The position numbers were made by a program, and so were the translations under genes. A stretch of DNA of 61,194 nt from Mycolicibacterium porcinum (GTDB taxonomy: Bacteria > Actinomycetota > Actinomycetes > Mycobacteriales > Mycobacteriaceae), in the NCBI GenBank assembly GCA_002086835.1, contig MVIG01000032.1:1-61194 (forward strand). Direction: 5' to 3'. Under the pieces are notes generated by a model. It made no database searches. It was not told the origin of the DNA and saw only the letters and a program-made list of their open reading frames with translations. Position 1 is the stretch's first letter; every line of letters begins with the position of its first letter. This document shows, one piece after another, positions 1-61,194 of the stretch.

Positions 1-144
1 CCCGATGAGGCGGTGGAGAAGGTCGGTCAGTACGTCACGTGGGGCCTGAACCACCTGGTGTTCCACGCGCCCGGGCACGACCAGCGCCGGTTCCTCGACC
101 TGTTCAAGAAGGACCTGGAACCCAGGCTGCGCAAGCTGGGTTAG
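1..144 (+). CDS. fgd1: F420-dependent glucose-6-phosphate dehydrogenase, C-terminal end (partial)
   Basis: Only the last 47 codons are inside the window, read in frame 1 and ending at TAG 142-144. The visible tail contains the stretches [19 protein letters not shown] and RRFLDLF and ends in RLRKLG, which I recognise as the C-terminus of mycobacterial Fgd1, a luciferase-like TIM-barrel enzyme that oxidises glucose-6-phosphate to 6-phosphogluconolactone while reducing cofactor F420. The identification is supported by position: in M. tuberculosis fgd1 (Rv0407) sits directly before pta-ackA. Here about 4 kb of accessory genes separates them. Confidence 0.85.
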
Positions 145-161
145 CGACGCGTTTTCCTGCA

Positions 162-292
162 CCGCGAGTGTGCGTGTCTGCACCTCGCCACGCCGCACTT
201 ATCCGACACTGTGCGCACGCTCGTGCTCTGCGAGGGTGCGCCTGATGCCGGCAGTTATGGGCGTGTTCACCAGCAGACACGCACCCTCGCGG
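162..292. repeat. Nested intergenic inverted repeat
   Basis: Outer arms at 162-181 and 273-292 are complementary at 19 of 20 positions (CCGCGAGTGTGCGTGTCTGC against GCAGACACGCACCCTCGCGG). Inside lies a second hairpin, arms 213-223 and 231-241 (10 of 11 pairs, 7-nt loop). All four arms carry the same word, CGAGNGTGCG, in alternating orientation. It fills the gap between the convergent fgd1 and GntR genes, so it could terminate both transcripts, but it has no T-run and the shared word suggests a repeat element. Confidence 0.6.
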
Positions 293-304
293 GGCAAGGC
301 AAGG

Positions 305-1066
305 TCAGGCACTGCTCACTGACCGCTGCACCGCCCCGACACTTCCGTGGCTGGTGGCGGTGAGCCGGACCCGGTCGGCGCGGAACAGGTCGTAGGCGTA
401 CTCGAACGGCACACCACTGGTGTCGCGGGTGATCCGAGTGATCGCCAAAAGCGGCTTGCGGTGGGCGATGTCGAGCCATTGCGCCTCGCGCGGGCTGGCA
501 CTGACCACTTCGATGGTCTCGGTGGTGACCGCGGGCGTCAGCCCGTACCGCACCCGCACCAGCTCATAGAGGGACCCGCCGAGCGGTTGTTCGAGCAGGT
601 CCTCCATGTGCTCGGCCACGAAGCACGCCTGATCCACCGACAGCGGCACCCCGTCGGCGAAGCGCAGCCGTCGGACCGTGAATATCTCTGTCCCATCCTC
701 GATTTCGAGTGCACGCGCCTCGACCTCCGTCGCCGGCCTGCGGTCGGTGGCCAGGACCCGGGTGGCGCTGCTGTGACCGCCGCTGTGTAACCGGGCGGGA
801 AGCCCGGCCAGCTCGGCGGCGTTGCGTTCCACCACGTCGGCACGGACGAACGTGCCGCCGTTGCGCCCGGTCCGGCGCTCCAGCACGCCGGCCTGGCTCA
901 GCGGCAACAGCGCGCTGCGCAGCGTCGACCGCGACACCGCGAAACTCTCCGCCATCTCCCGCTCGGTGCCCAGTCGCGAGCCCGGCCGCAGGGTGCCCAG
1001 GGCCAGCATGGACAGGATGCGCCGGCGCACGTCCTCGGCGACGGGGCCGCCCGGGGTCTGGGACAT
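305..1066 (-). CDS. GntR-family transcriptional regulator (HutC/UTRA type)
   Basis: A 253-residue DNA-binding repressor. An N-terminal winged helix-turn-helix is visible in roughly residues 10-75 (RRRILSMLALGTLRPGSRL, then SRSTLRSALLPLSQAGVLE and the wing RTGRNGGTF). A C-terminal UTRA ligand-binding domain follows from about residue 100 (TVRRLRFADGVPLSVD; the end RITRDTSGVPFEYAYDLFR is typical). I chose the ATG at 1066, 16 codons inside the longest frame, because homology starts there. It is transcribed divergently from the APC permease at 1311 and probably controls it and the aminotransferase; the ligand is unknown, presumably the transported amine or a metabolite of it. Confidence 0.85.
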   Translation of the reverse strand: MSQTPGGPVAEDVRRRILSMLALGTLRPGSRLGTEREMAESFAVSRSTLRSALLPLSQAGVLERRTGRNGGTFVRADVVERNAAELAGLPARLHSGGHSSATRVLATDRRPATEVEARALEIEDGTEIFTVRRLRFADGVPLSVDQACFVAEHMEDLLEQPLGGSLYELVRVRYGLTPAVTTETIEVVSASPREAQWLDIAHRKPLLAITRITRDTSGVPFEYAYDLFRADRVRLTATSHGSVGAVQRSVSSA

Positions 1067-1266
1067 ACCCCGAGTGTGAACCAAATCGAGCCTGCGGAGC
1101 AGACCAAAACCCACCGATTAACCTGGCTGTTGCACGTTTCCCAGGTTCGAAACATGGCGGCAACAAACGTCCTGAGCCGCAATGATTTTCGAGTTGACCG
1201 ATGATCTGGGCGGGATAACAATGTGCTGCGTCGCACTACAAAGCCGTCGTCGACGCCACCCAATCA

Positions 1267-1281
1267 GACCAAATAGTGGTC
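1267..1281. promoter_or_regulatory. Putative GntR operator (15-bp palindrome)
   Basis: GACCA-N5-TGGTC is a perfect inverted repeat 30 bp before the permease start codon, in the divergent space between the GntR gene and the permease. Repressor binding here would block permease transcription. The arms resemble those of other UTRA-family sites, but in reversed orientation relative to the TGGTCT-AGACCA class, so assignment to this regulator is inference from position. Confidence 0.4.
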
Positions 1282-1310
1282 CGAAAACCGTCCCTCAGTG
1301 AGGACCCGCA

Positions 1311-2867
1311 ATGAGCGAGATCATCGATCCGCCGGCACCGTCCGGCGCCTCCATCCAACGCCTGAAACCCAACGCCGTGGGACTGGTCGGCGTGCTGTTC
1401 ATGGCAGTCGCCACGGCCGCTCCCATCACCGCCATGGTCGGCAACGTCCCGATCGCGGTCGGCTTCGGCAACGGTGCCTACGCGCCCGCCGGATACTTCG
1501 TCGCCACCATCGTGCTGACCCTGTTCGCCATCGGCTACGCGGCCATGAGCAAGCACATCACCGCCACCGGTGCCTTCTACGGATACATCTCGCACGGCCT
1601 GGGGCGCGTCGTCGGCCTGGGCGCGGGGTTCCTCACCGCGCTGGCCTACATGGTGTTCGAGGCCTCGCTCATCGGCATCTTCTCGTTCTTCGGCAACGAC
1701 CTGTTCAAGTCGTTCTTCAACGTCGACGTGCCGTGGGTGATCTTCGCGGTCGTGATGCTGGCGGTGAACGCCGTGCTGACCTATTTCGACATCAATCTGG
1801 CGGCCAAAGTGCTCGGGGTGTTCCTGATCACCGAGATCATCATGCTGGCCATGATGGCGCTGTCGGTGGTGTTCACCGGTGGCGGCCCGCAGGGCTGGTC
1901 GCTGGGATCGCTCAACCCGCTCAACGGTTTCCAGAGCCTGTCCGGTGAGGTGGCCGGTGTCGACGGCAGCATGATCACCGTCGCCGGATCGGCCGGCGTC
2001 GGCCTGTTCTTCGCGTTCTGGTCGTGGGTGGGTTTCGAGTCCAGTGCGATGTACGGCGAAGAGTCGCGAAACCCCAAGAAGATCATCCCGATTGCGGTGA
2101 TCTCGTCAGTCGTCGGTATCGGCGCGTTCTACGTTCTGGTGTCCTGGCTGGCGATCGTCGGTACGGGTCCGCAGAATGCGATTGCGCTGGCGCAGGATTC
2201 GGCCACCGCGGGTGACATCTTCTTCACCCCGGTGCAGCAGCATCTGGGTGCGTGGGCGGTCGACATGTTCAAGATCCTGTTGATGACAGGCTCGTTCGCG
2301 TGTGGCATGGCGTTCCACAACTGCGCCGCACGCTACCTGTACGCCATCGGCCGCGAGAATGTCATCCCTGGCATGCGCAAGACCATCGGCGCCACCCACC
2401 CGGTGCACGGCTCGCCGCACATCGCCGGATTCGTGCAGACCGGTTTCGCGACCGTGGTGGTGCTGTTCTTCGACATCACCGGGCGTGACCCCTACACGGG
2501 TCTCTACGGCCTGATGGCGTTGCTGGGTACCACGGCCATCATGATCGTGCAGGCCCTGGCGGCGTTCTCGGTGATCTCGTTCTTCCACGTGCAGAAGCGC
2601 CATCCCGAGACCGCGAACTGGTTCACCACTTTCCTGGCGCCTCTGCTGGGCGGGGTGGGGATGCTCTACGTCATCTATCTGCTCGCCAAGAACGCGTCGT
2701 TTGCTGCGGGTTCGGCCGCGTCGGACTGGATCTTCACCTCCATCCCGTATGTTGTCGGCATCGCCGGACTCGGTGGGGTGCTGTGGGCGCTTCTCCTGAA
2801 ATTCAGGGATCCGCAACGCTATTCCGATCTGGGGCGCACAGTGTTGGAGGAAGCGCACGAACGCTGA
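1311..2867 (+). CDS. APC-superfamily amino acid/amine permease
   Basis: A 518-residue integral membrane transporter with about twelve hydrophobic segments, beginning near residue 23 (AVGLVGVLFMAVATAAPITAM, the conserved first helix with its glycine-rich break). The APC signature FFAFWSWVGFESSAMYGEES occurs near residues 230-250, the conserved helix 6 region of the family. The start ATG has GAGGA eight bases upstream. It is followed after 15 bp by a class III aminotransferase, so the pair probably imports and deaminates an amine or amino acid. The substrate cannot be told from sequence. Confidence 0.85.
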   Translation: MSEIIDPPAPSGASIQRLKPNAVGLVGVLFMAVATAAPITAMVGNVPIAVGFGNGAYAPAGYFVATIVLTLFAIGYAAMSKHITATGAFYGYISHGLGRVVGLGAGFLTALAYMVFEASLIGIFSFFGNDLFKSFFNVDVPWVIFAVVMLAVNAVLTYFDINLAAKVLGVFLITEIIMLAMMALSVVFTGGGPQGWSLGSLNPLNGFQSLSGEVAGVDGSMITVAGSAGVGLFFAFWSWVGFESSAMYGEESRNPKKIIPIAVISSVVGIGAFYVLVSWLAIVGTGPQNAIALAQDSATAGDIFFTPVQQHLGAWAVDMFKILLMTGSFACGMAFHNCAARYLYAIGRENVIPGMRKTIGATHPVHGSPHIAGFVQTGFATVVVLFFDITGRDPYTGLYGLMALLGTTAIMIVQALAAFSVISFFHVQKRHPETANWFTTFLAPLLGGVGMLYVIYLLAKNASFAAGSAASDWIFTSIPYVVGIAGLGGVLWALLLKFRDPQRYSDLGRTVLEEAHER

Positions 2868-2882
2868 ACGGGGGCCACGGGT

Positions 2883-4205
2883 ATGAGTTTCTCGAACATC
2901 ATGGACTCCAACAGCTATTCGGGCGGAGTGGCGACCGATCCCGACAGTGCGGAGTTGATCTCAGCCCGTGAACGCATGCTGGGCCCGGCGTACCGGCTGT
3001 TCTACGAACGGCCGGTACACCTGGTCCGGGGTGCAGGCAGCCACCTGTTCGACGCGGACGGCGAACGCTACCTCGACGCCTACAACAACGTGGTCAGCGT
3101 CGGGCACTGCCACCCGCGCGTGGTCGCCGCCATCACCCGCCAGGCCGAGACGCTCAACACCCACACCCGTTACCTGCACGACGGCATCGTGGAGTACTCG
3201 GAGCGGCTGTTGGCCACGCTCGGCGGCGAAGTGGACCAGGTGATGTATGCCTGCACCGGCTCGGAGGCCAACGATCTGGCCCTGCGGGTCGCCCAGATGC
3301 ACACCGGGGCTCGTGGCGTGATCGTCACGCGCGACGCCTATCACGGCAATACCGAAGCAGTGACCGCCATTTCACCGTCGATCGGCGGCGCCACGACCAT
3401 CGGTGCACATGTACGCATCGTGGACGCGCCCGACAGCTACCGGTCGGGCGGCCAGGTGGCGGACCGGTTCCTGGCCGACGTGGCAGCCGCGATCGCCGAC
3501 CTGGAGGCGGCCGGGCACGGGCTGAGCTGCCTGGTCGTCGACACCTTCTTCTCGTCCGACGGCATCTATCCCGACCCCTCGGTGCTGGCGCCCGCGGTGG
3601 CGGCGGTACGCGCGGCGGGCGGAGTGTTCCTCGCCGACGAGGTGCAACCCGGGTTCGGCCGCACCGGGGAGGCGATGTGGGGCTTCACCCGCCACGGCGT
3701 CGTGCCCGACCTGGTCACCATGGGCAAGCCGATGGCCAACGGGTTGCCGGTGGCGGCGATGGCCGCCCGTAGTGAGGTCCTCGAGGCGTTCGCCCGCGAG
3801 GTGCCGTACTTCAACACGTTCGGCGGCAACCCCGTGTCGATGGCCGCCGCGGGTGCGGTGCTCGACGTGATCGAGGACGAGAGACTGATGGACAACGCGG
3901 CCCGGGTGGGCACCGCTCTGCGGGACGAGATCAGCCGGATCGCCGCCGAGAACCCACGCATCGGCGACGTCCGTGGTGCCGGGCTGTACGTCGGCGTCGA
4001 GATGGTCACCGATCCCGAGCTCAAGACTCCCGATCGCGCGGGGGCCCACGACCTGGTCAACGCGATGCGCGACCGCAAGGTGCTGATCTCGGTCTGCGGG
4101 GCCGACGGCAACGTCCTCAAGGTGCGTCCGCCGTTGGTGTTCTCGGACCGCGACGTGGACTGGTTCAGCACGGAATTTGCGGGGGCAGTGGCGGCGCTGG
4201 GTTGA
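2883..4205 (+). CDS. Class III PLP-dependent aminotransferase
   Basis: A 440-residue fold-type I PLP enzyme of the omega-aminotransferase group. Visible are the glycine-rich cofactor segment CTGSEAND (about 120), the aspartate that binds the pyridine nitrogen in FLADEVQPGFGRTG (about 250), and the Schiff-base lysine in TMGKPMANGLPVA (about 280). The C-terminal KVRPPLVFSDRDVDW is typical. Its closest look is to the ethanolamine-phosphate lyase/AGXT2-like subgroup, but substrate class is not decidable by eye. It lies in an apparent operon with the upstream permease and directly before pta. Confidence 0.85.
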   Translation: MSFSNIMDSNSYSGGVATDPDSAELISARERMLGPAYRLFYERPVHLVRGAGSHLFDADGERYLDAYNNVVSVGHCHPRVVAAITRQAETLNTHTRYLHDGIVEYSERLLATLGGEVDQVMYACTGSEANDLALRVAQMHTGARGVIVTRDAYHGNTEAVTAISPSIGGATTIGAHVRIVDAPDSYRSGGQVADRFLADVAAAIADLEAAGHGLSCLVVDTFFSSDGIYPDPSVLAPAVAAVRAAGGVFLADEVQPGFGRTGEAMWGFTRHGVVPDLVTMGKPMANGLPVAAMAARSEVLEAFAREVPYFNTFGGNPVSMAAAGAVLDVIEDERLMDNAARVGTALRDEISRIAAENPRIGDVRGAGLYVGVEMVTDPELKTPDRAGAHDLVNAMRDRKVLISVCGADGNVLKVRPPLVFSDRDVDWFSTEFAGAVAALG

Positions 4206-4224
4206 TCTAGGGAATGCTGGAGCG

Positions 4225-6303
4225 GTGCCGGATGGAAACATCGCGACCGCGATCTACATAGCCTCACCCGAAGGTGACACCGGCAAGTCGACGATTGCGC
4301 TGGGCATCCTGCATCGGCTTGCCGCGACCGTGCCCAGGGTGGGGGTGTTCCGGCCCATCACACGCCTCGGTGAGGATCGCGACTACATCCTCGAACTGCT
4401 GCTGGCCGGCACCACCGCGGGACTCAGCTACGACGACTGCGTGGGCGTCAGCTACCAGCAGGTGCACGAGGACCCCGAGGCCGCCATCGCCGACATCGTC
4501 GACCGGTTCCACCGGGTGGCCGAGCAGTGCGACGCCGTGTTGATCGTGGGCAGTGACTACACCGACGTCGCGACCCCGAGCGAGCTGAGCATGAATGCGC
4601 GCATCGCGGTCAACCTGGGCGCGCCCGTGGTGCTCGCGGTCAAGGCCGCCGACCGCACGCCCGACGAGGTCGCCCATGTGGTCGAGGTGTGCCTGGCAGA
4701 GTTGAACCACCAGCACGCGCACGCCGCGGCGGTGGTGGCCAACCGGTGCGATCCCGCACAGTTGACCGCGGTGGCCGCGGCGCTCAAACCGCTCGGCCCG
4801 CCCGCCTACGTGCTACCCGAGGAACCACTGCTGGTGGCGCCGTCGGTGGCCGAATTACAGGTGGCGGTAGACGGCAACTTGATCGCCGGAGACCCGGAGC
4901 TGATGTCGCGTGAAGCGATGGGCGTGCTGGTGGCGGGCATGACCGCCGAGCATGTGCTGGAGCGTCTCACCGAGGGCGTCGCGGTGGTGACCCCGGGCGA
5001 CCGGTCCGACGTGGTGCTGGCCGTGGTGAGTGCCCATGCCGCGGAAGGTTTTCCGTCACTGTCCTGCATCATTCTCAACGGCGGGCTGGAATTGCATCCG
5101 GCCATCGCCTCGCTGGTGGAGGGGTTGGGGCTGCGGCTGCCGATCGTGGCCACCGAGTACGGAACCTTCGAGACCGCGAGCCGGGTCGCCGGTGCCCGGG
5201 GCCGGGTCACCGCGAAATCGCAGCGCAAGATCGACACCGCGCTGGCGCTGATGGACAAGCACGTCGACGTCAACGATCTGCTCGCGCAGCTGAGCATCCC
5301 GATTCCCGCGGTGACCACACCGCAGATGTTCACCTACCAACTGCTCGACCAGGCCCGCTCCGACCGCAAGCGCATCGTGCTGCCCGAAGGTACCGATGAC
5401 CGGATTCTCAAGGCCGCCGGCCGGTTGCTGCAACACGAGGTGGCCGAGCTGACGATCCTCGGCGAGGAGAGCCAGGTTCGTTCCCGGGCAGCCGAACTCG
5501 GCGTGAACATCGATGCGGCCGTCGTTCTCGATCCGCGGACCAGCGCGTTGTGTGACCAGTTCGCCGAGCAGTACGCCGAGCTGCGCCGCAAGAAGGGCGT
5601 CACCGTCGAGCAGGCCCGCGAGATCATCCACGACGTCTCGTACTTCGGCACCATGCTGGTGCACAACGAGATGGTGGACGGCATGGTGTCGGGTGCCGCC
5701 CACACCACGGCGCACACGGTGCGCCCGGCTTTCGAGATCATCCGTACCGCGCCGGGCATCTCGACGGTGTCGAGCATCTTCCTGATGTGCCTGGCCGACC
5801 GGGTGCTGGCGTACGGCGACTGCGCGATCGTGCCCGATCCGACCTCGGAGCAACTCGCCGACATCGCGATCTCGTCGGCGCGCACCGCGGCGCAGTTCGG
5901 CATCGACCCGCGGGTGGCCATGCTGTCCTACTCGACGGGCACCTCGGGCACCGGCGCCGACGTCGACAAGGTCCGAACCGCAACCGAATTGGTACGGCAG
6001 CGGGAACCGGAGCTGTTGGTCGAGGGGCCGATCCAGTACGACGCCGCGGTGGAGCCGTCGGTGGCCGCCACCAAGATGCCCGATTCGGCCGTGGCCGGGC
6101 GTGCGACGGTGCTGATCTTCCCTGACCTCAACACCGGCAACAACACCTACAAGGCCGTGCAACGGAGCGCCGGTGCGATCGCGATCGGCCCGGTGCTACA
6201 GGGCCTCAACAAGCCGGTCAACGACCTGTCCCGAGGAGCGTTGGTGGAGGACATCGTGAACACCGTGGCGATCACGGCTATCCAGGCGCAGGGGTGTAAA
6301 TGA
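4225..6303 (+). CDS. pta: Phosphate acetyltransferase (long form)
   Basis: A 692-residue enzyme interconverting acetyl-CoA and acetyl phosphate. It has the three-domain long architecture: an N-terminal BioD-like P-loop domain ([10 protein letters not shown] at about 14-23), a central DRTGG region, and the catalytic PTA_PTB domain from about residue 365 ([34 protein letters not shown]; the [16 protein letters not shown] loop). I take GTG 4225 as start: it has GGAG just upstream, avoids overlap with the preceding gene and gives almost the length of M. tuberculosis Pta (about 690). The stop overlaps the ackA start in ATGA, so the two are translationally coupled. Confidence 0.95.
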
Positions 6304-7430
6304 CGGTACTGGTGGTCAACTCCGGCTCCTCGTCGCTGAAATATGCGGTGGTGAAACCGGATTCGGGCCAGTTCCTGGCCGACGGCATCATCGAGCAGAT
6401 CGGCTCGGAGCAGGTGCCCGACCATGACGCCGCGTTGCGGGCGGCGTTCGACGAACTGGCCGGACAGGACTTGCACCTGGACACGCTGGGCCTGGTGGCG
6501 GTCGGGCACCGGGTGGTGCACGGCGGCAAGGCCTTCTACCAGCCCACCCTGATCGACGCCGAGCTGATCGCCAAGGTGCAAGAGCTCGCCCCGCTTGCCC
6601 CGCTGCACAATCCGCCCGCTCTGCTCGGCATCGAGGTAGCGCGCAAACTGCTGCCCGATCTGCCGCACGTCGCCGTGTTCGACACCGCGTTCTTCCACAA
6701 TCTGCCCGAGGCCGCGGCAACCTATGCCATAGACCTCGCGGTGGCCGAGCGGTGGGGTATCCGTCGCTACGGATTCCACGGCACCTCACACCAGTACGTC
6801 AGCCAACAGGCGGCGGCGTTCCTCGATCAGCCGTACGAGTCGCTGAATCAGATTGTGCTGCACCTGGGTAACGGCGCGTCGGCGTCGGCGATCGCCGGAG
6901 GCCGGCCGGTGGACACCTCGATGGGACTGACGCCGATGGAGGGCCTGGTGATGGGCACCCGCAGCGGCGACGTCGACCCGGGCATCATCATGTACCTGTC
7001 CCGCACGGCCGGTATGACGGTCGAGGCCATCGACACGATGCTCAACAGGCAGTCGGGTGTGCGTGGACTCGGCGGCGAGAACGACTTCCGCACATTGCAC
7101 GCCCGGATCGAATCCGGTGATTCGAATGCGCAATTGGCGTACGACGTCTACATCCACCGACTGCGCAAGTACGTCGGTGCCTACCTGGCGGTGCTGGGCC
7201 GCGCCGACGTCATCAGCTTCACCGCCGGCGTGGGGGAGAACGACGCCGCGGTGCGCCGCGACGCGTTGGCCGGGTTGACTCGGCTGGGGATCGAGATCGA
7301 CGACGAACTCAACGCATCGCCGTCGCGTGAGACGCGGCGGATCTCGACATCGGGCTCGGCGGTCACGGTGCTGGTGGTGCCGACCAACGAGGAGTTGGCG
7401 ATCGCTCGCGCCGCCGCGGCGCTGGTCTGA
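6300..7430 (+). CDS. ackA: Acetate kinase
   Basis: A 376-residue cytosolic kinase that makes ATP and acetate from acetyl phosphate, the partner of Pta. ASKHA-fold motifs are all visible: [11 protein letters not shown] at the N-terminus, VGHRVVHGG (about 63-71), [13 protein letters not shown] with the catalytic-site histidine (about 158-170), [11 protein letters not shown] (about 188-198), and [13 protein letters not shown] near residue 310. The ATG overlaps the last bases of pta. The length is slightly short of the usual 390-400 residues but every core motif is intact. Confidence 0.95.
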
Positions 7431-7486
7431 ATCAGAAGCCTTTGACTGTGCGCGTGTGGCGCAGAGTGTGCGCGGGTGGTGAGGAT

Positions 7487-8362
7487 TCAGCTGATGTGTC
7501 GCCGCTGACGCACGCTGGATTGTCTTTGGGCGAGGGCGGACCGCACCCGGCGAAGAATGGCAGCCGAACTGTCTTCCGATACCACGCGGATCACGACCCA
7601 GCCGAGATCCTTGAGCATCTCCAGGCGGCGAATGTCCTTGACGTACTGCCAACGGTCGGTCCGATGCTGGTCTCCGTCGTACTCGACAGCGACCATCCAC
7701 TCTTCCCACCCCATGTCGAGGTACGCGACAGGCAGTCCGTCGACGATGACGGGAATCTGAGTGGTGGGCCTGGGCAGCCCGTCGCGGACCAGCAGCAGTC
7801 GCAGCCAACTCTCCTTGGGTGACTGGGAGCCGGCGTCGACGAATGTCAGTGTGGTTTCGAGGCAGCGGAGGCCTCGGGCCCGCGGGTGTCTGGCTGCCAG
7901 CGCATGGACGTCGGCGATTGTGCAGCCCGTCGCGTTGAACAGTGCGTCTAGTCGTGCGACCCCCGTACTGAGAGTGCTGCGCCGTCCGATATCGAAAGCG
8001 GTTCTTTCGCAGGTGGTCAGCCTGACGCCGTGTCGTGAGACAGTCTCGCCGTCAAGGAGTGTGTCCCGCCGGATCATCACGCCGGCAGGTGCGCGCGTGT
8101 TGGTGTGGATCAACTCGACAGTGGTTGTCCGGTCGATCCATTTGGTGCCGTGGAACGCGGCGGCTGCCTGTCCGGCCACCACACCGTTGCGCTGTGACCA
8201 CAACCATGCACCCGTAGCACGCTGGGCAAGGGTGGGCGATACGTCGGCCGGCAGGTACACGTTCGGATACATCGCTTTGAAGCGTGTCCGCAGTTGATGG
8301 CGGTTCACCGCTCCGCGTGCCAACGCTTCGCTCCCGATGAACGGATTTGATAGTGCAGTCAT
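7487..8362 (-). CDS. Hypothetical protein with AbiEi-like N-terminus and DUF559/Vsr-like nuclease domain
   Basis: A 291-residue protein of a family abundant in mycobacteria. The first 100 residues resemble the winged-helix region of AbiEi antitoxin-like proteins (RGAVNRHQLRTRFKAMYPNVY). The C-terminal part from about 190 looks like a small PD-(D/E)XK/Vsr nuclease: KESWLRLLL supplies the glutamate, VAYLDMGWEE and VAVEYDGDQH supply acidic residues, and WVVIRV ends the core. It has no partner gene resembling AbiEii beside it. Whether it cuts DNA, and its cellular role, are unknown. It is transcribed away from pknG's promoter but on the same strand. Confidence 0.7.
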   Translation of the reverse strand: MTALSNPFIGSEALARGAVNRHQLRTRFKAMYPNVYLPADVSPTLAQRATGAWLWSQRNGVVAGQAAAAFHGTKWIDRTTTVELIHTNTRAPAGVMIRRDTLLDGETVSRHGVRLTTCERTAFDIGRRSTLSTGVARLDALFNATGCTIADVHALAARHPRARGLRCLETTLTFVDAGSQSPKESWLRLLLVRDGLPRPTTQIPVIVDGLPVAYLDMGWEEWMVAVEYDGDQHRTDRWQYVKDIRRLEMLKDLGWVVIRVVSEDSSAAILRRVRSALAQRQSSVRQRRHIS

Positions 8363-8395
8363 GTACGGAGATTCGCATCGCCGTCCGACGTGAGA

Positions 8396-8475
8396 ACCGA
8401 GTGTGCGCGCAGGGCGGGCAGGTTATCCACAAGCCGCTGTTCATACACACTCGACGCCTTGATCGCACACTCGGT
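8396..8475. repeat. Intergenic inverted repeat around a DnaA-box-like word
   Basis: Perfect 12-bp arms, ACCGAGTGTGCG at 8396-8407 and its complement at 8464-8475, flank 56 bp. The arm contains the CGAGTGTGCG word also seen near position 165. The spacer holds TTATCCACA (about 8423-8431), identical to the E. coli DnaA-box consensus. The element lies in the 133-bp gap between the pknG stop and the DUF559 gene start, both on the minus strand. Confidence 0.5.
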
Positions 8476-8495
8476 AGCGAGTCGAGGAAAGGGAT

Positions 8496-11772
<3,277 letters not shown>

Positions 11773-11773
<1 letters not shown>

Positions 11774-13092
11774 CAGCGGTACTCGCTGAGTCGCGGCCAC
11801 AGGCCCAGCGCCACCGCCAGCGCCGCGGCCACACTGAGCAGCGCGGCACCCACGGTCGCGCCGGACAGCACCCGGCGGGCATTGGCGATGTCGTTGCGCA
11901 ACTGGCTGCGGCTCTGTTCGATGCCCTTGGACAACGCGCTGTCGAGCTTGTCGAAGGCCGACGTGGAATCGTCCTCACCGGTGCCCAGCGCCACCTGGGT
12001 CGCGGCCTGATAGTTGCCCACCGCGATGTAGGCGTTGATCCGGTCGTCGGCCGCGCGCCACTTGGTCAGTAGGTCTTCGGCACCGGTCAGGTCGCTCTTG
12101 TCGATGCCGGTGTCGCGGGCCAGGTACTGCGCGAGTTGTTGCTGCATGGCCTCGATGCGCTGGTAGTAGGACTGCTTGCGGAGGTTCTCGTCGCCGCGCC
12201 GGATCAGCGCCAGGGTCTCGTCGGCCCTGGCCTGCTGGGCGGTGATGGCCAGGTTGGTCACGGTCTTGAGGGATTCGGCGGCGGTGTCCTTGGCGCTGCG
12301 GCTGTCCGACGTCGAGATCACCAGTGCGGTGGTCACCCAGATCAGCATGATCAGCACGGCCATGCCGCCGGCCACGAATCCGATGTTGACCCGGCGCCGG
12401 GTGCGCCGCGCCAGCCAGCGGTTGGCGAACGCGCCGAACATCAGCGTGGCCAGCACCACCAGCATTACTGCGGCCGGGATCCGGGTGGAGGCCGTCGTCT
12501 CGGCGTCCACCCGCGCAGAGGTCTCCTCGTACAGGCGTTGTGCGTCGGGCAGGATCTGCGACTGCATCAGCGCCGAGGCCTCGGACAGGTAGGACGACCC
12601 GACGGGGTTGCCCGCCCTGTTGTTGGTGCGCGCGGTTTCCACCAGGCCTGTGTAGACGGCGAGCCGCGCGTTGATCCGGCCCAGCAGCTGAACCAGGGTC
12701 TCGTCGGTCAGCCCGCTCGATGCCCGGGTCACCGCGACCGAGGCATCGGTGATGGCCTGCTCGTACCGTTGCCGCACATCGCGGGGTTCGGCACCGGCGA
12801 TGAAGGCGGTGGCCGCGGCGGCGTCGGCCACCGACAGCGTGGTGTAGAGCTGGCCGGCCGCGAACGCCAGCGGCTCGGTGTGGTCGAGCACCGTGGTCAA
12901 CGCCTGCTGGCGGTCGTTGATCGTGGTGGAGGTCGCGAACGCACTGGCGAGCACGAGCGTCGACAACACCAGCCCGATGGTCAGGATGCGTCCGGGCGTG
13001 GTCCACAGAAACCACCAGCGAGGGTGGGCAGGAGTGGTCGGCGACCGGGACGCGAGCGGTTCGGTCGAGGGATGTGCCAACTCCACAGTCAC
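11773..13092 (-). CDS. glnX: Four-helix membrane signalling protein GlnX (Rv0412c homologue)
   Basis: A 439-residue membrane protein with hydrophobic segments at about 28-53, 206-226, 236-259 and 411-433. These leave two long helical extracytoplasmic segments (about 55-200 and 260-405) rich in Q, A and E, much like receptor sensor domains (for example LRNDIANARRVLSG before the last helix). In the proposed pathway it passes the ligand state of lipoprotein GlnH across the membrane to PknG; family knowledge supports this, the mechanism is not visible here. The GTG start at 13092 has GAGGT eight bases upstream. It is first gene of the operon. Confidence 0.88.
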
Positions 13093-13139
13093 CTGCGCAC
13101 GGACCTCATTTAGTTTCGGTGCAAACGGGGCGTGCCACC

Positions 13140-13145
13140 ACTATA
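13140..13145 (-). promoter_or_regulatory. Candidate -10 element of the glnX-glnH-pknG operon
   Basis: On the minus strand TATAGT lies 48-53 bp before the glnX GTG, preceded by an A/T-rich tract unusual for this DNA. It fits the mycobacterial TANNNT -10 pattern. No convincing -35 is seen. Confidence 0.4.
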
Positions 13146-13153
13146 AAAAAATT

Positions 13154-13172
13154 CTAAGAGCGCCGCGCTTAG
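13154..13172. promoter_or_regulatory. Near-perfect palindrome between divergent glnX and mutT3
   Basis: CTAAGAGCG-C-CGCGCTTAG pairs at eight of nine positions and lies just upstream of the candidate glnX -10. Position suggests a regulator site affecting the operon or mutT3, but no cognate regulator is encoded beside it. Confidence 0.3.
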
Positions 13173-13215
13173 GCTCGCGGAGAAAACGGGCCGCACCGAA
13201 ACTGCCGACGTTCCT

Positions 13216-13230
13216 TATCCTGTACGGGTG
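13216..13230 (+). promoter_or_regulatory. Leaderless promoter of mutT3
   Basis: TATCCT (13216-13221) matches TANNNT and ends six bases before GTG 13228, the geometry of a leaderless mycobacterial transcript whose first base is the start codon. No Shine-Dalgarno precedes the GTG, and no other start codon in frame lies closely upstream. Confidence 0.5.
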
Positions 13231-13734
13231 CGTGGCGACGGTGACGGCTGGGTGTTCTCCGACAACGGCGCCCGCTACTGGGGGCGCCACGGCGCGGCCG
13301 GCTTGCTGCTGCGGGCACCGTGGCCGGGCGGGTCGGCTGCAGTGCTGCTGCAACACCGCGCCCCGTGGAGTCATCAGGGCGGCACCTGGGCGTTGCCGGG
13401 CGGCGCGCGCGACAGTCACGAAACCGCCGAGCAGGCCGCGGTCCGGGAAGCCCACGAGGAAGCCGGGGTGACGGCCGAGCAGCTCACTGTGCGGACCACC
13501 GTGGTGACGGCCGAGGTGGCCGGGATCGGCGGCACGCACTGGTCCTACACGACGGTGATCGCCGACGTGCCCGCACCACTGGAGACCGTCCCCAACCGTG
13601 AGAGCTCCGAGTTGCGCTGGGTGGCCGAGGACGAGGTGGCCGAGTTGCCGTTGCATCCCGGGTTCGCGGCGAGCTGGGCACAGCTGCGCGCGGTGACGGC
13701 GACCCTGCCGCTGGAGCGCAACCGGCATCAATAA
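13228..13734 (+). CDS. mutT3: NUDIX hydrolase MutT3
   Basis: A 168-residue NUDIX enzyme; in mycobacteria MutT3 homologues hydrolyse damaged nucleotides such as 8-oxo-dGDP/dGTP. The Nudix box is complete: [23 protein letters not shown] fits G-x5-E-x7-REUxEExGU at about residues 52-74 with both metal-binding glutamates. The C-terminus is shorter than in the 217-residue M. tuberculosis protein but the catalytic fold is whole. The GTG start has a -10-like element just ahead and no ribosome site. The gene converges with thiE, whose stop overlaps its last bases. Confidence 0.9.
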
Positions 13735-14399
13735 GCCGCAGTGACCGCGCGCTTCAGCTCTTCGGCGGCCGCCCGCGGATCCTCGGCGGCGGTGATCGCC
13801 CGGACCACCACGATGCGCCGGGCTCCGGCGGCGAGCACCTCGGGCAGCCGCTGCTGATCGATCCCTCCGATCGCGAACCACGGCTTGGCCGGATTCAGCG
13901 CGGCCGTCGAGCGGACCAGGTCCAGACCCGGGGCGGACCGGCCGGGTTTGGTGGGGGTGGGCCAGCACGGCCCGACGCAGAAATAGTCGACCGGCTCGTC
14001 GATGGCGGCCGCGGCCTGCCCGGCATCGTGGGTGGAGCGGCCGATCACCGGACGCCCGCCGATGATGCCGCGGGCGATGTCCAGCGGCAGATCGTCCTGG
14101 CCGAGGTGCAGGACGTCGGCCCCGGCGGCCAGGGCGATGTCGGCCCGGTCGTTGACCGCCAGCAACGCACCGTGACGCCGCGCGGCGTCGGCGAGGATCT
14201 CCAGCGCCTCCAGCTCCTGGCGCGCCTCCAGGGGGCCGAACTGCTTCTCCCCGGCCGAGCCCTTGTCCCGCAGCTGGATCAGATCCACCCCGCCGGCCAG
14301 CGCGGCGTCGGCGAATTCGGCCAGGTCACCGAGCTCGCGGCGGGCGTCCGTGCACAGGTAGAGGGCGGCGCGCTGTAAGCGCTCGACGGGTGATTCCAC
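13728..14399 (-). CDS. thiE: Thiamine-phosphate synthase
   Basis: A 223-residue TIM-barrel enzyme coupling HMP-pyrophosphate and carboxylated thiazole phosphate to thiamine phosphate. Visible motifs are [10 protein letters not shown] at the start, DLIQLRDKG (about 46), [25 protein letters not shown] (about 80-104), and [12 protein letters not shown] and [11 protein letters not shown] later in the barrel. GTG 14399 gives the length of M. tuberculosis ThiE (222). It is divergent from thiO-thiS-thiG and does not itself follow the riboswitch. The 3' end overlaps mutT3 by seven bases in convergent orientation. Confidence 0.95.
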
Positions 14400-14439
14400 A
14401 CCGCGACGGTAGCCGGTACCGCCCGAGTACCCTGGACTG

Positions 14440-14536
14440 GCAATACGGGAGTCCCTGGGACGTGGGGCTGAGAGTTGGGCATCCGGACCGGCCCAGACCG
14501 TCACACCTGATCCGGGTCATGCCGGCGAAGGGAGCG
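14440..14536 (+). ncRNA. TPP riboswitch (THI element)
   Basis: The conserved blocks occur in order and at the right spacing: GGGAGTCC (about 14448), GGGCTGAGA (14465-14473), CACCTGATCCGGGTCATGCC (14503-14522) and GGCGAAGGGAG (14523-14533). These are the pyrimidine- and pyrophosphate-sensing bulges of the thi-box. The final GGGAG also serves as the thiO ribosome-binding site, seven bases before ATG 14540, so thiamine pyrophosphate binding probably blocks translation initiation of the thiO-thiS-thiG operon. The exact 5' edge is uncertain by several bases. Confidence 0.93.
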
Positions 14537-14539
14537 GGT

Positions 14540-15543
14540 ATGGCGCGAACACTTGCCGTCATCGGCGGCGGGGTCATCGGGCTGTCTGTCGCACGGCGGG
14601 CGGCGCTCGACGGCTGGACCGTGCGGCTGCACTGCGCGCCCGAGCGCGGCGCGTCATGGGTGGCAGGCGGCATGCTGGCCCCGCACAGCGAAGGCTGGCC
14701 GGGCGAGGAACAGATGCTGCAGATCGGCCTGGAATCCCTGAAGCTGTGGCACTCGGGGTTTCTCGACGGACTGGCGCCGGAGGTGGTCACCGCCCGCGAG
14801 TCGCTCGTTGTCGCCGTCGACCGCGCCGATGTGGCCGACCTGCGCACCGTCGCCGAATGGTTGTCCGCCCAGGGCCAGCCGGTCGAGCTGACCACCGCCG
14901 CCCGTGACGTGGAACCGCTACTGGCCCAAGGAATCCGGCATGGGTTCCGGGCCACCACCGAACTCGCCGTGGACAACCGTGCCGTGGTCGACGGGCTGGC
15001 CTCGCACTGTGAACAGCTGGCCGTGCGGTGGGCCGGGCCGGTGGCGGATCTGGCCGATATCGACGACGCTGCCGCCGTCGTCGTCGCCAACGGGATCGAC
15101 GCCCCGAAGCTCGTGTCCGGCCTGCCGGTGCGTCCGGTCAAGGGTGAGGTGCTGCGACTGCGCTGGCGTAAGGGCTGTATGCCGGTGCCGCAGCGGGTGA
15201 TCCGGGCCCGCGTACACGGCCGGCCGGTGTACCTGGTGCCGCGCGCCGACGGCGTCGTGGTGGGCGCCACCCAGTACGAGCACGGTCGCGACACCGCGCC
15301 GGTGGTCAGCGGGGTACGTGACCTGCTGGAGGACGCCTGCGCGGTGATGCCCGCACTCGGTGAGTACGAGCTCGCCGAGACCGCGGCCGGGCTGCGTCCC
15401 ATGACGCCCGACGGACTGCCGATCGTCGAGCGGGTCGACGAACGCACGCTGGTTGCAGTCGGGCACGGCCGGAACGGATTTCTGTTGGCGCCGTGGACCG
15501 CTGAGCGGATCGCGGCTGAACTCGAGGTGAGCGTGGGAGCGAA

Positions 15544-15547
<4 letters not shown>
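14540..15547 (+). CDS. thiO: Glycine oxidase ThiO
   Basis: A 335-residue FAD enzyme oxidising glycine to the imine that ThiG uses to build the thiamine thiazole. The Rossmann motif VIGGGVIGLSVARRA is at residues 6-20, followed by GASWVAGGMLAPHSE (about 40). The DAAO-type C-terminal segment ETAAGLRPMTPDGLPI with the conserved arginine and GHGRNGFLLAPW are intact. ATG 14540 was chosen because the riboswitch's final GGGAG is its ribosome site. The stop overlaps the thiS ATG (ATGA). Confidence 0.95.
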
Positions 15548-16495
<948 letters not shown>

Positions 16496-16523
16496 TTTCG
16501 CGCCGAGGCTGTGGCGAGCGTGC

Positions 16524-16579
16524 CGAGTCTGCGCTGAGATCGTGAAAATGACCAAAATTACGATCTGGGCGCAGGCTCG
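16524..16579. repeat. Intergenic inverted repeat after thiG
   Basis: Arms 16524-16543 and 16560-16579 pair at 17 of 20 positions around an A-rich 16-nt loop. The flank at about 16514-16523 contains GCGAGCGTGC, a variant of the word found in the palindromes near 165 and 8400. It may terminate the thi operon, yet lies only 18 bp before the next gene and lacks a T-run. Confidence 0.5.
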
Positions 16580-16597
16580 ATGCGGGGGAGCGGTGTT

Positions 16598-17368
16598 ATG
16601 AATCGCTATGTCGCGCTGGGCAGTTCGATGGCTGCCGGGCCGGGTATCAAACCTTCCGCTGAGGGCGCGCCGTGGCAGGCGGGTCGCTCGGCCCGCAACT
16701 ACCCGCACCTGGTGGCCGCCTGCCTCGGGCTCGACCTGGTGGACGTGACGTACTCCGGGGCCACCACCGCGCACGTGCTGCACGACCGCCAGAACGGTGC
16801 GCCACCGCAGATCGACGCGCTCGACGGCTCGGAAGCGCTGGTGACGGTCACGATCGGCGGCAACGACGCCGGCTATGTGCCCCAGTTGATGGCGGCGGCG
16901 CTGCCGCGCTTCACCCGGTGCGTGCCGCTGCTTGGGCCGTTCTTGCGCGGCCTGCTCGACCCCGATGCGCGGGAGGCGGCGCTGGCAGAGGTGGCGGACT
17001 CACTGGTGGCGGTGGGGCGGGAGATCCGGCGGCGTGCGCCCCGGGCGCAGGTGTTGTTCGTGGACTACCTGACGCTGTTGCCGCCGTCGGGCGTCGCGGC
17101 CACCGGGCTGTCGGAGGCCGACGCTGAGCTCGGACGGCACGTCGCGAGTGAGCTGGAACGGCTCACAGGAGAAGCGGCCGCTCGAACTCAGTGCGGCTGG
17201 GTGCGCGCAGCGCAGGCCAGCCTGACGCATCACGCCTGGTCGGACGAGCCATGGACGACGCGGCCGGGTGTGCCCTGGCCGGGCCGGCCCGCGCCGCTGC
17301 ACCCCAACGCCGCAGGCATGCGGGCGGTCGCCGATCTGGTGGTGGCGCAGGCGGGCCCGAGCACCTGA
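16598..17368 (+). CDS. SGNH-fold hydrolase (GDSL-like lipase/esterase)
   Basis: A 256-residue hydrolase with the four SGNH blocks: ALGSSMAAG carrying the nucleophile serine (about residue 8), the oxyanion glycine in TYSGATT, IGGNDAG with the asparagine (about 85), and PLHPNAAGMRAVADL with the catalytic histidine near the C-terminus. The nucleophile context is GSS rather than GDS. No signal peptide is evident, so it is likely cytosolic. ATG 16598 has a strong GGGGGAG eight bases upstream. Substrate unknown; it is not part of the thi pathway. Confidence 0.85.
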   Translation: MNRYVALGSSMAAGPGIKPSAEGAPWQAGRSARNYPHLVAACLGLDLVDVTYSGATTAHVLHDRQNGAPPQIDALDGSEALVTVTIGGNDAGYVPQLMAAALPRFTRCVPLLGPFLRGLLDPDAREAALAEVADSLVAVGREIRRRAPRAQVLFVDYLTLLPPSGVAATGLSEADAELGRHVASELERLTGEAAARTQCGWVRAAQASLTHHAWSDEPWTTRPGVPWPGRPAPLHPNAAGMRAVADLVVAQAGPST

Positions 17369-17411
17369 ATTCGTGCCATCGGGGCTGATGACAGCGTGTA
17401 AGAATCTGCTC

Positions 17412-17711
17412 ATGGCCCTCGAGTTGAACGGTGACGAGCTTCGGAAGAAGTCCGCCCAACTGTCGAAATTCGCACAGGAACGCGCGCAGCACGAGCGCCG
17501 GGTGGCCGAGATCGCCGGTGAGCTCGCCGGGACCTGGACGGGAACGTCGGGGTCAGCTGTCCAGTCCGCCCTCTCGAACTACCTCACCCAGGCGTCGGAC
17601 GTGCGTCGGGAAGAGGTCGAGATGTCGCACCTTCTCGATCAAGCGATCGCGGCGTACGAGGGGACCGACGGCAACGCGGCCGGCTCGCTGGCCCAGTCGA
17701 TGAAAATCTGA
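17412..17711 (+). CDS. WXG100-family (ESAT-6-like) protein, first of pair
   Basis: A 99-residue protein, probably a helix-turn-helix hairpin secreted by a type VII system. The turn motif WTG lies near residue 39 (GTWTGTSGSA), flanked by heptad-rich helices, and the C-terminal helix bears YEGTD, fitting the YxxxD/E export signal. No signal peptide. It is followed 15 bp later by a second WXG100 gene, the usual arrangement of a heterodimer. No ESX core gene (EccA-E, MycP) lies in the window, so which secretion system exports it is unknown. Confidence 0.85.
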   Translation: MALELNGDELRKKSAQLSKFAQERAQHERRVAEIAGELAGTWTGTSGSAVQSALSNYLTQASDVRREEVEMSHLLDQAIAAYEGTDGNAAGSLAQSMKI

Positions 17712-17726
17712 GTCGGAGGGTTCCGG

Positions 17727-18017
17727 ATGAGCAGCGATATCACCGTCCAGTTCGAGCGGACGCGCCAGCTGGCCGCCGAGCTGGATGCCGAGGCCGCCAA
17801 GGTAAAGCAGATCCTGGAAGAGGAGACCGCGCTGATGGCCGACATCGGCGGTATGTGGTCCGGCACGGCCTCGGATCAGTTCAATCAGCAGTACAGCGAG
17901 TGGAACAAGGAAGCCGACGAAGAGGCAGCCGCGTTGGACAAGCTGTGCGCCGCGGTCCACGCGGGCATCGACACGCTCCACAGCACCGAGACCGATGTGA
18001 CGGGAATGTTCAGTTGA
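17727..18017 (+). CDS. WXG100-family protein, second of pair
   Basis: A 96-residue partner of the preceding gene, with WSG at about residue 44 (GGMWSGTASDQF) between two amphipathic helices. It is acidic, with a run of EEE and ADEEAAALDK in the heptads. I see no YxxxD/E motif at its end, so the pair may share the export signal of the first protein, as EsxA/EsxB-type dimers do. A ribosome site GGAGGG precedes the ATG. The downstream ABC exporter genes start 36-48 bp later on the same strand. Confidence 0.85.
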   Translation: MSSDITVQFERTRQLAAELDAEAAKVKQILEEETALMADIGGMWSGTASDQFNQQYSEWNKEADEEAAALDKLCAAVHAGIDTLHSTETDVTGMFS

Positions 18018-18064
18018 ACTGAACCTGAGCAGTCAGAACAACACCGCCTGCAATGATGGCGGTG

Positions 18065-18976
18065 ATGATCGAACTGACCGGGCTGACAAAACTGTATGGA
18101 TCGCACCGAGCTGTCGACGATCTGACGTTCACGGTCGAACCGGGCGTCGTGACCGGATTCCTCGGGCCCAACGGCGCGGGCAAGACCACCACGATGCGGC
18201 TGATCCTCGGTCTGGACCATCCCACCACCGGAACCGCGACCATCGACGGCAAGCGATACCGGGAACTGCACGATCCGCTACGCGCCGTCGGCGCCCTGCT
18301 CGACGCGCGACAGGCGCATCCGAACCGCTCGGCTCGCAACCATCTGCGCTGGATCGCGGCGGCCAACCGGATCCCGTTGGTCCGGGTGGACGAGGTGCTT
18401 GAGATGGTCGGGCTGACGTCGGTGGCCGAGCGCAGCGCCGGAACGCTGTCCCTCGGGATGAGCCAGCGGCTGGGGATCGCCGCCGCGCTGCTGGGCGATC
18501 CGCCGGTGCTGCTGTTCGACGAACCGGTGAACGGTCTGGACCCCGAAGGCATCCATTGGGTGCGCACCCTCATGCGCAGCCTGGCTGCCGAGGGACGCAC
18601 GGTGTTCGTGTCCAGTCACCTGCTCGCCGAGATGGCCAACACCGCAGACCGTTTGGTGGTGATCGGGCAGGGCAAGCTGATCACCTCGACCACGGTGAGC
18701 GAGTTCGTCAGCGGCACCTCCGCCGACACCGTGCGGGTGCGCAGTCCGCAACTGGAGACGCTGCGCGAGGTTCTCACCGATGCCGGTTTCGAGGTGGAGG
18801 CCGCAGCCGACGGTGACGCGGTGGCGGTACACGGCGCCGCCATCGAGGTGATCGGCGACCTGGCCGCACGCAACGCCATCACCCTGCATGAGCTGAGCCA
18901 GCGACAGGCTTCGCTGGAGGAGGCATATCTGAAACTCACCGACGACGCGGTCGACTACCGGGCGGCCCAGAAATGA
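18065..18976 (+). CDS. ABC-2 exporter, ATP-binding protein
   Basis: About 303 residues. Walker A GPNGAGKTTT (about 36-45), the ABC signature as LSLGMSQRLG (about 134), Walker B VLLFDEPVNGLDP (about 155) and the switch histidine SSHLLAEM are all present. The C-terminal 80 residues resemble the regulatory extension of DrrA/CcmA-type exporters. Several ATGs (18053, 18056, 18065) are possible; I prefer 18065, giving the usual start MIELTGLTKLYG. The stop overlaps the permease ATG. Substrate unknown; its position after the WXG100 pair may or may not be functional. Confidence 0.87.
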   Translation: MIELTGLTKLYGSHRAVDDLTFTVEPGVVTGFLGPNGAGKTTTMRLILGLDHPTTGTATIDGKRYRELHDPLRAVGALLDARQAHPNRSARNHLRWIAAANRIPLVRVDEVLEMVGLTSVAERSAGTLSLGMSQRLGIAAALLGDPPVLLFDEPVNGLDPEGIHWVRTLMRSLAAEGRTVFVSSHLLAEMANTADRLVVIGQGKLITSTTVSEFVSGTSADTVRVRSPQLETLREVLTDAGFEVEAAADGDAVAVHGAAIEVIGDLAARNAITLHELSQRQASLEEAYLKLTDDAVDYRAAQK

Positions 18977-19731
18977 GCGCACTGGCCGCGCTCGACGCCG
19001 AGCGCATCAAACTGTCGACGACCCGTTCCTCGCTGTGGTCGGTGGTGGGAGTGGCTGTGCTCAGCCTGGGCGTGGCCGCGCTGCAGGGCATGGCCGCGGA
19101 TCACTACAGCGGGCTGCCCCCGGCCAAGGCCGCGCTCGGCGTCGCGGTGTTCGGCGTTCCGGTGCTGATGGTGCTGTCCTCGATGACGATGACCGGCGAA
19201 TACCGCACCGGGCTGATCCGCACGACCCTGCTGGCCACGCCGAATCGCACACAGGTGCTGACCGCGAAAGCGGTGGTGTGCGCGGCCTTCTCCTCGGTGT
19301 GTGCGGTGGTCATGGTGCTGGCCTCGGTGCTGGTGGCCCGGATGGTGGCCGACCCGGTGGTCGGGACCCAGCTGTCGATGGCCAACCCGGCGACCTGGCG
19401 GGTGGCCGGCGGGTTCGCGTTGTACGCGGCGCTGGCCGCGGTGCTCGGGGTGGCCGTCGGTGCGCTGGTGCGCTTCGCGGCCGGTGCGGTCGCAGTCCTG
19501 CTGCTGTGGCCGCTGGTGGCCGAGCCCCTGCTGGGGAACATGCCCAACTCGGGCCCGCGGACCGGGCCCTGGTTGCCGTTCGCCAACATGTTCACGTTCC
19601 TGCACGTGGACTGGCTGTTCCCGACGTATGTCATGCCGTGGGGCGAGCTGGGCTCACTCGTCTATTTCCTGGTGTGGGTCGCAGTGGCCTTCGTGGCCGC
19701 CGCGGTGGTGCTGAACAGGCGTGACGCCTGA
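18973..19731 (+). CDS. ABC-2 exporter, membrane permease
   Basis: A 252-residue permease with six hydrophobic segments (about 20-42, 55-78, 103-128, 145-165, 172-192, 222-245), typical of ABC-2 subunits. It begins with the amphipathic cytoplasmic stretch LDAERIKLSTTRSSLWSV, usual in bacterial ABC-2 permeases that dimerise with a cognate ATPase. It overlaps the ATP-binding gene by four bases. It converges with the SPFH gene, seven bases separating the two stops inside a hairpin. Confidence 0.87.
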   Translation: MSALAALDAERIKLSTTRSSLWSVVGVAVLSLGVAALQGMAADHYSGLPPAKAALGVAVFGVPVLMVLSSMTMTGEYRTGLIRTTLLATPNRTQVLTAKAVVCAAFSSVCAVVMVLASVLVARMVADPVVGTQLSMANPATWRVAGGFALYAALAAVLGVAVGALVRFAAGAVAVLLLWPLVAEPLLGNMPNSGPRTGPWLPFANMFTFLHVDWLFPTYVMPWGELGSLVYFLVWVAVAFVAAAVVLNRRDA

Positions 19732-19756
19732 CCCGGATCACTCCGGGTCAGACGCC
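19723..19756. terminator. Hairpin between convergent ABC permease and SPFH genes
   Basis: Arms 19723-19736 and 19743-19756 pair at 12 of 14 positions around a 6-nt loop (core TGACCCGG/CCGGGTCA). It spans both stop codons, so it is well placed as a bidirectional terminator. It lacks the T-tract of a classical intrinsic terminator, as is common in mycobacteria. Confidence 0.55.
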
Positions 19757-20427
19757 ACATCCATCGGCGAACCCAAACCGAGCACGACCTTCGACCCGTA
19801 CGGCACCCGCTGGACCAGCTGCAGCTGAGCCAGCGCCGGGTGGGCGTCGAGCAGCTTGCCTGCGTTGGCGAGCGCACGCAGCGCGGCGGTCTCGGCGCGG
19901 GCGGCCTCCAGCTTCGCTGCGCCGGTGGCCTTCGCCGTCGCCAGCTGCAGTGCCGCGGTGCGGATCTCGGCCGGGACGATCACGTCCTTGACGAAGGCCC
20001 CGATCACCTCCACGCCGGTGCGGGCACCGGCGGTGCGCGCCGCGGTGGCGATCGCGTCGGCATCAATGCGGTTGCCGCGCTGCATCACCTCGTCGGCGGT
20101 CACCGCGGCAGCGAGGTCGCGCAGGGCGATCTGCGCGGCCAGGTACACCGACGCCATCGGATCGGCTGCCGCCTCCACGTAGGCCACGGCATCGCTCACC
20201 TTGAACTGCAGCGCGACGGAGATGCGCAGTGTCACCGCATCAGAGGTCAGCACCTCCTGCGGTGCCAGCGTCAGCACCTGCTCGCGCATCTCGACACGCA
20301 CCACCGAGGCCGCCACATCAATGCGGTGGCGACCCGGGGGCAGGACACGACCCAGCGTGCCGTCCCGATACTCCAGTGCGCACTGGCCTGCGGAAACAGT
20401 GATTCGGTTGAATGTGAAGATACCCAT
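19738..20427 (-). CDS. SPFH/band-7 domain protein (stomatin-like)
   Basis: A 229-residue SPFH protein. The domain runs from about residue 15 (ALEYRDGTLGRVLPPGRHRI) through VLTSDAVTLRISVALQFKVSDAVAYV and ALRDLAAAVTADEV, then an alanine-rich coiled-coil helix (QLATAKATGAAKLEAARAE). Unlike slipins it has no N-terminal membrane helix. ATG 20427 has AGGAGG ten bases upstream. SPFH proteins form membrane-associated oligomers; a specific role cannot be assigned from the neighbours. Confidence 0.8.
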   Translation of the reverse strand: MGIFTFNRITVSAGQCALEYRDGTLGRVLPPGRHRIDVAASVVRVEMREQVLTLAPQEVLTSDAVTLRISVALQFKVSDAVAYVEAAADPMASVYLAAQIALRDLAAAVTADEVMQRGNRIDADAIATAARTAGARTGVEVIGAFVKDVIVPAEIRTAALQLATAKATGAAKLEAARAETAALRALANAGKLLDAHPALAQLQLVQRVPYGSKVVLGLGSPMDVASDPE

Positions 20428-20761
20428 GTCGTGTCCTCCTTCCGGTGTATGTGTCTGTGCGGCAAAGGGGTACCGCCGCCGGGCACAGTCGATGGCGGGG
20501 CGCACACCCCCGTACCGGCGGATGTGGGCCGCAAGGCCGCAGACTGCGCGATTCCGGCGACGGTATCGGGGTTGCAGGAGAGGATTCGAACCTCAGGTCC
20601 CATACCTGTGCCATGGCGCCGCCGGCAACACACAGAAACGTTGCGGTACTCCGCTCGGCCTGCTTCCCTGTCGGCGCCGGGAACACCATGCCACCACAGC
20701 AAATCGCCAGGCAACCGATTTAACGGCCGGGCAGCTCGGCCGAGCAGCTACCGTGGGTGCA
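20428..20761. other. 334-bp intergenic region between divergent SPFH and lpqL genes
   Basis: It must hold the promoters of both divergent genes, though I find no convincing -10/-35 pair. Its one notable content is a tRNA-3'-end-like stretch (20572-20628, described separately). Frames open across it on both strands, but none has a plausible start or family match. Confidence 0.5.
20572..20628 (-). other. tRNA-like fragment
   Basis: Read on the minus strand, the segment has a T-arm (GAGG-TTCGAAT-CCTC) and terminal arms TTGCCGG/CCTGCAA that pair at six of seven positions. It also has a 5-bp stem with a 7-nt loop where the anticodon arm would be. It is only 57 nt, has no D-arm, and the loop lacks the invariant U33. 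It is probably a tRNA remnant or chance likeness, not a working tRNA. Confidence 0.25.
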
Positions 20762-22267
20762 ATGCGACGTACTTCGACGGGGGCGGTACTCGGCGCACTG
20801 GCGCTGATCGCGGGGCTGGCCGGCTGTGATGCAAAGACCGAACTACAGACCGACGGGCAGCAGTCCCGGGAGTCCTCGCCGGCGGCGGTGCAGTTCGCCG
20901 AGGAGTTACGTGAGCGGGTTTCCGATGACGCGATGATGGAGCATCTGAGCAAGCTCCAGGACATCGCCAACGCCAACAACGGCAACCGGGCGCTGGGCAG
21001 CCCGGGGTATGACGCGAGTGTCGACTACGTGGCCGGCGCGCTGCGCGATAAGGGATTTGACGTGCAGACCCCGGAGTTCGAGGTGAAGCTGCCGTTCGCC
21101 GAGGACCCGCAGGTCACCGTCGGCGGGCAGGCCGTCACCGCCAAGCCGCTGGAGTTCACCATCGGCACCGCCCAGGAAGGGCTGTCCGCGCCGCTGGTCC
21201 CGGCCAAGGTCGAGGACACCCCGGGGTGTCAGGCCGCCGACTACGACGGACTCCCGGTGGCCGGCGCGGTCGTGCTGGTCGACCGCGGTTCGTGCCCGTT
21301 CGCGGACAAGCAGGCCGTGGCCGCCGAACGCGGGGCCGTCGCGATGATCGTCGTCAACACCAACAACGACGAGAAGATGGGCGGCACCCTGGGCCGCGAC
21401 ACCGACGTCAAGATTCCGGTGGTCAGCGTGACCAAGGACGAGGGCACCAGGCTGCGCAACGCGCCCGGGCCCACCACGCTCAAACTGGTCGCCGGGGTGC
21501 GCACCGAGCGCACCCGCAACGTCGTCGCCCAGACCAAGACGGGCTCGACCTCGGACGTGGTGATGGTCGGGGCCCATCTCGACAGCGTTCCGGAAGGCCC
21601 CGGCATCAACGACAACGGTTCCGGGGTGGCTGCGGTGCTGGAAACCGCGTTGCAGCTGGGAGATTCACCGCAGGTGGCCAACGCGGTGCGGTTCGGGTTC
21701 TGGGGAGCCGAGGAGGAAGGTTTGCTGGGTTCGACAAACTACGTCGAATCCCTGGACACCGAAGCGCTCAAGGACATTGCCATGTACCTGAACTTCGACA
21801 TGCTCGGCTCGCCCAACGCGGGCTACTTCACCTACGACGGTGACCAGTCCGCGCCGCTGGACGAACGGGGCCGTCCCCGGGTCCCCGAAGGCTCGGCGGG
21901 AATCGAGCGCACTCTGGCCGCTTATCTGGAAGATGCCGGAAAGACGCCGCGCGACACCAGCTTTGACGGCCGCTCGGACTACGACGGGTTCACCATGGCA
22001 GGTATTCCGGCTGGTGGCCTGTTCTCCGGCGCCGAGGACAAGATGAGCGCCGAGGAGGCCAAACTGTGGGCCGGTGAGGCGGATCAGCCGTTCGACCCGA
22101 ACTATCACAAGAACACCGATACCCTTGACCACGTGAACCGGGACGCGTTGCAGATACATGGTGAGGGAGTCGCATTTGCTGTCGGGGTGTACGCCCAAGA
22201 TCAGCGGGGCCGCAACGGTTTACCGGTTCGCTTAGACCGCACGCGCCACCAGATCACCGCGCAGTGA
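20762..22267 (+). CDS. lpqL: Lipoprotein aminopeptidase LpqL (M28 family with PA domain)
   Basis: A 501-residue exported zinc aminopeptidase. The signal peptide ends in lipobox LAGC (cysteine at about 22). A PA (protease-associated) domain lies at about 150-250 (VLVDRGSCPFADKQ). The M28 metal ligands are all visible: the histidine in VGAHLDSV, the aspartate in [10 protein letters not shown], the glutamate pair in GAEEEGLLGS, the aspartate in NFDMLGSPNAG, and the histidine in YHKNTDTLDH. M. tuberculosis LpqL (Rv0418) is of equal length and also follows thiG. Its final bases overlap a paralogue (GTGA). Confidence 0.93.
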   Translation: MRRTSTGAVLGALALIAGLAGCDAKTELQTDGQQSRESSPAAVQFAEELRERVSDDAMMEHLSKLQDIANANNGNRALGSPGYDASVDYVAGALRDKGFDVQTPEFEVKLPFAEDPQVTVGGQAVTAKPLEFTIGTAQEGLSAPLVPAKVEDTPGCQAADYDGLPVAGAVVLVDRGSCPFADKQAVAAERGAVAMIVVNTNNDEKMGGTLGRDTDVKIPVVSVTKDEGTRLRNAPGPTTLKLVAGVRTERTRNVVAQTKTGSTSDVVMVGAHLDSVPEGPGINDNGSGVAAVLETALQLGDSPQVANAVRFGFWGAEEEGLLGSTNYVESLDTEALKDIAMYLNFDMLGSPNAGYFTYDGDQSAPLDERGRPRVPEGSAGIERTLAAYLEDAGKTPRDTSFDGRSDYDGFTMAGIPAGGLFSGAEDKMSAEEAKLWAGEADQPFDPNYHKNTDTLDHVNRDALQIHGEGVAFAVGVYAQDQRGRNGLPVRLDRTRHQITAQ

Positions 22268-23700
22268 CGGCGCGTCGACTCGCTGCCGTATTGCTCGGAG
22301 TCGCGCTCGCGGGATGCTCGGCGCAGCCGTCGCCCAAGGCTGTCGATCCGAAGGAACTGGCGGACGGGATCACCGTCGACGCGATGTTCACGCACCTGCG
22401 CAAGCTCCAGGAGATCGCCGACAACCATGACGGGAACCGGGCGGTCGGAAGTCCCGGGTACGACGCCAGCGTCGACTATGTAGCAGAAGTGCTGCGGGAC
22501 AAGGGTTTCGATGTCCAGACCCCGGAGTTCGAGCGGATGGGCACGATGCGCGGAGGTAACCCCGCGCTGACGGTTTCCGGTACCACCTACCAGGTGGACC
22601 AGGCGTCGATGCTGGTGACGACGGCTCCCGGCGGGCTGAACGCCCCGACGTTGCGCCCGGGCAAGCCGTCCGGGTGCGCGGCCACCGACTACGGGTCGGT
22701 CGATATCTCCGGCGCCATCGCGGTCGTCGACGACACCGGGTGTTCGGTTGTCGCAAAACAGAACACCGCGCTGGCCAAGGGTGCGGTGGGCCTGCTGGTG
22801 GTCAACAACGGCAGGCAGCCGGCTCCGGGCGGTTTGTTCAACACCGGCTATTACCGCCAGCTCACTGTCCCGGTCGGCGTCATCGACGAGAACGCGGATG
22901 CCGCGCTGCGCCGCACCAGCGCGCCGGTTCGCCTGACCCTGGACGGCAAGGCCGAGATGGTCAAATCCCGCAACGTCACCGCGCAGACCAAGACCGGGTC
23001 GGCATCGGACGTCGTGCTCGTCGGCGCTCACCTCGACAGCATCGGTGGCGGTCCTGGCATCAATGACAACGGTTCCGGGGTGGCCGCCGTACTGGAAACC
23101 GCGGTGCAGCTGGGCAGTTCGCCGAAGATCGACAATGCGGTGCGGTTCGCGTTCTGGGGCGCCGAGGAAATGGGTTTGGACGGGTCGACGCAGTATGTGC
23201 AGGGTCTGCCGCTGGACCAGCTCGACGATCTCGCGCTGTATCTGAACTTCGACATGGTCGGCTCGCCCAATGCCGGGTTCTTCACCTATGACGGTGACCA
23301 GTCCGGCCAGGCCACCGACCCCAAGCACATGCCCGAGGGGTCGGCCGGGATCGAAAGGACCATGGCCGGTTACCTCAACCTGGCCGGGGCGCGGCCCGCG
23401 GACCTGCCGATCAGTGCGAACACCGATTATCACCCGTTCTTGCAGGCCGGAGTGCCGATCGGCGGCGCCACCACGGGGTCGTCGCAGCGCAAGACCGAGG
23501 TGCAGGCCCGGTTGTGGGGCGGGCGGGCAAAGGTGGCCTTCGATCCGAACTATCACACCGGGCGCGACACGATCGACAACGTCGACCCGCGGGCGCTCGG
23601 GATCATGGGGTCTGCGATCGCCTTCACTGTCGGCACGTACGCCGATTCGATCGAGGGGCCCAACGGTGTGCCGGCCCGGGACAAGCGCCACCGCGGTTGA
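22264..23700 (+). CDS. Second M28 lipoprotein aminopeptidase (LpqL paralogue)
   Basis: A 478-residue paralogue arranged head to tail after lpqL. Lipobox LAGC gives an acylated cysteine at about 18. The PA domain is present but less cysteine-rich ([15 protein letters not shown]). All M28 ligands are kept: [46 protein letters not shown]. Long stretches match LpqL almost word for word ([20 protein letters not shown]), so it arose by tandem duplication and has diverged mainly in the N-terminal and PA regions. GTG 22264 overlaps the lpqL stop. Confidence 0.92.
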
Positions 23701-23731
23701 ACCATCGAGGGTAGGGCCCCGTAGTACGGGT

Positions 23732-24820
23732 ATGGGAATTAACGTCGCCAGAATGCCCAGCCACAGCACGATTGCCGGCGTCCACGCGGTGTTGCCTCCA
23801 CATCGATATACCCAGGACGAGGTCACCGGCGCCCTGCTGGACCTGCCGGGATACGCCGAGGCCGAAGACGTGGTGCGGGCCCTGCACAAGAGTGCGAAAG
23901 TGAACAGCAGGTATCTGGTCCTTCCGCTCGAGCAGTACGCGGGCCTCGACGATTTCGGTGAGAGCAACCGCCTGTTCATCGAGCATGCAACCGAACTGGG
24001 CTGTGCCGCCCTGTCCGGGGCCCTGGACGAGGCGGGGCTGCGTCCCGAGGACGTCGATCTGATCGTCACGACCACCGTCACCGGTGCCGCGGTCCCGTCG
24101 CTGGACGCCCGCATCGCCGGACGCCTGGGCCTGCGGCCCGACGTACGCCGCATCCCGATCTTCGGGCTGGGTTGTGTGGCCGGGGCCGCAGGCATCGCCC
24201 GGCTGAACGACTATCTGCGGGGCGCGCCCGACAAGGTAGCGGTCCTGGTGTCGGTCGAACTGTGTTCGCTGACCCGCAAACACAATCCCGCGATGCCGAC
24301 ACTGGTGGCCGGTGCGCTGTTCGGCGACGGCGCCGCCGCCGTGGTGGCGGTCGGCGAACAACGTGCCCGGCTGCTGAACCCGACCGGGCCCGACGTGCTC
24401 GACTCGCGCAGCCATCTCTACCCGGACTCGTTGCACGCCATGGGCTGGGACATCGGCTCCGACGGATTCGAGATCGTGCTGAGCGCCGAAGTCCCCGGCT
24501 TCGTGGGTCGCTACCTCGGCGATGACGTCGCCGGGTTCCTCGGCGACCACGGCCTTTCCGTCGATGACGTATCCGCCTGGGTGAGCCATCCGGGTGGCCC
24601 GAAGGTGATCGAGGCGATCATCGAAACCCTTGGATTACCTGAGGATGCACTGGATCTGACCTGGCAGTCGCTGGCTGATGTCGGCAACCTGTCGTCATCC
24701 TCGGTGCTGCACGTGCTGCGCGAAACCATCTGCAAGCGGCCGGAATCGAACACACCCGGGGTGATGATGGCCATGGGCCCAGGCTTCTGCTCCGAACTCG
24801 TCCTGCTGCGTTGGCGCTGA
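23732..24820 (+). CDS. Type III polyketide synthase (chalcone-synthase-like)
   Basis: About 362 residues. It condenses a long-chain acyl-CoA with malonyl-CoA, probably giving an alkylresorcinol or alkylpyrone. The Cys-His-Asn triad is visible: [10 protein letters not shown] (nucleophile, about 150), SHPGGPKVI (about 290) and [10 protein letters not shown] (about 323); the C-terminal [14 protein letters not shown] is the family GFGPG-type loop. It is followed, with overlapping starts, by a methyltransferase and an FAD oxidoreductase, the set of Streptomyces srsABC and of the M. smegmatis polyketide-quinone locus. ATG 23753 is an alternative start. Confidence 0.93.
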
Positions 24821-25329
24821 TGACGGCCAAGCGATTCACCGCGCTGATCGTCCTCGTCGCCGCCGAGCGGGTCCTCGAACTGGTGGTGTCCAAACGCAAC
24901 CTGCGCTGGAGCGCCGCCCGGGGCGGCAAGGAATTCGGGGCCGGACACTATCCGGTGATGGTGGCGTTGCACAGCGCGCTGCTGGTGGGCTCGGTGCTGG
25001 AGGCGCGCCGGCGCAGACCGTCGCCGATCCTCGGCCGGATCATGGTGGCCGTCGTGCTCGCCGCCCAGGCGCTGCGCTGGTGGTGCATCACCACGCTGGG
25101 CAAGCAGTGGAACACCAGGGTCGTGGTGGTCCCCGGCGCCACGCGCGTGGTCGACGGGCCGTACCGGGTACTGCCGCATCCGAACTACGTCGCGGTGATC
25201 ACCGAGGGCGCCGCACTGCCGTTGGCCGGCGGCGCCTGGGTGACCGCCGTGCTGTTCAGCGTGGCCAACGCCGCGTTGTTGCGGACCCGGATCCGCGTGG
25301 AAAACGAAGCGCTGCAAGGCTTGACGTGA
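24820..25329 (+). CDS. Isoprenylcysteine carboxyl methyltransferase-like membrane methyltransferase
   Basis: A 169-residue protein with hydrophobic segments at about 5-20, 45-63, 68-90 and 125-150. The ICMT/PEMT-type SAM region is in the C-terminal half (VVDGPYRVLPHPNYVAVITEG, with the RHPxY-like core; ENEAL near the end). In the srsABC-type pathway such an enzyme O-methylates the alkylresorcinol. The ATG shares one base with the PKS stop (TGATG), and its own stop overlaps the next start, so the three gene products are coupled. Confidence 0.88.
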   Translation: MTAKRFTALIVLVAAERVLELVVSKRNLRWSAARGGKEFGAGHYPVMVALHSALLVGSVLEARRRRPSPILGRIMVAVVLAAQALRWWCITTLGKQWNTRVVVVPGATRVVDGPYRVLPHPNYVAVITEGAALPLAGGAWVTAVLFSVANAALLRTRIRVENEALQGLT

Positions 25330-26351
25330 TCGATCTGCTCGTCGCTGGGGGCGGCCCGGCCGGGCTGGCCACCGCGGTGCACGCGGCGCGTGCCGGGCTG
25401 GAGACCGTTGTGGTGGAACGAAGGCAGGGCCCGATCGACAAAGCCTGTGGTGAGGGGCTGATGCCGCACTCGGTGCGACAGCTGCAACGGCTGGGGGCGG
25501 AGCTGGACGGACGGGCGTACCGGCCTTTTTACGGCATCCGTTACCTGGACGGGCACCGTGCCGCCGAGGCCAGGTTCCGTGACGGGCCCGGCCGGGGGGT
25601 GCGCCGCACCGTGCTGCACGCTGCGCTGTCCGATGCGGCGTCCGCGGCCGGGGTCCGCGTGGTCCAGGGTGAGGTCGGCCCGGTGTCGCAGGACGCGACA
25701 TCGGTGAGCGCGGCCGGTTTTCGGGCCCGTTACCTGGCTGCCGCCGACGGTCTGCACTCGCCGATCCGCCGCTCGCTCGGTCTCAGTGGCGGCGAGGGCA
25801 GGCGACGCCGCTGGGGAATTCGGCGCCATGTCCGGATCGCTCCGTGGTCGGACTGTGTCGAGGTGTATTGGGGGCCGGACGCCGAGGCCTACGTAACGCC
25901 GGTAGGTGAGAACTGTGTCGGGGTGGCGATCCTGACCTCGGTGCGCGGCGGATTCGACGAGCACCTTGCCGCGTTCCCGATGCTGGCCGAGCGGATCAAC
26001 GGCCTTGAGCACGGCCATGACCGGGCTGCCGGACCGCTGCGGCAGAAGGTGCGCAACCGGAGTGCGGGCCGGGTGCTGCTGGTCGGTGACGCAGCCGGTT
26101 ACGTGGATGCGCTGACGGGGGAGGGGATGGGGCTGGCGTTCGGAGCGGCCGAACTTCTCGTCGGGTGTGTGCGCGCCGACCGGCCGGGCGACTACGACGG
26201 GCAGTGGCGTGCGATGACCCGTCGCTACCGGTTGCTCACCGCAGCCCTGTTGCACGGCAGCGGTTTCGGCCCGGTGCGGACCCGTATCACCCCGGCGTCG
26301 GCCGCGTTGCCGTCGGTGTTCTCCCGCGTGGTCAACGCTCTCGGCGAGTAG
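25326..26351 (+). CDS. FAD-dependent oxidoreductase (geranylgeranyl-reductase/aromatic-hydroxylase type)
   Basis: A 341-residue group A flavoprotein monooxygenase-like protein. The dinucleotide fold VAGGGPAGLATAVHAARAG opens it, VVVERR closes the first Rossmann unit, and GRVLLVGDAAGYVDALTGEG is the second FAD-contact motif (about 240-260). By analogy with SrsC it would hydroxylate a methylated alkylresorcinol toward an alkylquinone. GTG 25326 overlaps the methyltransferase stop. Its last 20 bp overlap the convergent NCS2 permease gene. Confidence 0.88.
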   Translation: MIDLLVAGGGPAGLATAVHAARAGLETVVVERRQGPIDKACGEGLMPHSVRQLQRLGAELDGRAYRPFYGIRYLDGHRAAEARFRDGPGRGVRRTVLHAALSDAASAAGVRVVQGEVGPVSQDATSVSAAGFRARYLAAADGLHSPIRRSLGLSGGEGRRRRWGIRRHVRIAPWSDCVEVYWGPDAEAYVTPVGENCVGVAILTSVRGGFDEHLAAFPMLAERINGLEHGHDRAAGPLRQKVRNRSAGRVLLVGDAAGYVDALTGEGMGLAFGAAELLVGCVRADRPGDYDGQWRAMTRRYRLLTAALLHGSGFGPVRTRITPASAALPSVFSRVVNALGE

Positions 26352-27606
26352 GTTGCGTCAGGTTCCCCAAATATTCCAGCAACCGCATACCGTGAAAGAC
26401 CAGCAGCGCGGCGATGGAGCCCAGCGCGATCCCGGTGAACGTCAGCGAACCGAGCTGCCACGTGAAGTCGGCGATCCCGATGATCAGCGGGATCGCCGCC
26501 GTCATCTGATTGACCGGCTTGGAGAAGTCCACGTGGTTGGTCAGCCAGATCCGCACACCCAGGATGCCGACCAGGCCGTAGAGCACGATGGTCGCTCCGC
26601 CCAGCACGCCCGGCGGGATGGCCGAGATCGCCGCTCCGACCTTGGGGCACAACGACAATGCGATCGCCACCGCGGCGGCGACCCAGTAGGCCGCGGTCGA
26701 GTAGACCCGGGTGGCCGCCATCACCCCGATGTTCTCCGCATAGGTGGTGGTGGCCGAACCGCCTCCGGCGCCGGCCAGCACGGTGGCCACCCCATCGGCC
26801 GCCAGGGCGCGGCCGATCATCGGGTCGAGGTCGGTGCCGGTCATCTGTCCCACCGACTTGACGTGCCCGATGTTCTCGGCGACCAGGGCGATCACCGCGG
26901 GCAGGAACAGCGGCAGCACAGCCAGATTGAACTCCGGGGTGTGGAACTCGGGGAGGCCCAGCCACGGTGCCGCCGCGATCGCCGCGGTGTCGACGTCACC
27001 GAGGACGAGTGCCAGCAGGTAGCCGATCAGCACCGCGCCGAAGATCGCCAGCCTGCCGATCAGGCCCTTGAAGAAGGCCAGGGTGGTGACCAACAGCACC
27101 AGGGTCACCAGACCGACCAGCGGCCCCTTCTCGAAGTTGGACTTGGCCGCCGGGGCGAGGTTGAAGCCGATCAGGGCGACGATCGCGCCGGTCACTATCG
27201 GCGGCAGTGCGACGTCGATCCAGTGGGTGCCGACCAGGTGGACCACGGCGCCGATCAGGATCAGCAGCACCCCGACGGCGATCAAACCGCCCAGCGCGCT
27301 TCCGGTTCCGTGCGAGGCCACCGCGGCGGTCACCGGCGCGATCACCGAGAAACTCGACCCAAGGTAACTCGGCAACCGGTTACCGGTGATGATCAGGAAC
27401 AGGATCGTGCCGACTCCGGAGAACAGCAGCGTGGTGGCGGGCGGAAAGCCGGTGAGCACCGGGACCAGGAACGTGGCGCCGAACATCGCCACCACGTGCT
27501 GGGCCCCGATGCCGATGGTGCTCGACCAATTGAGCCGTTCTCCGGGCGCGACGACGAAGTCGTCGTCGGTACGGGTCTCGACATACTTCCAACTGAGCAG
27601 GGTCAC
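26332..27606 (-). CDS. Uracil/xanthine permease (NCS2 family)
   Basis: A 424-residue nucleobase transporter with about fourteen membrane segments, starting after an N-terminal LNWSSTIGIGAQHVVAMFGAT typical of UraA-type proteins. The NCS2 motif region NIGHVKSVGQMTG (about 255) and the segment TTTYAENIGVMAATRV are present, as in uracil permeases. GTG 27606 is preferred because upstream codons run into the divergent SulP start region. Only 18 bp separate the two divergent starts. Its 3' end overlaps the FAD oxidoreductase by 20 bp. Confidence 0.88.
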   Translation of the reverse strand: MTLLSWKYVETRTDDDFVVAPGERLNWSSTIGIGAQHVVAMFGATFLVPVLTGFPPATTLLFSGVGTILFLIITGNRLPSYLGSSFSVIAPVTAAVASHGTGSALGGLIAVGVLLILIGAVVHLVGTHWIDVALPPIVTGAIVALIGFNLAPAAKSNFEKGPLVGLVTLVLLVTTLAFFKGLIGRLAIFGAVLIGYLLALVLGDVDTAAIAAAPWLGLPEFHTPEFNLAVLPLFLPAVIALVAENIGHVKSVGQMTGTDLDPMIGRALAADGVATVLAGAGGGSATTTYAENIGVMAATRVYSTAAYWVAAAVAIALSLCPKVGAAISAIPPGVLGGATIVLYGLVGILGVRIWLTNHVDFSKPVNQMTAAIPLIIGIADFTWQLGSLTFTGIALGSIAALLVFHGMRLLEYLGNLTQPTRRER

Positions 27607-27624
27607 GAGTGTTGACTGAACACC

Positions 27625-29307
27625 ATGAGCGTTGGTCGCGCACCCCAAACGTGGGTCCCCGGGCTGGGACAGTTCACCGGCTATCAGCGGTCCTGGCTAC
27701 GCGGCGATGTCCTGGCCGGCGTGACGGTCGCCGCGTACCTGGTGCCGCAGGTGATGGCGTACGCGACGGTGGCCGGCCTGCCGCCGGTCGCGGGTTTGTG
27801 GGCCGCGCTGGTCCCGATGGCCGTCTATGCGCTGCTGGGGTCGTCGCGGCAACTGTCGGTCGGCCCCGAATCCACCACCGCCCTCATGACGGCCACGGCG
27901 TTGGCCCCGCTGGCCATCGGCGACCTGACCCGATACGCCGCGATGGCGGCGGTGCTGGCCCTGCTGGTGGGGGCGATCTGCCTGGTGGCCGGGCTGTCTG
28001 GGCTGGGCTTCCTGGCCGACCTGCTGTCGCGCCCGGTCCTGATCGGCTACATGACCGGCGTGGCCGTCATCATGATCAGCGGTCAGCTCGGCAAGGTCAC
28101 CGGCGTCGACGTCACCGGTGACGAGTTCATCGACCAGATCCGCTCATTCGTCTCCGATATCGGATCGGTGCACGTACCGACACTGGCATTGTCGGTCACA
28201 GTGCTGGCACTGCTGCTGGTGCTGTACCGGCTCTCCCCGCGGTTCCCCGGCCCTCTGGTCGCAGTGCTGGCAGCGACGGCGGTGGTGTGGCTGTTCTCCT
28301 TGGACGACAAGGGCATTCGGGTGGTCGGTGGCATCCCGGCCGGGTTGCCGAAACCCGCCCTTCCACCGGTGTCGATGACGGAGCTGGTGGGGTTGGTGAT
28401 CCCGGCGGTCGGTATCGCGGTTGTCGCGTTCTCCGACAACGCCCTGACGGCGCGCACCTTCGCGGCGCGCAAGGGCGAGAGCATCGACGCGAACGCCGAA
28501 CTGCGGGCGCTGGGGATGTGCAACCTGACAACCGGTGTCACACAGGGCTTTCCGGTCAGCTCGAGCGGTAGCCGCACCGCGCTGGGCGACACCGTGGGTA
28601 GCCGTACACAGCTGTACTCGTTGGTCATGCTGGCGACGGTGCTGTTGGTGATGCTGGCCGGACGCGATCTGCTGGAACATTTCCCCATGGCCGCGCTGGG
28701 TGCCCTCGTGGTCTACGCGGCGCTGCGGCTGATCGACGTGGCGGAGTTCCGCCGGCTGGCCCGCTTTCGGCGCAGCGAGCTGATCCTGGCGGTGGCCACC
28801 ACGGTCGCCGTGCTGGGCTTCGGAGTGCTCTATGGCGTGCTGGTGGCGATCGCCCTCTCTCTGATGGACGCGCTGCGGCGGATCGCCCGCCCGCACGACA
28901 GCGTGCTCGGCTATGTCCCTGGGATCGCCGGCATGCACGACGTCGATGACTATCCGGACGCGGAGCTGGTCCCGGGGCTGGTCGTCTACCGCTACGACGC
29001 CCCGCTGTTCTTCGCCAACGCCGAGGATTTCCGGGAGCGCGCGCTGGCGGCAGTCGAGGAGGCCGACTATCCGGTCGAGTGGTTCGTGCTCAACGCCGAG
29101 GCCCAGGTAGATCCGGATCTCACCGCGGTCGACGCCATGGAGCAGTTGCGTCGAGAACTGACCGCGCGGGGCATCGTGTTCGCGATGGCGCGGGTCAAAT
29201 CCGACTTGCGGGACGACCTGGTGGCAGCGGGTTTCGTCGACCGCGTCGGCACCGACCGGATCTTCCCCACCCTGCCGACGGCGGTCGAGGCGTTCCGAAA
29301 CCGCTAG
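27625..29307 (+). CDS. SulP-family anion transporter with STAS domain
   Basis: A 560-residue transporter. The SulP membrane domain (about 20-420) shows the signature [23 protein letters not shown] near the start and [20 protein letters not shown] in the second repeat. A C-terminal STAS domain (about 440-555; [18 protein letters not shown]) follows. Family substrates include sulfate, bicarbonate and dicarboxylates; there is no carbonic anhydrase or sulfur gene beside it to decide. It converges with the rpiB-like gene, whose stop overlaps its last bases. Confidence 0.9.
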
Positions 29308-29765
29308 GCATCCTGCGGCTCGTAGCCACAGATCGCGGCCACTTTGTCCGCGGAGGCCGAAGCCGGATCGAACGTGTAGCCCAGCCATTCCCGGGCCAGC
29401 CGACGGGCCAACTCGAGTCCGATGACCCGCTGACCGAAGCACAGCACCTGGGCGTCGTTGGACAGGATGGCTCGTTCCACCGAGAAGCTGTCGTGTGCGG
29501 TGACGGCACGGATGCCGGGCACCTTGTTGGCGCTGATGGCCACTCCGAGTCCGGTGCCGCACACCAGGAGTGCCCGATCGGCCTTCCCCTCGGCGACCAT
29601 GCGGGCCGCGGCGACGGCGACGTGCGGATAGGCGGTGTGCTCGTCGGCACGGACTCCCACGTCGACGACGGACTCGACCCGCTTGTCGGCCTCCAGGTCG
29701 GCGCGCAGGGCATCCTTGTACAGCAGTCCGGCGTCGTCACTTCCGACGACGATGCGCAACGTCAT
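29304..29765 (-). CDS. RpiB/LacAB-family sugar-phosphate isomerase
   Basis: A 153-residue aldose-ketose phosphate isomerase. The family core [19 protein letters not shown] (N-terminus), [21 protein letters not shown] (about 67-87; active-site cysteine and the oxyanion loop) and [22 protein letters not shown] are intact. With a DhaK-type kinase upstream it resembles DerI-type tetrulose-phosphate isomerases rather than the general ribose-5-phosphate isomerase, but this is context inference. ATG overlaps the kinase stop (ATGA). Last gene of the minus-strand sugar operon. Confidence 0.85.
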
Positions 29766-31483
29766 TTCGTGTGCTCCTCGATCAGGTCGGCGACGGTGTG
29801 GATGCACATCGCCAGGGATATCGCTCCGGCGTCGGGGGTTCCGATGCTGCGTTCGGCCAGCGGACGTGCCCGGCCCACGCGGGGCCGAAGCTCGGCGGTA
29901 TCCGCGGCGGCCTTCTCGGCGACTTCGGTGGCTGTCAACCAGGCTGTACGCCAATCAGTTCCGCTCTCGACGGCGGATGACAGCGCCGACACGAAGGGTG
30001 CCAACGCGTCGAGCATGGTCTTGTCGCCGGGCTGGGCTCCGCCGAGCGACGTCAACGCGTCGTGGCCGGCCCGGAGCGCGGCGGTCACCTCCCGGTCGCC
30101 GGGGGTACCGAGATTGCCGAGCCGGCGACCGGCCGCGGCCAGTGCGGCACCCCACAGCACGCCTGAGGTTCCACCCGCTTTGGCGGCCCACGCGTCGCCG
30201 GCCGCGGTCAGCACCGTCTCGGTGCCGCCGCCCTGGGCGAGCGCTGAAGCGGCCGCAGTATCGGCGGCCCGCGTGCCCTTGACCATGCCGCGGCCGTGGT
30301 CGCCGTCACCGGCTACCGCGTCGATGCGGCCGAGTTCGGCTTCCGCCGCGATCATTTGCGCGGCAATGGCCGAAATGCCCTTGGCGACAAGGTGGGCCGC
30401 TGTCTTCCCGTCGGCATCGGCCTGGCCGATCTGTGTGGCGGCGGCCGGAGCCGCCACCACAGCGCGAGCCTTCGCCTCGGTCGTGGTGATCCGGCCCTTG
30501 CGGTAGGCCGGGGTGTCGGCGGGCGAGGTCCACAACCGCTCGAGTTCGTCGTCGAGCCACATCACGGTCAGTGAGCAGCCGGCCATGTCCAGGCTGGTGA
30601 CGAGTTCACCGACCTCGGGCTGCACCACGGTGTAGCCGGCCTCAGTCAGCAGGGCCGCAACGGTTTTCCACACGACGAACAGTTCTTCGTACTTGGTACG
30701 GCCGAGTCCGTTGAGGATCACCGCGATCCGGTCGCCGGTACCGGCGGGCTTCTCGGCGAGCACTCCGGTCACGAGAAGCTCGGCAAGTTCGGCCGCTGTC
30801 GGCATCATGTGGCTGGATACTCCCGGCTCACCGTGGATACCCAGGCCGAGGTCCATGGTGCCTGCGTCGACGGTGAACAGCGGCCGGTCCGCTCCGGGCA
30901 TGGTGCAGCCGTCGAAGGCCACGCCCAGCGTGCGGGTGCGGTCGTTGGACTTGCGCGCCACGGACTCGACGCCTGCGATGTCCCGGCCTTCCTCGGCCGC
31001 CGCGCTGGCACAACGGAATACGGTGAAGTCACCGGCAATGCCGCGTCGCTTCGCGATGTCGTCCGCCGATGCGCTGGCGATGTCGTCGGTCACCGCGAGA
31101 TAGCGCGCGTCGATGCCCTCGGACTGCAACTGCGCCACGGCCAGGCCGAAGTTCATCACGTCACCCGCGTAATTGCCCGTGATCAGCAGGACGCCGGCAT
31201 CCCCGTGCGCGGCTCGCGCGACAGAGGCGGCTTCCTGCGTCGACGGTGAGGTGAAGATATTGCCGACAACCGCTCCGTCGGCGAACCCGGGGCCGACCAC
31301 ACCGCAGAATGCCGGGTAGTGTCCCGAGCCGCCGCCGACAACCACAGCGACCTTCCCCGAAGGGGTCTCGGCGGCGCGCACCACACCGCCGGGCACCCCG
31401 GTGACGTACTGCGCGTTCGCATCGAGGAATCCGGCGAGCATGTCTTCGGTGAAGGTGGCCGGATCGTTGAACAAACGTGTCAT
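29762..31483 (-). CDS. Dihydroxyacetone/tetrulose kinase, DhaK-DhaL fusion
   Basis: A 573-residue single-chain ATP-dependent ketose kinase. The DhaK domain (about 1-330) has [12 protein letters not shown] and the substrate-binding histidine in [10 protein letters not shown] (about 216). A linker follows, then the DhaL ATP-binding domain (about 355-570) with the magnesium-binding [10 protein letters not shown] and [12 protein letters not shown]. Family members phosphorylate dihydroxyacetone or D/L-erythrulose. Its companions here (SDR, TIM-barrel isomerase, RpiB, transketolase) favour a tetrulose or pentulose over simple dihydroxyacetone, as inference. The upstream SDR ends 12 bp before its start. 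Confidence 0.92.
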
Positions 31484-31495
31484 GGCGGCGTCCCG

Positions 31496-32266
31496 TCAGT
31501 GCATGTGGCTACCACCGTTGATGTCAACGGTGGTTCCGGTGAGGTAGCTGGCGTCCTGGCTCGACAGGAACGTCATGACGGCGGCGATTTCGTCGGTGGT
31601 GGCGGTGCGCCCGACCGGGATGTCGGCGGCGAGCTTGGCTTCCTGCTCATCGGTGGAGCCGACGCGGATGTTGGTGTCGACCGCGCCCGGGGTGACGGCG
31701 TTGACCGTGACGCCGGTGTCGGCGATCTCGCGGGCGAGCGACTTGGTGAAGCCAAGGATCGCGGCCTTGGCCGACGAGTAAGGCACCTTGCCGAAGACTC
31801 CGCCGCCGCGCTGCGCGGACACCGAGCTCATGTTGACGATGCGGCCCCATCCGGCGTCGATCATGTCGGGCAGGAAAGCCTTTGTGACCAAGTAGGTTCC
31901 GGTGGCATTGACCGCCATGACCCGGTTCCACAGCTCCAGCGTGGTGTCGAGGAACGGCACCGGTGAGGTGATTCCGGCGATGTTGGCCAGGGCGCCGACG
32001 ACGGGCAGGTTGCCTGAGGCGACCTCGGCGGTGACCGCGTCGTGGGCGGCGGTGACCGACTCCTCGGAGGTGACGTCGATGGCGTGACCGAAGGCGGGAA
32101 TGCCGAACTGGTTGCCGATCTCGGTGGCGACCTTGGCGGACTTCTCGCCGTCCAGGTCGAGGACGACGATGGCCCAGCCTTCCTTGGCGTAGCGCTGGGC
32201 GACGGCCATGCCGATGCCCTTGTCGGACGTGGCTCCGGTGACGACCGCGGTGCGGGTGACGGACAT
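31496..32266 (-). CDS. Short-chain dehydrogenase/reductase (polyol dehydrogenase type)
   Basis: A 256-residue classical SDR with cofactor motif TGATSDKGIGM (about 10-20), NIAGIT, the catalytic serine in NMSSVSAQ (about 148), YSSAK (about 161-165) and the C-terminal SYLTGTTVDINGG. LDLDG after strand 2 points to NAD(H). In position and type it resembles the SDR polyol dehydrogenases that oxidise tetritols in mycobacteria (D-threitol dehydrogenase), so it may feed ketose to the downstream kinase. The exact substrate is unproved. It lies between the TIM-barrel gene and the kinase in one operon. Confidence 0.85.
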   Translation of the reverse strand: MSVTRTAVVTGATSDKGIGMAVAQRYAKEGWAIVVLDLDGEKSAKVATEIGNQFGIPAFGHAIDVTSEESVTAAHDAVTAEVASGNLPVVGALANIAGITSPVPFLDTTLELWNRVMAVNATGTYLVTKAFLPDMIDAGWGRIVNMSSVSAQRGGGVFGKVPYSSAKAAILGFTKSLAREIADTGVTVNAVTPGAVDTNIRVGSTDEQEAKLAADIPVGRTATTDEIAAVMTFLSSQDASYLTGTTVDINGGSHMH

Positions 32267-32284
32267 GTGGTGGTTCCTTTCGGG

Positions 32285-33115
32285 TCAGATCAGAGAAGAG
32301 ATGAGGTTTCCGGCCGCGGCGGCGGCGGAGGGACGTTCGTCGTGTGTGACGTCGCGGGTTTCGAGTTCCAGCGAGAAATGGCCCGCATAGCCGGCATCGG
32401 CGAGGTTTTTGAGTCCGGTCGCGAAATCGACGTCGCCGTTGCCGACCGACAGATTGATGTTGCCGGGGACGGCGTCCCGGATGTGTACGTGGCGGATACG
32501 TGGGCCGAACCTGCCGACGAAGTCCGCGGGATCGCCGCCCGAGGCCACGATGTGGCTGAAATCCATGACGATCCCGATGTTTTCGTCGAGGCGGTCGGCC
32601 AGCAGCTGGGCACGTTCGATGTCGAAGCACAGCCGGAAGAAGTGCAGGGACTCGGTCCAGAGTTCGACGCCGCGGGCGGCGGCAACCTGTGCGGCTACCG
32701 CGAGTTCGCTCGCCACGGTGGTCAGATCCTCGTCGAGTGAGGCGACTGGCTCGTGGTCGAGCGCGCCGCACGGCAGCACCAGGGCCTCGGCACCGGTGGT
32801 CACGGTCAGTTCGACCAGCATGGCCAGGTGCCGGTTCCGAACGGCGCGGCCCGCGCCGTCGAGCGCGACGTTCAGGTCGCCGATGTCGCCGTTGATCGAG
32901 CGGACCCGGATACCTGATGCCGTGACGGTGGCGGCTACCTCGCGCACGGCGTCCTCGTTGAGGACGAAGGGCACGTGATCGCAGACGCCGGGCAGCGCTC
33001 CCAGGTCGATCTCGGTGAAGCCCAGACCGGCAATGGTGTCCAGGGCCTGGGGCAGCGGTTGGTGGCGGAAGCTGATCGTCGAACAGCCCAGCCGGGCGTG
33101 GAACGAATCTGGCAT
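32285..33115 (-). CDS. TIM-barrel sugar isomerase/epimerase (xylose-isomerase-like)
   Basis: A 276-residue AP-endonuclease-2-type barrel. Metal-ligand candidates are visible in order: glutamate in LWTESLHF (about 150), aspartate in IVMDFSH (about 183), histidines in RHVHIRD (about 210) and glutamate in FSLELETRD (about 245). It is the first gene of the minus-strand sugar operon, with ribosome site CAGGAG. The ATG at 33115 begins MPDSFHARLGCSTISF, usual for the family. It probably interconverts the ketose or an epimer fed to the kinase. Confidence 0.83.
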   Translation of the reverse strand: MPDSFHARLGCSTISFRHQPLPQALDTIAGLGFTEIDLGALPGVCDHVPFVLNEDAVREVAATVTASGIRVRSINGDIGDLNVALDGAGRAVRNRHLAMLVELTVTTGAEALVLPCGALDHEPVASLDEDLTTVASELAVAAQVAAARGVELWTESLHFFRLCFDIERAQLLADRLDENIGIVMDFSHIVASGGDPADFVGRFGPRIRHVHIRDAVPGNINLSVGNGDVDFATGLKNLADAGYAGHFSLELETRDVTHDERPSAAAAAGNLISSLI

Positions 33116-33174
33116 GCGGCGCTGCTTTCTCCTGAGCCTCACGGCGTTGTGACCGTGCCCACAGTACGCTGGTC

Positions 33175-33188
33175 GACTGTTAACAGTC
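33175..33188. promoter_or_regulatory. GntR operator copy A
   Basis: GACTGTTAACAGTC is a perfect 14-bp palindrome, 60 bp before the TIM-barrel gene. It is one of three related palindromes in this divergent promoter region, presumably bound by the GntR/FCD regulator of the cluster. Confidence 0.65.
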
Positions 33189-33212
33189 AACGGGCGGCAA
33201 CAAATTTCTGTT

Positions 33213-33226
33213 GACTGTTGACAGTG
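33213..33226. promoter_or_regulatory. GntR operator copy B
   Basis: GACTGTTGACAGTG matches copy A at 12 of 14 positions and is preceded by another TGTTGAC half-site (33209-33215). Its centre is 38 bp from that of copy A. Confidence 0.6.
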
Positions 33227-33262
33227 CTATGTGTTCGGGCTCACACTGAGACCATCCACCGC

Positions 33263-33281
33263 ACTGTTGACCGTCAACAGT
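33263..33281. promoter_or_regulatory. GntR operator copy C
   Basis: ACTGTTGAC-C-GTCAACAGT is a perfect 19-bp palindrome, 56 bp before the symporter ATG. Its arms carry the same TGTTGAC/GTCAACA word as the other copies. Confidence 0.65.
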
Positions 33282-33337
33282 TACTGGGTTTCCCCAGGTG
33301 GGCACGGATTTAAACGGGATTTGAAAGGATGACGCCC

Positions 33338-34669
33338 ATGAGCGATGACGCTCTGAAAATGCGGGGTCCCGTACTCGGCACCAAGGACGCCAAGCGGGTC
33401 GCAGTCGGCTCCGCCGTCGGCGCGGTGATCGAAACCTATGACTTTATCGGATTCGGGACTGCCGCCGCGCTCTACTTCGGCCACGCGTTCTTCCCGAACT
33501 CCAGCCCCGTCGCGGGCACCCTGGCTGCGTTCGCGACCCTCGGCGTGGGCTTCGCAGCCCGGCCGCTCGGCGGCATCATCGGTGGCCACCTCGGTGACAA
33601 GCTCGGCCGCAAGCCGGTGCTGGTGGCGTCGTTGCTCATCATGGGTCTGGCCACGTTCGCCATCGGATTGCTGCCCACCTACGCCGCGGTCGGCGTCCTG
33701 GCCCCGGTTCTCTTGGTGACGGTGCGGATCATCCAGGGCCTGGCCTTCGGCGCGGAGTGGGGCGGCGCCATCCTCATGAGCTACGAACACGCACCGTGGA
33801 AGGAGAAGGGCCGCTATACCGGCATCGTGCAGGCCGGATTCCCGGTGGGACTGCTGCTGGCCAACCTGGTGTTCCTGGGCAGCGTGCACATCGGCGGTGA
33901 CTGGGCGTGGCGGCTGCCGTTCCTGGCCAGCATCGTCCTGGTCGCCGTCGGGCTGATCATCCGGGCCAAGGTGCCCGAGTCGCCGGTATTCGAAGACGTC
34001 AAGGGCGAGGGCAAGATCGTCAAGGCGCCGATCGTCGAGGTGATCAAGAACGACTGGCGAAATATCCTGCGCGGCATCGGCCTTCGCATCGCCGAGACCG
34101 CCGGCTATGCCGTCTCGATCACCTACATGATCTCCTACCTCAAGACCGCGAAGCTGGCCACCGCGACCGAAACCCTTGTGGCGCTGTGCATCGCTGCCGC
34201 ACTCGGGATCTTCGCGACCGCGGCGTGGGCTCGGCTGACCGACCGGGTGGGCCGGCGGCCCGTCTATCTGTGGGTGTGCGCGTTCGGCATCCCATTCGGT
34301 GTGCTGATGTTCGTGCTCGTCAACACCGGTCTGGTGCTGCTGATCATCGCGACATTCGTGATCGCCTACGGCGTGTGTCAGAACGCCCTCGCCGGTGCGC
34401 AGGGCGCGTGGTTCCCAGAACTGTTCACCGCCAACACGCGAGCATCGGGCGCCTCGCTGGCGTACCAGATTTCGGCCATGGTCTCGGGCTTCACGCCGTT
34501 CATCACGACGCTCCTGTTCGAGGCGATGGGCTGGATGGGGCCTGCCCTGCTCTTCTCCGCGTACGCCGCGATCGGACTGTGGGCCGCCCTGGTGACCCGA
34601 GAGACCTGGGGCCCAGCCGAACGTCAGGCCGCTGAGAAGGCCGTCGCCGACCACGCCCTGGCCGCCTGA
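33338..34669 (+). CDS. MFS metabolite:H+ symporter (MHS family)
   Basis: A 443-residue twelve-helix transporter. MHS hallmarks are AVGSAVGAVIETYDFIGFGTAA in the first helix region, ARPLGGIIGGHLGDKLGRKPVLV between helices 2 and 3, and RIIQGLAFGAEWGGAILMSYEH in helix 4-5. The cytoplasmic loop RLTDRVGRRPVY marks the second half. Start 33338 is chosen for AAAGGA nine bases upstream. Family substrates are mainly organic acids, betaines and polyols; here it likely imports the cluster's substrate. The stop shares a base with the transketolase start. Confidence 0.88.
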   Translation: MSDDALKMRGPVLGTKDAKRVAVGSAVGAVIETYDFIGFGTAAALYFGHAFFPNSSPVAGTLAAFATLGVGFAARPLGGIIGGHLGDKLGRKPVLVASLLIMGLATFAIGLLPTYAAVGVLAPVLLVTVRIIQGLAFGAEWGGAILMSYEHAPWKEKGRYTGIVQAGFPVGLLLANLVFLGSVHIGGDWAWRLPFLASIVLVAVGLIIRAKVPESPVFEDVKGEGKIVKAPIVEVIKNDWRNILRGIGLRIAETAGYAVSITYMISYLKTAKLATATETLVALCIAAALGIFATAAWARLTDRVGRRPVYLWVCAFGIPFGVLMFVLVNTGLVLLIIATFVIAYGVCQNALAGAQGAWFPELFTANTRASGASLAYQISAMVSGFTPFITTLLFEAMGWMGPALLFSAYAAIGLWAALVTRETWGPAERQAAEKAVADHALAA

Positions 34670-35487
34670 TGCGTGCGGCGAAGGTGCGTGACGCTGCCTA
34701 CCGGATGCGTCACCACGTACTGAACATGGGTGAGGCGCAGGGACAGGGCTACGTCGGGCAGGCGCTCGGCGCGGCCGACGTGCTCGCCGTCGTCTATGCC
34801 GACCAGTTGCGCTACCGCGCCGACGATCCGCACTGGGACGGTCGGGACCGGTTCCTGCTATCGACGGGCCACTATGCGATCGGCCTGTACGCGGCGCTGG
34901 CCGAGGCCGGCATCATCGATATCGCCGAACTCGACACGTACGGCTCTGACGAGTCCCGACTGCCGATGTCCGGAATGGCCAGCTACACACCGGGAATGGA
35001 GATCTCGGGCGGATCGCTGGGCCACGGTCTGACGGTGGCCGTCGGGATGGCACTTGGCTTGCGACACCAGGGCAACCAGGCTCGGGTGATCAACTTCCTC
35101 TCCGACGGCGAGCTCGACGAGGGTTCCACGTGGGAGGCCGCGATGGGTGCCTCGCATCACGGGCTCGGGAACCTGATTGCGTTGGTCGACATCAACGCGC
35201 TGCAGGCCGACGGCCCGACCGTGGGTGTGCTGCGCACCGAACCCGTGGCCGACAAGTGGGCCGCGTGTGGCTGGCACGTGCAACGGGTTGACGGCAACGA
35301 CGTCGATGCGCTGTTGCGGGCCTTCGATTCCACGGCCACTGACCGACCCTCGGCCATCCTGTGTGACACCAAGGTCGGCAGGGGAGTGCCGCTACTGGAA
35401 ACCCGCGAGAAGGCGCACTTCATGCGCATCGACGCCGATGAGTGGCAGATCTGCCGCGACCAACTCACTGAAGGGGCTTCAGCATGA
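34669..35487 (+). CDS. Transketolase, N-terminal (TPP-binding) subunit
   Basis: A 272-residue half transketolase. The thiamine-diphosphate region is FLSDGELDEGSTWEAAMGAS with LVDINALQADG (a GDG-N motif in which the first glycine is serine). SGGSLGHGL and STGHYAIGLYA are conserved substrate-pocket segments. Split transketolases work as a complex with the next gene's product, transferring two-carbon units between ketose and aldose phosphates. ATG overlaps the symporter stop by one base. Confidence 0.92.
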   Translation: MRAAKVRDAAYRMRHHVLNMGEAQGQGYVGQALGAADVLAVVYADQLRYRADDPHWDGRDRFLLSTGHYAIGLYAALAEAGIIDIAELDTYGSDESRLPMSGMASYTPGMEISGGSLGHGLTVAVGMALGLRHQGNQARVINFLSDGELDEGSTWEAAMGASHHGLGNLIALVDINALQADGPTVGVLRTEPVADKWAACGWHVQRVDGNDVDALLRAFDSTATDRPSAILCDTKVGRGVPLLETREKAHFMRIDADEWQICRDQLTEGASA

Positions 35488-36461
35488 GCACCAAACTGCG
35501 CACCTCGGCGATGATCGCGTCGTTCGCCGATCCCGGACAGAAGACCACGCCCGCTCCCTTCGGGCACGCGCTCGTGAAGGCCTCCCAAGCCGATGACCGG
35601 ATCGTCGGGCTCACGGCGGATCTCGGCAAGTACACCGACATGCACATCTTCGCGCAAGCCTTTCCAGAACGGTTTTTCCAGATGGGCATGGCCGAGCAGC
35701 TGCTGTTCGGCGCCGCGGCCGGGATGGCCGAAACCGGCCTGATTCCTTTCGCCTCAACGTATTCGGTGTTCGCGGCGAGGCGGGCCTACGACTTCATCTG
35801 CCTCGACATCGCCGAGCCGGGTCTCAACGTCAATATCGTCGGCGGGCTCCCCGGCCTGACCACGGGCTACGGTCCGTCCCATCAGGCCACTGAAGATGTC
35901 GCGATCTTCAGGGGAATGCCGGGCCTGACCATCGTCGATCCGTGCGATTCGGTCGACATCGAGCAGGCCGTCCCGCAACTTGCCGAGCATCCGGGGCCGA
36001 CCTACCTGCGCCTGTTGCGCGGGCAGGTGCCGACGGTCCTCGACGAGTACGGCTACACGTTCGAACTCGGCAAGGCCAAGGTGGTGCGTCCCGGCAATGA
36101 TGTGGTGTTCGTGTCCAGTGGACTGATGACGATGCGGGCCCTGCTGGCCGCCGAGGAACTGGCCGGTCACAAGGTCGACGCCGCCGTGGTGCACGCGCCG
36201 ACACTCAAGCCGTTCGACGCCGACACGGTGCTGCGTGAACTGGATTCGGATCGATTGGCGCTGACGCTGGAGAACCACACCGTGGTCGGGGGGTTGTTCG
36301 AAACCGTCGCCGCGGAGATGGTCCGGCGAGGGGTCAGTCGGCAGGTCACGCCGATCGCGTTGCCCGACGAGTTTCTGGCTGCAGGGGCACTGCCGACCTT
36401 GCACGACCGCTACGGCCTGTCCACCCGGCGAATCGTCGCATCGGTCCTGGGGCGGTTGTAG
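35484..36461 (+). CDS. Transketolase, C-terminal subunit
   Basis: A 325-residue partner of the N-terminal half. The pyrimidine-binding domain carries the catalytic glutamate in GMAEQLLFGAAAGMAETGL (about 68-86) and FASTYSVFAARRAYDF; the C-terminal domain ends with ENHTVVGGLFETVAAEM. The start overlaps the first subunit's stop (ATGA), ensuring equal translation. Transketolases in such accessory catabolic clusters often act on unusual ketose phosphates, so it need not duplicate the central pentose pathway enzyme. Confidence 0.92.
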   Translation: MSTKLRTSAMIASFADPGQKTTPAPFGHALVKASQADDRIVGLTADLGKYTDMHIFAQAFPERFFQMGMAEQLLFGAAAGMAETGLIPFASTYSVFAARRAYDFICLDIAEPGLNVNIVGGLPGLTTGYGPSHQATEDVAIFRGMPGLTIVDPCDSVDIEQAVPQLAEHPGPTYLRLLRGQVPTVLDEYGYTFELGKAKVVRPGNDVVFVSSGLMTMRALLAAEELAGHKVDAAVVHAPTLKPFDADTVLRELDSDRLALTLENHTVVGGLFETVAAEMVRRGVSRQVTPIALPDEFLAAGALPTLHDRYGLSTRRIVASVLGRL

Positions 36462-36467
36462 GATCAG

Positions 36468-36492
36468 TGTTGACAAACAAATGTTGACAGTC
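36468..36492. promoter_or_regulatory. GntR half-sites before the regulator gene
   Basis: TGTTGAC occurs at 36468-36474 and again at 36482-36488, where it continues as TGTTGACAGTC like one arm of the operators at 33.2 kb. The direct repeat spacing is 14 bp and the second copy is 16 bp before the regulator ATG, consistent with autoregulation. Confidence 0.55.
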
Positions 36493-36504
36493 GAGGAGCA
36501 GTCA

Positions 36505-37173
36505 ATGTCGGTCGAGGCCCCGTCGCTGCTGCGGCTTGAGAAAACCAGCCTGCGCGAGCAGGCGCTCTCGGCGCTGCGCCGTGCGATCACCTCGGGTCAG
36601 CTCCAGCCCGGCACCCACCTCGTGGAGACCGATCTGTCCGACGCTCTGCAGATCAGCCGAGGCACGCTGCGTGAGGCCATGCGGCAACTGCAGCAGGAGG
36701 GGTTGATCTCGGCGGGGGCCAGGGGTCGCCTGTCGGTCCGGCATCTTGATGCCAAGGAAATCAAGGACATGTTCGACGTCCGGGGTGCCCTGGAATCCTT
36801 GGCTGCCGGCGAACTCGCCTCGCGGGAGGATCGCGGCGACGCCGTGTCGGCCTTGCGTGCCGCCGTCGCCGACATGGAGCGGTGGGCGGCCTCGAATCTG
36901 GAGGATCGCATCGAGGCGGATCTCAAATTCCATCGCACGATGTGCCATCTGAGCGGTAACGAGACCCTGCTGCACGTGTGGTCGTCGCTGGAGGGCAGTA
37001 TCCGGATGTCGATCATGTACGCCGGGGTGGATCGGGCGCTCAAGAACATGGACGCCAAGCGGCATCTGGACATCGTCGATGCCATCGAATCCGGCGACGC
37101 CGCTGCTGCCGCCGCCACCGTGCGTGAGCACATGAGCACTGCCGCAGCGGTTTTGGTTGAGGACGCCGGCTAG
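36505..37173 (+). CDS. GntR-family regulator with FCD domain
   Basis: A 222-residue FadR-subfamily regulator. The N-terminal winged helix is at about 15-75 (LREQALSALRRAITSGQLQPG, SRGTLREAMRQLQQEGL). The all-helical FCD domain follows (DMFDVRGALESLAAGELA; ADLKFHRTMCHLSGN; KRHLDIVDAIESGD), with aspartate and histidines placed to bind a metal and a small ligand. ATG 36505 has GAGGAG eight bases upstream. It is the last gene of the plus-strand half of the sugar cluster and probably represses both halves through the TGTTGAC palindromes. Confidence 0.9.
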   Translation: MSVEAPSLLRLEKTSLREQALSALRRAITSGQLQPGTHLVETDLSDALQISRGTLREAMRQLQQEGLISAGARGRLSVRHLDAKEIKDMFDVRGALESLAAGELASREDRGDAVSALRAAVADMERWAASNLEDRIEADLKFHRTMCHLSGNETLLHVWSSLEGSIRMSIMYAGVDRALKNMDAKRHLDIVDAIESGDAAAAAATVREHMSTAAAVLVEDAG

Positions 37174-37182
37174 AATTTCTCT

Positions 37183-37245
37183 CGCCGAGTGGCCAGTTAT
37201 GTCACGCCACGCGCGAAAACCCGTGTCATAACCGGCCACTCGGCG
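37183..37245. terminator. Long palindrome between convergent gntR and APC genes
   Basis: Arms 37183-37201 and 37227-37245 match at 18 of 19 positions (GAGTGGCCAGTTATG against CATAACCGGCCACTC), and the pairing continues through CACG/CGTG. It lies between convergent genes and its right arm includes the last codons and stop of the APC permease, so it can end transcription from both sides. Confidence 0.6.
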
Positions 37246-38476
37246 GGATTCGGTGGCGCACTCCGTAGACGGTCGCGCCGACCGCCACCACGGCCAGCCC
37301 GGCGAGCACGGAAGTCAGCGGCAGCGAGAACGCCAGCACCAGGCAGCCGAGGAGACCGACTGCCGGGATCACGCGACGACGGACGAGCGGCTCCAATGTC
37401 CACGCCGACACATTCGCGATGGCGTAGTACAGCAGCACCGCGAACGACGAAAACCCGATGGCCCCACGGAGATCGGCCACCGCGGCCAGTACCGCCACCA
37501 CGACACCGACCAGCAGCTCGGCGCGGTGCGGCACGTTGAACCGGGGATGCACTGCGGCCAGCCAATGCGGCAGGTGATGGTCGCGGGCCATCGCCAAGGT
37601 GGTGCGCGACACCCCGAGGATCAGGGCCAGCAACGAGCCCAGGGCCGCCACTGCCGCCCCGGTCCGCACCACCGGCTGCCACCCCGGCGCGCCGGCCGCC
37701 GCCACCGCATCGGCCAGCGGCGCGGGTGCCGACGCCAATCCGGAACCGCCGAGCACGGAGAGCACCGCGACCGCGACCACCGCGTAGACCACCATTGCGA
37801 TACCCAGTGCGATCGGGATCGCTCGCGGGATGGTGCGGGCCGGGTCGCGCACCTCCTCACCAAGGGTGGCGATCCGGGCGTATCCGGCGAACGCGAAGAA
37901 CAACAGCCCGGCGGCTTGCAGGACCCCACCGGCGCCGACGTCGTCACCGATCGCCAGGCGCGCGGGATCGGCCGCGCCGGAACCGGCGATGATCACTACG
38001 ACCGCGGCCAGGACCGCGAGCACGCACGCCACGATGATGCGAGTCAGCAAGGCGGACTTCTGAATTCCGGCGTAGTTCACCGCCGTCAGGGCCACCACCG
38101 CGGCCACCGCAACGGCGTGCGCTCCCTGGGGCCACGCATACAACCCGACCGTCAGCGCCATCGCCGCACACGACGCGGTCTTGCCGACGATGAAACTCCA
38201 CCCGGCCGTGTATCCCCAGAACTCACCGAGCCGTTCCCGGCCGTATACATACGTGCCACCGGACTGCGGATAACGAGCGGCGAGCCGCGCCGACGAGGTC
38301 GCGTTGCAGTACGCGACGACGGCCGCGAGAGCGAGTCCGATCAGCAGTCCCGTCCCCGCGGCGGCCGCCGCAGGGGCCAGGGCGGCGAAAATACCCGCCC
38401 CCACCATGGATCCCAGGCCGATCACGACGGCGTCAGTGGTCCCGAGTCTGCGCTGCAGCCCGCCGGGCGTGGTCAC
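37226..38476 (-). CDS. APC-family amino acid permease
   Basis: A 416-residue transporter with about twelve membrane helices. It starts with the family motif GLGSMVGAGIFAAL (about 20-33), followed by RLAARYPQSGGTYVYGRERLGE; helix 6 region FAFAGYARIATLGEEVRDPARTIPRAI is diagnostic. It is shorter and different in sequence from the permease at 1311. No enzyme gene is coupled to it; substrate unknown. It converges with the GntR regulator. Confidence 0.87.
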   Translation of the reverse strand: MTTPGGLQRRLGTTDAVVIGLGSMVGAGIFAALAPAAAAAGTGLLIGLALAAVVAYCNATSSARLAARYPQSGGTYVYGRERLGEFWGYTAGWSFIVGKTASCAAMALTVGLYAWPQGAHAVAVAAVVALTAVNYAGIQKSALLTRIIVACVLAVLAAVVVIIAGSGAADPARLAIGDDVGAGGVLQAAGLLFFAFAGYARIATLGEEVRDPARTIPRAIPIALGIAMVVYAVVAVAVLSVLGGSGLASAPAPLADAVAAAGAPGWQPVVRTGAAVAALGSLLALILGVSRTTLAMARDHHLPHWLAAVHPRFNVPHRAELLVGVVVAVLAAVADLRGAIGFSSFAVLLYYAIANVSAWTLEPLVRRRVIPAVGLLGCLVLAFSLPLTSVLAGLAVVAVGATVYGVRHRIPPSGRL

Positions 38477-38501
38477 CCCGGCGATACTAGTGCCGCACCG
38501 G

Positions 38502-39104
38502 CTATTGGGCAGGTCGGCGGGGGTGGATGAAGACCCCTTCTGCGCGGACCGTGACGCCGTCCGAGGTGGAGAGGTGGCCGACGGCGAAGGTCTTCACTCC
38601 TTCTATCCGGTCGATGTAGGCCTCGGCGTGAACGGGACCGAGCCGGGTGCCGGCCTCGTAGCGAAGGGTGAGTGTCCCGGTCACTGCGGGCCGTCCCGGC
38701 TTATGTGCGGTGGCACCGAGGACGTGGTCGAGAAGAAGGGCACAGATTCCACCGTGGACATGACCGGCGGGCCCTTCGTAGGCCGCGCCGAGCGTCACAT
38801 CGGCCCAGACTCTCCCGTCGGGGTCGTGGTGGACCACCAATGGGGGTGCCAGGGCGTTGCGCAGCCCGATGACGGCATTTCCCCAGGCGAGGGACTGCCC
38901 GTCGACAGCCTGTTGGACGCCGAATGAACCTGGCATCAACGACTGGCTCAGTTCGTCGGCCGCGGCGTCGATCTTCAGCTTGGCAGAAGCGATGCCGTCG
39001 TGCCCGGCCTGGCTGCGGATGGTCGCATCGACGAGTCGACGAACAGACTCGGTGAGCGACTCGTACAGCGCTTGTGGGACCTGGGTTTCGCTGTGTACAG
39101 ACAA
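38502..39104 (-). CDS. PaaI-family hotdog thioesterase
   Basis: About 200 residues. The hotdog domain has GAAYEGPAGHVHGGICALLLDHVLGAT (the conserved HGG with acid-base residues on the long helix) and TLTLRYEAGTRLGPV. It would release CoA from an aromatic or alicyclic acyl-CoA. I favour TTG 39104, four bases after the flavin-reductase stop and seven bases after GGAG; no ATG or GTG gives the full N-terminal helix VPQALYESLTESVRRLVD. It is coupled to the flavin reductase gene. Confidence 0.8.
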   Translation of the reverse strand: MSVHSETQVPQALYESLTESVRRLVDATIRSQAGHDGIASAKLKIDAAADELSQSLMPGSFGVQQAVDGQSLAWGNAVIGLRNALAPPLVVHHDPDGRVWADVTLGAAYEGPAGHVHGGICALLLDHVLGATAHKPGRPAVTGTLTLRYEAGTRLGPVHAEAYIDRIEGVKTFAVGHLSTSDGVTVRAEGVFIHPRRPAQ

Positions 39105-39108
39105 TCCT

Positions 39109-39645
39109 TCACTCCGCTGTCGGATCGAGTCGCCAGTCGGCGAAGCCACCGTAGTCGCCGCGGTAGAACAGCAGAGGCCGCCCGCCGTGGGTTCCCAGCG
39201 TTGTGACGTGGGCAACCACGATGGTGTGGTCGCCCGCGTCGTGTTCGTATTCGAGGTCGGCTTCGATGGTGGCCAGCGTGTCGTGCAGTCGCGGTGCTCC
39301 GTTCGCCGCCGCGCTCCAGGTGATGCCGGCGAACTTGTCCTCGCTGCTGCGGGCGAATTGCGCACATAGCGCTGCCTGGTGGTCGGCCAGGATGTTGATG
39401 CACATTCGGCCGGTAGCGCGGATCAGCGGCCATGTCGAGGAGGAGCGGGACGGGCAGAACGAGACATAGGGCGGATCCAGCGACACCGAGGTGAGCGATT
39501 GACAGGTGAAGCCGAGCGGTCGCTGCCCATCATGACCGGTGATGACGGCGATACCGGTGCAGAAATGGCCGAGCACGGCACGCATGTCCTGGGGTCCCGG
39601 CCGCGGATGCGTTGGGTGAGCTGTCGCGGCGTACTCGAGGCTCAT
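39109..39645 (-). CDS. Flavin reductase-like FMN-binding protein
   Basis: A 178-residue protein of the HpaC/HsaB group: MRAVLGHFCTGIAVITG, GFTCQSLTSVSLDPPYVSFCPSRSS and CINILADHQAALCAQFA are the conserved flavin-binding segments, and LLFYRGDYGGFADWRL ends the fold. Such reductases supply reduced flavin to a partner oxygenase, such as HsaA in steroid ring cleavage; no two-component flavin oxygenase is visible here. It is divergent from the PadR gene with about 126 bp between. Confidence 0.85.
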   Translation of the reverse strand: MSLEYAATAHPTHPRPGPQDMRAVLGHFCTGIAVITGHDGQRPLGFTCQSLTSVSLDPPYVSFCPSRSSSTWPLIRATGRMCINILADHQAALCAQFARSSEDKFAGITWSAAANGAPRLHDTLATIEADLEYEHDAGDHTIVVAHVTTLGTHGGRPLLFYRGDYGGFADWRLDPTAE

Positions 39646-39711
39646 CGGTCTCCGTCCCTCGTGTGGTCTGTCCACCAAGAGTCGGCCAGACATTCACCGT
39701 GGGGCAACGGT

Positions 39712-39725
39712 GTCTCCCGGTCAGT
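39712..39725 (+). promoter_or_regulatory. GTCTCCCG motif, copy 1
   Basis: GTCTCCCGGTCAGT lies in the divergent space between the flavin reductase and PadR genes. Related sequences occur at 45516, 48661 (minus strand) and 58176, all inside this catabolic island. Confidence 0.4.
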
Positions 39726-39759
39726 GGTTCGGCCGGAGAAGTGTCGTGACCTCGGTTGT

Positions 39760-39774
39760 TACCCTTGCACCATG
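39760..39774 (+). promoter_or_regulatory. Leaderless promoter of the PadR gene
   Basis: TACCCT (39760-39765) fits TANNNT and ends six bases before ATG 39772, and no ribosome site precedes the ATG. This is the same geometry as in front of mutT3. Confidence 0.45.
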
Positions 39775-40446
39775 GAAGAATCCGAGCAGACAGCCACGCC
39801 GGCGCTGGCCGCGAACAGCTGGGCGCTGCTCGGGTTGCTGTCTTATGAGCAGGAACTCTCCGGCTACGACATCCGCAAGTGGCTCCACTGGAGCATGCGC
39901 TATTACTACGGAAGCCCGGCGTACAGCCAGATCTACTCCGATCTGAAGCGGCTGGAAAAGATGGGTTACCTGACCTCGCGGGTGGACGGCACCGGCACGC
40001 GAAACCGGCGTCTCTACAAGATCACCCAGTCCGGACTGGACGCGGTCACCCGGTGGGCGCGGGAGACACCGCCGGACCCGCCCTCGTTGAAGCATCCAGC
40101 GCTCATGCGGGTCACGATGGGCCACCTGAGCGACCCGGCCACGTTGAAGCAGATGCTCCAGGAGCATCTTGCCTACGTCGATGAGATGCAACGCGATGCA
40201 GCCAAAGAGGCCCGGTGGGCCGGGGTCGATCCGTCATGGGCGTACGCCAAGGTCGCGTTGGGCTGGGCGGAGCGTTACTACGCATCGGAGCGGGAACTGA
40301 CCCTGCAGCTGATCAAGGACCTCGACGAGGCCGAGGCCAACTTCCCGAAAGTCGGTGAAGGCGCCAAGATCCCGTGGCCAGACCCGGCGTACTGGTACGA
40401 GATCGAGAGGAAGGCCCACGCCGAGGACATGGAAGGCTCAGACTGA
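39772..40446 (+). CDS. PadR-family transcriptional regulator
   Basis: A 224-residue regulator. The winged helix occupies about residues 15-95: LLGLLSYEQELSGYDIRKWL, SPAYSQIYSDLKRLEKMGYLTS, and the wing with RRLYKITQSGLDAVTRW. A long C-terminal helical dimerisation domain (Vir_act_alpha_C type) follows: LLQEHLAYVDEMQR-like segment and WAERYYASERELTLQLIKDL. It sits between the flavin reductase and KstD-like genes, so likely controls neighbouring steroid genes. Stops 31 bp before the KstD stop, convergent. Confidence 0.87.
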   Translation: MEESEQTATPALAANSWALLGLLSYEQELSGYDIRKWLHWSMRYYYGSPAYSQIYSDLKRLEKMGYLTSRVDGTGTRNRRLYKITQSGLDAVTRWARETPPDPPSLKHPALMRVTMGHLSDPATLKQMLQEHLAYVDEMQRDAAKEARWAGVDPSWAYAKVALGWAERYYASERELTLQLIKDLDEAEANFPKVGEGAKIPWPDPAYWYEIERKAHAEDMEGSD

Positions 40447-40477
40447 CCTTCCGCCCCTTGGTATTTCGGGCCGCGAC

Positions 40478-42181
40478 TCACTCTTCGGCCGCGTCGCGAG
40501 CAGCGATGTAGCCGTACACCAGCCCCTGTGCGATGGTCGCCCCGGCGCCGGGATAGGTGTGCCCGAAGGCGTTGGCGGCCGTGTTGCCGATCGCATACAG
40601 TCCGTGGATGACGGTGCCGTCTTCGCGAAGCACCCTGGCACGGTCGTCGGCGCGTAGACCGCCACACGTACCGAGGTCGCTGAGCACCATCTTCACCGCG
40701 TAGAACGGACCTTTGACGAGTGGCCGCAGGTTCGGGTTCGGCGTGACCGTGGGGTCGCCGTAGTAGCGGTCGTAGGCACTGCGGCCCCGCTCGAAATCGG
40801 GATCCTCTCCAGCGAAGGCATTCTCGTTGAACCGCGTCACCGTCGCCACGAAATCCTCGACCGGAACCTGCATTTTGGTCGCGAGGTCGTCGAAGCTGTC
40901 CGCCTTGACCGCGATTCCGGCGTCGTACCAGGTCTGTGGAATCGGCATCCGTGGAAACAGCTCGGCGGCGAAGACATAGCTGTTGCGGTATTTCTGATCG
41001 AAGACGATCCACATGCTTTCCACCGGCGTACCCGAGGCTTCCAGTTCCAGAACACGTTGCCCGAAGCTCATGTAGTCGGCCGATTCATTGGCGAACCGGT
41101 GGCCGTTGTGGTCGACGATGAACGACCCGGGCAGTGATCGCTCGGCGAGCATCACCGCCGGGGCCGACCCCGGCAGCGGGGCGACCGCGGGGAACCACCA
41201 GGACTGGTCCATCAAGGCGATGTCGGCTCCGGCATCCTGCCCCAACCGGATGGCGTCGCCGGTGTTCGACTCGGCGCCGAGGCTGAGATTGCTTCCGAGA
41301 GATTCGGATTGGAACTTGCGGCGCATGTCCATGTCGTGGTCGAAACCGCCCGCGGCAAGTACGACTCCGCGCCGGGCAGTGACGGCGAGCCGCTTTCCGC
41401 CGTGTTCCACGATGGCTCCGGTGACGCGGTCACCCTCGGTGACCAGTTCGGTCAGCGAGGTGTCGAGCCAGATCGGGATCCCGGCACGAATCGCCCCGGC
41501 GAACAGGCCCGCCGCCAGTGCCTGACCGCCTGCGGCGTAACGCTTCCCGAGGGCCAGACCGCCCAGACCCTGCGCGAGCCGTTTGAGCACCGTGGGCAAT
41601 CCCTTGCGGGGTACTCGACTCATCAGGTTCAGCCACCGGTAATCGGCACCGGTGGTCGGCATCGGAATCTTGACTTCCATGACTCCGGGTCGCAGGTCAG
41701 GAAGGTATTCACCGAGAATCGAGGTGTCGAGCGGCCGGCATTCGCAGGTGCGCCCGGCTGCGGATCCACCGGGAGCCTCGGGGTGGTAGTCGGAGTATTC
41801 CTTGGCCCAGAAAAGCTTCATCGGTGTGGTCCGACGCAACATGTCGACCGTCGCGGGCAGGTTGTCGAGGTACGCGGTGGAGCGCTGCTGAGGTGCCGAG
41901 TCCGCCACGACGGCTTCGAGATACGTGTGCGCTCGCCGCGTCGGGTCGGTCCCACCGCATTCTTCGATCACCTGGCTGGCCGGCAGCCACAACGCACCCC
42001 CCGACCTCGCCGTCGAACCGCCGACATGGGAGGACTTTTCGACGACGAGAACCGACAGGCCCCGCTCGTGTGCGGCCAGAGCGGCGGCGAGTCCGGTACC
42101 GGATCCGACGACGAGAAGGTCTACTTCCGAGTCGGCAACGGTGAGGCCGGCCGGGATCGTCTTGTGGCTGGTGGTGGTCAC
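40478..42181 (-). CDS. 3-ketosteroid-delta1-dehydrogenase-like FAD protein
   Basis: A 567-residue flavoprotein with the KstD layout: FAD motif VVGSGTGLAAALAAHERG (about 24-41), VVEKSSHVGGSTARSGGALWLP, the mid-region ARRGVVLAAGGFDHDMDMR, DRYYGDPTVTPNPNLRP, and TYPGAGATIAQGLVYGYIAA at the end. It would introduce the C1-C2 double bond of a 3-ketosteroid. GTG 42181 gives the usual length, but AGGAGG is 38 bases upstream beside possible TTG/CTG starts, so the N-terminus is unsure. It is divergent from kshA, the classical ring-opening pair. Confidence 0.88.
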   Translation of the reverse strand: MTTTSHKTIPAGLTVADSEVDLLVVGSGTGLAAALAAHERGLSVLVVEKSSHVGGSTARSGGALWLPASQVIEECGGTDPTRRAHTYLEAVVADSAPQQRSTAYLDNLPATVDMLRRTTPMKLFWAKEYSDYHPEAPGGSAAGRTCECRPLDTSILGEYLPDLRPGVMEVKIPMPTTGADYRWLNLMSRVPRKGLPTVLKRLAQGLGGLALGKRYAAGGQALAAGLFAGAIRAGIPIWLDTSLTELVTEGDRVTGAIVEHGGKRLAVTARRGVVLAAGGFDHDMDMRRKFQSESLGSNLSLGAESNTGDAIRLGQDAGADIALMDQSWWFPAVAPLPGSAPAVMLAERSLPGSFIVDHNGHRFANESADYMSFGQRVLELEASGTPVESMWIVFDQKYRNSYVFAAELFPRMPIPQTWYDAGIAVKADSFDDLATKMQVPVEDFVATVTRFNENAFAGEDPDFERGRSAYDRYYGDPTVTPNPNLRPLVKGPFYAVKMVLSDLGTCGGLRADDRARVLREDGTVIHGLYAIGNTAANAFGHTYPGAGATIAQGLVYGYIAARDAAEE

Positions 42182-42283
42182 GGACGTCGACGATATGGCC
42201 GCGGCCGACAGTCCAGAATCCAACCTCCTGTTGAGCGGAACACGGACCTTCCCGCCCCTGTTGCGGCGCAGTTCAATGGGGCC

Positions 42284-43429
42284 ATGACGACGCACCCAGA
42301 TACCGATGACATTCGGTTGATCGAGGCCGGTTCGGTACCAACCAGGTTCGCCCGCGGCTGGCACTGCCTGGGGTTGATCCGCGATTTCGGTGATGGAAAG
42401 CCGCATCAGATCAACGCGTTCGGGCAGAAGCTGGTGGTGTTCCGCAGCGAGGACGGGGCAATCAACGTGCTCGACGGGTATTGCCGGCACATGGGCGGCG
42501 ACTTGTCGCAAGGGACGGTTAAAGGCAACGAGATCGCCTGTCCTTTCCACGATTGGCGCTGGGGCGGTGATGGTCGCTGCAAATCGGTGCCGTACAGCAA
42601 GCGCACCCCGCGATTGGCCCGTACCGCTTCCTGGCCCACTCTGCAGCAGGACGGAATGCTCTTCGTCTGGAACGATCCCGAGCGCAAGGCCCCGCCCGCC
42701 GACGTGACCATTCCGCACATCGAGGGGGCCACCAGCGATCAGTGGACCGATTGGCACTGGTACACAACCGTCGTCAACACCAACTGCCGCGAGATCATCG
42801 ACAACGTCGTGGACATGGCGCACTTCTTCTACATCCACGGATCGCTTCCCACCCACTTCAAGAACATCTTCGAAGGCCATGTCGCGACCCAGTACATGAA
42901 GAGCGGCGGCCGGCCCGACATCGGCGACCCCGAAGGGGCCAAGTTGCTCGGCACCACCTCATTGGCGTCCTACCACGGACCCTCGTTCATGATCGATGAT
43001 CTGACCTACCACTACCAGGAGTTCGACCAGCGCACGGTGCTGATCAACTGCCACTACCCGATCGACGCCAATTCGTTTGTGCTGCAGTACGGCATCGTGG
43101 TGGAAAAGAACGCAGCCATGCCGGAGGAGCTCGCCATGGAGACGGCTGTCGCTCTCGGCGAGTTCGTCAAGATGGGATTCGAGCAAGATGTCGAGATCTG
43201 GCGTAACAAGACCCGGATCGACAACCCGCTGCTTGTGGAGGAGGACGGACCGGTCTACCAACTGAGGCGCTGGTATGAGCAGTTCTATGTCGACGCGGCC
43301 GACGTCACTCCGGACATGGTGGACCGCTTCGAATTCGAGCTGGACACAACCAGGCCGTACGAGGCCTGGATGAGGGAAGTGGAAGCCAATCTCGCTGCCC
43401 GCGCTGCTACTTCCGGGCCGGTGGGGTGA
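42284..43429 (+). CDS. kshA: 3-ketosteroid-9-alpha-hydroxylase oxygenase subunit (KshA-like Rieske oxygenase)
   Basis: A 381-residue Rieske oxygenase. The [2Fe-2S] ligands are CRHMGGDLSQG and CPFHDWRWGG (C-x-H...C-x2-H, about 68-92), and the mononuclear iron site is NVVDMAHFFYIHG (about 183-195), as in KshA of mycobacteria and Rhodococcus. With KstD it opens ring B of steroids. No KshB reductase is present in the window, so electrons must come from one encoded elsewhere. ATG 42284 has GGGG just upstream. It is followed by a small CxxC protein. Confidence 0.92.
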   Translation: MTTHPDTDDIRLIEAGSVPTRFARGWHCLGLIRDFGDGKPHQINAFGQKLVVFRSEDGAINVLDGYCRHMGGDLSQGTVKGNEIACPFHDWRWGGDGRCKSVPYSKRTPRLARTASWPTLQQDGMLFVWNDPERKAPPADVTIPHIEGATSDQWTDWHWYTTVVNTNCREIIDNVVDMAHFFYIHGSLPTHFKNIFEGHVATQYMKSGGRPDIGDPEGAKLLGTTSLASYHGPSFMIDDLTYHYQEFDQRTVLINCHYPIDANSFVLQYGIVVEKNAAMPEELAMETAVALGEFVKMGFEQDVEIWRNKTRIDNPLLVEEDGPVYQLRRWYEQFYVDAADVTPDMVDRFEFELDTTRPYEAWMREVEANLAARAATSGPVG

Positions 43430-43710
43430 GGATGGCTGTCCGGCCGGACAACCGCCTCGACGATGCGCCGATGGCGCCGGTGACGTGCGCACGATGCGGC
43501 GCCGGCGTCGAGGTGCGCAAGAGCAGTTGGAGCCAGACCAGCGTCCAGTGGACCGGCGCTGCCCTGGATCGTTGTGAAGAGCGTTGCACTGCAGCGCGAT
43601 TGGCCGGTACCGGTGTCCGCGGCCTGTTCCTGACCTGCTCGACCCTGGGCGGGTCCATCGTGGACGCGGTGCGTTCGGGAGCGCTGCAGGTGGTCGACGA
43701 GACCTCGTGA
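43426..43710 (+). CDS. Small CxxC protein of the kshA operon, unknown function
   Basis: A 94-residue hypothetical protein overlapping kshA by four bases (GTGA); ATG 43432 is an alternative start. It has a rubredoxin-like CARCG (about 21-25) and later cysteines in DRCEERC and FLTCSTL, so it may bind metal, perhaps zinc, but no second CxxC is properly spaced. I do not recognise a named family. Its fixed position behind the oxygenase suggests an accessory role such as electron transfer or assembly; this is inference only. Confidence 0.65.
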   Translation: MRMAVRPDNRLDDAPMAPVTCARCGAGVEVRKSSWSQTSVQWTGAALDRCEERCTAARLAGTGVRGLFLTCSTLGGSIVDAVRSGALQVVDETS

Positions 43711-43728
43711 ACTTCCGAATCCGTCCGG

Positions 43729-44295
43729 CTACCGCTTCAGCAGGCCGACGGTACGGGTGAGCCGTTCTGACAGCTCCGCCGCGGCGATGCGCCGCTGAGC
43801 GAATGCGGCGACATTGGACATCCAGACGTCAGACAGTATTTCGGCGGCGCCGATCTCCCGGGTGGGCGATTCACCTTCTGACGCGGAACCGACGAAGATT
43901 CGGACCACCTGCTGTCGCACCCGCTCCGCCTGGGTCGCGGCGGTGCCGTCGGCGTAGAGATAGGGGCGGATCATGGCCTCGGCAAACAGCGACGATGAGC
44001 ACAGCCGGTCGGTGAGGGTCAGGGCAACCCGCAGCAGTCGCCGAAACGGATCCGGCTCATCGGTGACGCAGACATACTCCGTCTCGAAATCCCACAGCCA
44101 TTCGTAGAAGCACGCGAGCAGCAGCTCATCCTTCGACGGGAAGTATTGGTACACAGTGCCGGCCGACACACCCGCCGCAGCGGTGACTGAACGGATCTGG
44201 CAGGCGTCATAGCCCAGGACGGCCAGCTCTGTCGCACAGGCGATGATCCGATCACGCCGTTCCCCGCGCCGAGCCTGGATTCTCGTTGTCCGCAT
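43729..44295 (-). CDS. TetR-family regulator (KstR-like)
   Basis: A 188-residue regulator. The N-terminal HTH is RRDRIIACATELAVLGYDA followed by QIRSVTAAAGVSAGTVYQYFPSKDELL (about 10-60). The rest recalls KstR: LTDRLCSSSLFAEAMIRPYLYAD and ILSDVWMSNVAAFAQRR, motifs of the ligand-binding helices in the steroid regulator KstR (LTEAMTRAYVFAD, VISDVWLSNLLAW). It may sense a steroid-CoA. ATG 44295 follows a TCTCCCGTCCAG-like site on its own strand. It converges with the small CxxC gene. Confidence 0.87.
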   Translation of the reverse strand: MRTTRIQARRGERRDRIIACATELAVLGYDACQIRSVTAAAGVSAGTVYQYFPSKDELLLACFYEWLWDFETEYVCVTDEPDPFRRLLRVALTLTDRLCSSSLFAEAMIRPYLYADGTAATQAERVRQQVVRIFVGSASEGESPTREIGAAEILSDVWMSNVAAFAQRRIAAAELSERLTRTVGLLKR

Positions 44296-44471
44296 CTCTG
44301 GCTCTGGACGGGAGAGACTCTGCAACACTGCCCACTCCTTCACTACGCGGGGCCTGACAACGAGAAGGCTAAGCCGGGCTCGGCGCAGTGGACACAGACG
44401 TTCTCGCTGACTGGGCAGTCGTGTGCCCAGCCACCGAACGGGTCTCCGATGGCTGGGTCGCGCAGGGCGTC

Positions 44472-45401
44472 CTACGTGGATGACACGGGCATGATCGGAA
44501 TCTTCTTCATCGCGCTGGCACGAGGATCTGGTGCGGCCGCTGCGGCCGCGTGGTTCTCTTCTCCTCTGGTGTAGGTCCACACGCAGAAGGGCTCGCCTTC
44601 GGCGAATTTGAAGTCTTTGGGCGGCAGGTTGATGGCAAGCTTGCAGCCCGGGAAGAAGGGTGCCGAAATACGTTGCTCGAAGGTGCAGTTCATCCATGCG
44701 CGGGCAGGTGGGTAAAGGCCTTCATCGGTGTATTTCTGGAGCACCTCGCAGCGGCGCATATTCAAGACCACGTGATCGGGGTTGTACACGATGTACTCGC
44801 CGCCGTAGCCCAGGGTCCCATCGATACTCAGCACCGCCAGCTTGAGGAAATCCACGACGTGGACGGGCTCGATCTTGAAGACCTTCGCCAGCTTCGGGTA
44901 CTGGTAGTCGATGATGAGCTGGTACATGTCGGGTAGCCCGAGCCAGACCTCTTCCTCAGGGATGATCTTCGTCCACTGGTCGATGAAGTAGTTGTGGCCC
45001 TTGAGGTACTGATCCCAATAGGTCTTGATCAGGCGGATCAATGCCGGCTTTGTGAGGTCTTCGGTCTGCACGTCGAACGGGATGGCTTGGTACTGGGCGT
45101 TCTTCCAGTCCCAACCGGGAGGCGCGATGAACCGTCCCATCGGCATCACCTGCCGCATGCCGGCCCGGGAGACCTCGGCGGCAATGTCCATGGCCGCGTT
45201 GATGCCGACCTTCTGCGAGTAGATCTGGACGTGGGCGTAGGGGACGAAGTTCAGGACGTCTTCGAACACCTTGGCCAAGCCGAGAAGAAAATCGCGCGAG
45301 AAGTCTTGGATATTGCCGACTTTGCCCATGAAGTCGTGGGTGTAGTCGTCGTAGTTGAGTTCCTCGCCTTCAGCGGTGAGGTCTTCGGTGTCCGTTGCCA
45401 T
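44472..45401 (-). CDS. Conserved protein of unknown function
   Basis: A 309-residue protein that I do not recognise. It opens with an acidic tail (DTEDLTAEGEELNYDDYTHD) and a helical part (DFLLGLAKVFEDVLNFVPYAH). It continues with a region rich in Trp and Tyr (PPGWDWKNAQYQ; TYWDQYLKGHNYFIDQW). Four scattered cysteines include MNCTF and FPGCKL. No signal peptide or membrane helix is seen. Strong AGGAGG lies before ATG 45401. It is single, divergent from a TetR gene, with tandem TGGCAGA palindromes in its promoter, so its expression is probably inducer-dependent within the steroid island. Confidence 0.75.
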   Translation of the reverse strand: MATDTEDLTAEGEELNYDDYTHDFMGKVGNIQDFSRDFLLGLAKVFEDVLNFVPYAHVQIYSQKVGINAAMDIAAEVSRAGMRQVMPMGRFIAPPGWDWKNAQYQAIPFDVQTEDLTKPALIRLIKTYWDQYLKGHNYFIDQWTKIIPEEEVWLGLPDMYQLIIDYQYPKLAKVFKIEPVHVVDFLKLAVLSIDGTLGYGGEYIVYNPDHVVLNMRRCEVLQKYTDEGLYPPARAWMNCTFEQRISAPFFPGCKLAINLPPKDFKFAEGEPFCVWTYTRGEENHAAAAAAPDPRASAMKKIPIMPVSST

Positions 45402-45440
45402 GTCTTCCTCCTGTTGTTGCGTCAATGCGTGACGGAGTGT

Positions 45441-45473
45441 TGGCAGAAACTGCACATGTGGCAGAATCTGCCA
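45441..45473. promoter_or_regulatory. Tandem TGGCAGA operators
   Basis: TGGCAGAATCTGCCA at 45459-45473 is a perfect 15-bp palindrome; an imperfect copy, TGGCAGAAACTGCAC, is at 45441-45455, 18 bp centre to centre. They lie 40-72 bp before the 309-residue protein's ATG and are candidates for the adjacent TetR regulator. Confidence 0.6.
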
Positions 45474-45515
45474 ACTCAACGAATGGTAAGCAGCGCGAGA
45501 CGTAGGTCACGGGTT

Positions 45516-45535
45516 GTCTCCCGGTGACCGGGAGA
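45516..45535. promoter_or_regulatory. GTCTCCCG motif, copy 2 (19-bp palindrome)
   Basis: TCTCCCGGT-G-ACCGGGAGA (45517-45535) is a perfect palindrome in the same divergent region, nearer to the TetR gene. It is the most symmetric of the four related sites in the island. Confidence 0.6.
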
Positions 45536-45574
45536 AATGTGAACGTGCGGACCGGCCTGGCAGTCGCCGAACGC

Positions 45575-45580
45575 TAGTAT
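45575..45580 (+). promoter_or_regulatory. Candidate -10 of the second TetR gene
   Basis: TAGTAT fits TANNNT and lies 33 bp before ATG 45614, leaving a short leader with GAGGGG as ribosome site. The 19-bp palindrome ends 39 bp upstream, near the -35 position. Confidence 0.4.
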
Positions 45581-45613
45581 CGAAAATGCTGGTCAGATGA
45601 GGGGACGAAACAC

Positions 45614-46228
45614 ATGCAGGTGGCGCACAAGCCGACCTCGCTGACCGAGCGGCGCGCCGAGGACCTTCGGTTCGAAATCGCAGTGGCCGCTCGCGATCTG
45701 TTCCTTGCCGAGGGTTCGACTTCGGTCACCGTAGAGCGGATCTGTACCGCCGCGGGTATTGCGCCGCGCACCTTTCACCGCCATTTTCCGGTGAAAGAGG
45801 ACGTCGTGTTGCCGCTGTTTCGCCGGTTCGGCACCCTGAGCGTCGAGGTGCTTGCGGACGCCGGTCCAGGCGGTGATGTCGTCGACATCCTTGTCGAAGC
45901 GTTCAGCACCGAGGTACCGAAACGCGGCACCGTCGAATTCGACCGCACGTTCATGGCATTGGTGGTCAACGATCCCCAGTACCGGCTGCGCTGGCTGGAT
46001 TGGGGGCAGGACCTCATCGGCCCGATTGCCGAGTTCCTGGGTGCCAGGTTTGATCTCGGCAACAACCCGCATACGCGAGAACTGCCGGCACAGCTGGTGA
46101 TTCAGGTGTGCCGGCACGCGTACTTGCGCTGGGTTGCCGACGGTGACTTCGCCGGCCTGCGCTCCGCTCTGCGAGTCGGGATGCAGATGGTGGTGGAAGC
46201 CCTGCCGGTGGTGTCGCGGCAGGGCTGA
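45614..46228 (+). CDS. TetR-family regulator
   Basis: A 204-residue regulator. The HTH domain is at about residues 18-65: RFEIAVAARDLFLAEGSTSVTVERICTAAGIAPRTFHRHFPVKEDVV; TFHRHF is the recognition-helix core. The rest is a helical ligand domain with no further recognisable signature. Its divergent position opposite the 309-residue protein, with two kinds of palindrome between, makes it the likely repressor of that promoter and of itself. It converges with a SnoaL-like gene. Confidence 0.88.
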   Translation: MQVAHKPTSLTERRAEDLRFEIAVAARDLFLAEGSTSVTVERICTAAGIAPRTFHRHFPVKEDVVLPLFRRFGTLSVEVLADAGPGGDVVDILVEAFSTEVPKRGTVEFDRTFMALVVNDPQYRLRWLDWGQDLIGPIAEFLGARFDLGNNPHTRELPAQLVIQVCRHAYLRWVADGDFAGLRSALRVGMQMVVEALPVVSRQG

Positions 46229-46254
46229 CCCACAGCAGTAGGAGCCGGAATCGG

Positions 46255-46674
46255 CTAGTTGCCGAAGATCTCCAGTGCCCCGACGTACGCCCGGTTGGCC
46301 TTGATTCGTTCGGCGATCCGCCACCGCCCGTCGACGTCCCGTCGCCAGGTGTCGTGGTAGTCGCCGAGCGTGTAGAAGCGCGTCGAGGGGTCGCCGGCTG
46401 AATTCAGATGAACGTCGCGGATGTAGGCCTTGCTCGTGGCGGTGTCGTCGACGACGTCGATGACAATGTTGCCCAGCAGATGCTGGGTGGGCCCGCAGTT
46501 GTCGAGGAAACCGCGAATCATGTCGATGATCGCGGCGGCTCCCACCAAGCGTCCGGTTCCGAAATCGCCTTCCGCTTCCGGAAGGAGGATCTCGGACATC
46601 GTCGCCCAGTCTCTGGCGTCCATGGCTCGGGCGAAGAGATTCAGCGCCCGTTCGATGTCCCGCTCATCGCGCAT
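46255..46674 (-). CDS. SnoaL-like/NTF2-fold protein
   Basis: A 139-residue cone-fold protein: RDIERALNLFARAMDARDWATMSEIL, then AAAIIDMIRGFLDNCGPTQHLLGN, and a C-terminal WRIAERIKANRAY. SnoaL_4-type proteins include steroid isomerases, dehydratases and aldol-type lyases of steroid side chains. The histidine in TQHLLGN is typical of the SnoaL_4 group. It is the last gene of the long minus-strand run, 44 bp after the SDR; ATG 46674 or GTG 46677 may be used. Confidence 0.82.
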   Translation of the reverse strand: MRDERDIERALNLFARAMDARDWATMSEILLPEAEGDFGTGRLVGAAAIIDMIRGFLDNCGPTQHLLGNIVIDVVDDTATSKAYIRDVHLNSAGDPSTRFYTLGDYHDTWRRDVDGRWRIAERIKANRAYVGALEIFGN

Positions 46675-46718
46675 CACTCTCAGGGCGGCTGAATCTATGC
46701 CGACATTCCTTTCCGTGC

Positions 46719-47501
46719 TCAGGCGTGTGCGCCGCCGTCGACACGGATCTCGGTGCCGGTGATGAACGCGCCATCATCGGATGCGACCATGGCAATGACC
46801 GATGCTACTGCGCCTGGGTCGCCGAGGATTTCGCTTTCGGTGCCATGTAGCAGCGGGGTCTGCTTGGCCCAGAGCCCGAGGTCGTATCCCTCGGGCATCT
46901 TGTCCAGGGTGCTGTTGGCCAGCGCTGTCGACACGCCGCCGGGCTGGATGTTGACCGCGCGCAGGCCCTGTTTCGAGTACTCCAGTGCCAGCGAGTGGGT
47001 GAAGCTGAGGATGCCGCCCTTGCTGGCTGCGTATGCCGCCATGTACGGGTGGGCGAACGTCGCGGCGGTGGACGTGAAATTCACGACGACGCCCCGGCCG
47101 GACCGCAGTAGTGCAGGCAGTGCCTGCCGGGTCATCAGGAACGTACCGGTGAGATTCACCGCCAGGGTGCGGTTCCACTCGTCCAGAGTGGTTTCGTGCG
47201 TGTGCGAACAGGTCTGCATCGCAGCCACATTGACCAGGACCTCAAGTCCGCCGAGCTCGGCCACAGCCGCGTCAACCGCGGTGATGACGTCTTCTTCGCG
47301 GGAGATGTCGAGGACACCGGTGGTGAGGCGCTTGGCATTGCCGGCTTCGTCGGCGGCCGCCGCGGTCGCGGTCAGGCCGTCGGCCGAGATGTCGTACGCC
47401 ACAACGGTGGCACCTTCGTCGAGCAGTCGGGCCACAGTGGCGGCGCCGATGCCCGACCCTGCTCCGGTGACGACGACGCGGCGATCTGAGAAGCGGTCCA
47501 T
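46719..47501 (-). CDS. Short-chain dehydrogenase/reductase
   Basis: A 260-residue classical SDR: VTGAGSGIGAATVARLL (about 11-27), LVNVAAMQ (NNAG variant NVAA), NFTSTAATFA with the catalytic serine, YAASK (about 160-164), and the end FITGTEIRVDGGAHA. VAYDISADG after the second strand suggests NAD(H). Substrate probably a hydroxysteroid or hydroxyacyl intermediate, by context only. It follows the DSBH-like gene by 16 bp. Confidence 0.86.
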   Translation of the reverse strand: MDRFSDRRVVVTGAGSGIGAATVARLLDEGATVVAYDISADGLTATAAAADEAGNAKRLTTGVLDISREEDVITAVDAAVAELGGLEVLVNVAAMQTCSHTHETTLDEWNRTLAVNLTGTFLMTRQALPALLRSGRGVVVNFTSTAATFAHPYMAAYAASKGGILSFTHSLALEYSKQGLRAVNIQPGGVSTALANSTLDKMPEGYDLGLWAKQTPLLHGTESEILGDPGAVASVIAMVASDDGAFITGTEIRVDGGAHA

Positions 47502-47517
47502 TGAATACCCCCAGGAA

Positions 47518-48594
47518 TCAAGCGAATTGGAATGCGGAGATCGGAGCTTCGTCCGGATAGGTGCTGGGGCCTCCGAGATCGTAGGCGGCATTCAGAGCCC
47601 CGATGAACTGTGGGTCGTGCAGTGGTTCGCCTGGCACGTCGAGCTTGATGCCCTTGCCCTTGAGGTCGTCGACCATCATTTCGATGGCCCGTTCGATCGT
47701 GATGTCGTCGGAGCCGTCCATGTTCTTCTTGAGTTCGTCGTAGTCGGAGAACACCTCGGCGGACCAGTGCACGAGGAACCGAAGCTCGTCGGTGTGGTGG
47801 CGAGCGATGACGTCCTCCCCATTTTTCAGCAGCCACCGGTCACCGTCCGCCGGTTCCCCGGTGAACACGGTGTCGAAGGCCAGACCGGACGGAACCTGTT
47901 GCTCCAATGGGCCATTGGCTTCCCCGCGGTGCACCATCATCTCGTTCTGCACCACGACACCGCGGTTGTTGATCGGCGGCAGCACGCGGGCGGGCGGCTT
48001 GAGCGGGCCATCGGGCCAGTAGGTGAAGCCCGAACCCTCGTCAAGGGAGAACCAGGTGATCACCTGGGCCATCTTGATCAAGTAGTCGGTGAACAGGCCA
48101 GACTTACCCATCACGCTGCACAGCCAGGTCGGGGCGTTCTCGTGGCGGACCCCGCGGAAGCTCGGGGAGTCCAGATGACCGGGGTCGCGGTTGGCGCACG
48201 GGCCGTTGATGTTGAACAGCATCATCTCCGGCTTGGCGTATTCGGCGTTCCAGTAACTCTTGGCCTGATCGATGAAGCCGGCGTTGTAGAAGCAGTCATG
48301 CAGCTCGGGGTACAGGACGGTGCCATAGTTGGCCAGGTAACCGCGGAACGTCGGGGTGAGGAACAGGTCCAGCGACGGAGTGAATCCCTCGGGGAAAGCG
48401 CCGCTCATGGTGGCCATCAACTCGTCGGCGGACGCGAAGTGCTGGGCGATGATGAGCTTCCACGGGCCCTGCGTGTGCACGACGTCGAGCAGCCTGCGCT
48501 TCTGATCTTCGGTGTAGACGTCAGTCAGCTCGCGCGGTGGGGCGACGGGACGCAGGATGTCGGACAACTCAAGACGCCGCTCATCGGTCAGCAT
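47518..48594 (-). CDS. Protein with double-stranded beta-helix oxygenase-like motif, uncharacterised
   Basis: A 358-residue protein I cannot name. The middle has DPGHLDSPSFRGVRHENAP, an HxD that could be two iron ligands. About 90 residues later VVVQNEMMVHRGEANGP offers the distal histidine, the spacing and style of Fe(II)/2-oxoglutarate-type enzymes. If so it would hydroxylate the pathway substrate. The N-terminal helices (RRLLDVVHTQGPWKLI) and tryptophan-rich segments do not match a family known to me. ATG 48594 has AAGGAGA upstream; it overlaps the hydrolase gene by 14 bp. Confidence 0.7.
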   Translation of the reverse strand: MLTDERRLELSDILRPVAPPRELTDVYTEDQKRRLLDVVHTQGPWKLIIAQHFASADELMATMSGAFPEGFTPSLDLFLTPTFRGYLANYGTVLYPELHDCFYNAGFIDQAKSYWNAEYAKPEMMLFNINGPCANRDPGHLDSPSFRGVRHENAPTWLCSVMGKSGLFTDYLIKMAQVITWFSLDEGSGFTYWPDGPLKPPARVLPPINNRGVVVQNEMMVHRGEANGPLEQQVPSGLAFDTVFTGEPADGDRWLLKNGEDVIARHHTDELRFLVHWSAEVFSDYDELKKNMDGSDDITIERAIEMMVDDLKGKGIKLDVPGEPLHDPQFIGALNAAYDLGGPSTYPDEAPISAFQFA

Positions 48595-49621
48595 GGTGAT
48601 CTCCTTCGATGGTGTGGTTCTCGATTGTGGGTAGCGCTCGTCTCGGCGGAGCGGCCGTCGTCCGGTGATCGGGAGACTCGTTGTCGCCCAAGGGGTGGGC
48701 GAACTTGGCCCGAAGCAGCGCACCGATTTCGGCCAGCGCCAAGCGTCCACGTGCGGTGGCATCTGAGCGCATCAGAAAGCCGTGATACATGCCGGGATAG
48801 CGCGTTACGGTGGTTTGCACGCCTGTGTCACGCAGCCTTTCGGCGTAGCGCTCGCCCCAATCTCGGATCGGGTCGCACTCGCCGGTGACGACGATGGCTG
48901 CAGGCAACCCACTCAGATCGCTTGCGTAGGCCGGCACCTGGTAGGGATCTCGCGGTGATCCGCCACTGCGGTCCACCAGTTCGTGCATGTAGACGATGTC
49001 GGTGTGGCGCAACAGGGGCGCGTCCGGCATCGAGGTGATCGACGCGGCACCCATGTCGCGGTCCAGGCCGGGATACAACAGAACCTGAGCGCAGATGCGT
49101 GGGCCGCCGTGGTCGCGGGCTGCCAATGCCACTGCGGCGGCCAGTGATCCGCCGGCACTGTCGCCGATCACGGCCAGCCGGTTCTCGTCGACGCCGAGGT
49201 CGTCCGCGTGCGCGGAAACCCATTCAGTGACCGCGTAGGCATCGTCGAATTGCGCCGGCGGTGGCGATTCCGGTGCCAAGCGATATTCGACTGCCACGAC
49301 GACGGCACCGCTGGCGCTTGCGAGTTCGCGCGCCAGCGGCTCGAACGAATGGTTGGATCCCATCACGAGGCCACCCCCGTGCAGATAGACGAGCACCGGT
49401 GGACGCACGTCATCGGTGGGGCGATACAGCCGGACCGGAATCGGCCCGGCCGGTCCCGTTGCCGTCAGGTCTTCGATGCTCTTCATCGGGCGCATCTCGG
49501 GACGCGGGGCCGATTCGATGCCCTCGCGTACCGCGGCCAAACCGCGAACCCGCATGGGAGCGATCTCGCCGAATGACGCTACCCGCGCAGCGGCGTCGGA
49601 ATCTAGCGGTGGATAGGTCAT
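48581..49621 (-). CDS. HSL-family alpha/beta hydrolase (esterase)
   Basis: A 346-residue esterase of the hormone-sensitive-lipase group. The oxyanion motif YLHGGGLVMGS (about 78-88), nucleophile GDSAGGSLAAAV (about 152-163), aspartate in VTGECDPIRDWGE and histidine in YPGMYHGFLM are all present. With a Baeyer-Villiger monooxygenase in the same island it is a natural candidate to cleave the ester that enzyme would form. The C-terminal 40 residues are a proline- and arginine-rich tail. One base separates its start from the SDR stop. Confidence 0.9.
   Translation of the reverse strand: MTYPPLDSDAAARVASFGEIAPMRVRGLAAVREGIESAPRPEMRPMKSIEDLTATGPAGPIPVRLYRPTDDVRPPVLVYLHGGGLVMGSNHSFEPLARELASASGAVVVAVEYRLAPESPPPAQFDDAYAVTEWVSAHADDLGVDENRLAVIGDSAGGSLAAAVALAARDHGGPRICAQVLLYPGLDRDMGAASITSMPDAPLLRHTDIVYMHELVDRSGGSPRDPYQVPAYASDLSGLPAAIVVTGECDPIRDWGERYAERLRDTGVQTTVTRYPGMYHGFLMRSDATARGRLALAEIGALLRAKFAHPLGDNESPDHRTTAAPPRRALPTIENHTIEGDHHADR
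48661..48677 (-). promoter_or_regulatory. GTCTCCCG motif, copy 3 (inside the hydrolase 3' end)
   Basis: On the minus strand GTCTCCCGATCACCGGA matches the 45.5-kb palindrome at most positions. It is 67-83 bp before the DSBH gene's ATG and could mark an internal promoter of the long operon. It lies in coding sequence, so chance similarity is possible. Confidence 0.35.
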
Positions 49622-49622
49622 T

Positions 49623-50486
49623 TCAACTCTGGGCGGGGTCGAACCGGCGCTGGGTACGCAGGTGAGGCGGCTCTTGGTTGGTCAGCACGCGAGCGCGCTC
49701 TGCCATCGCCGAGCCGACGTAGTCGGGTTGGGTGAGGAGATAGAACCGTCCTTCGGCGGCTTGGTCGAAGACCACCTCGGCTGCGGCGAGTGGATCCATC
49801 GCCTCGGCCTTGATGTCGAGCATCGCGGCTCGTTGTCCTTCGGCGGCGCCGCTGTCTCCGGCGTCCACGCCGCCGGCGGATTCGAAGATGTCGGACACCA
49901 CTGCGCCGGGCAGCACCGCCTGCACGTGCAAGTGGTGATCGTGACCGGCGGCCCGCACCTCCAGATGCAGGCATTCGGTCAGGGCGAGAACGGCGTGTTT
50001 GCTCATGATGTAAGGCGCCTGCAGGGGGACCACGGCGACTCCGCCGATCGAGGACAGGTTCCACACCCACGCCGGTGCGTCGGTGGCCATCATCTTCGGC
50101 AGGAACGCTCTGATCCCGTGAAAGACACCGCTGATGTTGATGTCGACGACGCGTTGCCAGTTGGTCACCGGTGTGTCCCACAGGTAGCCGAACTGCTCGA
50201 TGCCGGCGTTGTTCACCAACAGTCGCACCGGGCCGACCTCGCGGTAGACCTGATCGGCGAGTGCTTGGACGGCCTCCGGGTCGCGGACGTCGCAGACGAC
50301 GTCCGTCGCCGACCCACCCGCGGCCAGAATCTCGTCGCGTAAGTCGGCGATGGCGCCGGCGTTGACGTCGGTCAGCACAACCGTCATGCCCAGGCGGCTG
50401 GCGTACCGCGCCAGGCCGGCGCCGATTCCGGCGCCGGCCCCGGTGATGACGGCGACCCCGCCACCGAAGACCTCTCGGGCGCTCAC
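49623..50486 (-). CDS. Short-chain dehydrogenase/reductase
   Basis: A 287-residue SDR with TGAGAGIGAGLARYA (about 15-29), LVNNAGIEQFGY, the serine in NLSSIGGVA, YIMSK (about 160-164) and a longer C-terminal tail than usual (RARVLTNQEPPHLR). VLTDVNAG after the second strand implies NAD(H). GTG 50486 overlaps the SnoaL-like gene's stop by four bases. Part of the long minus-strand catabolic operon; substrate not identifiable. Confidence 0.86.
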   Translation of the reverse strand: MSAREVFGGGVAVITGAGAGIGAGLARYASRLGMTVVLTDVNAGAIADLRDEILAAGGSATDVVCDVRDPEAVQALADQVYREVGPVRLLVNNAGIEQFGYLWDTPVTNWQRVVDINISGVFHGIRAFLPKMMATDAPAWVWNLSSIGGVAVVPLQAPYIMSKHAVLALTECLHLEVRAAGHDHHLHVQAVLPGAVVSDIFESAGGVDAGDSGAAEGQRAAMLDIKAEAMDPLAAAEVVFDQAAEGRFYLLTQPDYVGSAMAERARVLTNQEPPHLRTQRRFDPAQS

Positions 50487-50971
50487 GCGGAAGTGGCTCC
50501 GGCGATGGTCTTGGCGGCGTGCTCGGCGAACGGGACGGAGTCCTCAGCGTCGAGCACGACATTCAGCGAGGTGAAGACCAGACCGTCTTCCGACCGCCGG
50601 ATGCCGGCGTCCACCACACCGCTGGACACCGCGAACGGAACATTGTTGGTGATCTGGTTGACGAACAGATAGAACCGGACGTTGGTGACCGCGCCGTCGG
50701 CTCCGGTGCGGAACACGTTGGTCGCGTGATGACGGCACGGGTACGGGTTCTCGTTGCGGTGCTCGATGAGCCAGGTCAAGGTGTCGGCCTTGCCGTGCAG
50801 TTCTGCCGCCAGCAGGTGCTCGAACGGGCAGGCCCCGGAGTCCGAGCGGCTCAGGTACTCCATCTCGTCGGCGAGGCGTGCGCCGACTTCCTCGAAGTGG
50901 CCCTGGTCGTAGTGGAACCAGAAGCCGGAGATGAATTCCTGGACGTCAGACAGGGTGATCTCGTTGCTCAT
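50483..50971 (-). CDS. SnoaL-like/NTF2-fold protein
   Basis: A 162-residue protein: SDVQEFISGFWFHYDQGHFEEVGARLADEMEYLSRSD, then HGKADTLTWLIEHRNENPYPCRHHATNVF and FYLFVNQI. The histidine pair in CRHHATN lies where SnoaL_4 ring-hydroxylating or dehydratase-like proteins carry active-site residues. It is unlike the 139-residue SnoaL gene at the operon's end, so not a recent duplicate. A 65-bp gap with a small palindrome separates its end of the operon from the acyl-CoA dehydrogenases. Confidence 0.8.
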   Translation of the reverse strand: MSNEITLSDVQEFISGFWFHYDQGHFEEVGARLADEMEYLSRSDSGACPFEHLLAAELHGKADTLTWLIEHRNENPYPCRHHATNVFRTGADGAVTNVRFYLFVNQITNNVPFAVSSGVVDAGIRRSEDGLVFTSLNVVLDAEDSVPFAEHAAKTIAGATSA

Positions 50972-51006
50972 GTCTGGGAGTCAACTCGGATGTGGCGTCG
51001 GCAACA

Positions 51007-51027
51007 CCACTGATGACCGTTCAGTGG
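51007..51027. promoter_or_regulatory. Palindrome CCACTGA-N7-TCAGTGG
   Basis: A perfect 7-bp inverted repeat in the 65-bp gap between the acyl-CoA dehydrogenase stop and the SnoaL-like gene's start. It could be an operator of an internal promoter or a weak hairpin. TCAGTGG also follows motif copy 1 at 39721. Confidence 0.35.
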
Positions 51028-51036
51028 AACGTCACC

Positions 51037-52098
51037 TCAACCATCGGTGATCAACGCCCAGAGTTGTTGTCCGCCTGCCGCAACGGCCGCCTCCGCAACC
51101 TGGTCGTCCCAGTAGCGCACGGAGCCGAATTCGGAGCGCCAGGCCAGAGCTGCGCGGGTGAACTCGTGCAGCCGGTGCTCGCGGGTGGTACCGATCGCGC
51201 CGTGCACCTGGTGTGCATTGCGGACCACCACAGAGGCGGCATGGCCCGCGCACGATCGCGCCGTCGCGATCTGGAAGTCCAGATGTGCTGACTCCCAACC
51301 GGTTGCGATCGCCGTGGTGAGCGCGGCTTCGGTCGCGGCGCGCGCCAACGCTGCCTCAGCGGCAGCATCGGAGATCAGGTTCTGGATGGCCTGAAACTTG
51401 GCCAGCGGCCGTCCGAACTGCACCCGCGACGCCACGTGCTCGATGGACATCGTCACGGCGCCGTCGAGCGCGGCACACACCTGGATCGCCCGCACCATGG
51501 CCGACTTGCGCCTCAGCTGGTCCACCAGCGCCGCAGCCACCGTGGGCCCGGTCATCGTGGTGGGCTGGAGGGTGACAGTGTCCCGTGGTTCACCGATCAG
51601 ATTGACCCCAGCTGTGAGGGAGAGTTCGGCCGGGTCGAACTCGGTGAGCCGGTATTCGTCACCGGCCGGTGCCAGCACGACGATGCGGTCGGCATCGCCG
51701 GCCCAGGGCACCCCGGAGGCGGTGTTGCCATTGCTCGGCTGGACACACACCGTCCGCACCTCGTCGTCGAGCGGCTGCCCGGTGGCCTCCAAGAGCCAGC
51801 ACGCCAGCAGGTCGTGTTCGGCAAAGGGGGCACGCACGCCGTGACGCACTGCGGCAGTGAGCAACTCAGCGGCCTCGGGCCAGCCCGCGCCGCTGCCGCC
51901 GGCGGCCTCCGCGCCCGTCAGGCGGATGAGCCCGAGAGAGTCGAGGCGTTGCCACAGCGCGCGGTCGTGCTCGACGCGGTCACCGGACGGGGTGTGAACC
52001 TTGTTCTCGCGGTAGTCGGAGAAGACGCCGTCCATCATGGCCGCCAGATCCGGGTCTACCGCGACCTGTGCCCCCGGGGCGAGTTCGGTCGTGTTCAT
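51037..52098 (-). CDS. Acyl-CoA dehydrogenase, smaller subunit type
   Basis: A 353-residue ACAD-like protein. The C-terminal domain is recognisable (SIEHVASRVQFGRPLAKFQAIQNLISD; NAHQVHGAIGTTREHRLHEFTRAALAW) but the N-terminal and middle domains are short and divergent. Paired with the full-length neighbour it fits the two-gene, heteromeric alpha2beta2 acyl-CoA dehydrogenases of steroid side-chain degradation (ChsE1-ChsE2, FadE26-FadE27 type), where one chain has lost part of the active site. It overlaps the neighbour by four bases. Confidence 0.85.
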   Translation of the reverse strand: MNTTELAPGAQVAVDPDLAAMMDGVFSDYRENKVHTPSGDRVEHDRALWQRLDSLGLIRLTGAEAAGGSGAGWPEAAELLTAAVRHGVRAPFAEHDLLACWLLEATGQPLDDEVRTVCVQPSNGNTASGVPWAGDADRIVVLAPAGDEYRLTEFDPAELSLTAGVNLIGEPRDTVTLQPTTMTGPTVAAALVDQLRRKSAMVRAIQVCAALDGAVTMSIEHVASRVQFGRPLAKFQAIQNLISDAAAEAALARAATEAALTTAIATGWESAHLDFQIATARSCAGHAASVVVRNAHQVHGAIGTTREHRLHEFTRAALAWRSEFGSVRYWDDQVAEAAVAAGGQQLWALITDG

Positions 52099-53201
52099 CG
52101 CATGCCCAATCCCCGCGCGATGACACCGCGCAGCACTTCGTTGGTTCCGCCGCGCAACGTGAAGCCGGGGCGCTGATCCATGGCGGTGGCCACCAGATCG
52201 GTCCATCGTGGGTCCGGAAGGGTGTCGTCTCCGGTTCGCTGGTCGGCGAATTCGGCGATGTCACCCTCGACGGTGGTGCCGAGCACCTTCACGACCGCCG
52301 CGGGTACGTCGGGATTCTCGCCGCGTTGCAGCGCGTCGGCCACCGCGGTCGACATGTGATGCAGGGCGGCGATACGCGCGACCAACCGGCCGAGACCCGG
52401 TTCGGGCGAATCGTTCTCGCAGGCCGGGTGATCGACGTATCCCGCGAGCAGTGGAAACGTCGACAGGAATCGTTCCGGGCCACTGCGCTCGAAGCCCAGC
52501 TCGGAGGTCACCTGGGTCCAACCGTTGCCGATCTCGCCGAAGACCATGGCGTCGGGGACGAACACCTCGTCGAGTACGACCTCGTTGAAATGGTGGCCGC
52601 CGTTCATCGAGACGATGGGCCGGACGTCGACGCCGGGTGAGCGGAGGTCGACGATGAACTGGCTCAGCCCGGTGTGCCGGTGCGCGGGATCCATCGGTTC
52701 GCTGCGGGCCAGCACGATGAACGCGTGGGCGCGGTGCGCCCCCGAGGTCCACACCTTGGTGCCGGTGATCGACCAGCCGCCGTCGACCCGTACGGCGCGG
52801 GTCCGAACGCTCGCGAGGTCGGAGCCCGAATCCGGCTCGCTCATCCCGATTCCGAAGAAGCACTCCCCACGCACGATGCGGGGCAGGAACTCCGACTTCT
52901 GTGCCTCGGTGCCGTACTTCAGCAGCGAGGGCACGATCTGCCGGTCGGCGATCCAGTGGGCGGCTACCGGTGCGCCCGCGGCCAGCAGTTCCTCGGTGAC
53001 GACGAAGCGCTCACGGAAGGAGCGGCCATGCCCGCCGTAGTGCACCGGAACGGTCATGCCGAGCCACCCACGTCCGGCCAGTGCCGCGGTGAAGTTCTCA
53101 TCCCAGCCGCACAGCCAGGCATCCACCGACGGCGTGAACGCACCTGAAGCCATTTGCTCGCAGAGGAATTCGCGTACCTCCCCGCGAAGCGACGCCGTCA
53201 T
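52095..53201 (-). CDS. Acyl-CoA dehydrogenase, larger subunit type
   Basis: A 368-residue ACAD. The middle domain is clear: CFFGIGMSEPDSGSDLASVRTRA and WSITGTKVWTSGAHRAHAF, followed by ERSGPERFLSTFPLL, and the C-terminal LRGGTNEVLRGVIARGLGMR with the conserved TNEV loop. It presumably supplies most FAD contacts in a heteromer with the next gene's product. Start 53201 forms ATGA with the hydratase stop; ATG 53213 is an alternative with four more residues. Confidence 0.88.
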   Translation of the reverse strand: MTASLRGEVREFLCEQMASGAFTPSVDAWLCGWDENFTAALAGRGWLGMTVPVHYGGHGRSFRERFVVTEELLAAGAPVAAHWIADRQIVPSLLKYGTEAQKSEFLPRIVRGECFFGIGMSEPDSGSDLASVRTRAVRVDGGWSITGTKVWTSGAHRAHAFIVLARSEPMDPAHRHTGLSQFIVDLRSPGVDVRPIVSMNGGHHFNEVVLDEVFVPDAMVFGEIGNGWTQVTSELGFERSGPERFLSTFPLLAGYVDHPACENDSPEPGLGRLVARIAALHHMSTAVADALQRGENPDVPAAVVKVLGTTVEGDIAEFADQRTGDDTLPDPRWTDLVATAMDQRPGFTLRGGTNEVLRGVIARGLGMR

Positions 53202-53974
53202 GACGTCCGCCATTTCGAGATGCGCTGCTCGTGCTCGGTGTCGTGATGCGCCAGCGGCTGCATCGCCGCCGCCATCGACAGCGTGGACTCCAGCGTCCCG
53301 GTGGTCGATTCCTGAAGCAGTCGCTTGGCCATCCGCAGCGCATGTGGCGGGTTGACGGCGATCCGGTCCGCGAGTGTGCGGGCCTCGGACAACAGCGCAT
53401 CGTGGGGTACCACTCTGCTGACGAGTCCCCACTCCAGGGCAGTGGTCGCATCGATGCGCTCGCCGGTGAACGTCAGCTCGGCGGCGCGGGCATACCCGAT
53501 GGCGCGGGGCAGGAACCACGTTCCACCGTCTCCCGGGATGAGCCCGAGTTGAACGAAGCTCTCGGCGAAAGACGCACGTTCGGAGGCGATCCGGATGTCG
53601 CACATCATGGCGAGGTCACAGCCGGCGCCGATGGCCGCCCCGTTGACCGCGGCGATGAGCGGCACCTCGAGGCGACCCAGCGCACGCGGGATTCGCTGGA
53701 TGCCGTCGATGTAGGCCCGGCGCTGGTCGATGGCATCCAGTCCGAACATTCCCTGGCGGTCGGCCATCTCCTTGACGTTGCCGCCGGCCGAGAAGATCTT
53801 GCCGGCACCGGTGAGGACGACCGCGCGGATCGTGTTGTCCCGGTTGGCCGTATCTACACCCGATTCGAACGCCTCGATGACGTCTGTGCCGGTGATGGCG
53901 TTACCGACGTCGGGCAGATCGATCGTCCAGACCTGGACCGATCCGTCGGTGTGGATGTCCAGCGGTGCACTCAC
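53198..53974 (-). CDS. Enoyl-CoA hydratase/isomerase family protein
   Basis: A 258-residue crotonase-fold protein. The two oxyanion-forming segments are IFSAGGNVKEM and NGAAIGAGCDLAMMCDIRIAS. By eye, the position of the first catalytic glutamate of crotonase is not acidic (in AESFVQLGLIPGDGG), while the second glutamate, in RAAELTFTG, is kept. That and the aspartate in PGDGG make an isomerase or other crotonase reaction as likely as hydration. GTG 53974 overlaps the aldehyde dehydrogenase stop. Confidence 0.86.
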   Translation of the reverse strand: MSAPLDIHTDGSVQVWTIDLPDVGNAITGTDVIEAFESGVDTANRDNTIRAVVLTGAGKIFSAGGNVKEMADRQGMFGLDAIDQRRAYIDGIQRIPRALGRLEVPLIAAVNGAAIGAGCDLAMMCDIRIASERASFAESFVQLGLIPGDGGTWFLPRAIGYARAAELTFTGERIDATTALEWGLVSRVVPHDALLSEARTLADRIAVNPPHALRMAKRLLQESTTGTLESTLSMAAAMQPLAHHDTEHEQRISKWRTS

Positions 53975-55404
53975 ACCTGCTCCTTGAGTTGAAGGGATTT
54001 GGTCTGCAGGTATTCCTCGAAGCCGAAGCGTCCCAGTTCGCGGCCGATTCCGGATTTCTTGTAGCCACCGAATGGCGCGGTGGGGTTGTAGGCGCCGCCG
54101 TTGATGTCGAGCTGTCCGGTCTGCACCTTCCGGGCGAAGGCGATCGCATCGTCGTCGGTCGCGGCCCAGACCGCGCCGGAAAGTCCGTAAGGCGTGCCGT
54201 TGGCGATGCGCAGCGCGTCGTCGGCATCGGCGTAGGGGATGACCGCGAGCACCGGCCCGAACACCTCGTCCTGGCCGAGTTCGGAGTCTGGATCGACGTC
54301 CGCGAAAACCGTTGGTGCTACGTAGTACCCGACGTCGGCGATCGGCTCGGTGCCTCCCGTCAGCAAGCGGGCGCCGTCACGCTGGGCCCGCTCGATGAAT
54401 CCGCGAACCGTGTCGAACTGCGACCGCGAAGCCGACGGTCCGATCCGGGTCGCAGGGTCGCGCGGATCTCCCACGGTGTAACGGGCCACTGCGGACTCGA
54501 TCAGGTCCAGCGCTTCGCCGTAGCGGCTCTGCGGCACCAGCATCCTGGTCCAGGCCATGCACGTCTGTCCGCCGTTGAGGAACGCATTGCCGACGCCCAC
54601 CTTGACCGCCGTGGCCAGGTCGGCGCCATCGAGGATCACGTTGGCGGATTTGCCGCCGAGTTCGAGGGCGACCTTCTTGATCGACCGCCCGGCCAGTTCT
54701 CCTACGCGGGCGCCGACACCGGTCGATCCGGTGAACGAGACGAAATCGACGTCCGGATGTGCCGCGATGTGTTCGCCGATCACCCGGCCCGGACCGGACA
54801 CCAGGTTGAGCGTTCCGGGCGGCAGGCCCGCATCCTCGCAGGCTTGGACGAACGCGAACACCGACAGCGGGGCTTCGTTGCTGGGTTTCAGCACGACGGT
54901 GCAGCCGGAGGCGATGGCCGGCAGCACCTTGGCGACCACCTGGTACAGCGGGTAATTCCACGGGGTAATGGCCCCGACGACGCCGTAGGGTTCACGCAGC
55001 ACGAGCGAATTGCCGATGTGCTCCTCGAATTCGAAGGTGTCCAGCACCTGGGCGAATCCCTTGGCCACGGCGAGCGGCACCTGGGTTTGCACCGTCTGGG
55101 CAATACGTACCGGGGCACCCATCTCCGCGGTGATGAGCTCGGCGATGTCGGGTAGCCGCTTCTCCATCGCGGCGATCACGCGCTGCGTCCGATCCCGGCG
55201 TTCGGCAACGGAGATCAGCGGATCGAAGGCGCGCCGGGCTGCGGCGACGGCGGCGTCGACATCGGCGGCGCCGCCGTTGGGGACGTGGCCGATCACGGCT
55301 TCGGTAGCGGGGTCGATGACTTCGACAACGTCACCGCGGTCGTTCCCCGATGGGGTGGTCCAGCTGCCGTCGATGAACAGTCTGTCATGTTCGAAAGTGG
55401 GCAC
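53971..55404 (-). CDS. NAD(P)-dependent aldehyde dehydrogenase
   Basis: A 477-residue ALDH superfamily enzyme. ITPWNYPLYQVVAKVLPAIASG, the cofactor segment KPSNEAPLS, FTGSTGVGARVGELA, catalytic glutamate in LELGGKSANVI (about 245) and nucleophile cysteine in FLNGGQTCMAWTRMLV (about 280) are complete. FGGYKKSGIGRELGRFGFEEYLQTKS ends it. With the upstream zinc alcohol dehydrogenase it would take an alcohol to an acid, which the acyl-CoA synthetase could then activate. Confidence 0.93.
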   Translation of the reverse strand: MPTFEHDRLFIDGSWTTPSGNDRGDVVEVIDPATEAVIGHVPNGGAADVDAAVAAARRAFDPLISVAERRDRTQRVIAAMEKRLPDIAELITAEMGAPVRIAQTVQTQVPLAVAKGFAQVLDTFEFEEHIGNSLVLREPYGVVGAITPWNYPLYQVVAKVLPAIASGCTVVLKPSNEAPLSVFAFVQACEDAGLPPGTLNLVSGPGRVIGEHIAAHPDVDFVSFTGSTGVGARVGELAGRSIKKVALELGGKSANVILDGADLATAVKVGVGNAFLNGGQTCMAWTRMLVPQSRYGEALDLIESAVARYTVGDPRDPATRIGPSASRSQFDTVRGFIERAQRDGARLLTGGTEPIADVGYYVAPTVFADVDPDSELGQDEVFGPVLAVIPYADADDALRIANGTPYGLSGAVWAATDDDAIAFARKVQTGQLDINGGAYNPTAPFGGYKKSGIGRELGRFGFEEYLQTKSLQLKEQV

Positions 55405-55430
55405 GGTCGTCCTTGTTCTCGTTGAAATGT

Positions 55431-56537
55431 TCAGGGAATCAGGCTGGCGCGCACATCGCGCTTGCCGTCGGCGGCGGCGAAGGCGTCGTTGATGTCGTCA
55501 AGCGAATACGACGCTGCCGCAAGACGATCGAATGGCAGCTGGTGTTGGTGTCGGTCGAGGAAGTCCAGCGCGCGCGACAGTACGACCGGGTCGTACAGCG
55601 AGACGCCTACCATCGTCTTGTTGGTGAAGACGAACCGCGACGGGTCGAATGCGAACGTCTTGCCGATGTTGATGTTTCCGATCTCGACGTAGCGGCCGAA
55701 TTGCGCGAGCATCTGCAGCCCCTCGTCGATCGCCGAGGGGTGGCCGACGACCTCGACCACGACGTCGGCGCCGTGGCCGTCGGTCAGTGCGCGCACGGCC
55801 TTCGCCCGCTCTTTCGGGGTGGACATCTCGTTGAGATCGATCACCGCATCGGCCCCGAAAGCTTCTGCCAACGCCAGCCGCTCGGGAACCCCGTCGATGG
55901 CGATCACGTTGGCCGCACCCCTCGCCTTGGCCACTGCGACCGCGTAGAGACCCAGGGCGCCGGCGCCCTGGACCACGACACGTTCGCCGAGCTGCAGGTC
56001 GACCCGTTCGAGGCCGTACATGACCTGTGACAGTGCGCAGTTGGCGCCTGCGGCGATGTCGTCGCTCACCGTGTCCGGCACGGTGTACACCACCGCGCCG
56101 GCCGGAAGCAGGTAGTAGTCGCCATAGCCGCCGACGAAATAGGGAGGTTCGTCGGCGCGGCCCAGCATGGCCATCTTCAGGTTCAGGCAGGCGTTGCGCC
56201 GCCCTGCCAGGCAGTTGCGACAGCGGTGGCACGAGTAGAAGTACGGGAACACTATTCGGGTTCCTGCGGTCAGCGGTTTGCCGTTGGAGTCGGTGGACAC
56301 GCCGTCGCCCAGGACTTCGACGGCGCCGACCATCTCGTGGCCCAGCACGGTGGGCAGCTGCCCGCCCAGGCCGCGCGTGGCGAAGGTGCCGTGCCAGGCG
56401 TGCACATCCGACCCGCAGATGTTCGCCCGTAGGACGCGGATCAATATCTCTCCTGGCCCGACTTCGGGCAGGGATACTGTCTGAATCTCAAATGGCTTGC
56501 CTGGTTCGTCGAAGCGCGCGATGCGGCCGGTGTACAC
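55431..56537 (-). CDS. Zinc-dependent alcohol dehydrogenase (MDR family)
   Basis: A 368-residue medium-chain dehydrogenase. Catalytic zinc ligands are in ANICGSDVHAWHG and LGHEMVGAVE; the structural zinc lobe has four cysteines in CHRCRNCLAGRRNAC (about 100-114). The cofactor fold is VQGAGALGLYAVAVAKARG, followed by VIAID favouring NAD(H). It probably oxidises a primary alcohol of the pathway, working with the aldehyde dehydrogenase 26 bp downstream. Confidence 0.92.
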   Translation of the reverse strand: MYTGRIARFDEPGKPFEIQTVSLPEVGPGEILIRVLRANICGSDVHAWHGTFATRGLGGQLPTVLGHEMVGAVEVLGDGVSTDSNGKPLTAGTRIVFPYFYSCHRCRNCLAGRRNACLNLKMAMLGRADEPPYFVGGYGDYYLLPAGAVVYTVPDTVSDDIAAGANCALSQVMYGLERVDLQLGERVVVQGAGALGLYAVAVAKARGAANVIAIDGVPERLALAEAFGADAVIDLNEMSTPKERAKAVRALTDGHGADVVVEVVGHPSAIDEGLQMLAQFGRYVEIGNINIGKTFAFDPSRFVFTNKTMVGVSLYDPVVLSRALDFLDRHQHQLPFDRLAAASYSLDDINDAFAAADGKRDVRASLIP

Positions 56538-56547
56538 AGTGATCCCT

Positions 56548-58152
56548 TCAGTTGCTGGTGAATTCGAGGCCGAACCGCTCGCGAAGGTCGCGTTTGAGCA
56601 GTTTGCCGCTGGGGTTCTTCGGCAGCGATTCGACGAAGAACACCTGTTTGGGGGTCTTGAAGCCGGCGAGATGCTCGTGGCAGTGACGCAGGATGTCCTC
56701 TTCGGTGAGGGTGGCTCCGGCCCGGGCCACCACCGCCGCGACCACTGCCTCCACCCAGACCGGGTGCGCGACCCCGAACACGGCGACTTCCTCGATGCCG
56801 TTGTGCCGGTACAGGACTTCTTCGACCTCGCGGCTTGCGACGTTCTCGCCGCCGGTCTTGATCATGTCCTTCTTGCGATCCACCACGTGCAGCAGGCCGT
56901 GGTCGTCGTAGAAGCCCAGATCGCCGGAATGGAACCAGCCGCCGGCGAAGGCCTGCGCGGTCTTGTCTTCATCGTCGAGGTAGCCCAGCATCAAATGCGG
57001 GCTGCGATGGGCGATTTCACCGACCGTGCCGGCCTCGACCGGAACATCGTTGTCGTCGAGGATGACGGTTTCGACATTGACGACGGGCCGGCCCGCGGCC
57101 CCGGCGTGAGTATCCTGCTCATCGGGTCCCAGGGCTGAGGCCAGCGGGGCCATCTCGGTCTGGCCGTAGAAGTTCCAGAGCCGGAGGTTGGGCAGCCGTC
57201 GGCGCATCTCGTGCAGAACCTCGGTCGGCATCGGTGATGCGCCGTAATACCCCTTGCGCAGGCTTGACAGGTTCACTTCGTCGAACACCGGGCTCCGCAG
57301 CAGGCTGATCCATACGGTCGGCGGGGCAAAGTAATTGGTGACGACGTAGCGCTCGATGGTGCGCAGGACCAATTCCGGCTCGGGCCGTGGGACGATGATG
57401 CTGGTTGCGCCCAGGTAGATGTCCGTGGCGAGGAAGTTGTCCAATTGCGCGCAGTGATACAGCGGCAGTGAATGGATTTCCACGTCGTCGCCGGACATGG
57501 AGCCGGCCACGATGGTGCTGATGTACTGCCACATCAAGCTTCGGCTGCTGTGCATGACGCCCTTGGGCCGCGATTCGGTGCCGCTGGTGTACATCACGCG
57601 GAGCAGTTGATCGTCGTCGATCCGGCAATCCGGAACATCGGCGGTGGTGGCGAGCCAATCCGCGAAATCTGTCCAGCCCGAGGGGCTGGATCGGCCGGCG
57701 GGGACGATCGCTGCCTTGGTGCGGACCGCTGTCCCGGTGGTCAGGGCCTGTTCGGCCACCGGCACGAGGTCACTCTCGACGATGAATCCCGCGGCCCGGC
57801 TGTGCCCGAGGATGTAGGAGATCTCTTCCGGCTTCAGCATGAAGTTGATCGGCACCAGCACCACCCCGGCGCGGGCAGTGGCGAACGCCAATACCGCGTA
57901 CTGCCAGCAGTTGCGCGACAGCAGTGCGACCCGGTCGCCGGGAAGGAGCCCGTCCTCGTGCAACGCGGCAGCGGCACGATCCACCAGGCGATCGAATTCG
58001 GCGAAGCTCAGGACTACGTCGCCGTCGATGATGGCCGCCTTGTCCGGTTGCCTGCGCGCCGACCGGCGGGGGATGTCGGCGAGGCTGTGGCTGCGGGCCC
58101 GGGCGATGACCGCGGCCAGGTCGTCGGAATGCATGATCGGCAGGGTAGGCAT
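56548..58152 (-). CDS. Acyl-CoA synthetase (FadD-like, AMP-forming)
   Basis: A 534-residue ANL-superfamily ligase. The P-loop is VMYTSGTESRPKGVMHS (about 170), then WNFYGQTEMAPL (about 325), GWFHSGDLGFYDD, DRKKDMIKTGGENVASREVEEV, and the terminal catalytic lysine in NPSGKLLKRDLR. It would activate a side-chain or ring carboxylate as CoA thioester. Two starts are possible (58152 and 58134). It is the first gene of the 12-gene minus-strand run and divergent from the Baeyer-Villiger monooxygenase. Confidence 0.92.
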   Translation of the reverse strand: MPTLPIMHSDDLAAVIARARSHSLADIPRRSARRQPDKAAIIDGDVVLSFAEFDRLVDRAAAALHEDGLLPGDRVALLSRNCWQYAVLAFATARAGVVLVPINFMLKPEEISYILGHSRAAGFIVESDLVPVAEQALTTGTAVRTKAAIVPAGRSSPSGWTDFADWLATTADVPDCRIDDDQLLRVMYTSGTESRPKGVMHSSRSLMWQYISTIVAGSMSGDDVEIHSLPLYHCAQLDNFLATDIYLGATSIIVPRPEPELVLRTIERYVVTNYFAPPTVWISLLRSPVFDEVNLSSLRKGYYGASPMPTEVLHEMRRRLPNLRLWNFYGQTEMAPLASALGPDEQDTHAGAAGRPVVNVETVILDDNDVPVEAGTVGEIAHRSPHLMLGYLDDEDKTAQAFAGGWFHSGDLGFYDDHGLLHVVDRKKDMIKTGGENVASREVEEVLYRHNGIEEVAVFGVAHPVWVEAVVAAVVARAGATLTEEDILRHCHEHLAGFKTPKQVFFVESLPKNPSGKLLKRDLRERFGLEFTSN

Positions 58153-58175
58153 GTGGCCGACGGCTGCGGTGGTTC

Positions 58176-58192
58176 GTCTCCCGCTCAGTAGA
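58176..58192 (+). promoter_or_regulatory. GTCTCCCG motif, copy 4
   Basis: GTCTCCCGCTCAGTAGA sits in the 85-bp divergent promoter between the acyl-CoA synthetase and the Baeyer-Villiger monooxygenase genes. It matches copy 1 at 13 of the first 14 bases. Confidence 0.45.
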
Positions 58193-58221
58193 CAGGACAG
58201 GCGCGGTCAGGGCCCAAGCCC

Positions 58222-58234
58222 TTCGATACTCGAA
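58222..58234. promoter_or_regulatory. Palindrome TTCGA-TAC-TCGAA before the monooxygenase
   Basis: A perfect 13-bp inverted repeat ending four bases before ATG 58238. Its position over the initiation region would suit a repressor site, but it is short and no cognate regulator can be named. Confidence 0.3.
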
Positions 58235-58237
58235 TCC

Positions 58238-60163
58238 ATGACCGCTACCACTGAATCCTCGTCACTCGCGGATCGTGCCCCAGACCCAGATGTCCTGCGC
58301 GCCCATCTCCTGGAGGCGGACCCCGGTGTTCTGGTCGCGGTGTTGGCTCAGATGACCGGCGACGCATCGGTTGTCGACCGGTATGCAGCCAAGATCGATC
58401 ACGTGCCCGACCCGCCCGAGCGGGCCGGATCGACCGACCCTCAGACCGCCGAGGCACTGGCCGATGAGATCATCGCCGCGTTGGGCCGACCACGCCGTGA
58501 CGATGCGATTGCGGCCGACGACCGTGCTTTCTTCGCCGGCCTGCTGCCGATCGCGCTGGGCGGCCCGGTCGACGACGAACAGGTCGATCTGCTGTTGGAG
58601 CAGGGCGGTTTCCGCCCGTCTCAGCCCACCTTGCCGCGCACCACGCCGATTCCCCAGACCACGACCGTGGCCATCATCGGTGCCGGCATCGCCGGTCTGG
58701 CCGTGGCGCTGGCGGCAGCCGAGGAAGGCGTGCAGTTCCAGATCTTCGACCGCAACGAGGAGGTTGGCGGCACCTGGCTGACCACCACCTATCCCGGCAT
58801 CGGCGTCGACACGCCCTCGGCGTACTACTCGTTGTCGCGTGAGGTGAATCCGGATTGGTCGAACTACTATCCGCAGGGCGCGGAATACCAGGCGTATCTG
58901 GTTTCGTTGGCCGACAAACACGATCTGCGTCGCCACATCCGGTTCGGCACCGAGGTCGAGGCCTTGTGGTGGGACGAAGCGCGACGGCAATGGCAGATCC
59001 ACTCGCGCACTGCCGACGGTACCCAGGACGTCGACTACGCCAGCGTTGTGGTTACCGCTGCCGGCTATCTGAACCGACCCAGATTCCCCGAGATCGATGG
59101 ACGAGACAGCTTTGCGGGCACCAGTATTCACTCAGCCCAATGGGATCCGGAACTGAATCTTGCGGGCAAGAGGGTCGCGGTGATCGGCGCCGGTTGCACG
59201 GCGGTGCAGATCGTCGATGCCTGTGTCGACGAGGTTGAGCACCTGACGGTGTTCCAACGCCAGCCGCACTGGGTGGCGCCGCGCAAGCGGCTGTCCGACG
59301 AGGTTCCCGAACACCGTCGCTACCTGGGACGGGTGCTGCCCTACTACGCGATGTGGCACCGGCTCAAGTCGTACTGGGGTACCGCCGACAACAACTACCC
59401 GATCATCCTGCAGGACCCCGAGTGGTCCAAGACGCACCTGTCGATCTCGCCGACCAACGACGTGCTGCTGCAGCTGTGCCTGGATTACATCGACCGGATG
59501 TTCGGCGCCGGAAGCGAACTGGCGAAGAAGGTCACTCCGGATTTCGCGCCGTACGGCAAGCGGATCATCCGCGATCCCGGCGGCTACTACGCGGCGCTCA
59601 CCCGCGAACATGTCGACGTCGAAGCCAGTGAACCCGCGGCGATCAACGAGCACGGCATCGTCACGGCCGACGGCAGGCAGATCGATCTCGACGTGATCAT
59701 CTACGCGACCGGTTACCACCTGGATTTCCTGTCCACGGTCGACATCCGGGGGCGTGACGGCAAGACCCTGGCCCAGGAATGGGGTGACAGCCCGCGCGCA
59801 TACCGCGGCGGCACGGTGCCGGGCTTCCCGAACCTCTTCATCACCTCGGCACCGAACTACAGCCCCGGACATGGTGCGGGCGCCAACTTCTCGATGGAGG
59901 TGCTGGCGCACTACATCGTGGAGTGCCTGCAGCTGATGGCGTTGCGCGGCGCATCGACGATGGAAGTCACCCAATCCGCGTTCCAGGATTACGTCGACGG
60001 GATCGACGAGACGATGCAGGGCACCGTCTGGTGTCACACCCCGAATGCCCACACCTATTACCGGTCGGGTTCCGGACGTGTTGTGGTGGCCACGCCGTAC
60101 CGCCTGGTGGACCTGTGGCACCAGCACCGTGCCCCGATCGAAGAGGATTTCATTCTCCGATGA
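58238..60163 (+). CDS. Baeyer-Villiger monooxygenase (HAPMO-like, with N-terminal extension)
   Basis: A 641-residue class B flavin monooxygenase. After an extension of about 130 residues the FAD motif IIGAGIAGLAVALAAAEEG appears, then the BVMO fingerprint FAGTSIHSAQW (FxGxxxHxxxW) at about 290, the NADPH fold VIGAGCTAVQIVDA, and the IYATGYHLD motif. Length and extension match 4-hydroxyacetophenone monooxygenase. It would insert oxygen next to a ketone, for example a side-chain or ring ketone of a steroid or terpenoid. Its stop overlaps the next gene in ATGA. Confidence 0.92.
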   Translation: MTATTESSSLADRAPDPDVLRAHLLEADPGVLVAVLAQMTGDASVVDRYAAKIDHVPDPPERAGSTDPQTAEALADEIIAALGRPRRDDAIAADDRAFFAGLLPIALGGPVDDEQVDLLLEQGGFRPSQPTLPRTTPIPQTTTVAIIGAGIAGLAVALAAAEEGVQFQIFDRNEEVGGTWLTTTYPGIGVDTPSAYYSLSREVNPDWSNYYPQGAEYQAYLVSLADKHDLRRHIRFGTEVEALWWDEARRQWQIHSRTADGTQDVDYASVVVTAAGYLNRPRFPEIDGRDSFAGTSIHSAQWDPELNLAGKRVAVIGAGCTAVQIVDACVDEVEHLTVFQRQPHWVAPRKRLSDEVPEHRRYLGRVLPYYAMWHRLKSYWGTADNNYPIILQDPEWSKTHLSISPTNDVLLQLCLDYIDRMFGAGSELAKKVTPDFAPYGKRIIRDPGGYYAALTREHVDVEASEPAAINEHGIVTADGRQIDLDVIIYATGYHLDFLSTVDIRGRDGKTLAQEWGDSPRAYRGGTVPGFPNLFITSAPNYSPGHGAGANFSMEVLAHYIVECLQLMALRGASTMEVTQSAFQDYVDGIDETMQGTVWCHTPNAHTYYRSGSGRVVVATPYRLVDLWHQHRAPIEEDFILR

Positions 60164-61047
60164 GCCAGATACTGGCAGGCAGGACGGTATTGGTCACCGG
60201 CAGCAGCCGAGGTATCGGGCGTGCCATCGCACAACGACTGGCGGCGGAAGGCGCGACGGTTGCGGTGACCGCCCGCGCCTACGTCCCGACTCCGTCCACC
60301 CGGGCCGGGGTCACCGAGGCGATCCCCGGGACGATCGAGGAGACCATCGCCCTCATCGAAGCCGCCGGGGGATCTGCCTTCGGGTTGGCCGCCGATCTAG
60401 AGGACAGTGCAGCGCGGGACAGCCTGATCGATGCCGTCGTCGAGCACACGGGCCGGCTGGACATTCTGGTCAACAACGCCGGCTACGCCGACTATTCGGT
60501 CGTCGAAGAGATGCCGGTCGAGACGTTCGACCGCACCGTTGAGCATTACCTCAAGACGCCGTTCGCGTTGACGAAAGCCGCTGTGCCGCACATGCGTGCC
60601 CAGGGAGCGGGGTGGATCGTCAACATCGGATCGGTGACCGGTGTGGCCCCGGTGCGGCCTTACCGGGACTACAACAAGACTGCGGGCGACGTGATCTACG
60701 CATCGTGTAAGGCGGCACTGCACCGGTTCACCCAAGGTGTCGCGGCTGAGCTGCTCGACGCCAACATCGCGGTGAACTGCGTCGGTCCGTCGACGGCGGT
60801 GCGCACGCCCGGGGCGGCGTCGCTGATTCCGGATACGTTTCCGACCGAACCCGTTGAGTACCTTGCCGAAACAGTGCTCGCGATGTGTCACCTGCCCGCT
60901 GCCGACCGGACGGGGCTGGTGGCGTTCAGCCTGCACTACCCGTGGTCACAACAACTTCCGGTGCACTCGCTGGACGGCGGCACGGTCCTGCCGCCACTGC
61001 AGCCGCCGGCGGCGTCGAATCCGAACATCCTGCCCGCGGGAGTCTGA
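60160..61047 (+). CDS. Short-chain dehydrogenase/reductase
   Basis: A 295-residue SDR coupled to the monooxygenase: VLVTGSSRGIGRAIAQRLA (about 9-27), VTARAY after the second strand (favouring NADP(H)), ILVNNAGYADYS, serine in NIGSVTGVAP and YASCK (about 187-191). A prolonged C-terminal end (LHYPWSQQLPVHSLDGG) is unlike most classical SDRs. It may supply the ketone substrate of the monooxygenase or reduce its product; context only. Confidence 0.87.
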   Translation: MSQILAGRTVLVTGSSRGIGRAIAQRLAAEGATVAVTARAYVPTPSTRAGVTEAIPGTIEETIALIEAAGGSAFGLAADLEDSAARDSLIDAVVEHTGRLDILVNNAGYADYSVVEEMPVETFDRTVEHYLKTPFALTKAAVPHMRAQGAGWIVNIGSVTGVAPVRPYRDYNKTAGDVIYASCKAALHRFTQGVAAELLDANIAVNCVGPSTAVRTPGAASLIPDTFPTEPVEYLAETVLAMCHLPAADRTGLVAFSLHYPWSQQLPVHSLDGGTVLPPLQPPAASNPNILPAGV

Positions 61048-61120
61048 GGTCCGATCACCGTCGTTTTTTGTCGCCGTTCTGGTTCGAAAACTTGTCGGAC
61101 CTGTCTGTTTTGATGGGGTT

Positions 61121-61194
61121 ATGTCTTCGGCCGCAGTTGTTTTGGACTCCGAGTTGGGTCCGAAGCAGCGGTTGGAGGTGTTGTTCGCCGAGTT
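61121..61194 (+). CDS. Start of a probable 13E12-repeat/DUF222-HNH family protein (partial)
   Basis: The window ends after 24 complete codons of an open frame starting ATG 61121 with GGGG upstream. The visible residues (VVLDSELGPKQRLEVLFAE) resemble the start of the mycobacterial 13E12/DUF222-HNH endonuclease family. That identification rests on a short N-terminus. The 73-bp leader is relatively T-rich and contains a GTTTT-type tract; I see no hairpin terminator for the preceding SDR gene. Confidence 0.45.
   Translation, partial: MSSAAVVLDSELGPKQRLEVLFAE

Follow-up and report, generated by a model that had tools for sequence, protein, structure and literature searches.

We find that the window, by which we mean the whole 61,194-nucleotide stretch analysed (contig C29 of Mycolicibacterium porcinum), very probably carries the left half of a single, large locus for steroid degradation that is of the C-19+/CSND kind, and that the end of a second contig, C26, carries the right half, with the working proposed below; we put the probability of this reading at about 0.8. 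A sequence-only reading had described positions 38502 to 61047 as a self-contained island. The genes that it named are real: gene calls and family profiles recover KstD, KshA, a Baeyer-Villiger monooxygenase (BVMO), an HSL esterase, an acyl-CoA ligase, paired acyl-CoA dehydrogenases (ACADs), an enoyl-CoA hydratase (ECH), and alcohol and aldehyde dehydrogenases (ADH, ALDH), together with all three regulators (PadR at 39772, TetR at 43729, and TetR at 45614). It omitted, on the other hand, an HsaB-like gene at 39109, a 4HBT gene at 38502, a small ORF at 43432, and two genes without a family at 44472-45401 and 47518-48594. The set is not a chance assembly, since most scores lie far above curated cut-offs and a core gene order recurs.

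A steroid locus probably split between two contigs

The ring-degradation genes of the window and the feature at its end are as follows, with per-gene counts taken over the 67 full-length loci among the 80 related loci that we found.

39109..39585, - strand, HsaB-like flavin reductase (NF045630 188 bits, below the cut-off of 230; in 12/67 loci)
40478..42181, - strand, KstD, 3-ketosteroid delta1-dehydrogenase, most likely of KstD2 type (NF009479 1074 bits, cut-off 793)
42284..43429, + strand, KshA, Rieske 9alpha-hydroxylase oxygenase (KshA_C 302 bits; Rieske CxH...CxxH)
43432..43710, + strand, small ORF after KshA (92 aa; no match in a Pfam scan; in 65/67 loci)
61118..61194, + strand, probable start of a DUF222-HNH repeat gene, running into the contig end (read by eye)

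All four active-site positions of KstD (Y119/Y318/Y487/G491) are retained in an alignment to 4c3x, using residue numbers from the available part of PMC10018825 with a tag offset of 20 derived by hand. KshA scores 527-612 bits against the KshA entries of the PDB, the best being 4qdf (612 bits). The window KstD is a probable orthologue of M. fortuitum KstD2, and from that protein we take both the KstD activity (on AD, 9-OHAD, and C22 3-ketosteroids) and the induction by androstenedione (AD lifts the transcript 5.74-fold), as given in the accessible text of PMC10018825. The substrate had been called unassigned, but it is not wholly so, given these published 3-ketosteroid substrates of the probable orthologue.

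Position 61047, previously given as the right boundary, is no true edge, as the contig runs on to 61194 and terminates inside the DUF222-HNH repeat. The 24 residues at this end have no Pfam match; the end of C26 matches DUF222 and HNH, and both contig ends fit one DUF222-HNH repeat. The C26 end carries HsaA-, HsaC-, HsaD-, and KshB-like genes, a second BVMO with an esterase, and mce genes. HsaA-D had been reported absent, which is a consequence of the assembly break; the HsaA-, HsaC-, and HsaD-like genes sit on C26. Nor is the island self-contained, with ring-degradation and KshB-like genes lying on C26 and, in relatives, in the same locus.

In six of the seven same-genus relatives fetched around U358, a gene described below, the genes of the window type and those of the C26 type form one continuous stretch; in the seventh, G188, the fetched span stops at the KstD-like gene, short of the C26-type genes. 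Smaller versions of the joined locus occur in G300, G348, G434, and G310, and one short-chain gene of the window, SDR3, lies within about 2 kb of the C26 328-aa gene in 35 loci. Genes that we labelled by eye as mce adjoin the locus on C26 and in G003, G258, G382, G430, G449, and G500. From synteny in relatives, rather than from sequence across the gap, we infer that C29 and C26 are adjacent in their own genome. The suggested comparison of the gene set across genomes bears out a core order that recurs, with variation, across the 80 loci: within 10 kb of U358 in the full-length loci, KstD is found in 66/67, KshA in 65/67, and PadR in 64/67. Protein distances for seven genes over 65 loci are mutually consistent (r 0.44-0.83; 0/200 permutations for each of 21 pairs).

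Six fetched relatives carry HsaA-like (6/6), HsaC-like (6/6), HsaD-like (4/6), and KshB-like (3/6) genes, and the promoter scan labels a KshB2 in a fourth. With HsaA/C/D/KshB-like genes in the same locus, it could in principle carry out the opening of both ring A and ring B by itself. On C26 the NCBIfam scores all fall below cut-off (HsaA-like 367/450, HsaC-like 367/450, and HsaD-like 272/400 bits), so the substrates of these enzymes may differ from cholesterol intermediates; the HsaC-like protein exceeds the cut-off of the biphenyl-diol dioxygenase model.

Relation to known steroid clusters

The locus is a variant form of the C-19+ or "cryptic steroid nucleus degradation" (CSND) cluster, which has been published and is known from environmental mycobacteria. 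It lies apart from the cholesterol locus and has a kstD2-type gene next to kshA, a second set of hsaA/hsaC/hsaD/kshB-like genes, and adjoining mce genes, and we call it a variant rather than a strict member because the kstD3-type gene of its own genome lies outside it, on C1 (69% to KstD520 of G003); in G430 and G449 that gene is inside the locus. The C-19+ cluster of Mycolicibacterium smegmatis (MSMEG_2851-2901) reportedly shares this arrangement of kstD beside kshA, a second kshB/hsaA/hsaC/hsaD, and adjoining mce outside the cholesterol locus, and differs in that the kstD3 type here lies elsewhere on the chromosome. Our orthology to it is based on gene order, counts, and lengths, not on sequence comparison, with gene numbers and lengths drawn from the available parts of PMC5270728, PMC4881515, and PMC6351609. 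Counting against our reading, neither phytosterol nor C19 steroids activate the C-19+ genes in M. smegmatis, according to an accessible portion of PMC10672877.

In the CSND cluster of M. neoaurum, termed highly conserved across Mycolicibacteria in the available text of PMC10398937 and PMC5960168, kshA2 is close to both kstD2 and kstD3; kshA is near kstD2 in both clusters, whereas kstD3 is outside the locus here. M. fortuitum ATCC 35855, compared on its KstDs, has five of them at four loci, two beside kshA (PMC10018825, in part), and the present genome matches it, with five strong KstDs distributed over four loci and a kshA adjoining two of them. The pdc progesterone cluster of Caenibius tardaugens, likened by description rather than by sequence, is small and has other neighbours in the part of PMC12239570 available.

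The window locus is not the canonical cholesterol locus, whose KstR (C32, 341 bits) and KstD (C22, 982 bits), both over cut-off, are elsewhere; the likely canonical KshA is on C48 beside CYP142-like and Ltp-like genes (labels by eye), and HsaA fragments, likely canonical, are found where C32, C22, and C17 end.

Loci of the C-19+/CSND kind contribute to steroid product loss in industrial mycobacteria: an M. neoaurum producer strain from which CSND had been deleted yielded 26.7% more 9-OHAD, according to the accessible part of PMC10398937. The fuller gene list, the common promoter, and the candidate oxygenase family offer targets against such loss and for finding the natural steroid of the locus.

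Proposed working and alternatives

The following genes make up the side-chain module and its neighbours.

38502..39104, - strand, 4HBT-type thioesterase (PF03061 27.6 bits, over cut-off in a longer reading of the same frame; 45/67 loci)
46255..46674, - strand, SnoaL/NTF2-like protein (weak NCBIfam match only, 19 bits, below cut-off)
46719..47501, - strand, SDR1 (adh_short 171 bits)
48581..49555, - strand, HSL-type esterase (Abhydrolase_3 222 bits; HGGG and GDSAG motifs)
49623..50486, - strand, SDR2 (best NCBIfam SDR 189 bits, below cut-offs; 66/67 loci)
50483..50971, - strand, SnoaL-like protein (SnoaL_4 19.7 bits, below cut-off; 67/67 loci)
51037..52098, - strand, acyl-CoA dehydrogenase, small partner (C-terminal ACAD domain only)
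52095..53213, - strand, acyl-CoA dehydrogenase, large partner (Pfam N, M, and C domains)
53198..53974, - strand, enoyl-CoA hydratase (ECH_1 188 bits)
53971..55404, - strand, aldehyde dehydrogenase (Aldedh 497 bits)
55431..56537, - strand, zinc alcohol dehydrogenase (ADH_zinc_N 104 bits)
56548..58152, - strand, acyl-CoA ligase (NF006182 803 bits, cut-off 663)
58238..60163, + strand, type I Baeyer-Villiger monooxygenase with an N-terminal extension (FMO-like; fingerprint FAGTSIHSAQWD)
60190..61047, + strand, SDR3 (adh_short 138 bits)

Four SDR/SnoaL helpers had been counted; both kinds are present, but as three SDRs (46719, 49623, 60190) and two SnoaL-like proteins (46255, 50483), the latter matched only below cut-off. 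The small ACAD partner scores 50 bits with the IpdE2 model, far under its cut-off of 450, and adjoins the large partner, inviting comparison with heteromeric alpha2beta2 ACADs. In the BVMO, FAGTSIHSAQWD at 292 fits the fingerprint FxGxxxHxxxW[PD], and a Rossmann motif is at 148.

We infer the reactions, their substrates, and the order of the steps as follows. 3-Ketosteroids would be imported, the mce genes adjoining the locus; KstD would oxidise C1-C2 and KshA, with the KshB-like reductase, would act at C9, opening ring B; and the HsaA-like oxygenase (with the HsaB-like reductase), the HsaC-like extradiol dioxygenase, and the HsaD-like hydrolase would open and remove ring A. The ADH-ALDH-ligase-ACAD-ECH module, together with the two BVMO-esterase pairs, may serve to prepare steroids that have a short substituent at C17, or to process the ketone at that carbon. 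U358 would contribute an Fe(II)/2-oxoglutarate-dependent oxidation step, and expression of PadR, U309, U358, BVMO, and KshB2 would be under a shared operator set at constant spacing to the -10 box.

A dedicated route for C21 (progesterone-type) or C22 steroids, in which the BVMO would convert a 20-ketosteroid to the 17-acetate, the HSL esterase cleave it, an SDR oxidise the hydroxyl at C17, and the ring enzymes complete the breakdown, is a serious possibility, though we consider it doubtful. The full locus has two BVMO-HSL pairs, one in the window and one on C26 (where BVMO2 is accompanied by an LLM-class protein of F420 type), and the window BVMO has a weak promoter of the shared type; other bacteria have a BVMO and a luciferase-like enzyme that form testosterone acetate, as described in the available text of PMC12239570. 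However, the smaller loci show BVMO2 and not the window BVMO, which matches PDB entries at up to 193 bits with cyclohexanone (192), steroid (188), and phenylacetone (166) monooxygenases about alike, and D-ring lactone formation from a 17-ketone reads equally well.

The sequence-only reading was of a side pathway whose task is to trim the side chain or a D-ring substituent before handing the product to the cholesterol-type central pathway. It was right that the locus is steroid-catabolic and distinct from the cholesterol locus, the window alone is without HsaA, HsaC, and HsaD, a cholesterol-type set does exist elsewhere in the genome, and the BVMO-esterase and ADH-ALDH-ligase-ACAD-ECH modules resemble peripheral steps; but the HsaA/C/D- and KshB-like genes of the C26 half, found with varying completeness in relatives too, speak against the sharing of a central pathway and make this improbable. 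A non-steroid (di- or triterpenoid) pathway with borrowed KstD- and KshA-like enzymes would suit the divergence of the Hsa-like enzymes on C26, one of them over the biphenyl-diol dioxygenase cut-off, but is very hard to reconcile with the intact KstD active site, the KshA scores against solved steroid 9alpha-hydroxylases, and the 3-ketosteroid activity of the probable KstD orthologue (PMC10018825, available part).

Regulators and a shared promoter

39772..40446, + strand, PadR-family regulator (Pfam PadR 36.7 bits; 64/67 loci; 163/248 same-genus genomes at E<=1e-40)
43729..44295, - strand, TetR regulator, KstR-like (NF033703 118 bits, below the cut-off of 280; 7/67 loci)
44472..45401, - strand, U309, protein without a family (88-96% identity in 16 relatives)
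45614..46228, + strand, TetR2, TetR regulator (Pfam TetR_N)
39715..39765, + strand, PadR promoter: operator TCCCGGTCAGTGGT, 31 nt, -10 TACCCT
45483..45535, - strand, U309 promoter: palindrome TCTCCCGGTGACCGGGAGA at 45517-45535, -10 TACCAT at 31 nt
48624..48674, - strand, U358 promoter, within the esterase gene at its 3' end: TCCCGATCACCGGA, 31 nt, CACAAT
58179..58230, + strand, BVMO promoter: TCCCGCTCAGTAGA, 32 nt, GATACT (weak operator, 10.3 bits)

PadR, U309, U358, and BVMO, and KshB2 on C26, are each preceded by a -10 box with a common operator 45-46 bp upstream of it. The composite pattern matches three times in the 6.96-Mb genome (U358, KshB2, and one site on C22), with no match in a reversed control and none at window positions 1-36000. 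Among the 80 loci, the U358 promoter regular expression matches in 52 and has no match in 28, and the spacing is 31 nt in 51 of the 52; the PadR -10 box starts at the same offset in 35 loci. G500 has no composite match before U358, and in six relatives 8 of 39 composite matches are without a downstream gene start. The combined layout of operator and -10 box is new as far as we searched. U309, found in 3/296 genomes of the class, has no Pfam or NCBIfam match and only chance-level matches in the PDB.

U358, a candidate oxygenase

47518..48594, - strand, U358, candidate Fe(II)/2-oxoglutarate oxygenase of an unnamed family (358 aa)

U358 is highly conserved, is the least expected member of the locus, and in relatives that possess it nearly always sits next to the steroid ring-opening enzymes. 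It has no Pfam, NCBIfam, or PDB match by sequence, and its family is new as far as we searched. The predicted fold is a double-stranded beta-helix, and an HxD...H triad (H140, D142, H222) is invariant in 12 family sequences, down to 27% identity, with pLDDT <50 there. From the modelled fold and this triad, U358 is probably an Fe(II)/2-oxoglutarate oxygenase. In such enzymes the arginine that binds 2-oxoglutarate stands at a usual distance from the second histidine; R272 and R223 of U358 are invariant in the same alignment, at a spacing unusual for this residue. A catalytically dead beta-helix protein (a binding protein or sensor), or a misassigned fold, would fit this spacing, the lack of a sequence family, the pLDDT <50 of the catalytic stretches (the five models lie between 67.7 and 42.1), and weak Foldseek scores (one match at E<=0.001; best TM 0.28, rmsd 14.7); we regard it as unlikely. 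SnoN (5ep9) and phytanoyl-CoA hydroxylase (2a1x) share 10% and 7% identity with U358, which differs from them in having no Pfam family and in lying in a steroid locus.

Tentatively, and at somewhat less than even odds, U358 may be a steroid-acting oxygenase of this class that belongs to the extended form of the locus and, from its own shared-type promoter, supplies the step setting this pathway apart from that of cholesterol, such as hydroxylating ring C/D, or the C18/C19 methyl region, of an incoming steroid. Three classes figure in a review of bacterial steroid hydroxylases, cytochrome P450, Rieske, and molybdenum (PMC6153880, available part), and a steroid-acting U358 would add a further oxygenase class and possibly a new site-selective hydroxylation. 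The U358 family is present in 128/248 same-genus genomes.

Gene content of the window cluster

To characterize the cluster, we repeated the gene calls for the window and searched the proteins with Pfam and NCBIfam models, and part of them also against PDB sequences. All of the enzymes named by the sequence-only reading, which had described a self-contained steroid or terpenoid island, were recovered in this way. Beyond that list, the window encodes an HsaB-like flavin reductase, a 4HBT thioesterase and two proteins that belong to no family, U309 and U358. The genes used most below are as follows.

40478-42181, KstD, 1074 bits with NF009479 (cut-off 793)
42284-43429, KshA, 527-612 bits against solved steroid 9alpha-hydroxylases
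44472-45401, U309, family-less protein
47518-48594, U358, 358 aa, family-less protein and candidate Fe(II)/2-oxoglutarate oxygenase

In an alignment to 4c3x, which we take to be Rhodococcus erythropolis KstD1, four active-site positions of the window KstD are conserved. A motif check found the type I fingerprint in the BVMO, and the HSL esterase carries HGGG and GDSAG motifs. To the left of the cluster lie a PknG-type protein kinase with rubredoxin and TPR domains (8496-10772) and a pair of neighbouring M28-family peptidase genes (20762-23700).

A probable single locus divided between two contigs

The window is contig C29 in its entirety, which ends 147 bases past SDR3. The island boundary claimed earlier is an assembly artefact. 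In relative G003, where the locus lies on a 5.97-Mb contig, SDR3 is followed by a 328-aa gene, an OYE-type reductase, a second HSL esterase and an IclR gene, and then by a KstD-like FAD protein, an extradiol dioxygenase, an HsaA-like oxygenase and a reductase. The end of another contig of the same genome as the window, C26, carries this gene set in reverse, with a Dabb domain in its copy of the 328-aa protein, and the family assignments on C26 are listed in the table.

Table. Family assignments of C26 genes (NCBIfam)
HsaA-like: 367 bits, cut-off 450
HsaC-like: 367 bits, cut-off 450; biphenyl-diol dioxygenase model, 383 over 366
HsaD-like: 272 bits, cut-off 400
PaaE/KshB-type reductase
Second BVMO (BVMO2)
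LipP1 esterase: above cut-off

The HsaA-, HsaC- and HsaD-like genes contradict the earlier claim that the cluster has no ring-degradation genes of its own. The end of C26 reads as a DUF222 C-terminus with HNH and that of C29, by eye, as the start of a DUF222-HNH-type protein, as would fit an assembly broken at a repeat. SDR3 and the 328-aa gene lie within about 2 kb of each other in 35 of the loci compared, 33 of which came from the same search that gave the nearest named loci for U358, namely those of [Mycobacterium] fortunisiensis, M. houstonense, M. setense, Mycobacterium sp. NS-7484 and M. peregrinum. These nearest loci make it probable that the genome belongs to the M. fortuitum group. 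Judged by gene order, the window cluster appears not to be an island but to form one locus with the C26 genes.

The locus in relatives

We compared seven relatives, consisting of G003, G188 and five single-contig genomes from the U358 match list, and in six of them (G003 and the five) the window-type and C26-type genes are joined in one locus of ~25-40 kb, not counting the mce genes. In G188, an insertion separates SDR3 from a shortened 328-aa gene, and the examined span ends at the KstD-like gene, short of any HsaA2 position. At thresholds of 40% identity and 30% coverage, all six relatives with the joined locus have KstD, KshA, the small ORF, U358, HSL, SDR2, SnoaL2, BVMO and SDR3, together with the C26-type 328-aa gene, HSL2, KstD-like protein, HsaC2 and HsaA2, and with the regulators PadR and IclR2. 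HsaD2 and BVMO2 are present in four of the six, the G003 span stopping before their position, and KshB2 in three. The ADH-ALDH-ECH-ACAD module is missing from G449 and partial in G258 and G430. The G449 locus (L235) has two copies each of HsaA2, HsaC2 and BVMO2.

Smaller versions that lack U358 are contiguous in G348, G300, G434 and G310. The locus has collapsed in G400 and G403 (L170-L173), where only mce, HsaA2, IclR2 and PadR are left and the remnants adjoin the same genes that border the window cluster on its left. Not all kshA clusters are of this locus kind. Within the spans examined, KshA stands without KstD or second-set Hsa neighbours in G374 and G436; in G502 it is accompanied by a KstD520-type gene and by mce genes, with U358 and the second-set Hsa genes absent.

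Core genes and the family-less proteins

Of 80 loci, 67 are full-length, and genes were counted in these at identity thresholds fixed in the script; the 80 were all picked via U358 as the best 80 of its 151 relatives, so this sample favours the U358-bearing form. SnoaL2 is present in 67/67 loci, KstD, HSL and SDR2 in 66 each, KshA and the small ORF in 65 each and PadR in 64. Lower counts were obtained for the ligase (50/67), the ACADs (41/67), ADH (34/67), U309 (20/67) and BVMO (34/67, where the 10-kb flank sets a limit). Across 65 loci, the distances of seven core proteins agree for each of the 21 protein pairs, and the slowest of the seven is U358, with a mean distance of 0.141 as compared with 0.169 for KshA and 0.234 for KstD. 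Of 248 genomes, 163 have PadR (E<=1e-40) and 128 have U358.

Neither U358 nor U309 matches a family model, and we met no mention of either in the texts consulted, there being no gene name to search by. Searching PDB with a U358 family profile gave chance-level matches only. Identity of U358 with the Rv3531c orthologue was rejected, as the likely counterparts of Rv3529c-Rv3531c are on C48 and L110:2243-3370 has no BLAST match to U358. Distant U358 relatives in another family lie close to MMPL-transporter-looking genes (L149-L152), so the protein family extends beyond steroid loci. U309 is 88-96% conserved yet present in just 3 of the 296 class genomes; its predicted structure has a pLDDT of 48.7, and its promoter is of the shared type described below, with a perfect 19-bp palindrome.

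A predicted shared promoter

A search of 17 intergenic stretches found one 8-mer in five of them, which is weak alone given all the 8-mers tried; the case for a shared promoter is made by conservation and fixed spacing in relatives. The sequence TCCCGG[CT]CAGCGGT lies upstream of PadR in 68 of 69 scored loci, a count that holds by construction since PadR upstream regions were the training set of the first matrix. The seed distance upstream of PadR is 0-4 in 69 of 71 loci, and 3-6 in controls. Before U358, 54 of 80 loci have the PadR-type operator at >=10 bits, versus 1.8% of random windows, and in an alignment of 26 it stands out amid diverged surroundings. Enrichment is modest before KstD (13/78) and KshA (14/77) at the same score against the 1.8% background.

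A -10 hexamer, CACAAT for U358 and TAaCCT for PadR, starts 31 nt past the operator. When operator and ACAAT were required at this spacing, the composite had three sites genome-wide, before U358, before KshB2 on C26 and a third on C22, and the reversed composite had zero matches in the genome. The C22 match (C22:53620-53669, about 15 kb from the canonical KstD) may be chance or else a link to the cholesterol locus. In a scan with a looser -10, the matrix was averaged over the PadR and U358 sites, so the matches before these two genes are by construction, while those before KshB2, BVMO, U309 and the mce-side gene are not. Matches in the window lie before PadR, U309, U358 and BVMO, with one more lacking a gene; on C26 they lie before KshB2 and an mce-side gene, with two more lacking a gene. 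There were zero matches on the C81 stretch and zero in window positions 1-36000, and the earlier operator sites in the KshB/HsaA intergenic region and on C81 are absent among the composite matches. The six relatives all have the composite before PadR; five have it before U358, three before KshB2 and two before BVMO, and of all 39 matches in them 8 have no downstream gene start. Its occurrence on both C29 and C26 is a second line of evidence, pointing to one regulon on these contigs.

The C81 stretch (L113, C81:225000-244999) holds another cluster, in which HsaA-like proteins are accompanied by a BVMO, an HSL esterase, a ligase and SDRs; it has no composite match, and its intergenic regions hold operator-like sites of 13.2 and 11.0 bits.

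Relation to the C-19+ cluster and to other KstDs

Seven critical genes are given for C-19+, the published steroid cluster of M. smegmatis: kstD2, kstD3, kshA2, kshB2, hsaA2, hsaC2 and hsaD2 (PMC6351609). Homologous types of all seven lie inside the locus of G430; in the genome studied here the locus (C29 plus C26) contains six of the seven, with the kstD3 type on C1. By this comparison we call the locus a variant of the C-19+ kind, a variant because the kstD3 type sits outside it. C-19+ is reportedly regulated by a PadR-type gene, MSMEG_2868. As far as the literature was searched, the new parts of the locus are the candidate oxygenase family and the promoter.

The cholesterol set sits elsewhere, with KstR on C32 (341 bits), the canonical KstD on C22 (982 bits) and, on C48, a KshA adjoining CYP142-, Ltp- and Rv3529c-3531c-looking genes (labels given by size and by eye); the last are presumably, by size, the counterparts of Rv3529c-Rv3531c. 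The genome has five strong KstDs, distributed over four sites on C22, C29 (the window), C24 (two) and C1, and kshA adjoins KstD on C29 and C1. The same arrangement of five KstDs at four places, two beside kshA, is described for M. fortuitum ATCC 35855 (PMC10018825). The C1 KstD belongs to the 4c3x type (444 bits) and shares 36% identity with the window KstD, and in M. neoaurum KstD3 resembles R. ruber KstD1 and KstD2 resembles Rhodococcus KstD2 enzymes (PMC5960168); on these resemblances the window KstD is most likely of the KstD2 type. The M. fortuitum report gives KstD2 as the most active of the five (262-2104 mU/mg, four substrates), its transcript rising 5.74-fold with androstenedione (PMC10018825), whereas in M. 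smegmatis phytosterol and C19 steroids reportedly do not activate C-19+ expression (PMC10672877), a difference that cautions against extrapolation. The two KstD genes on C24 lie close together (C24:1725-9335), and this pair is likely the counterpart of M. fortuitum KstD4/KstD5.
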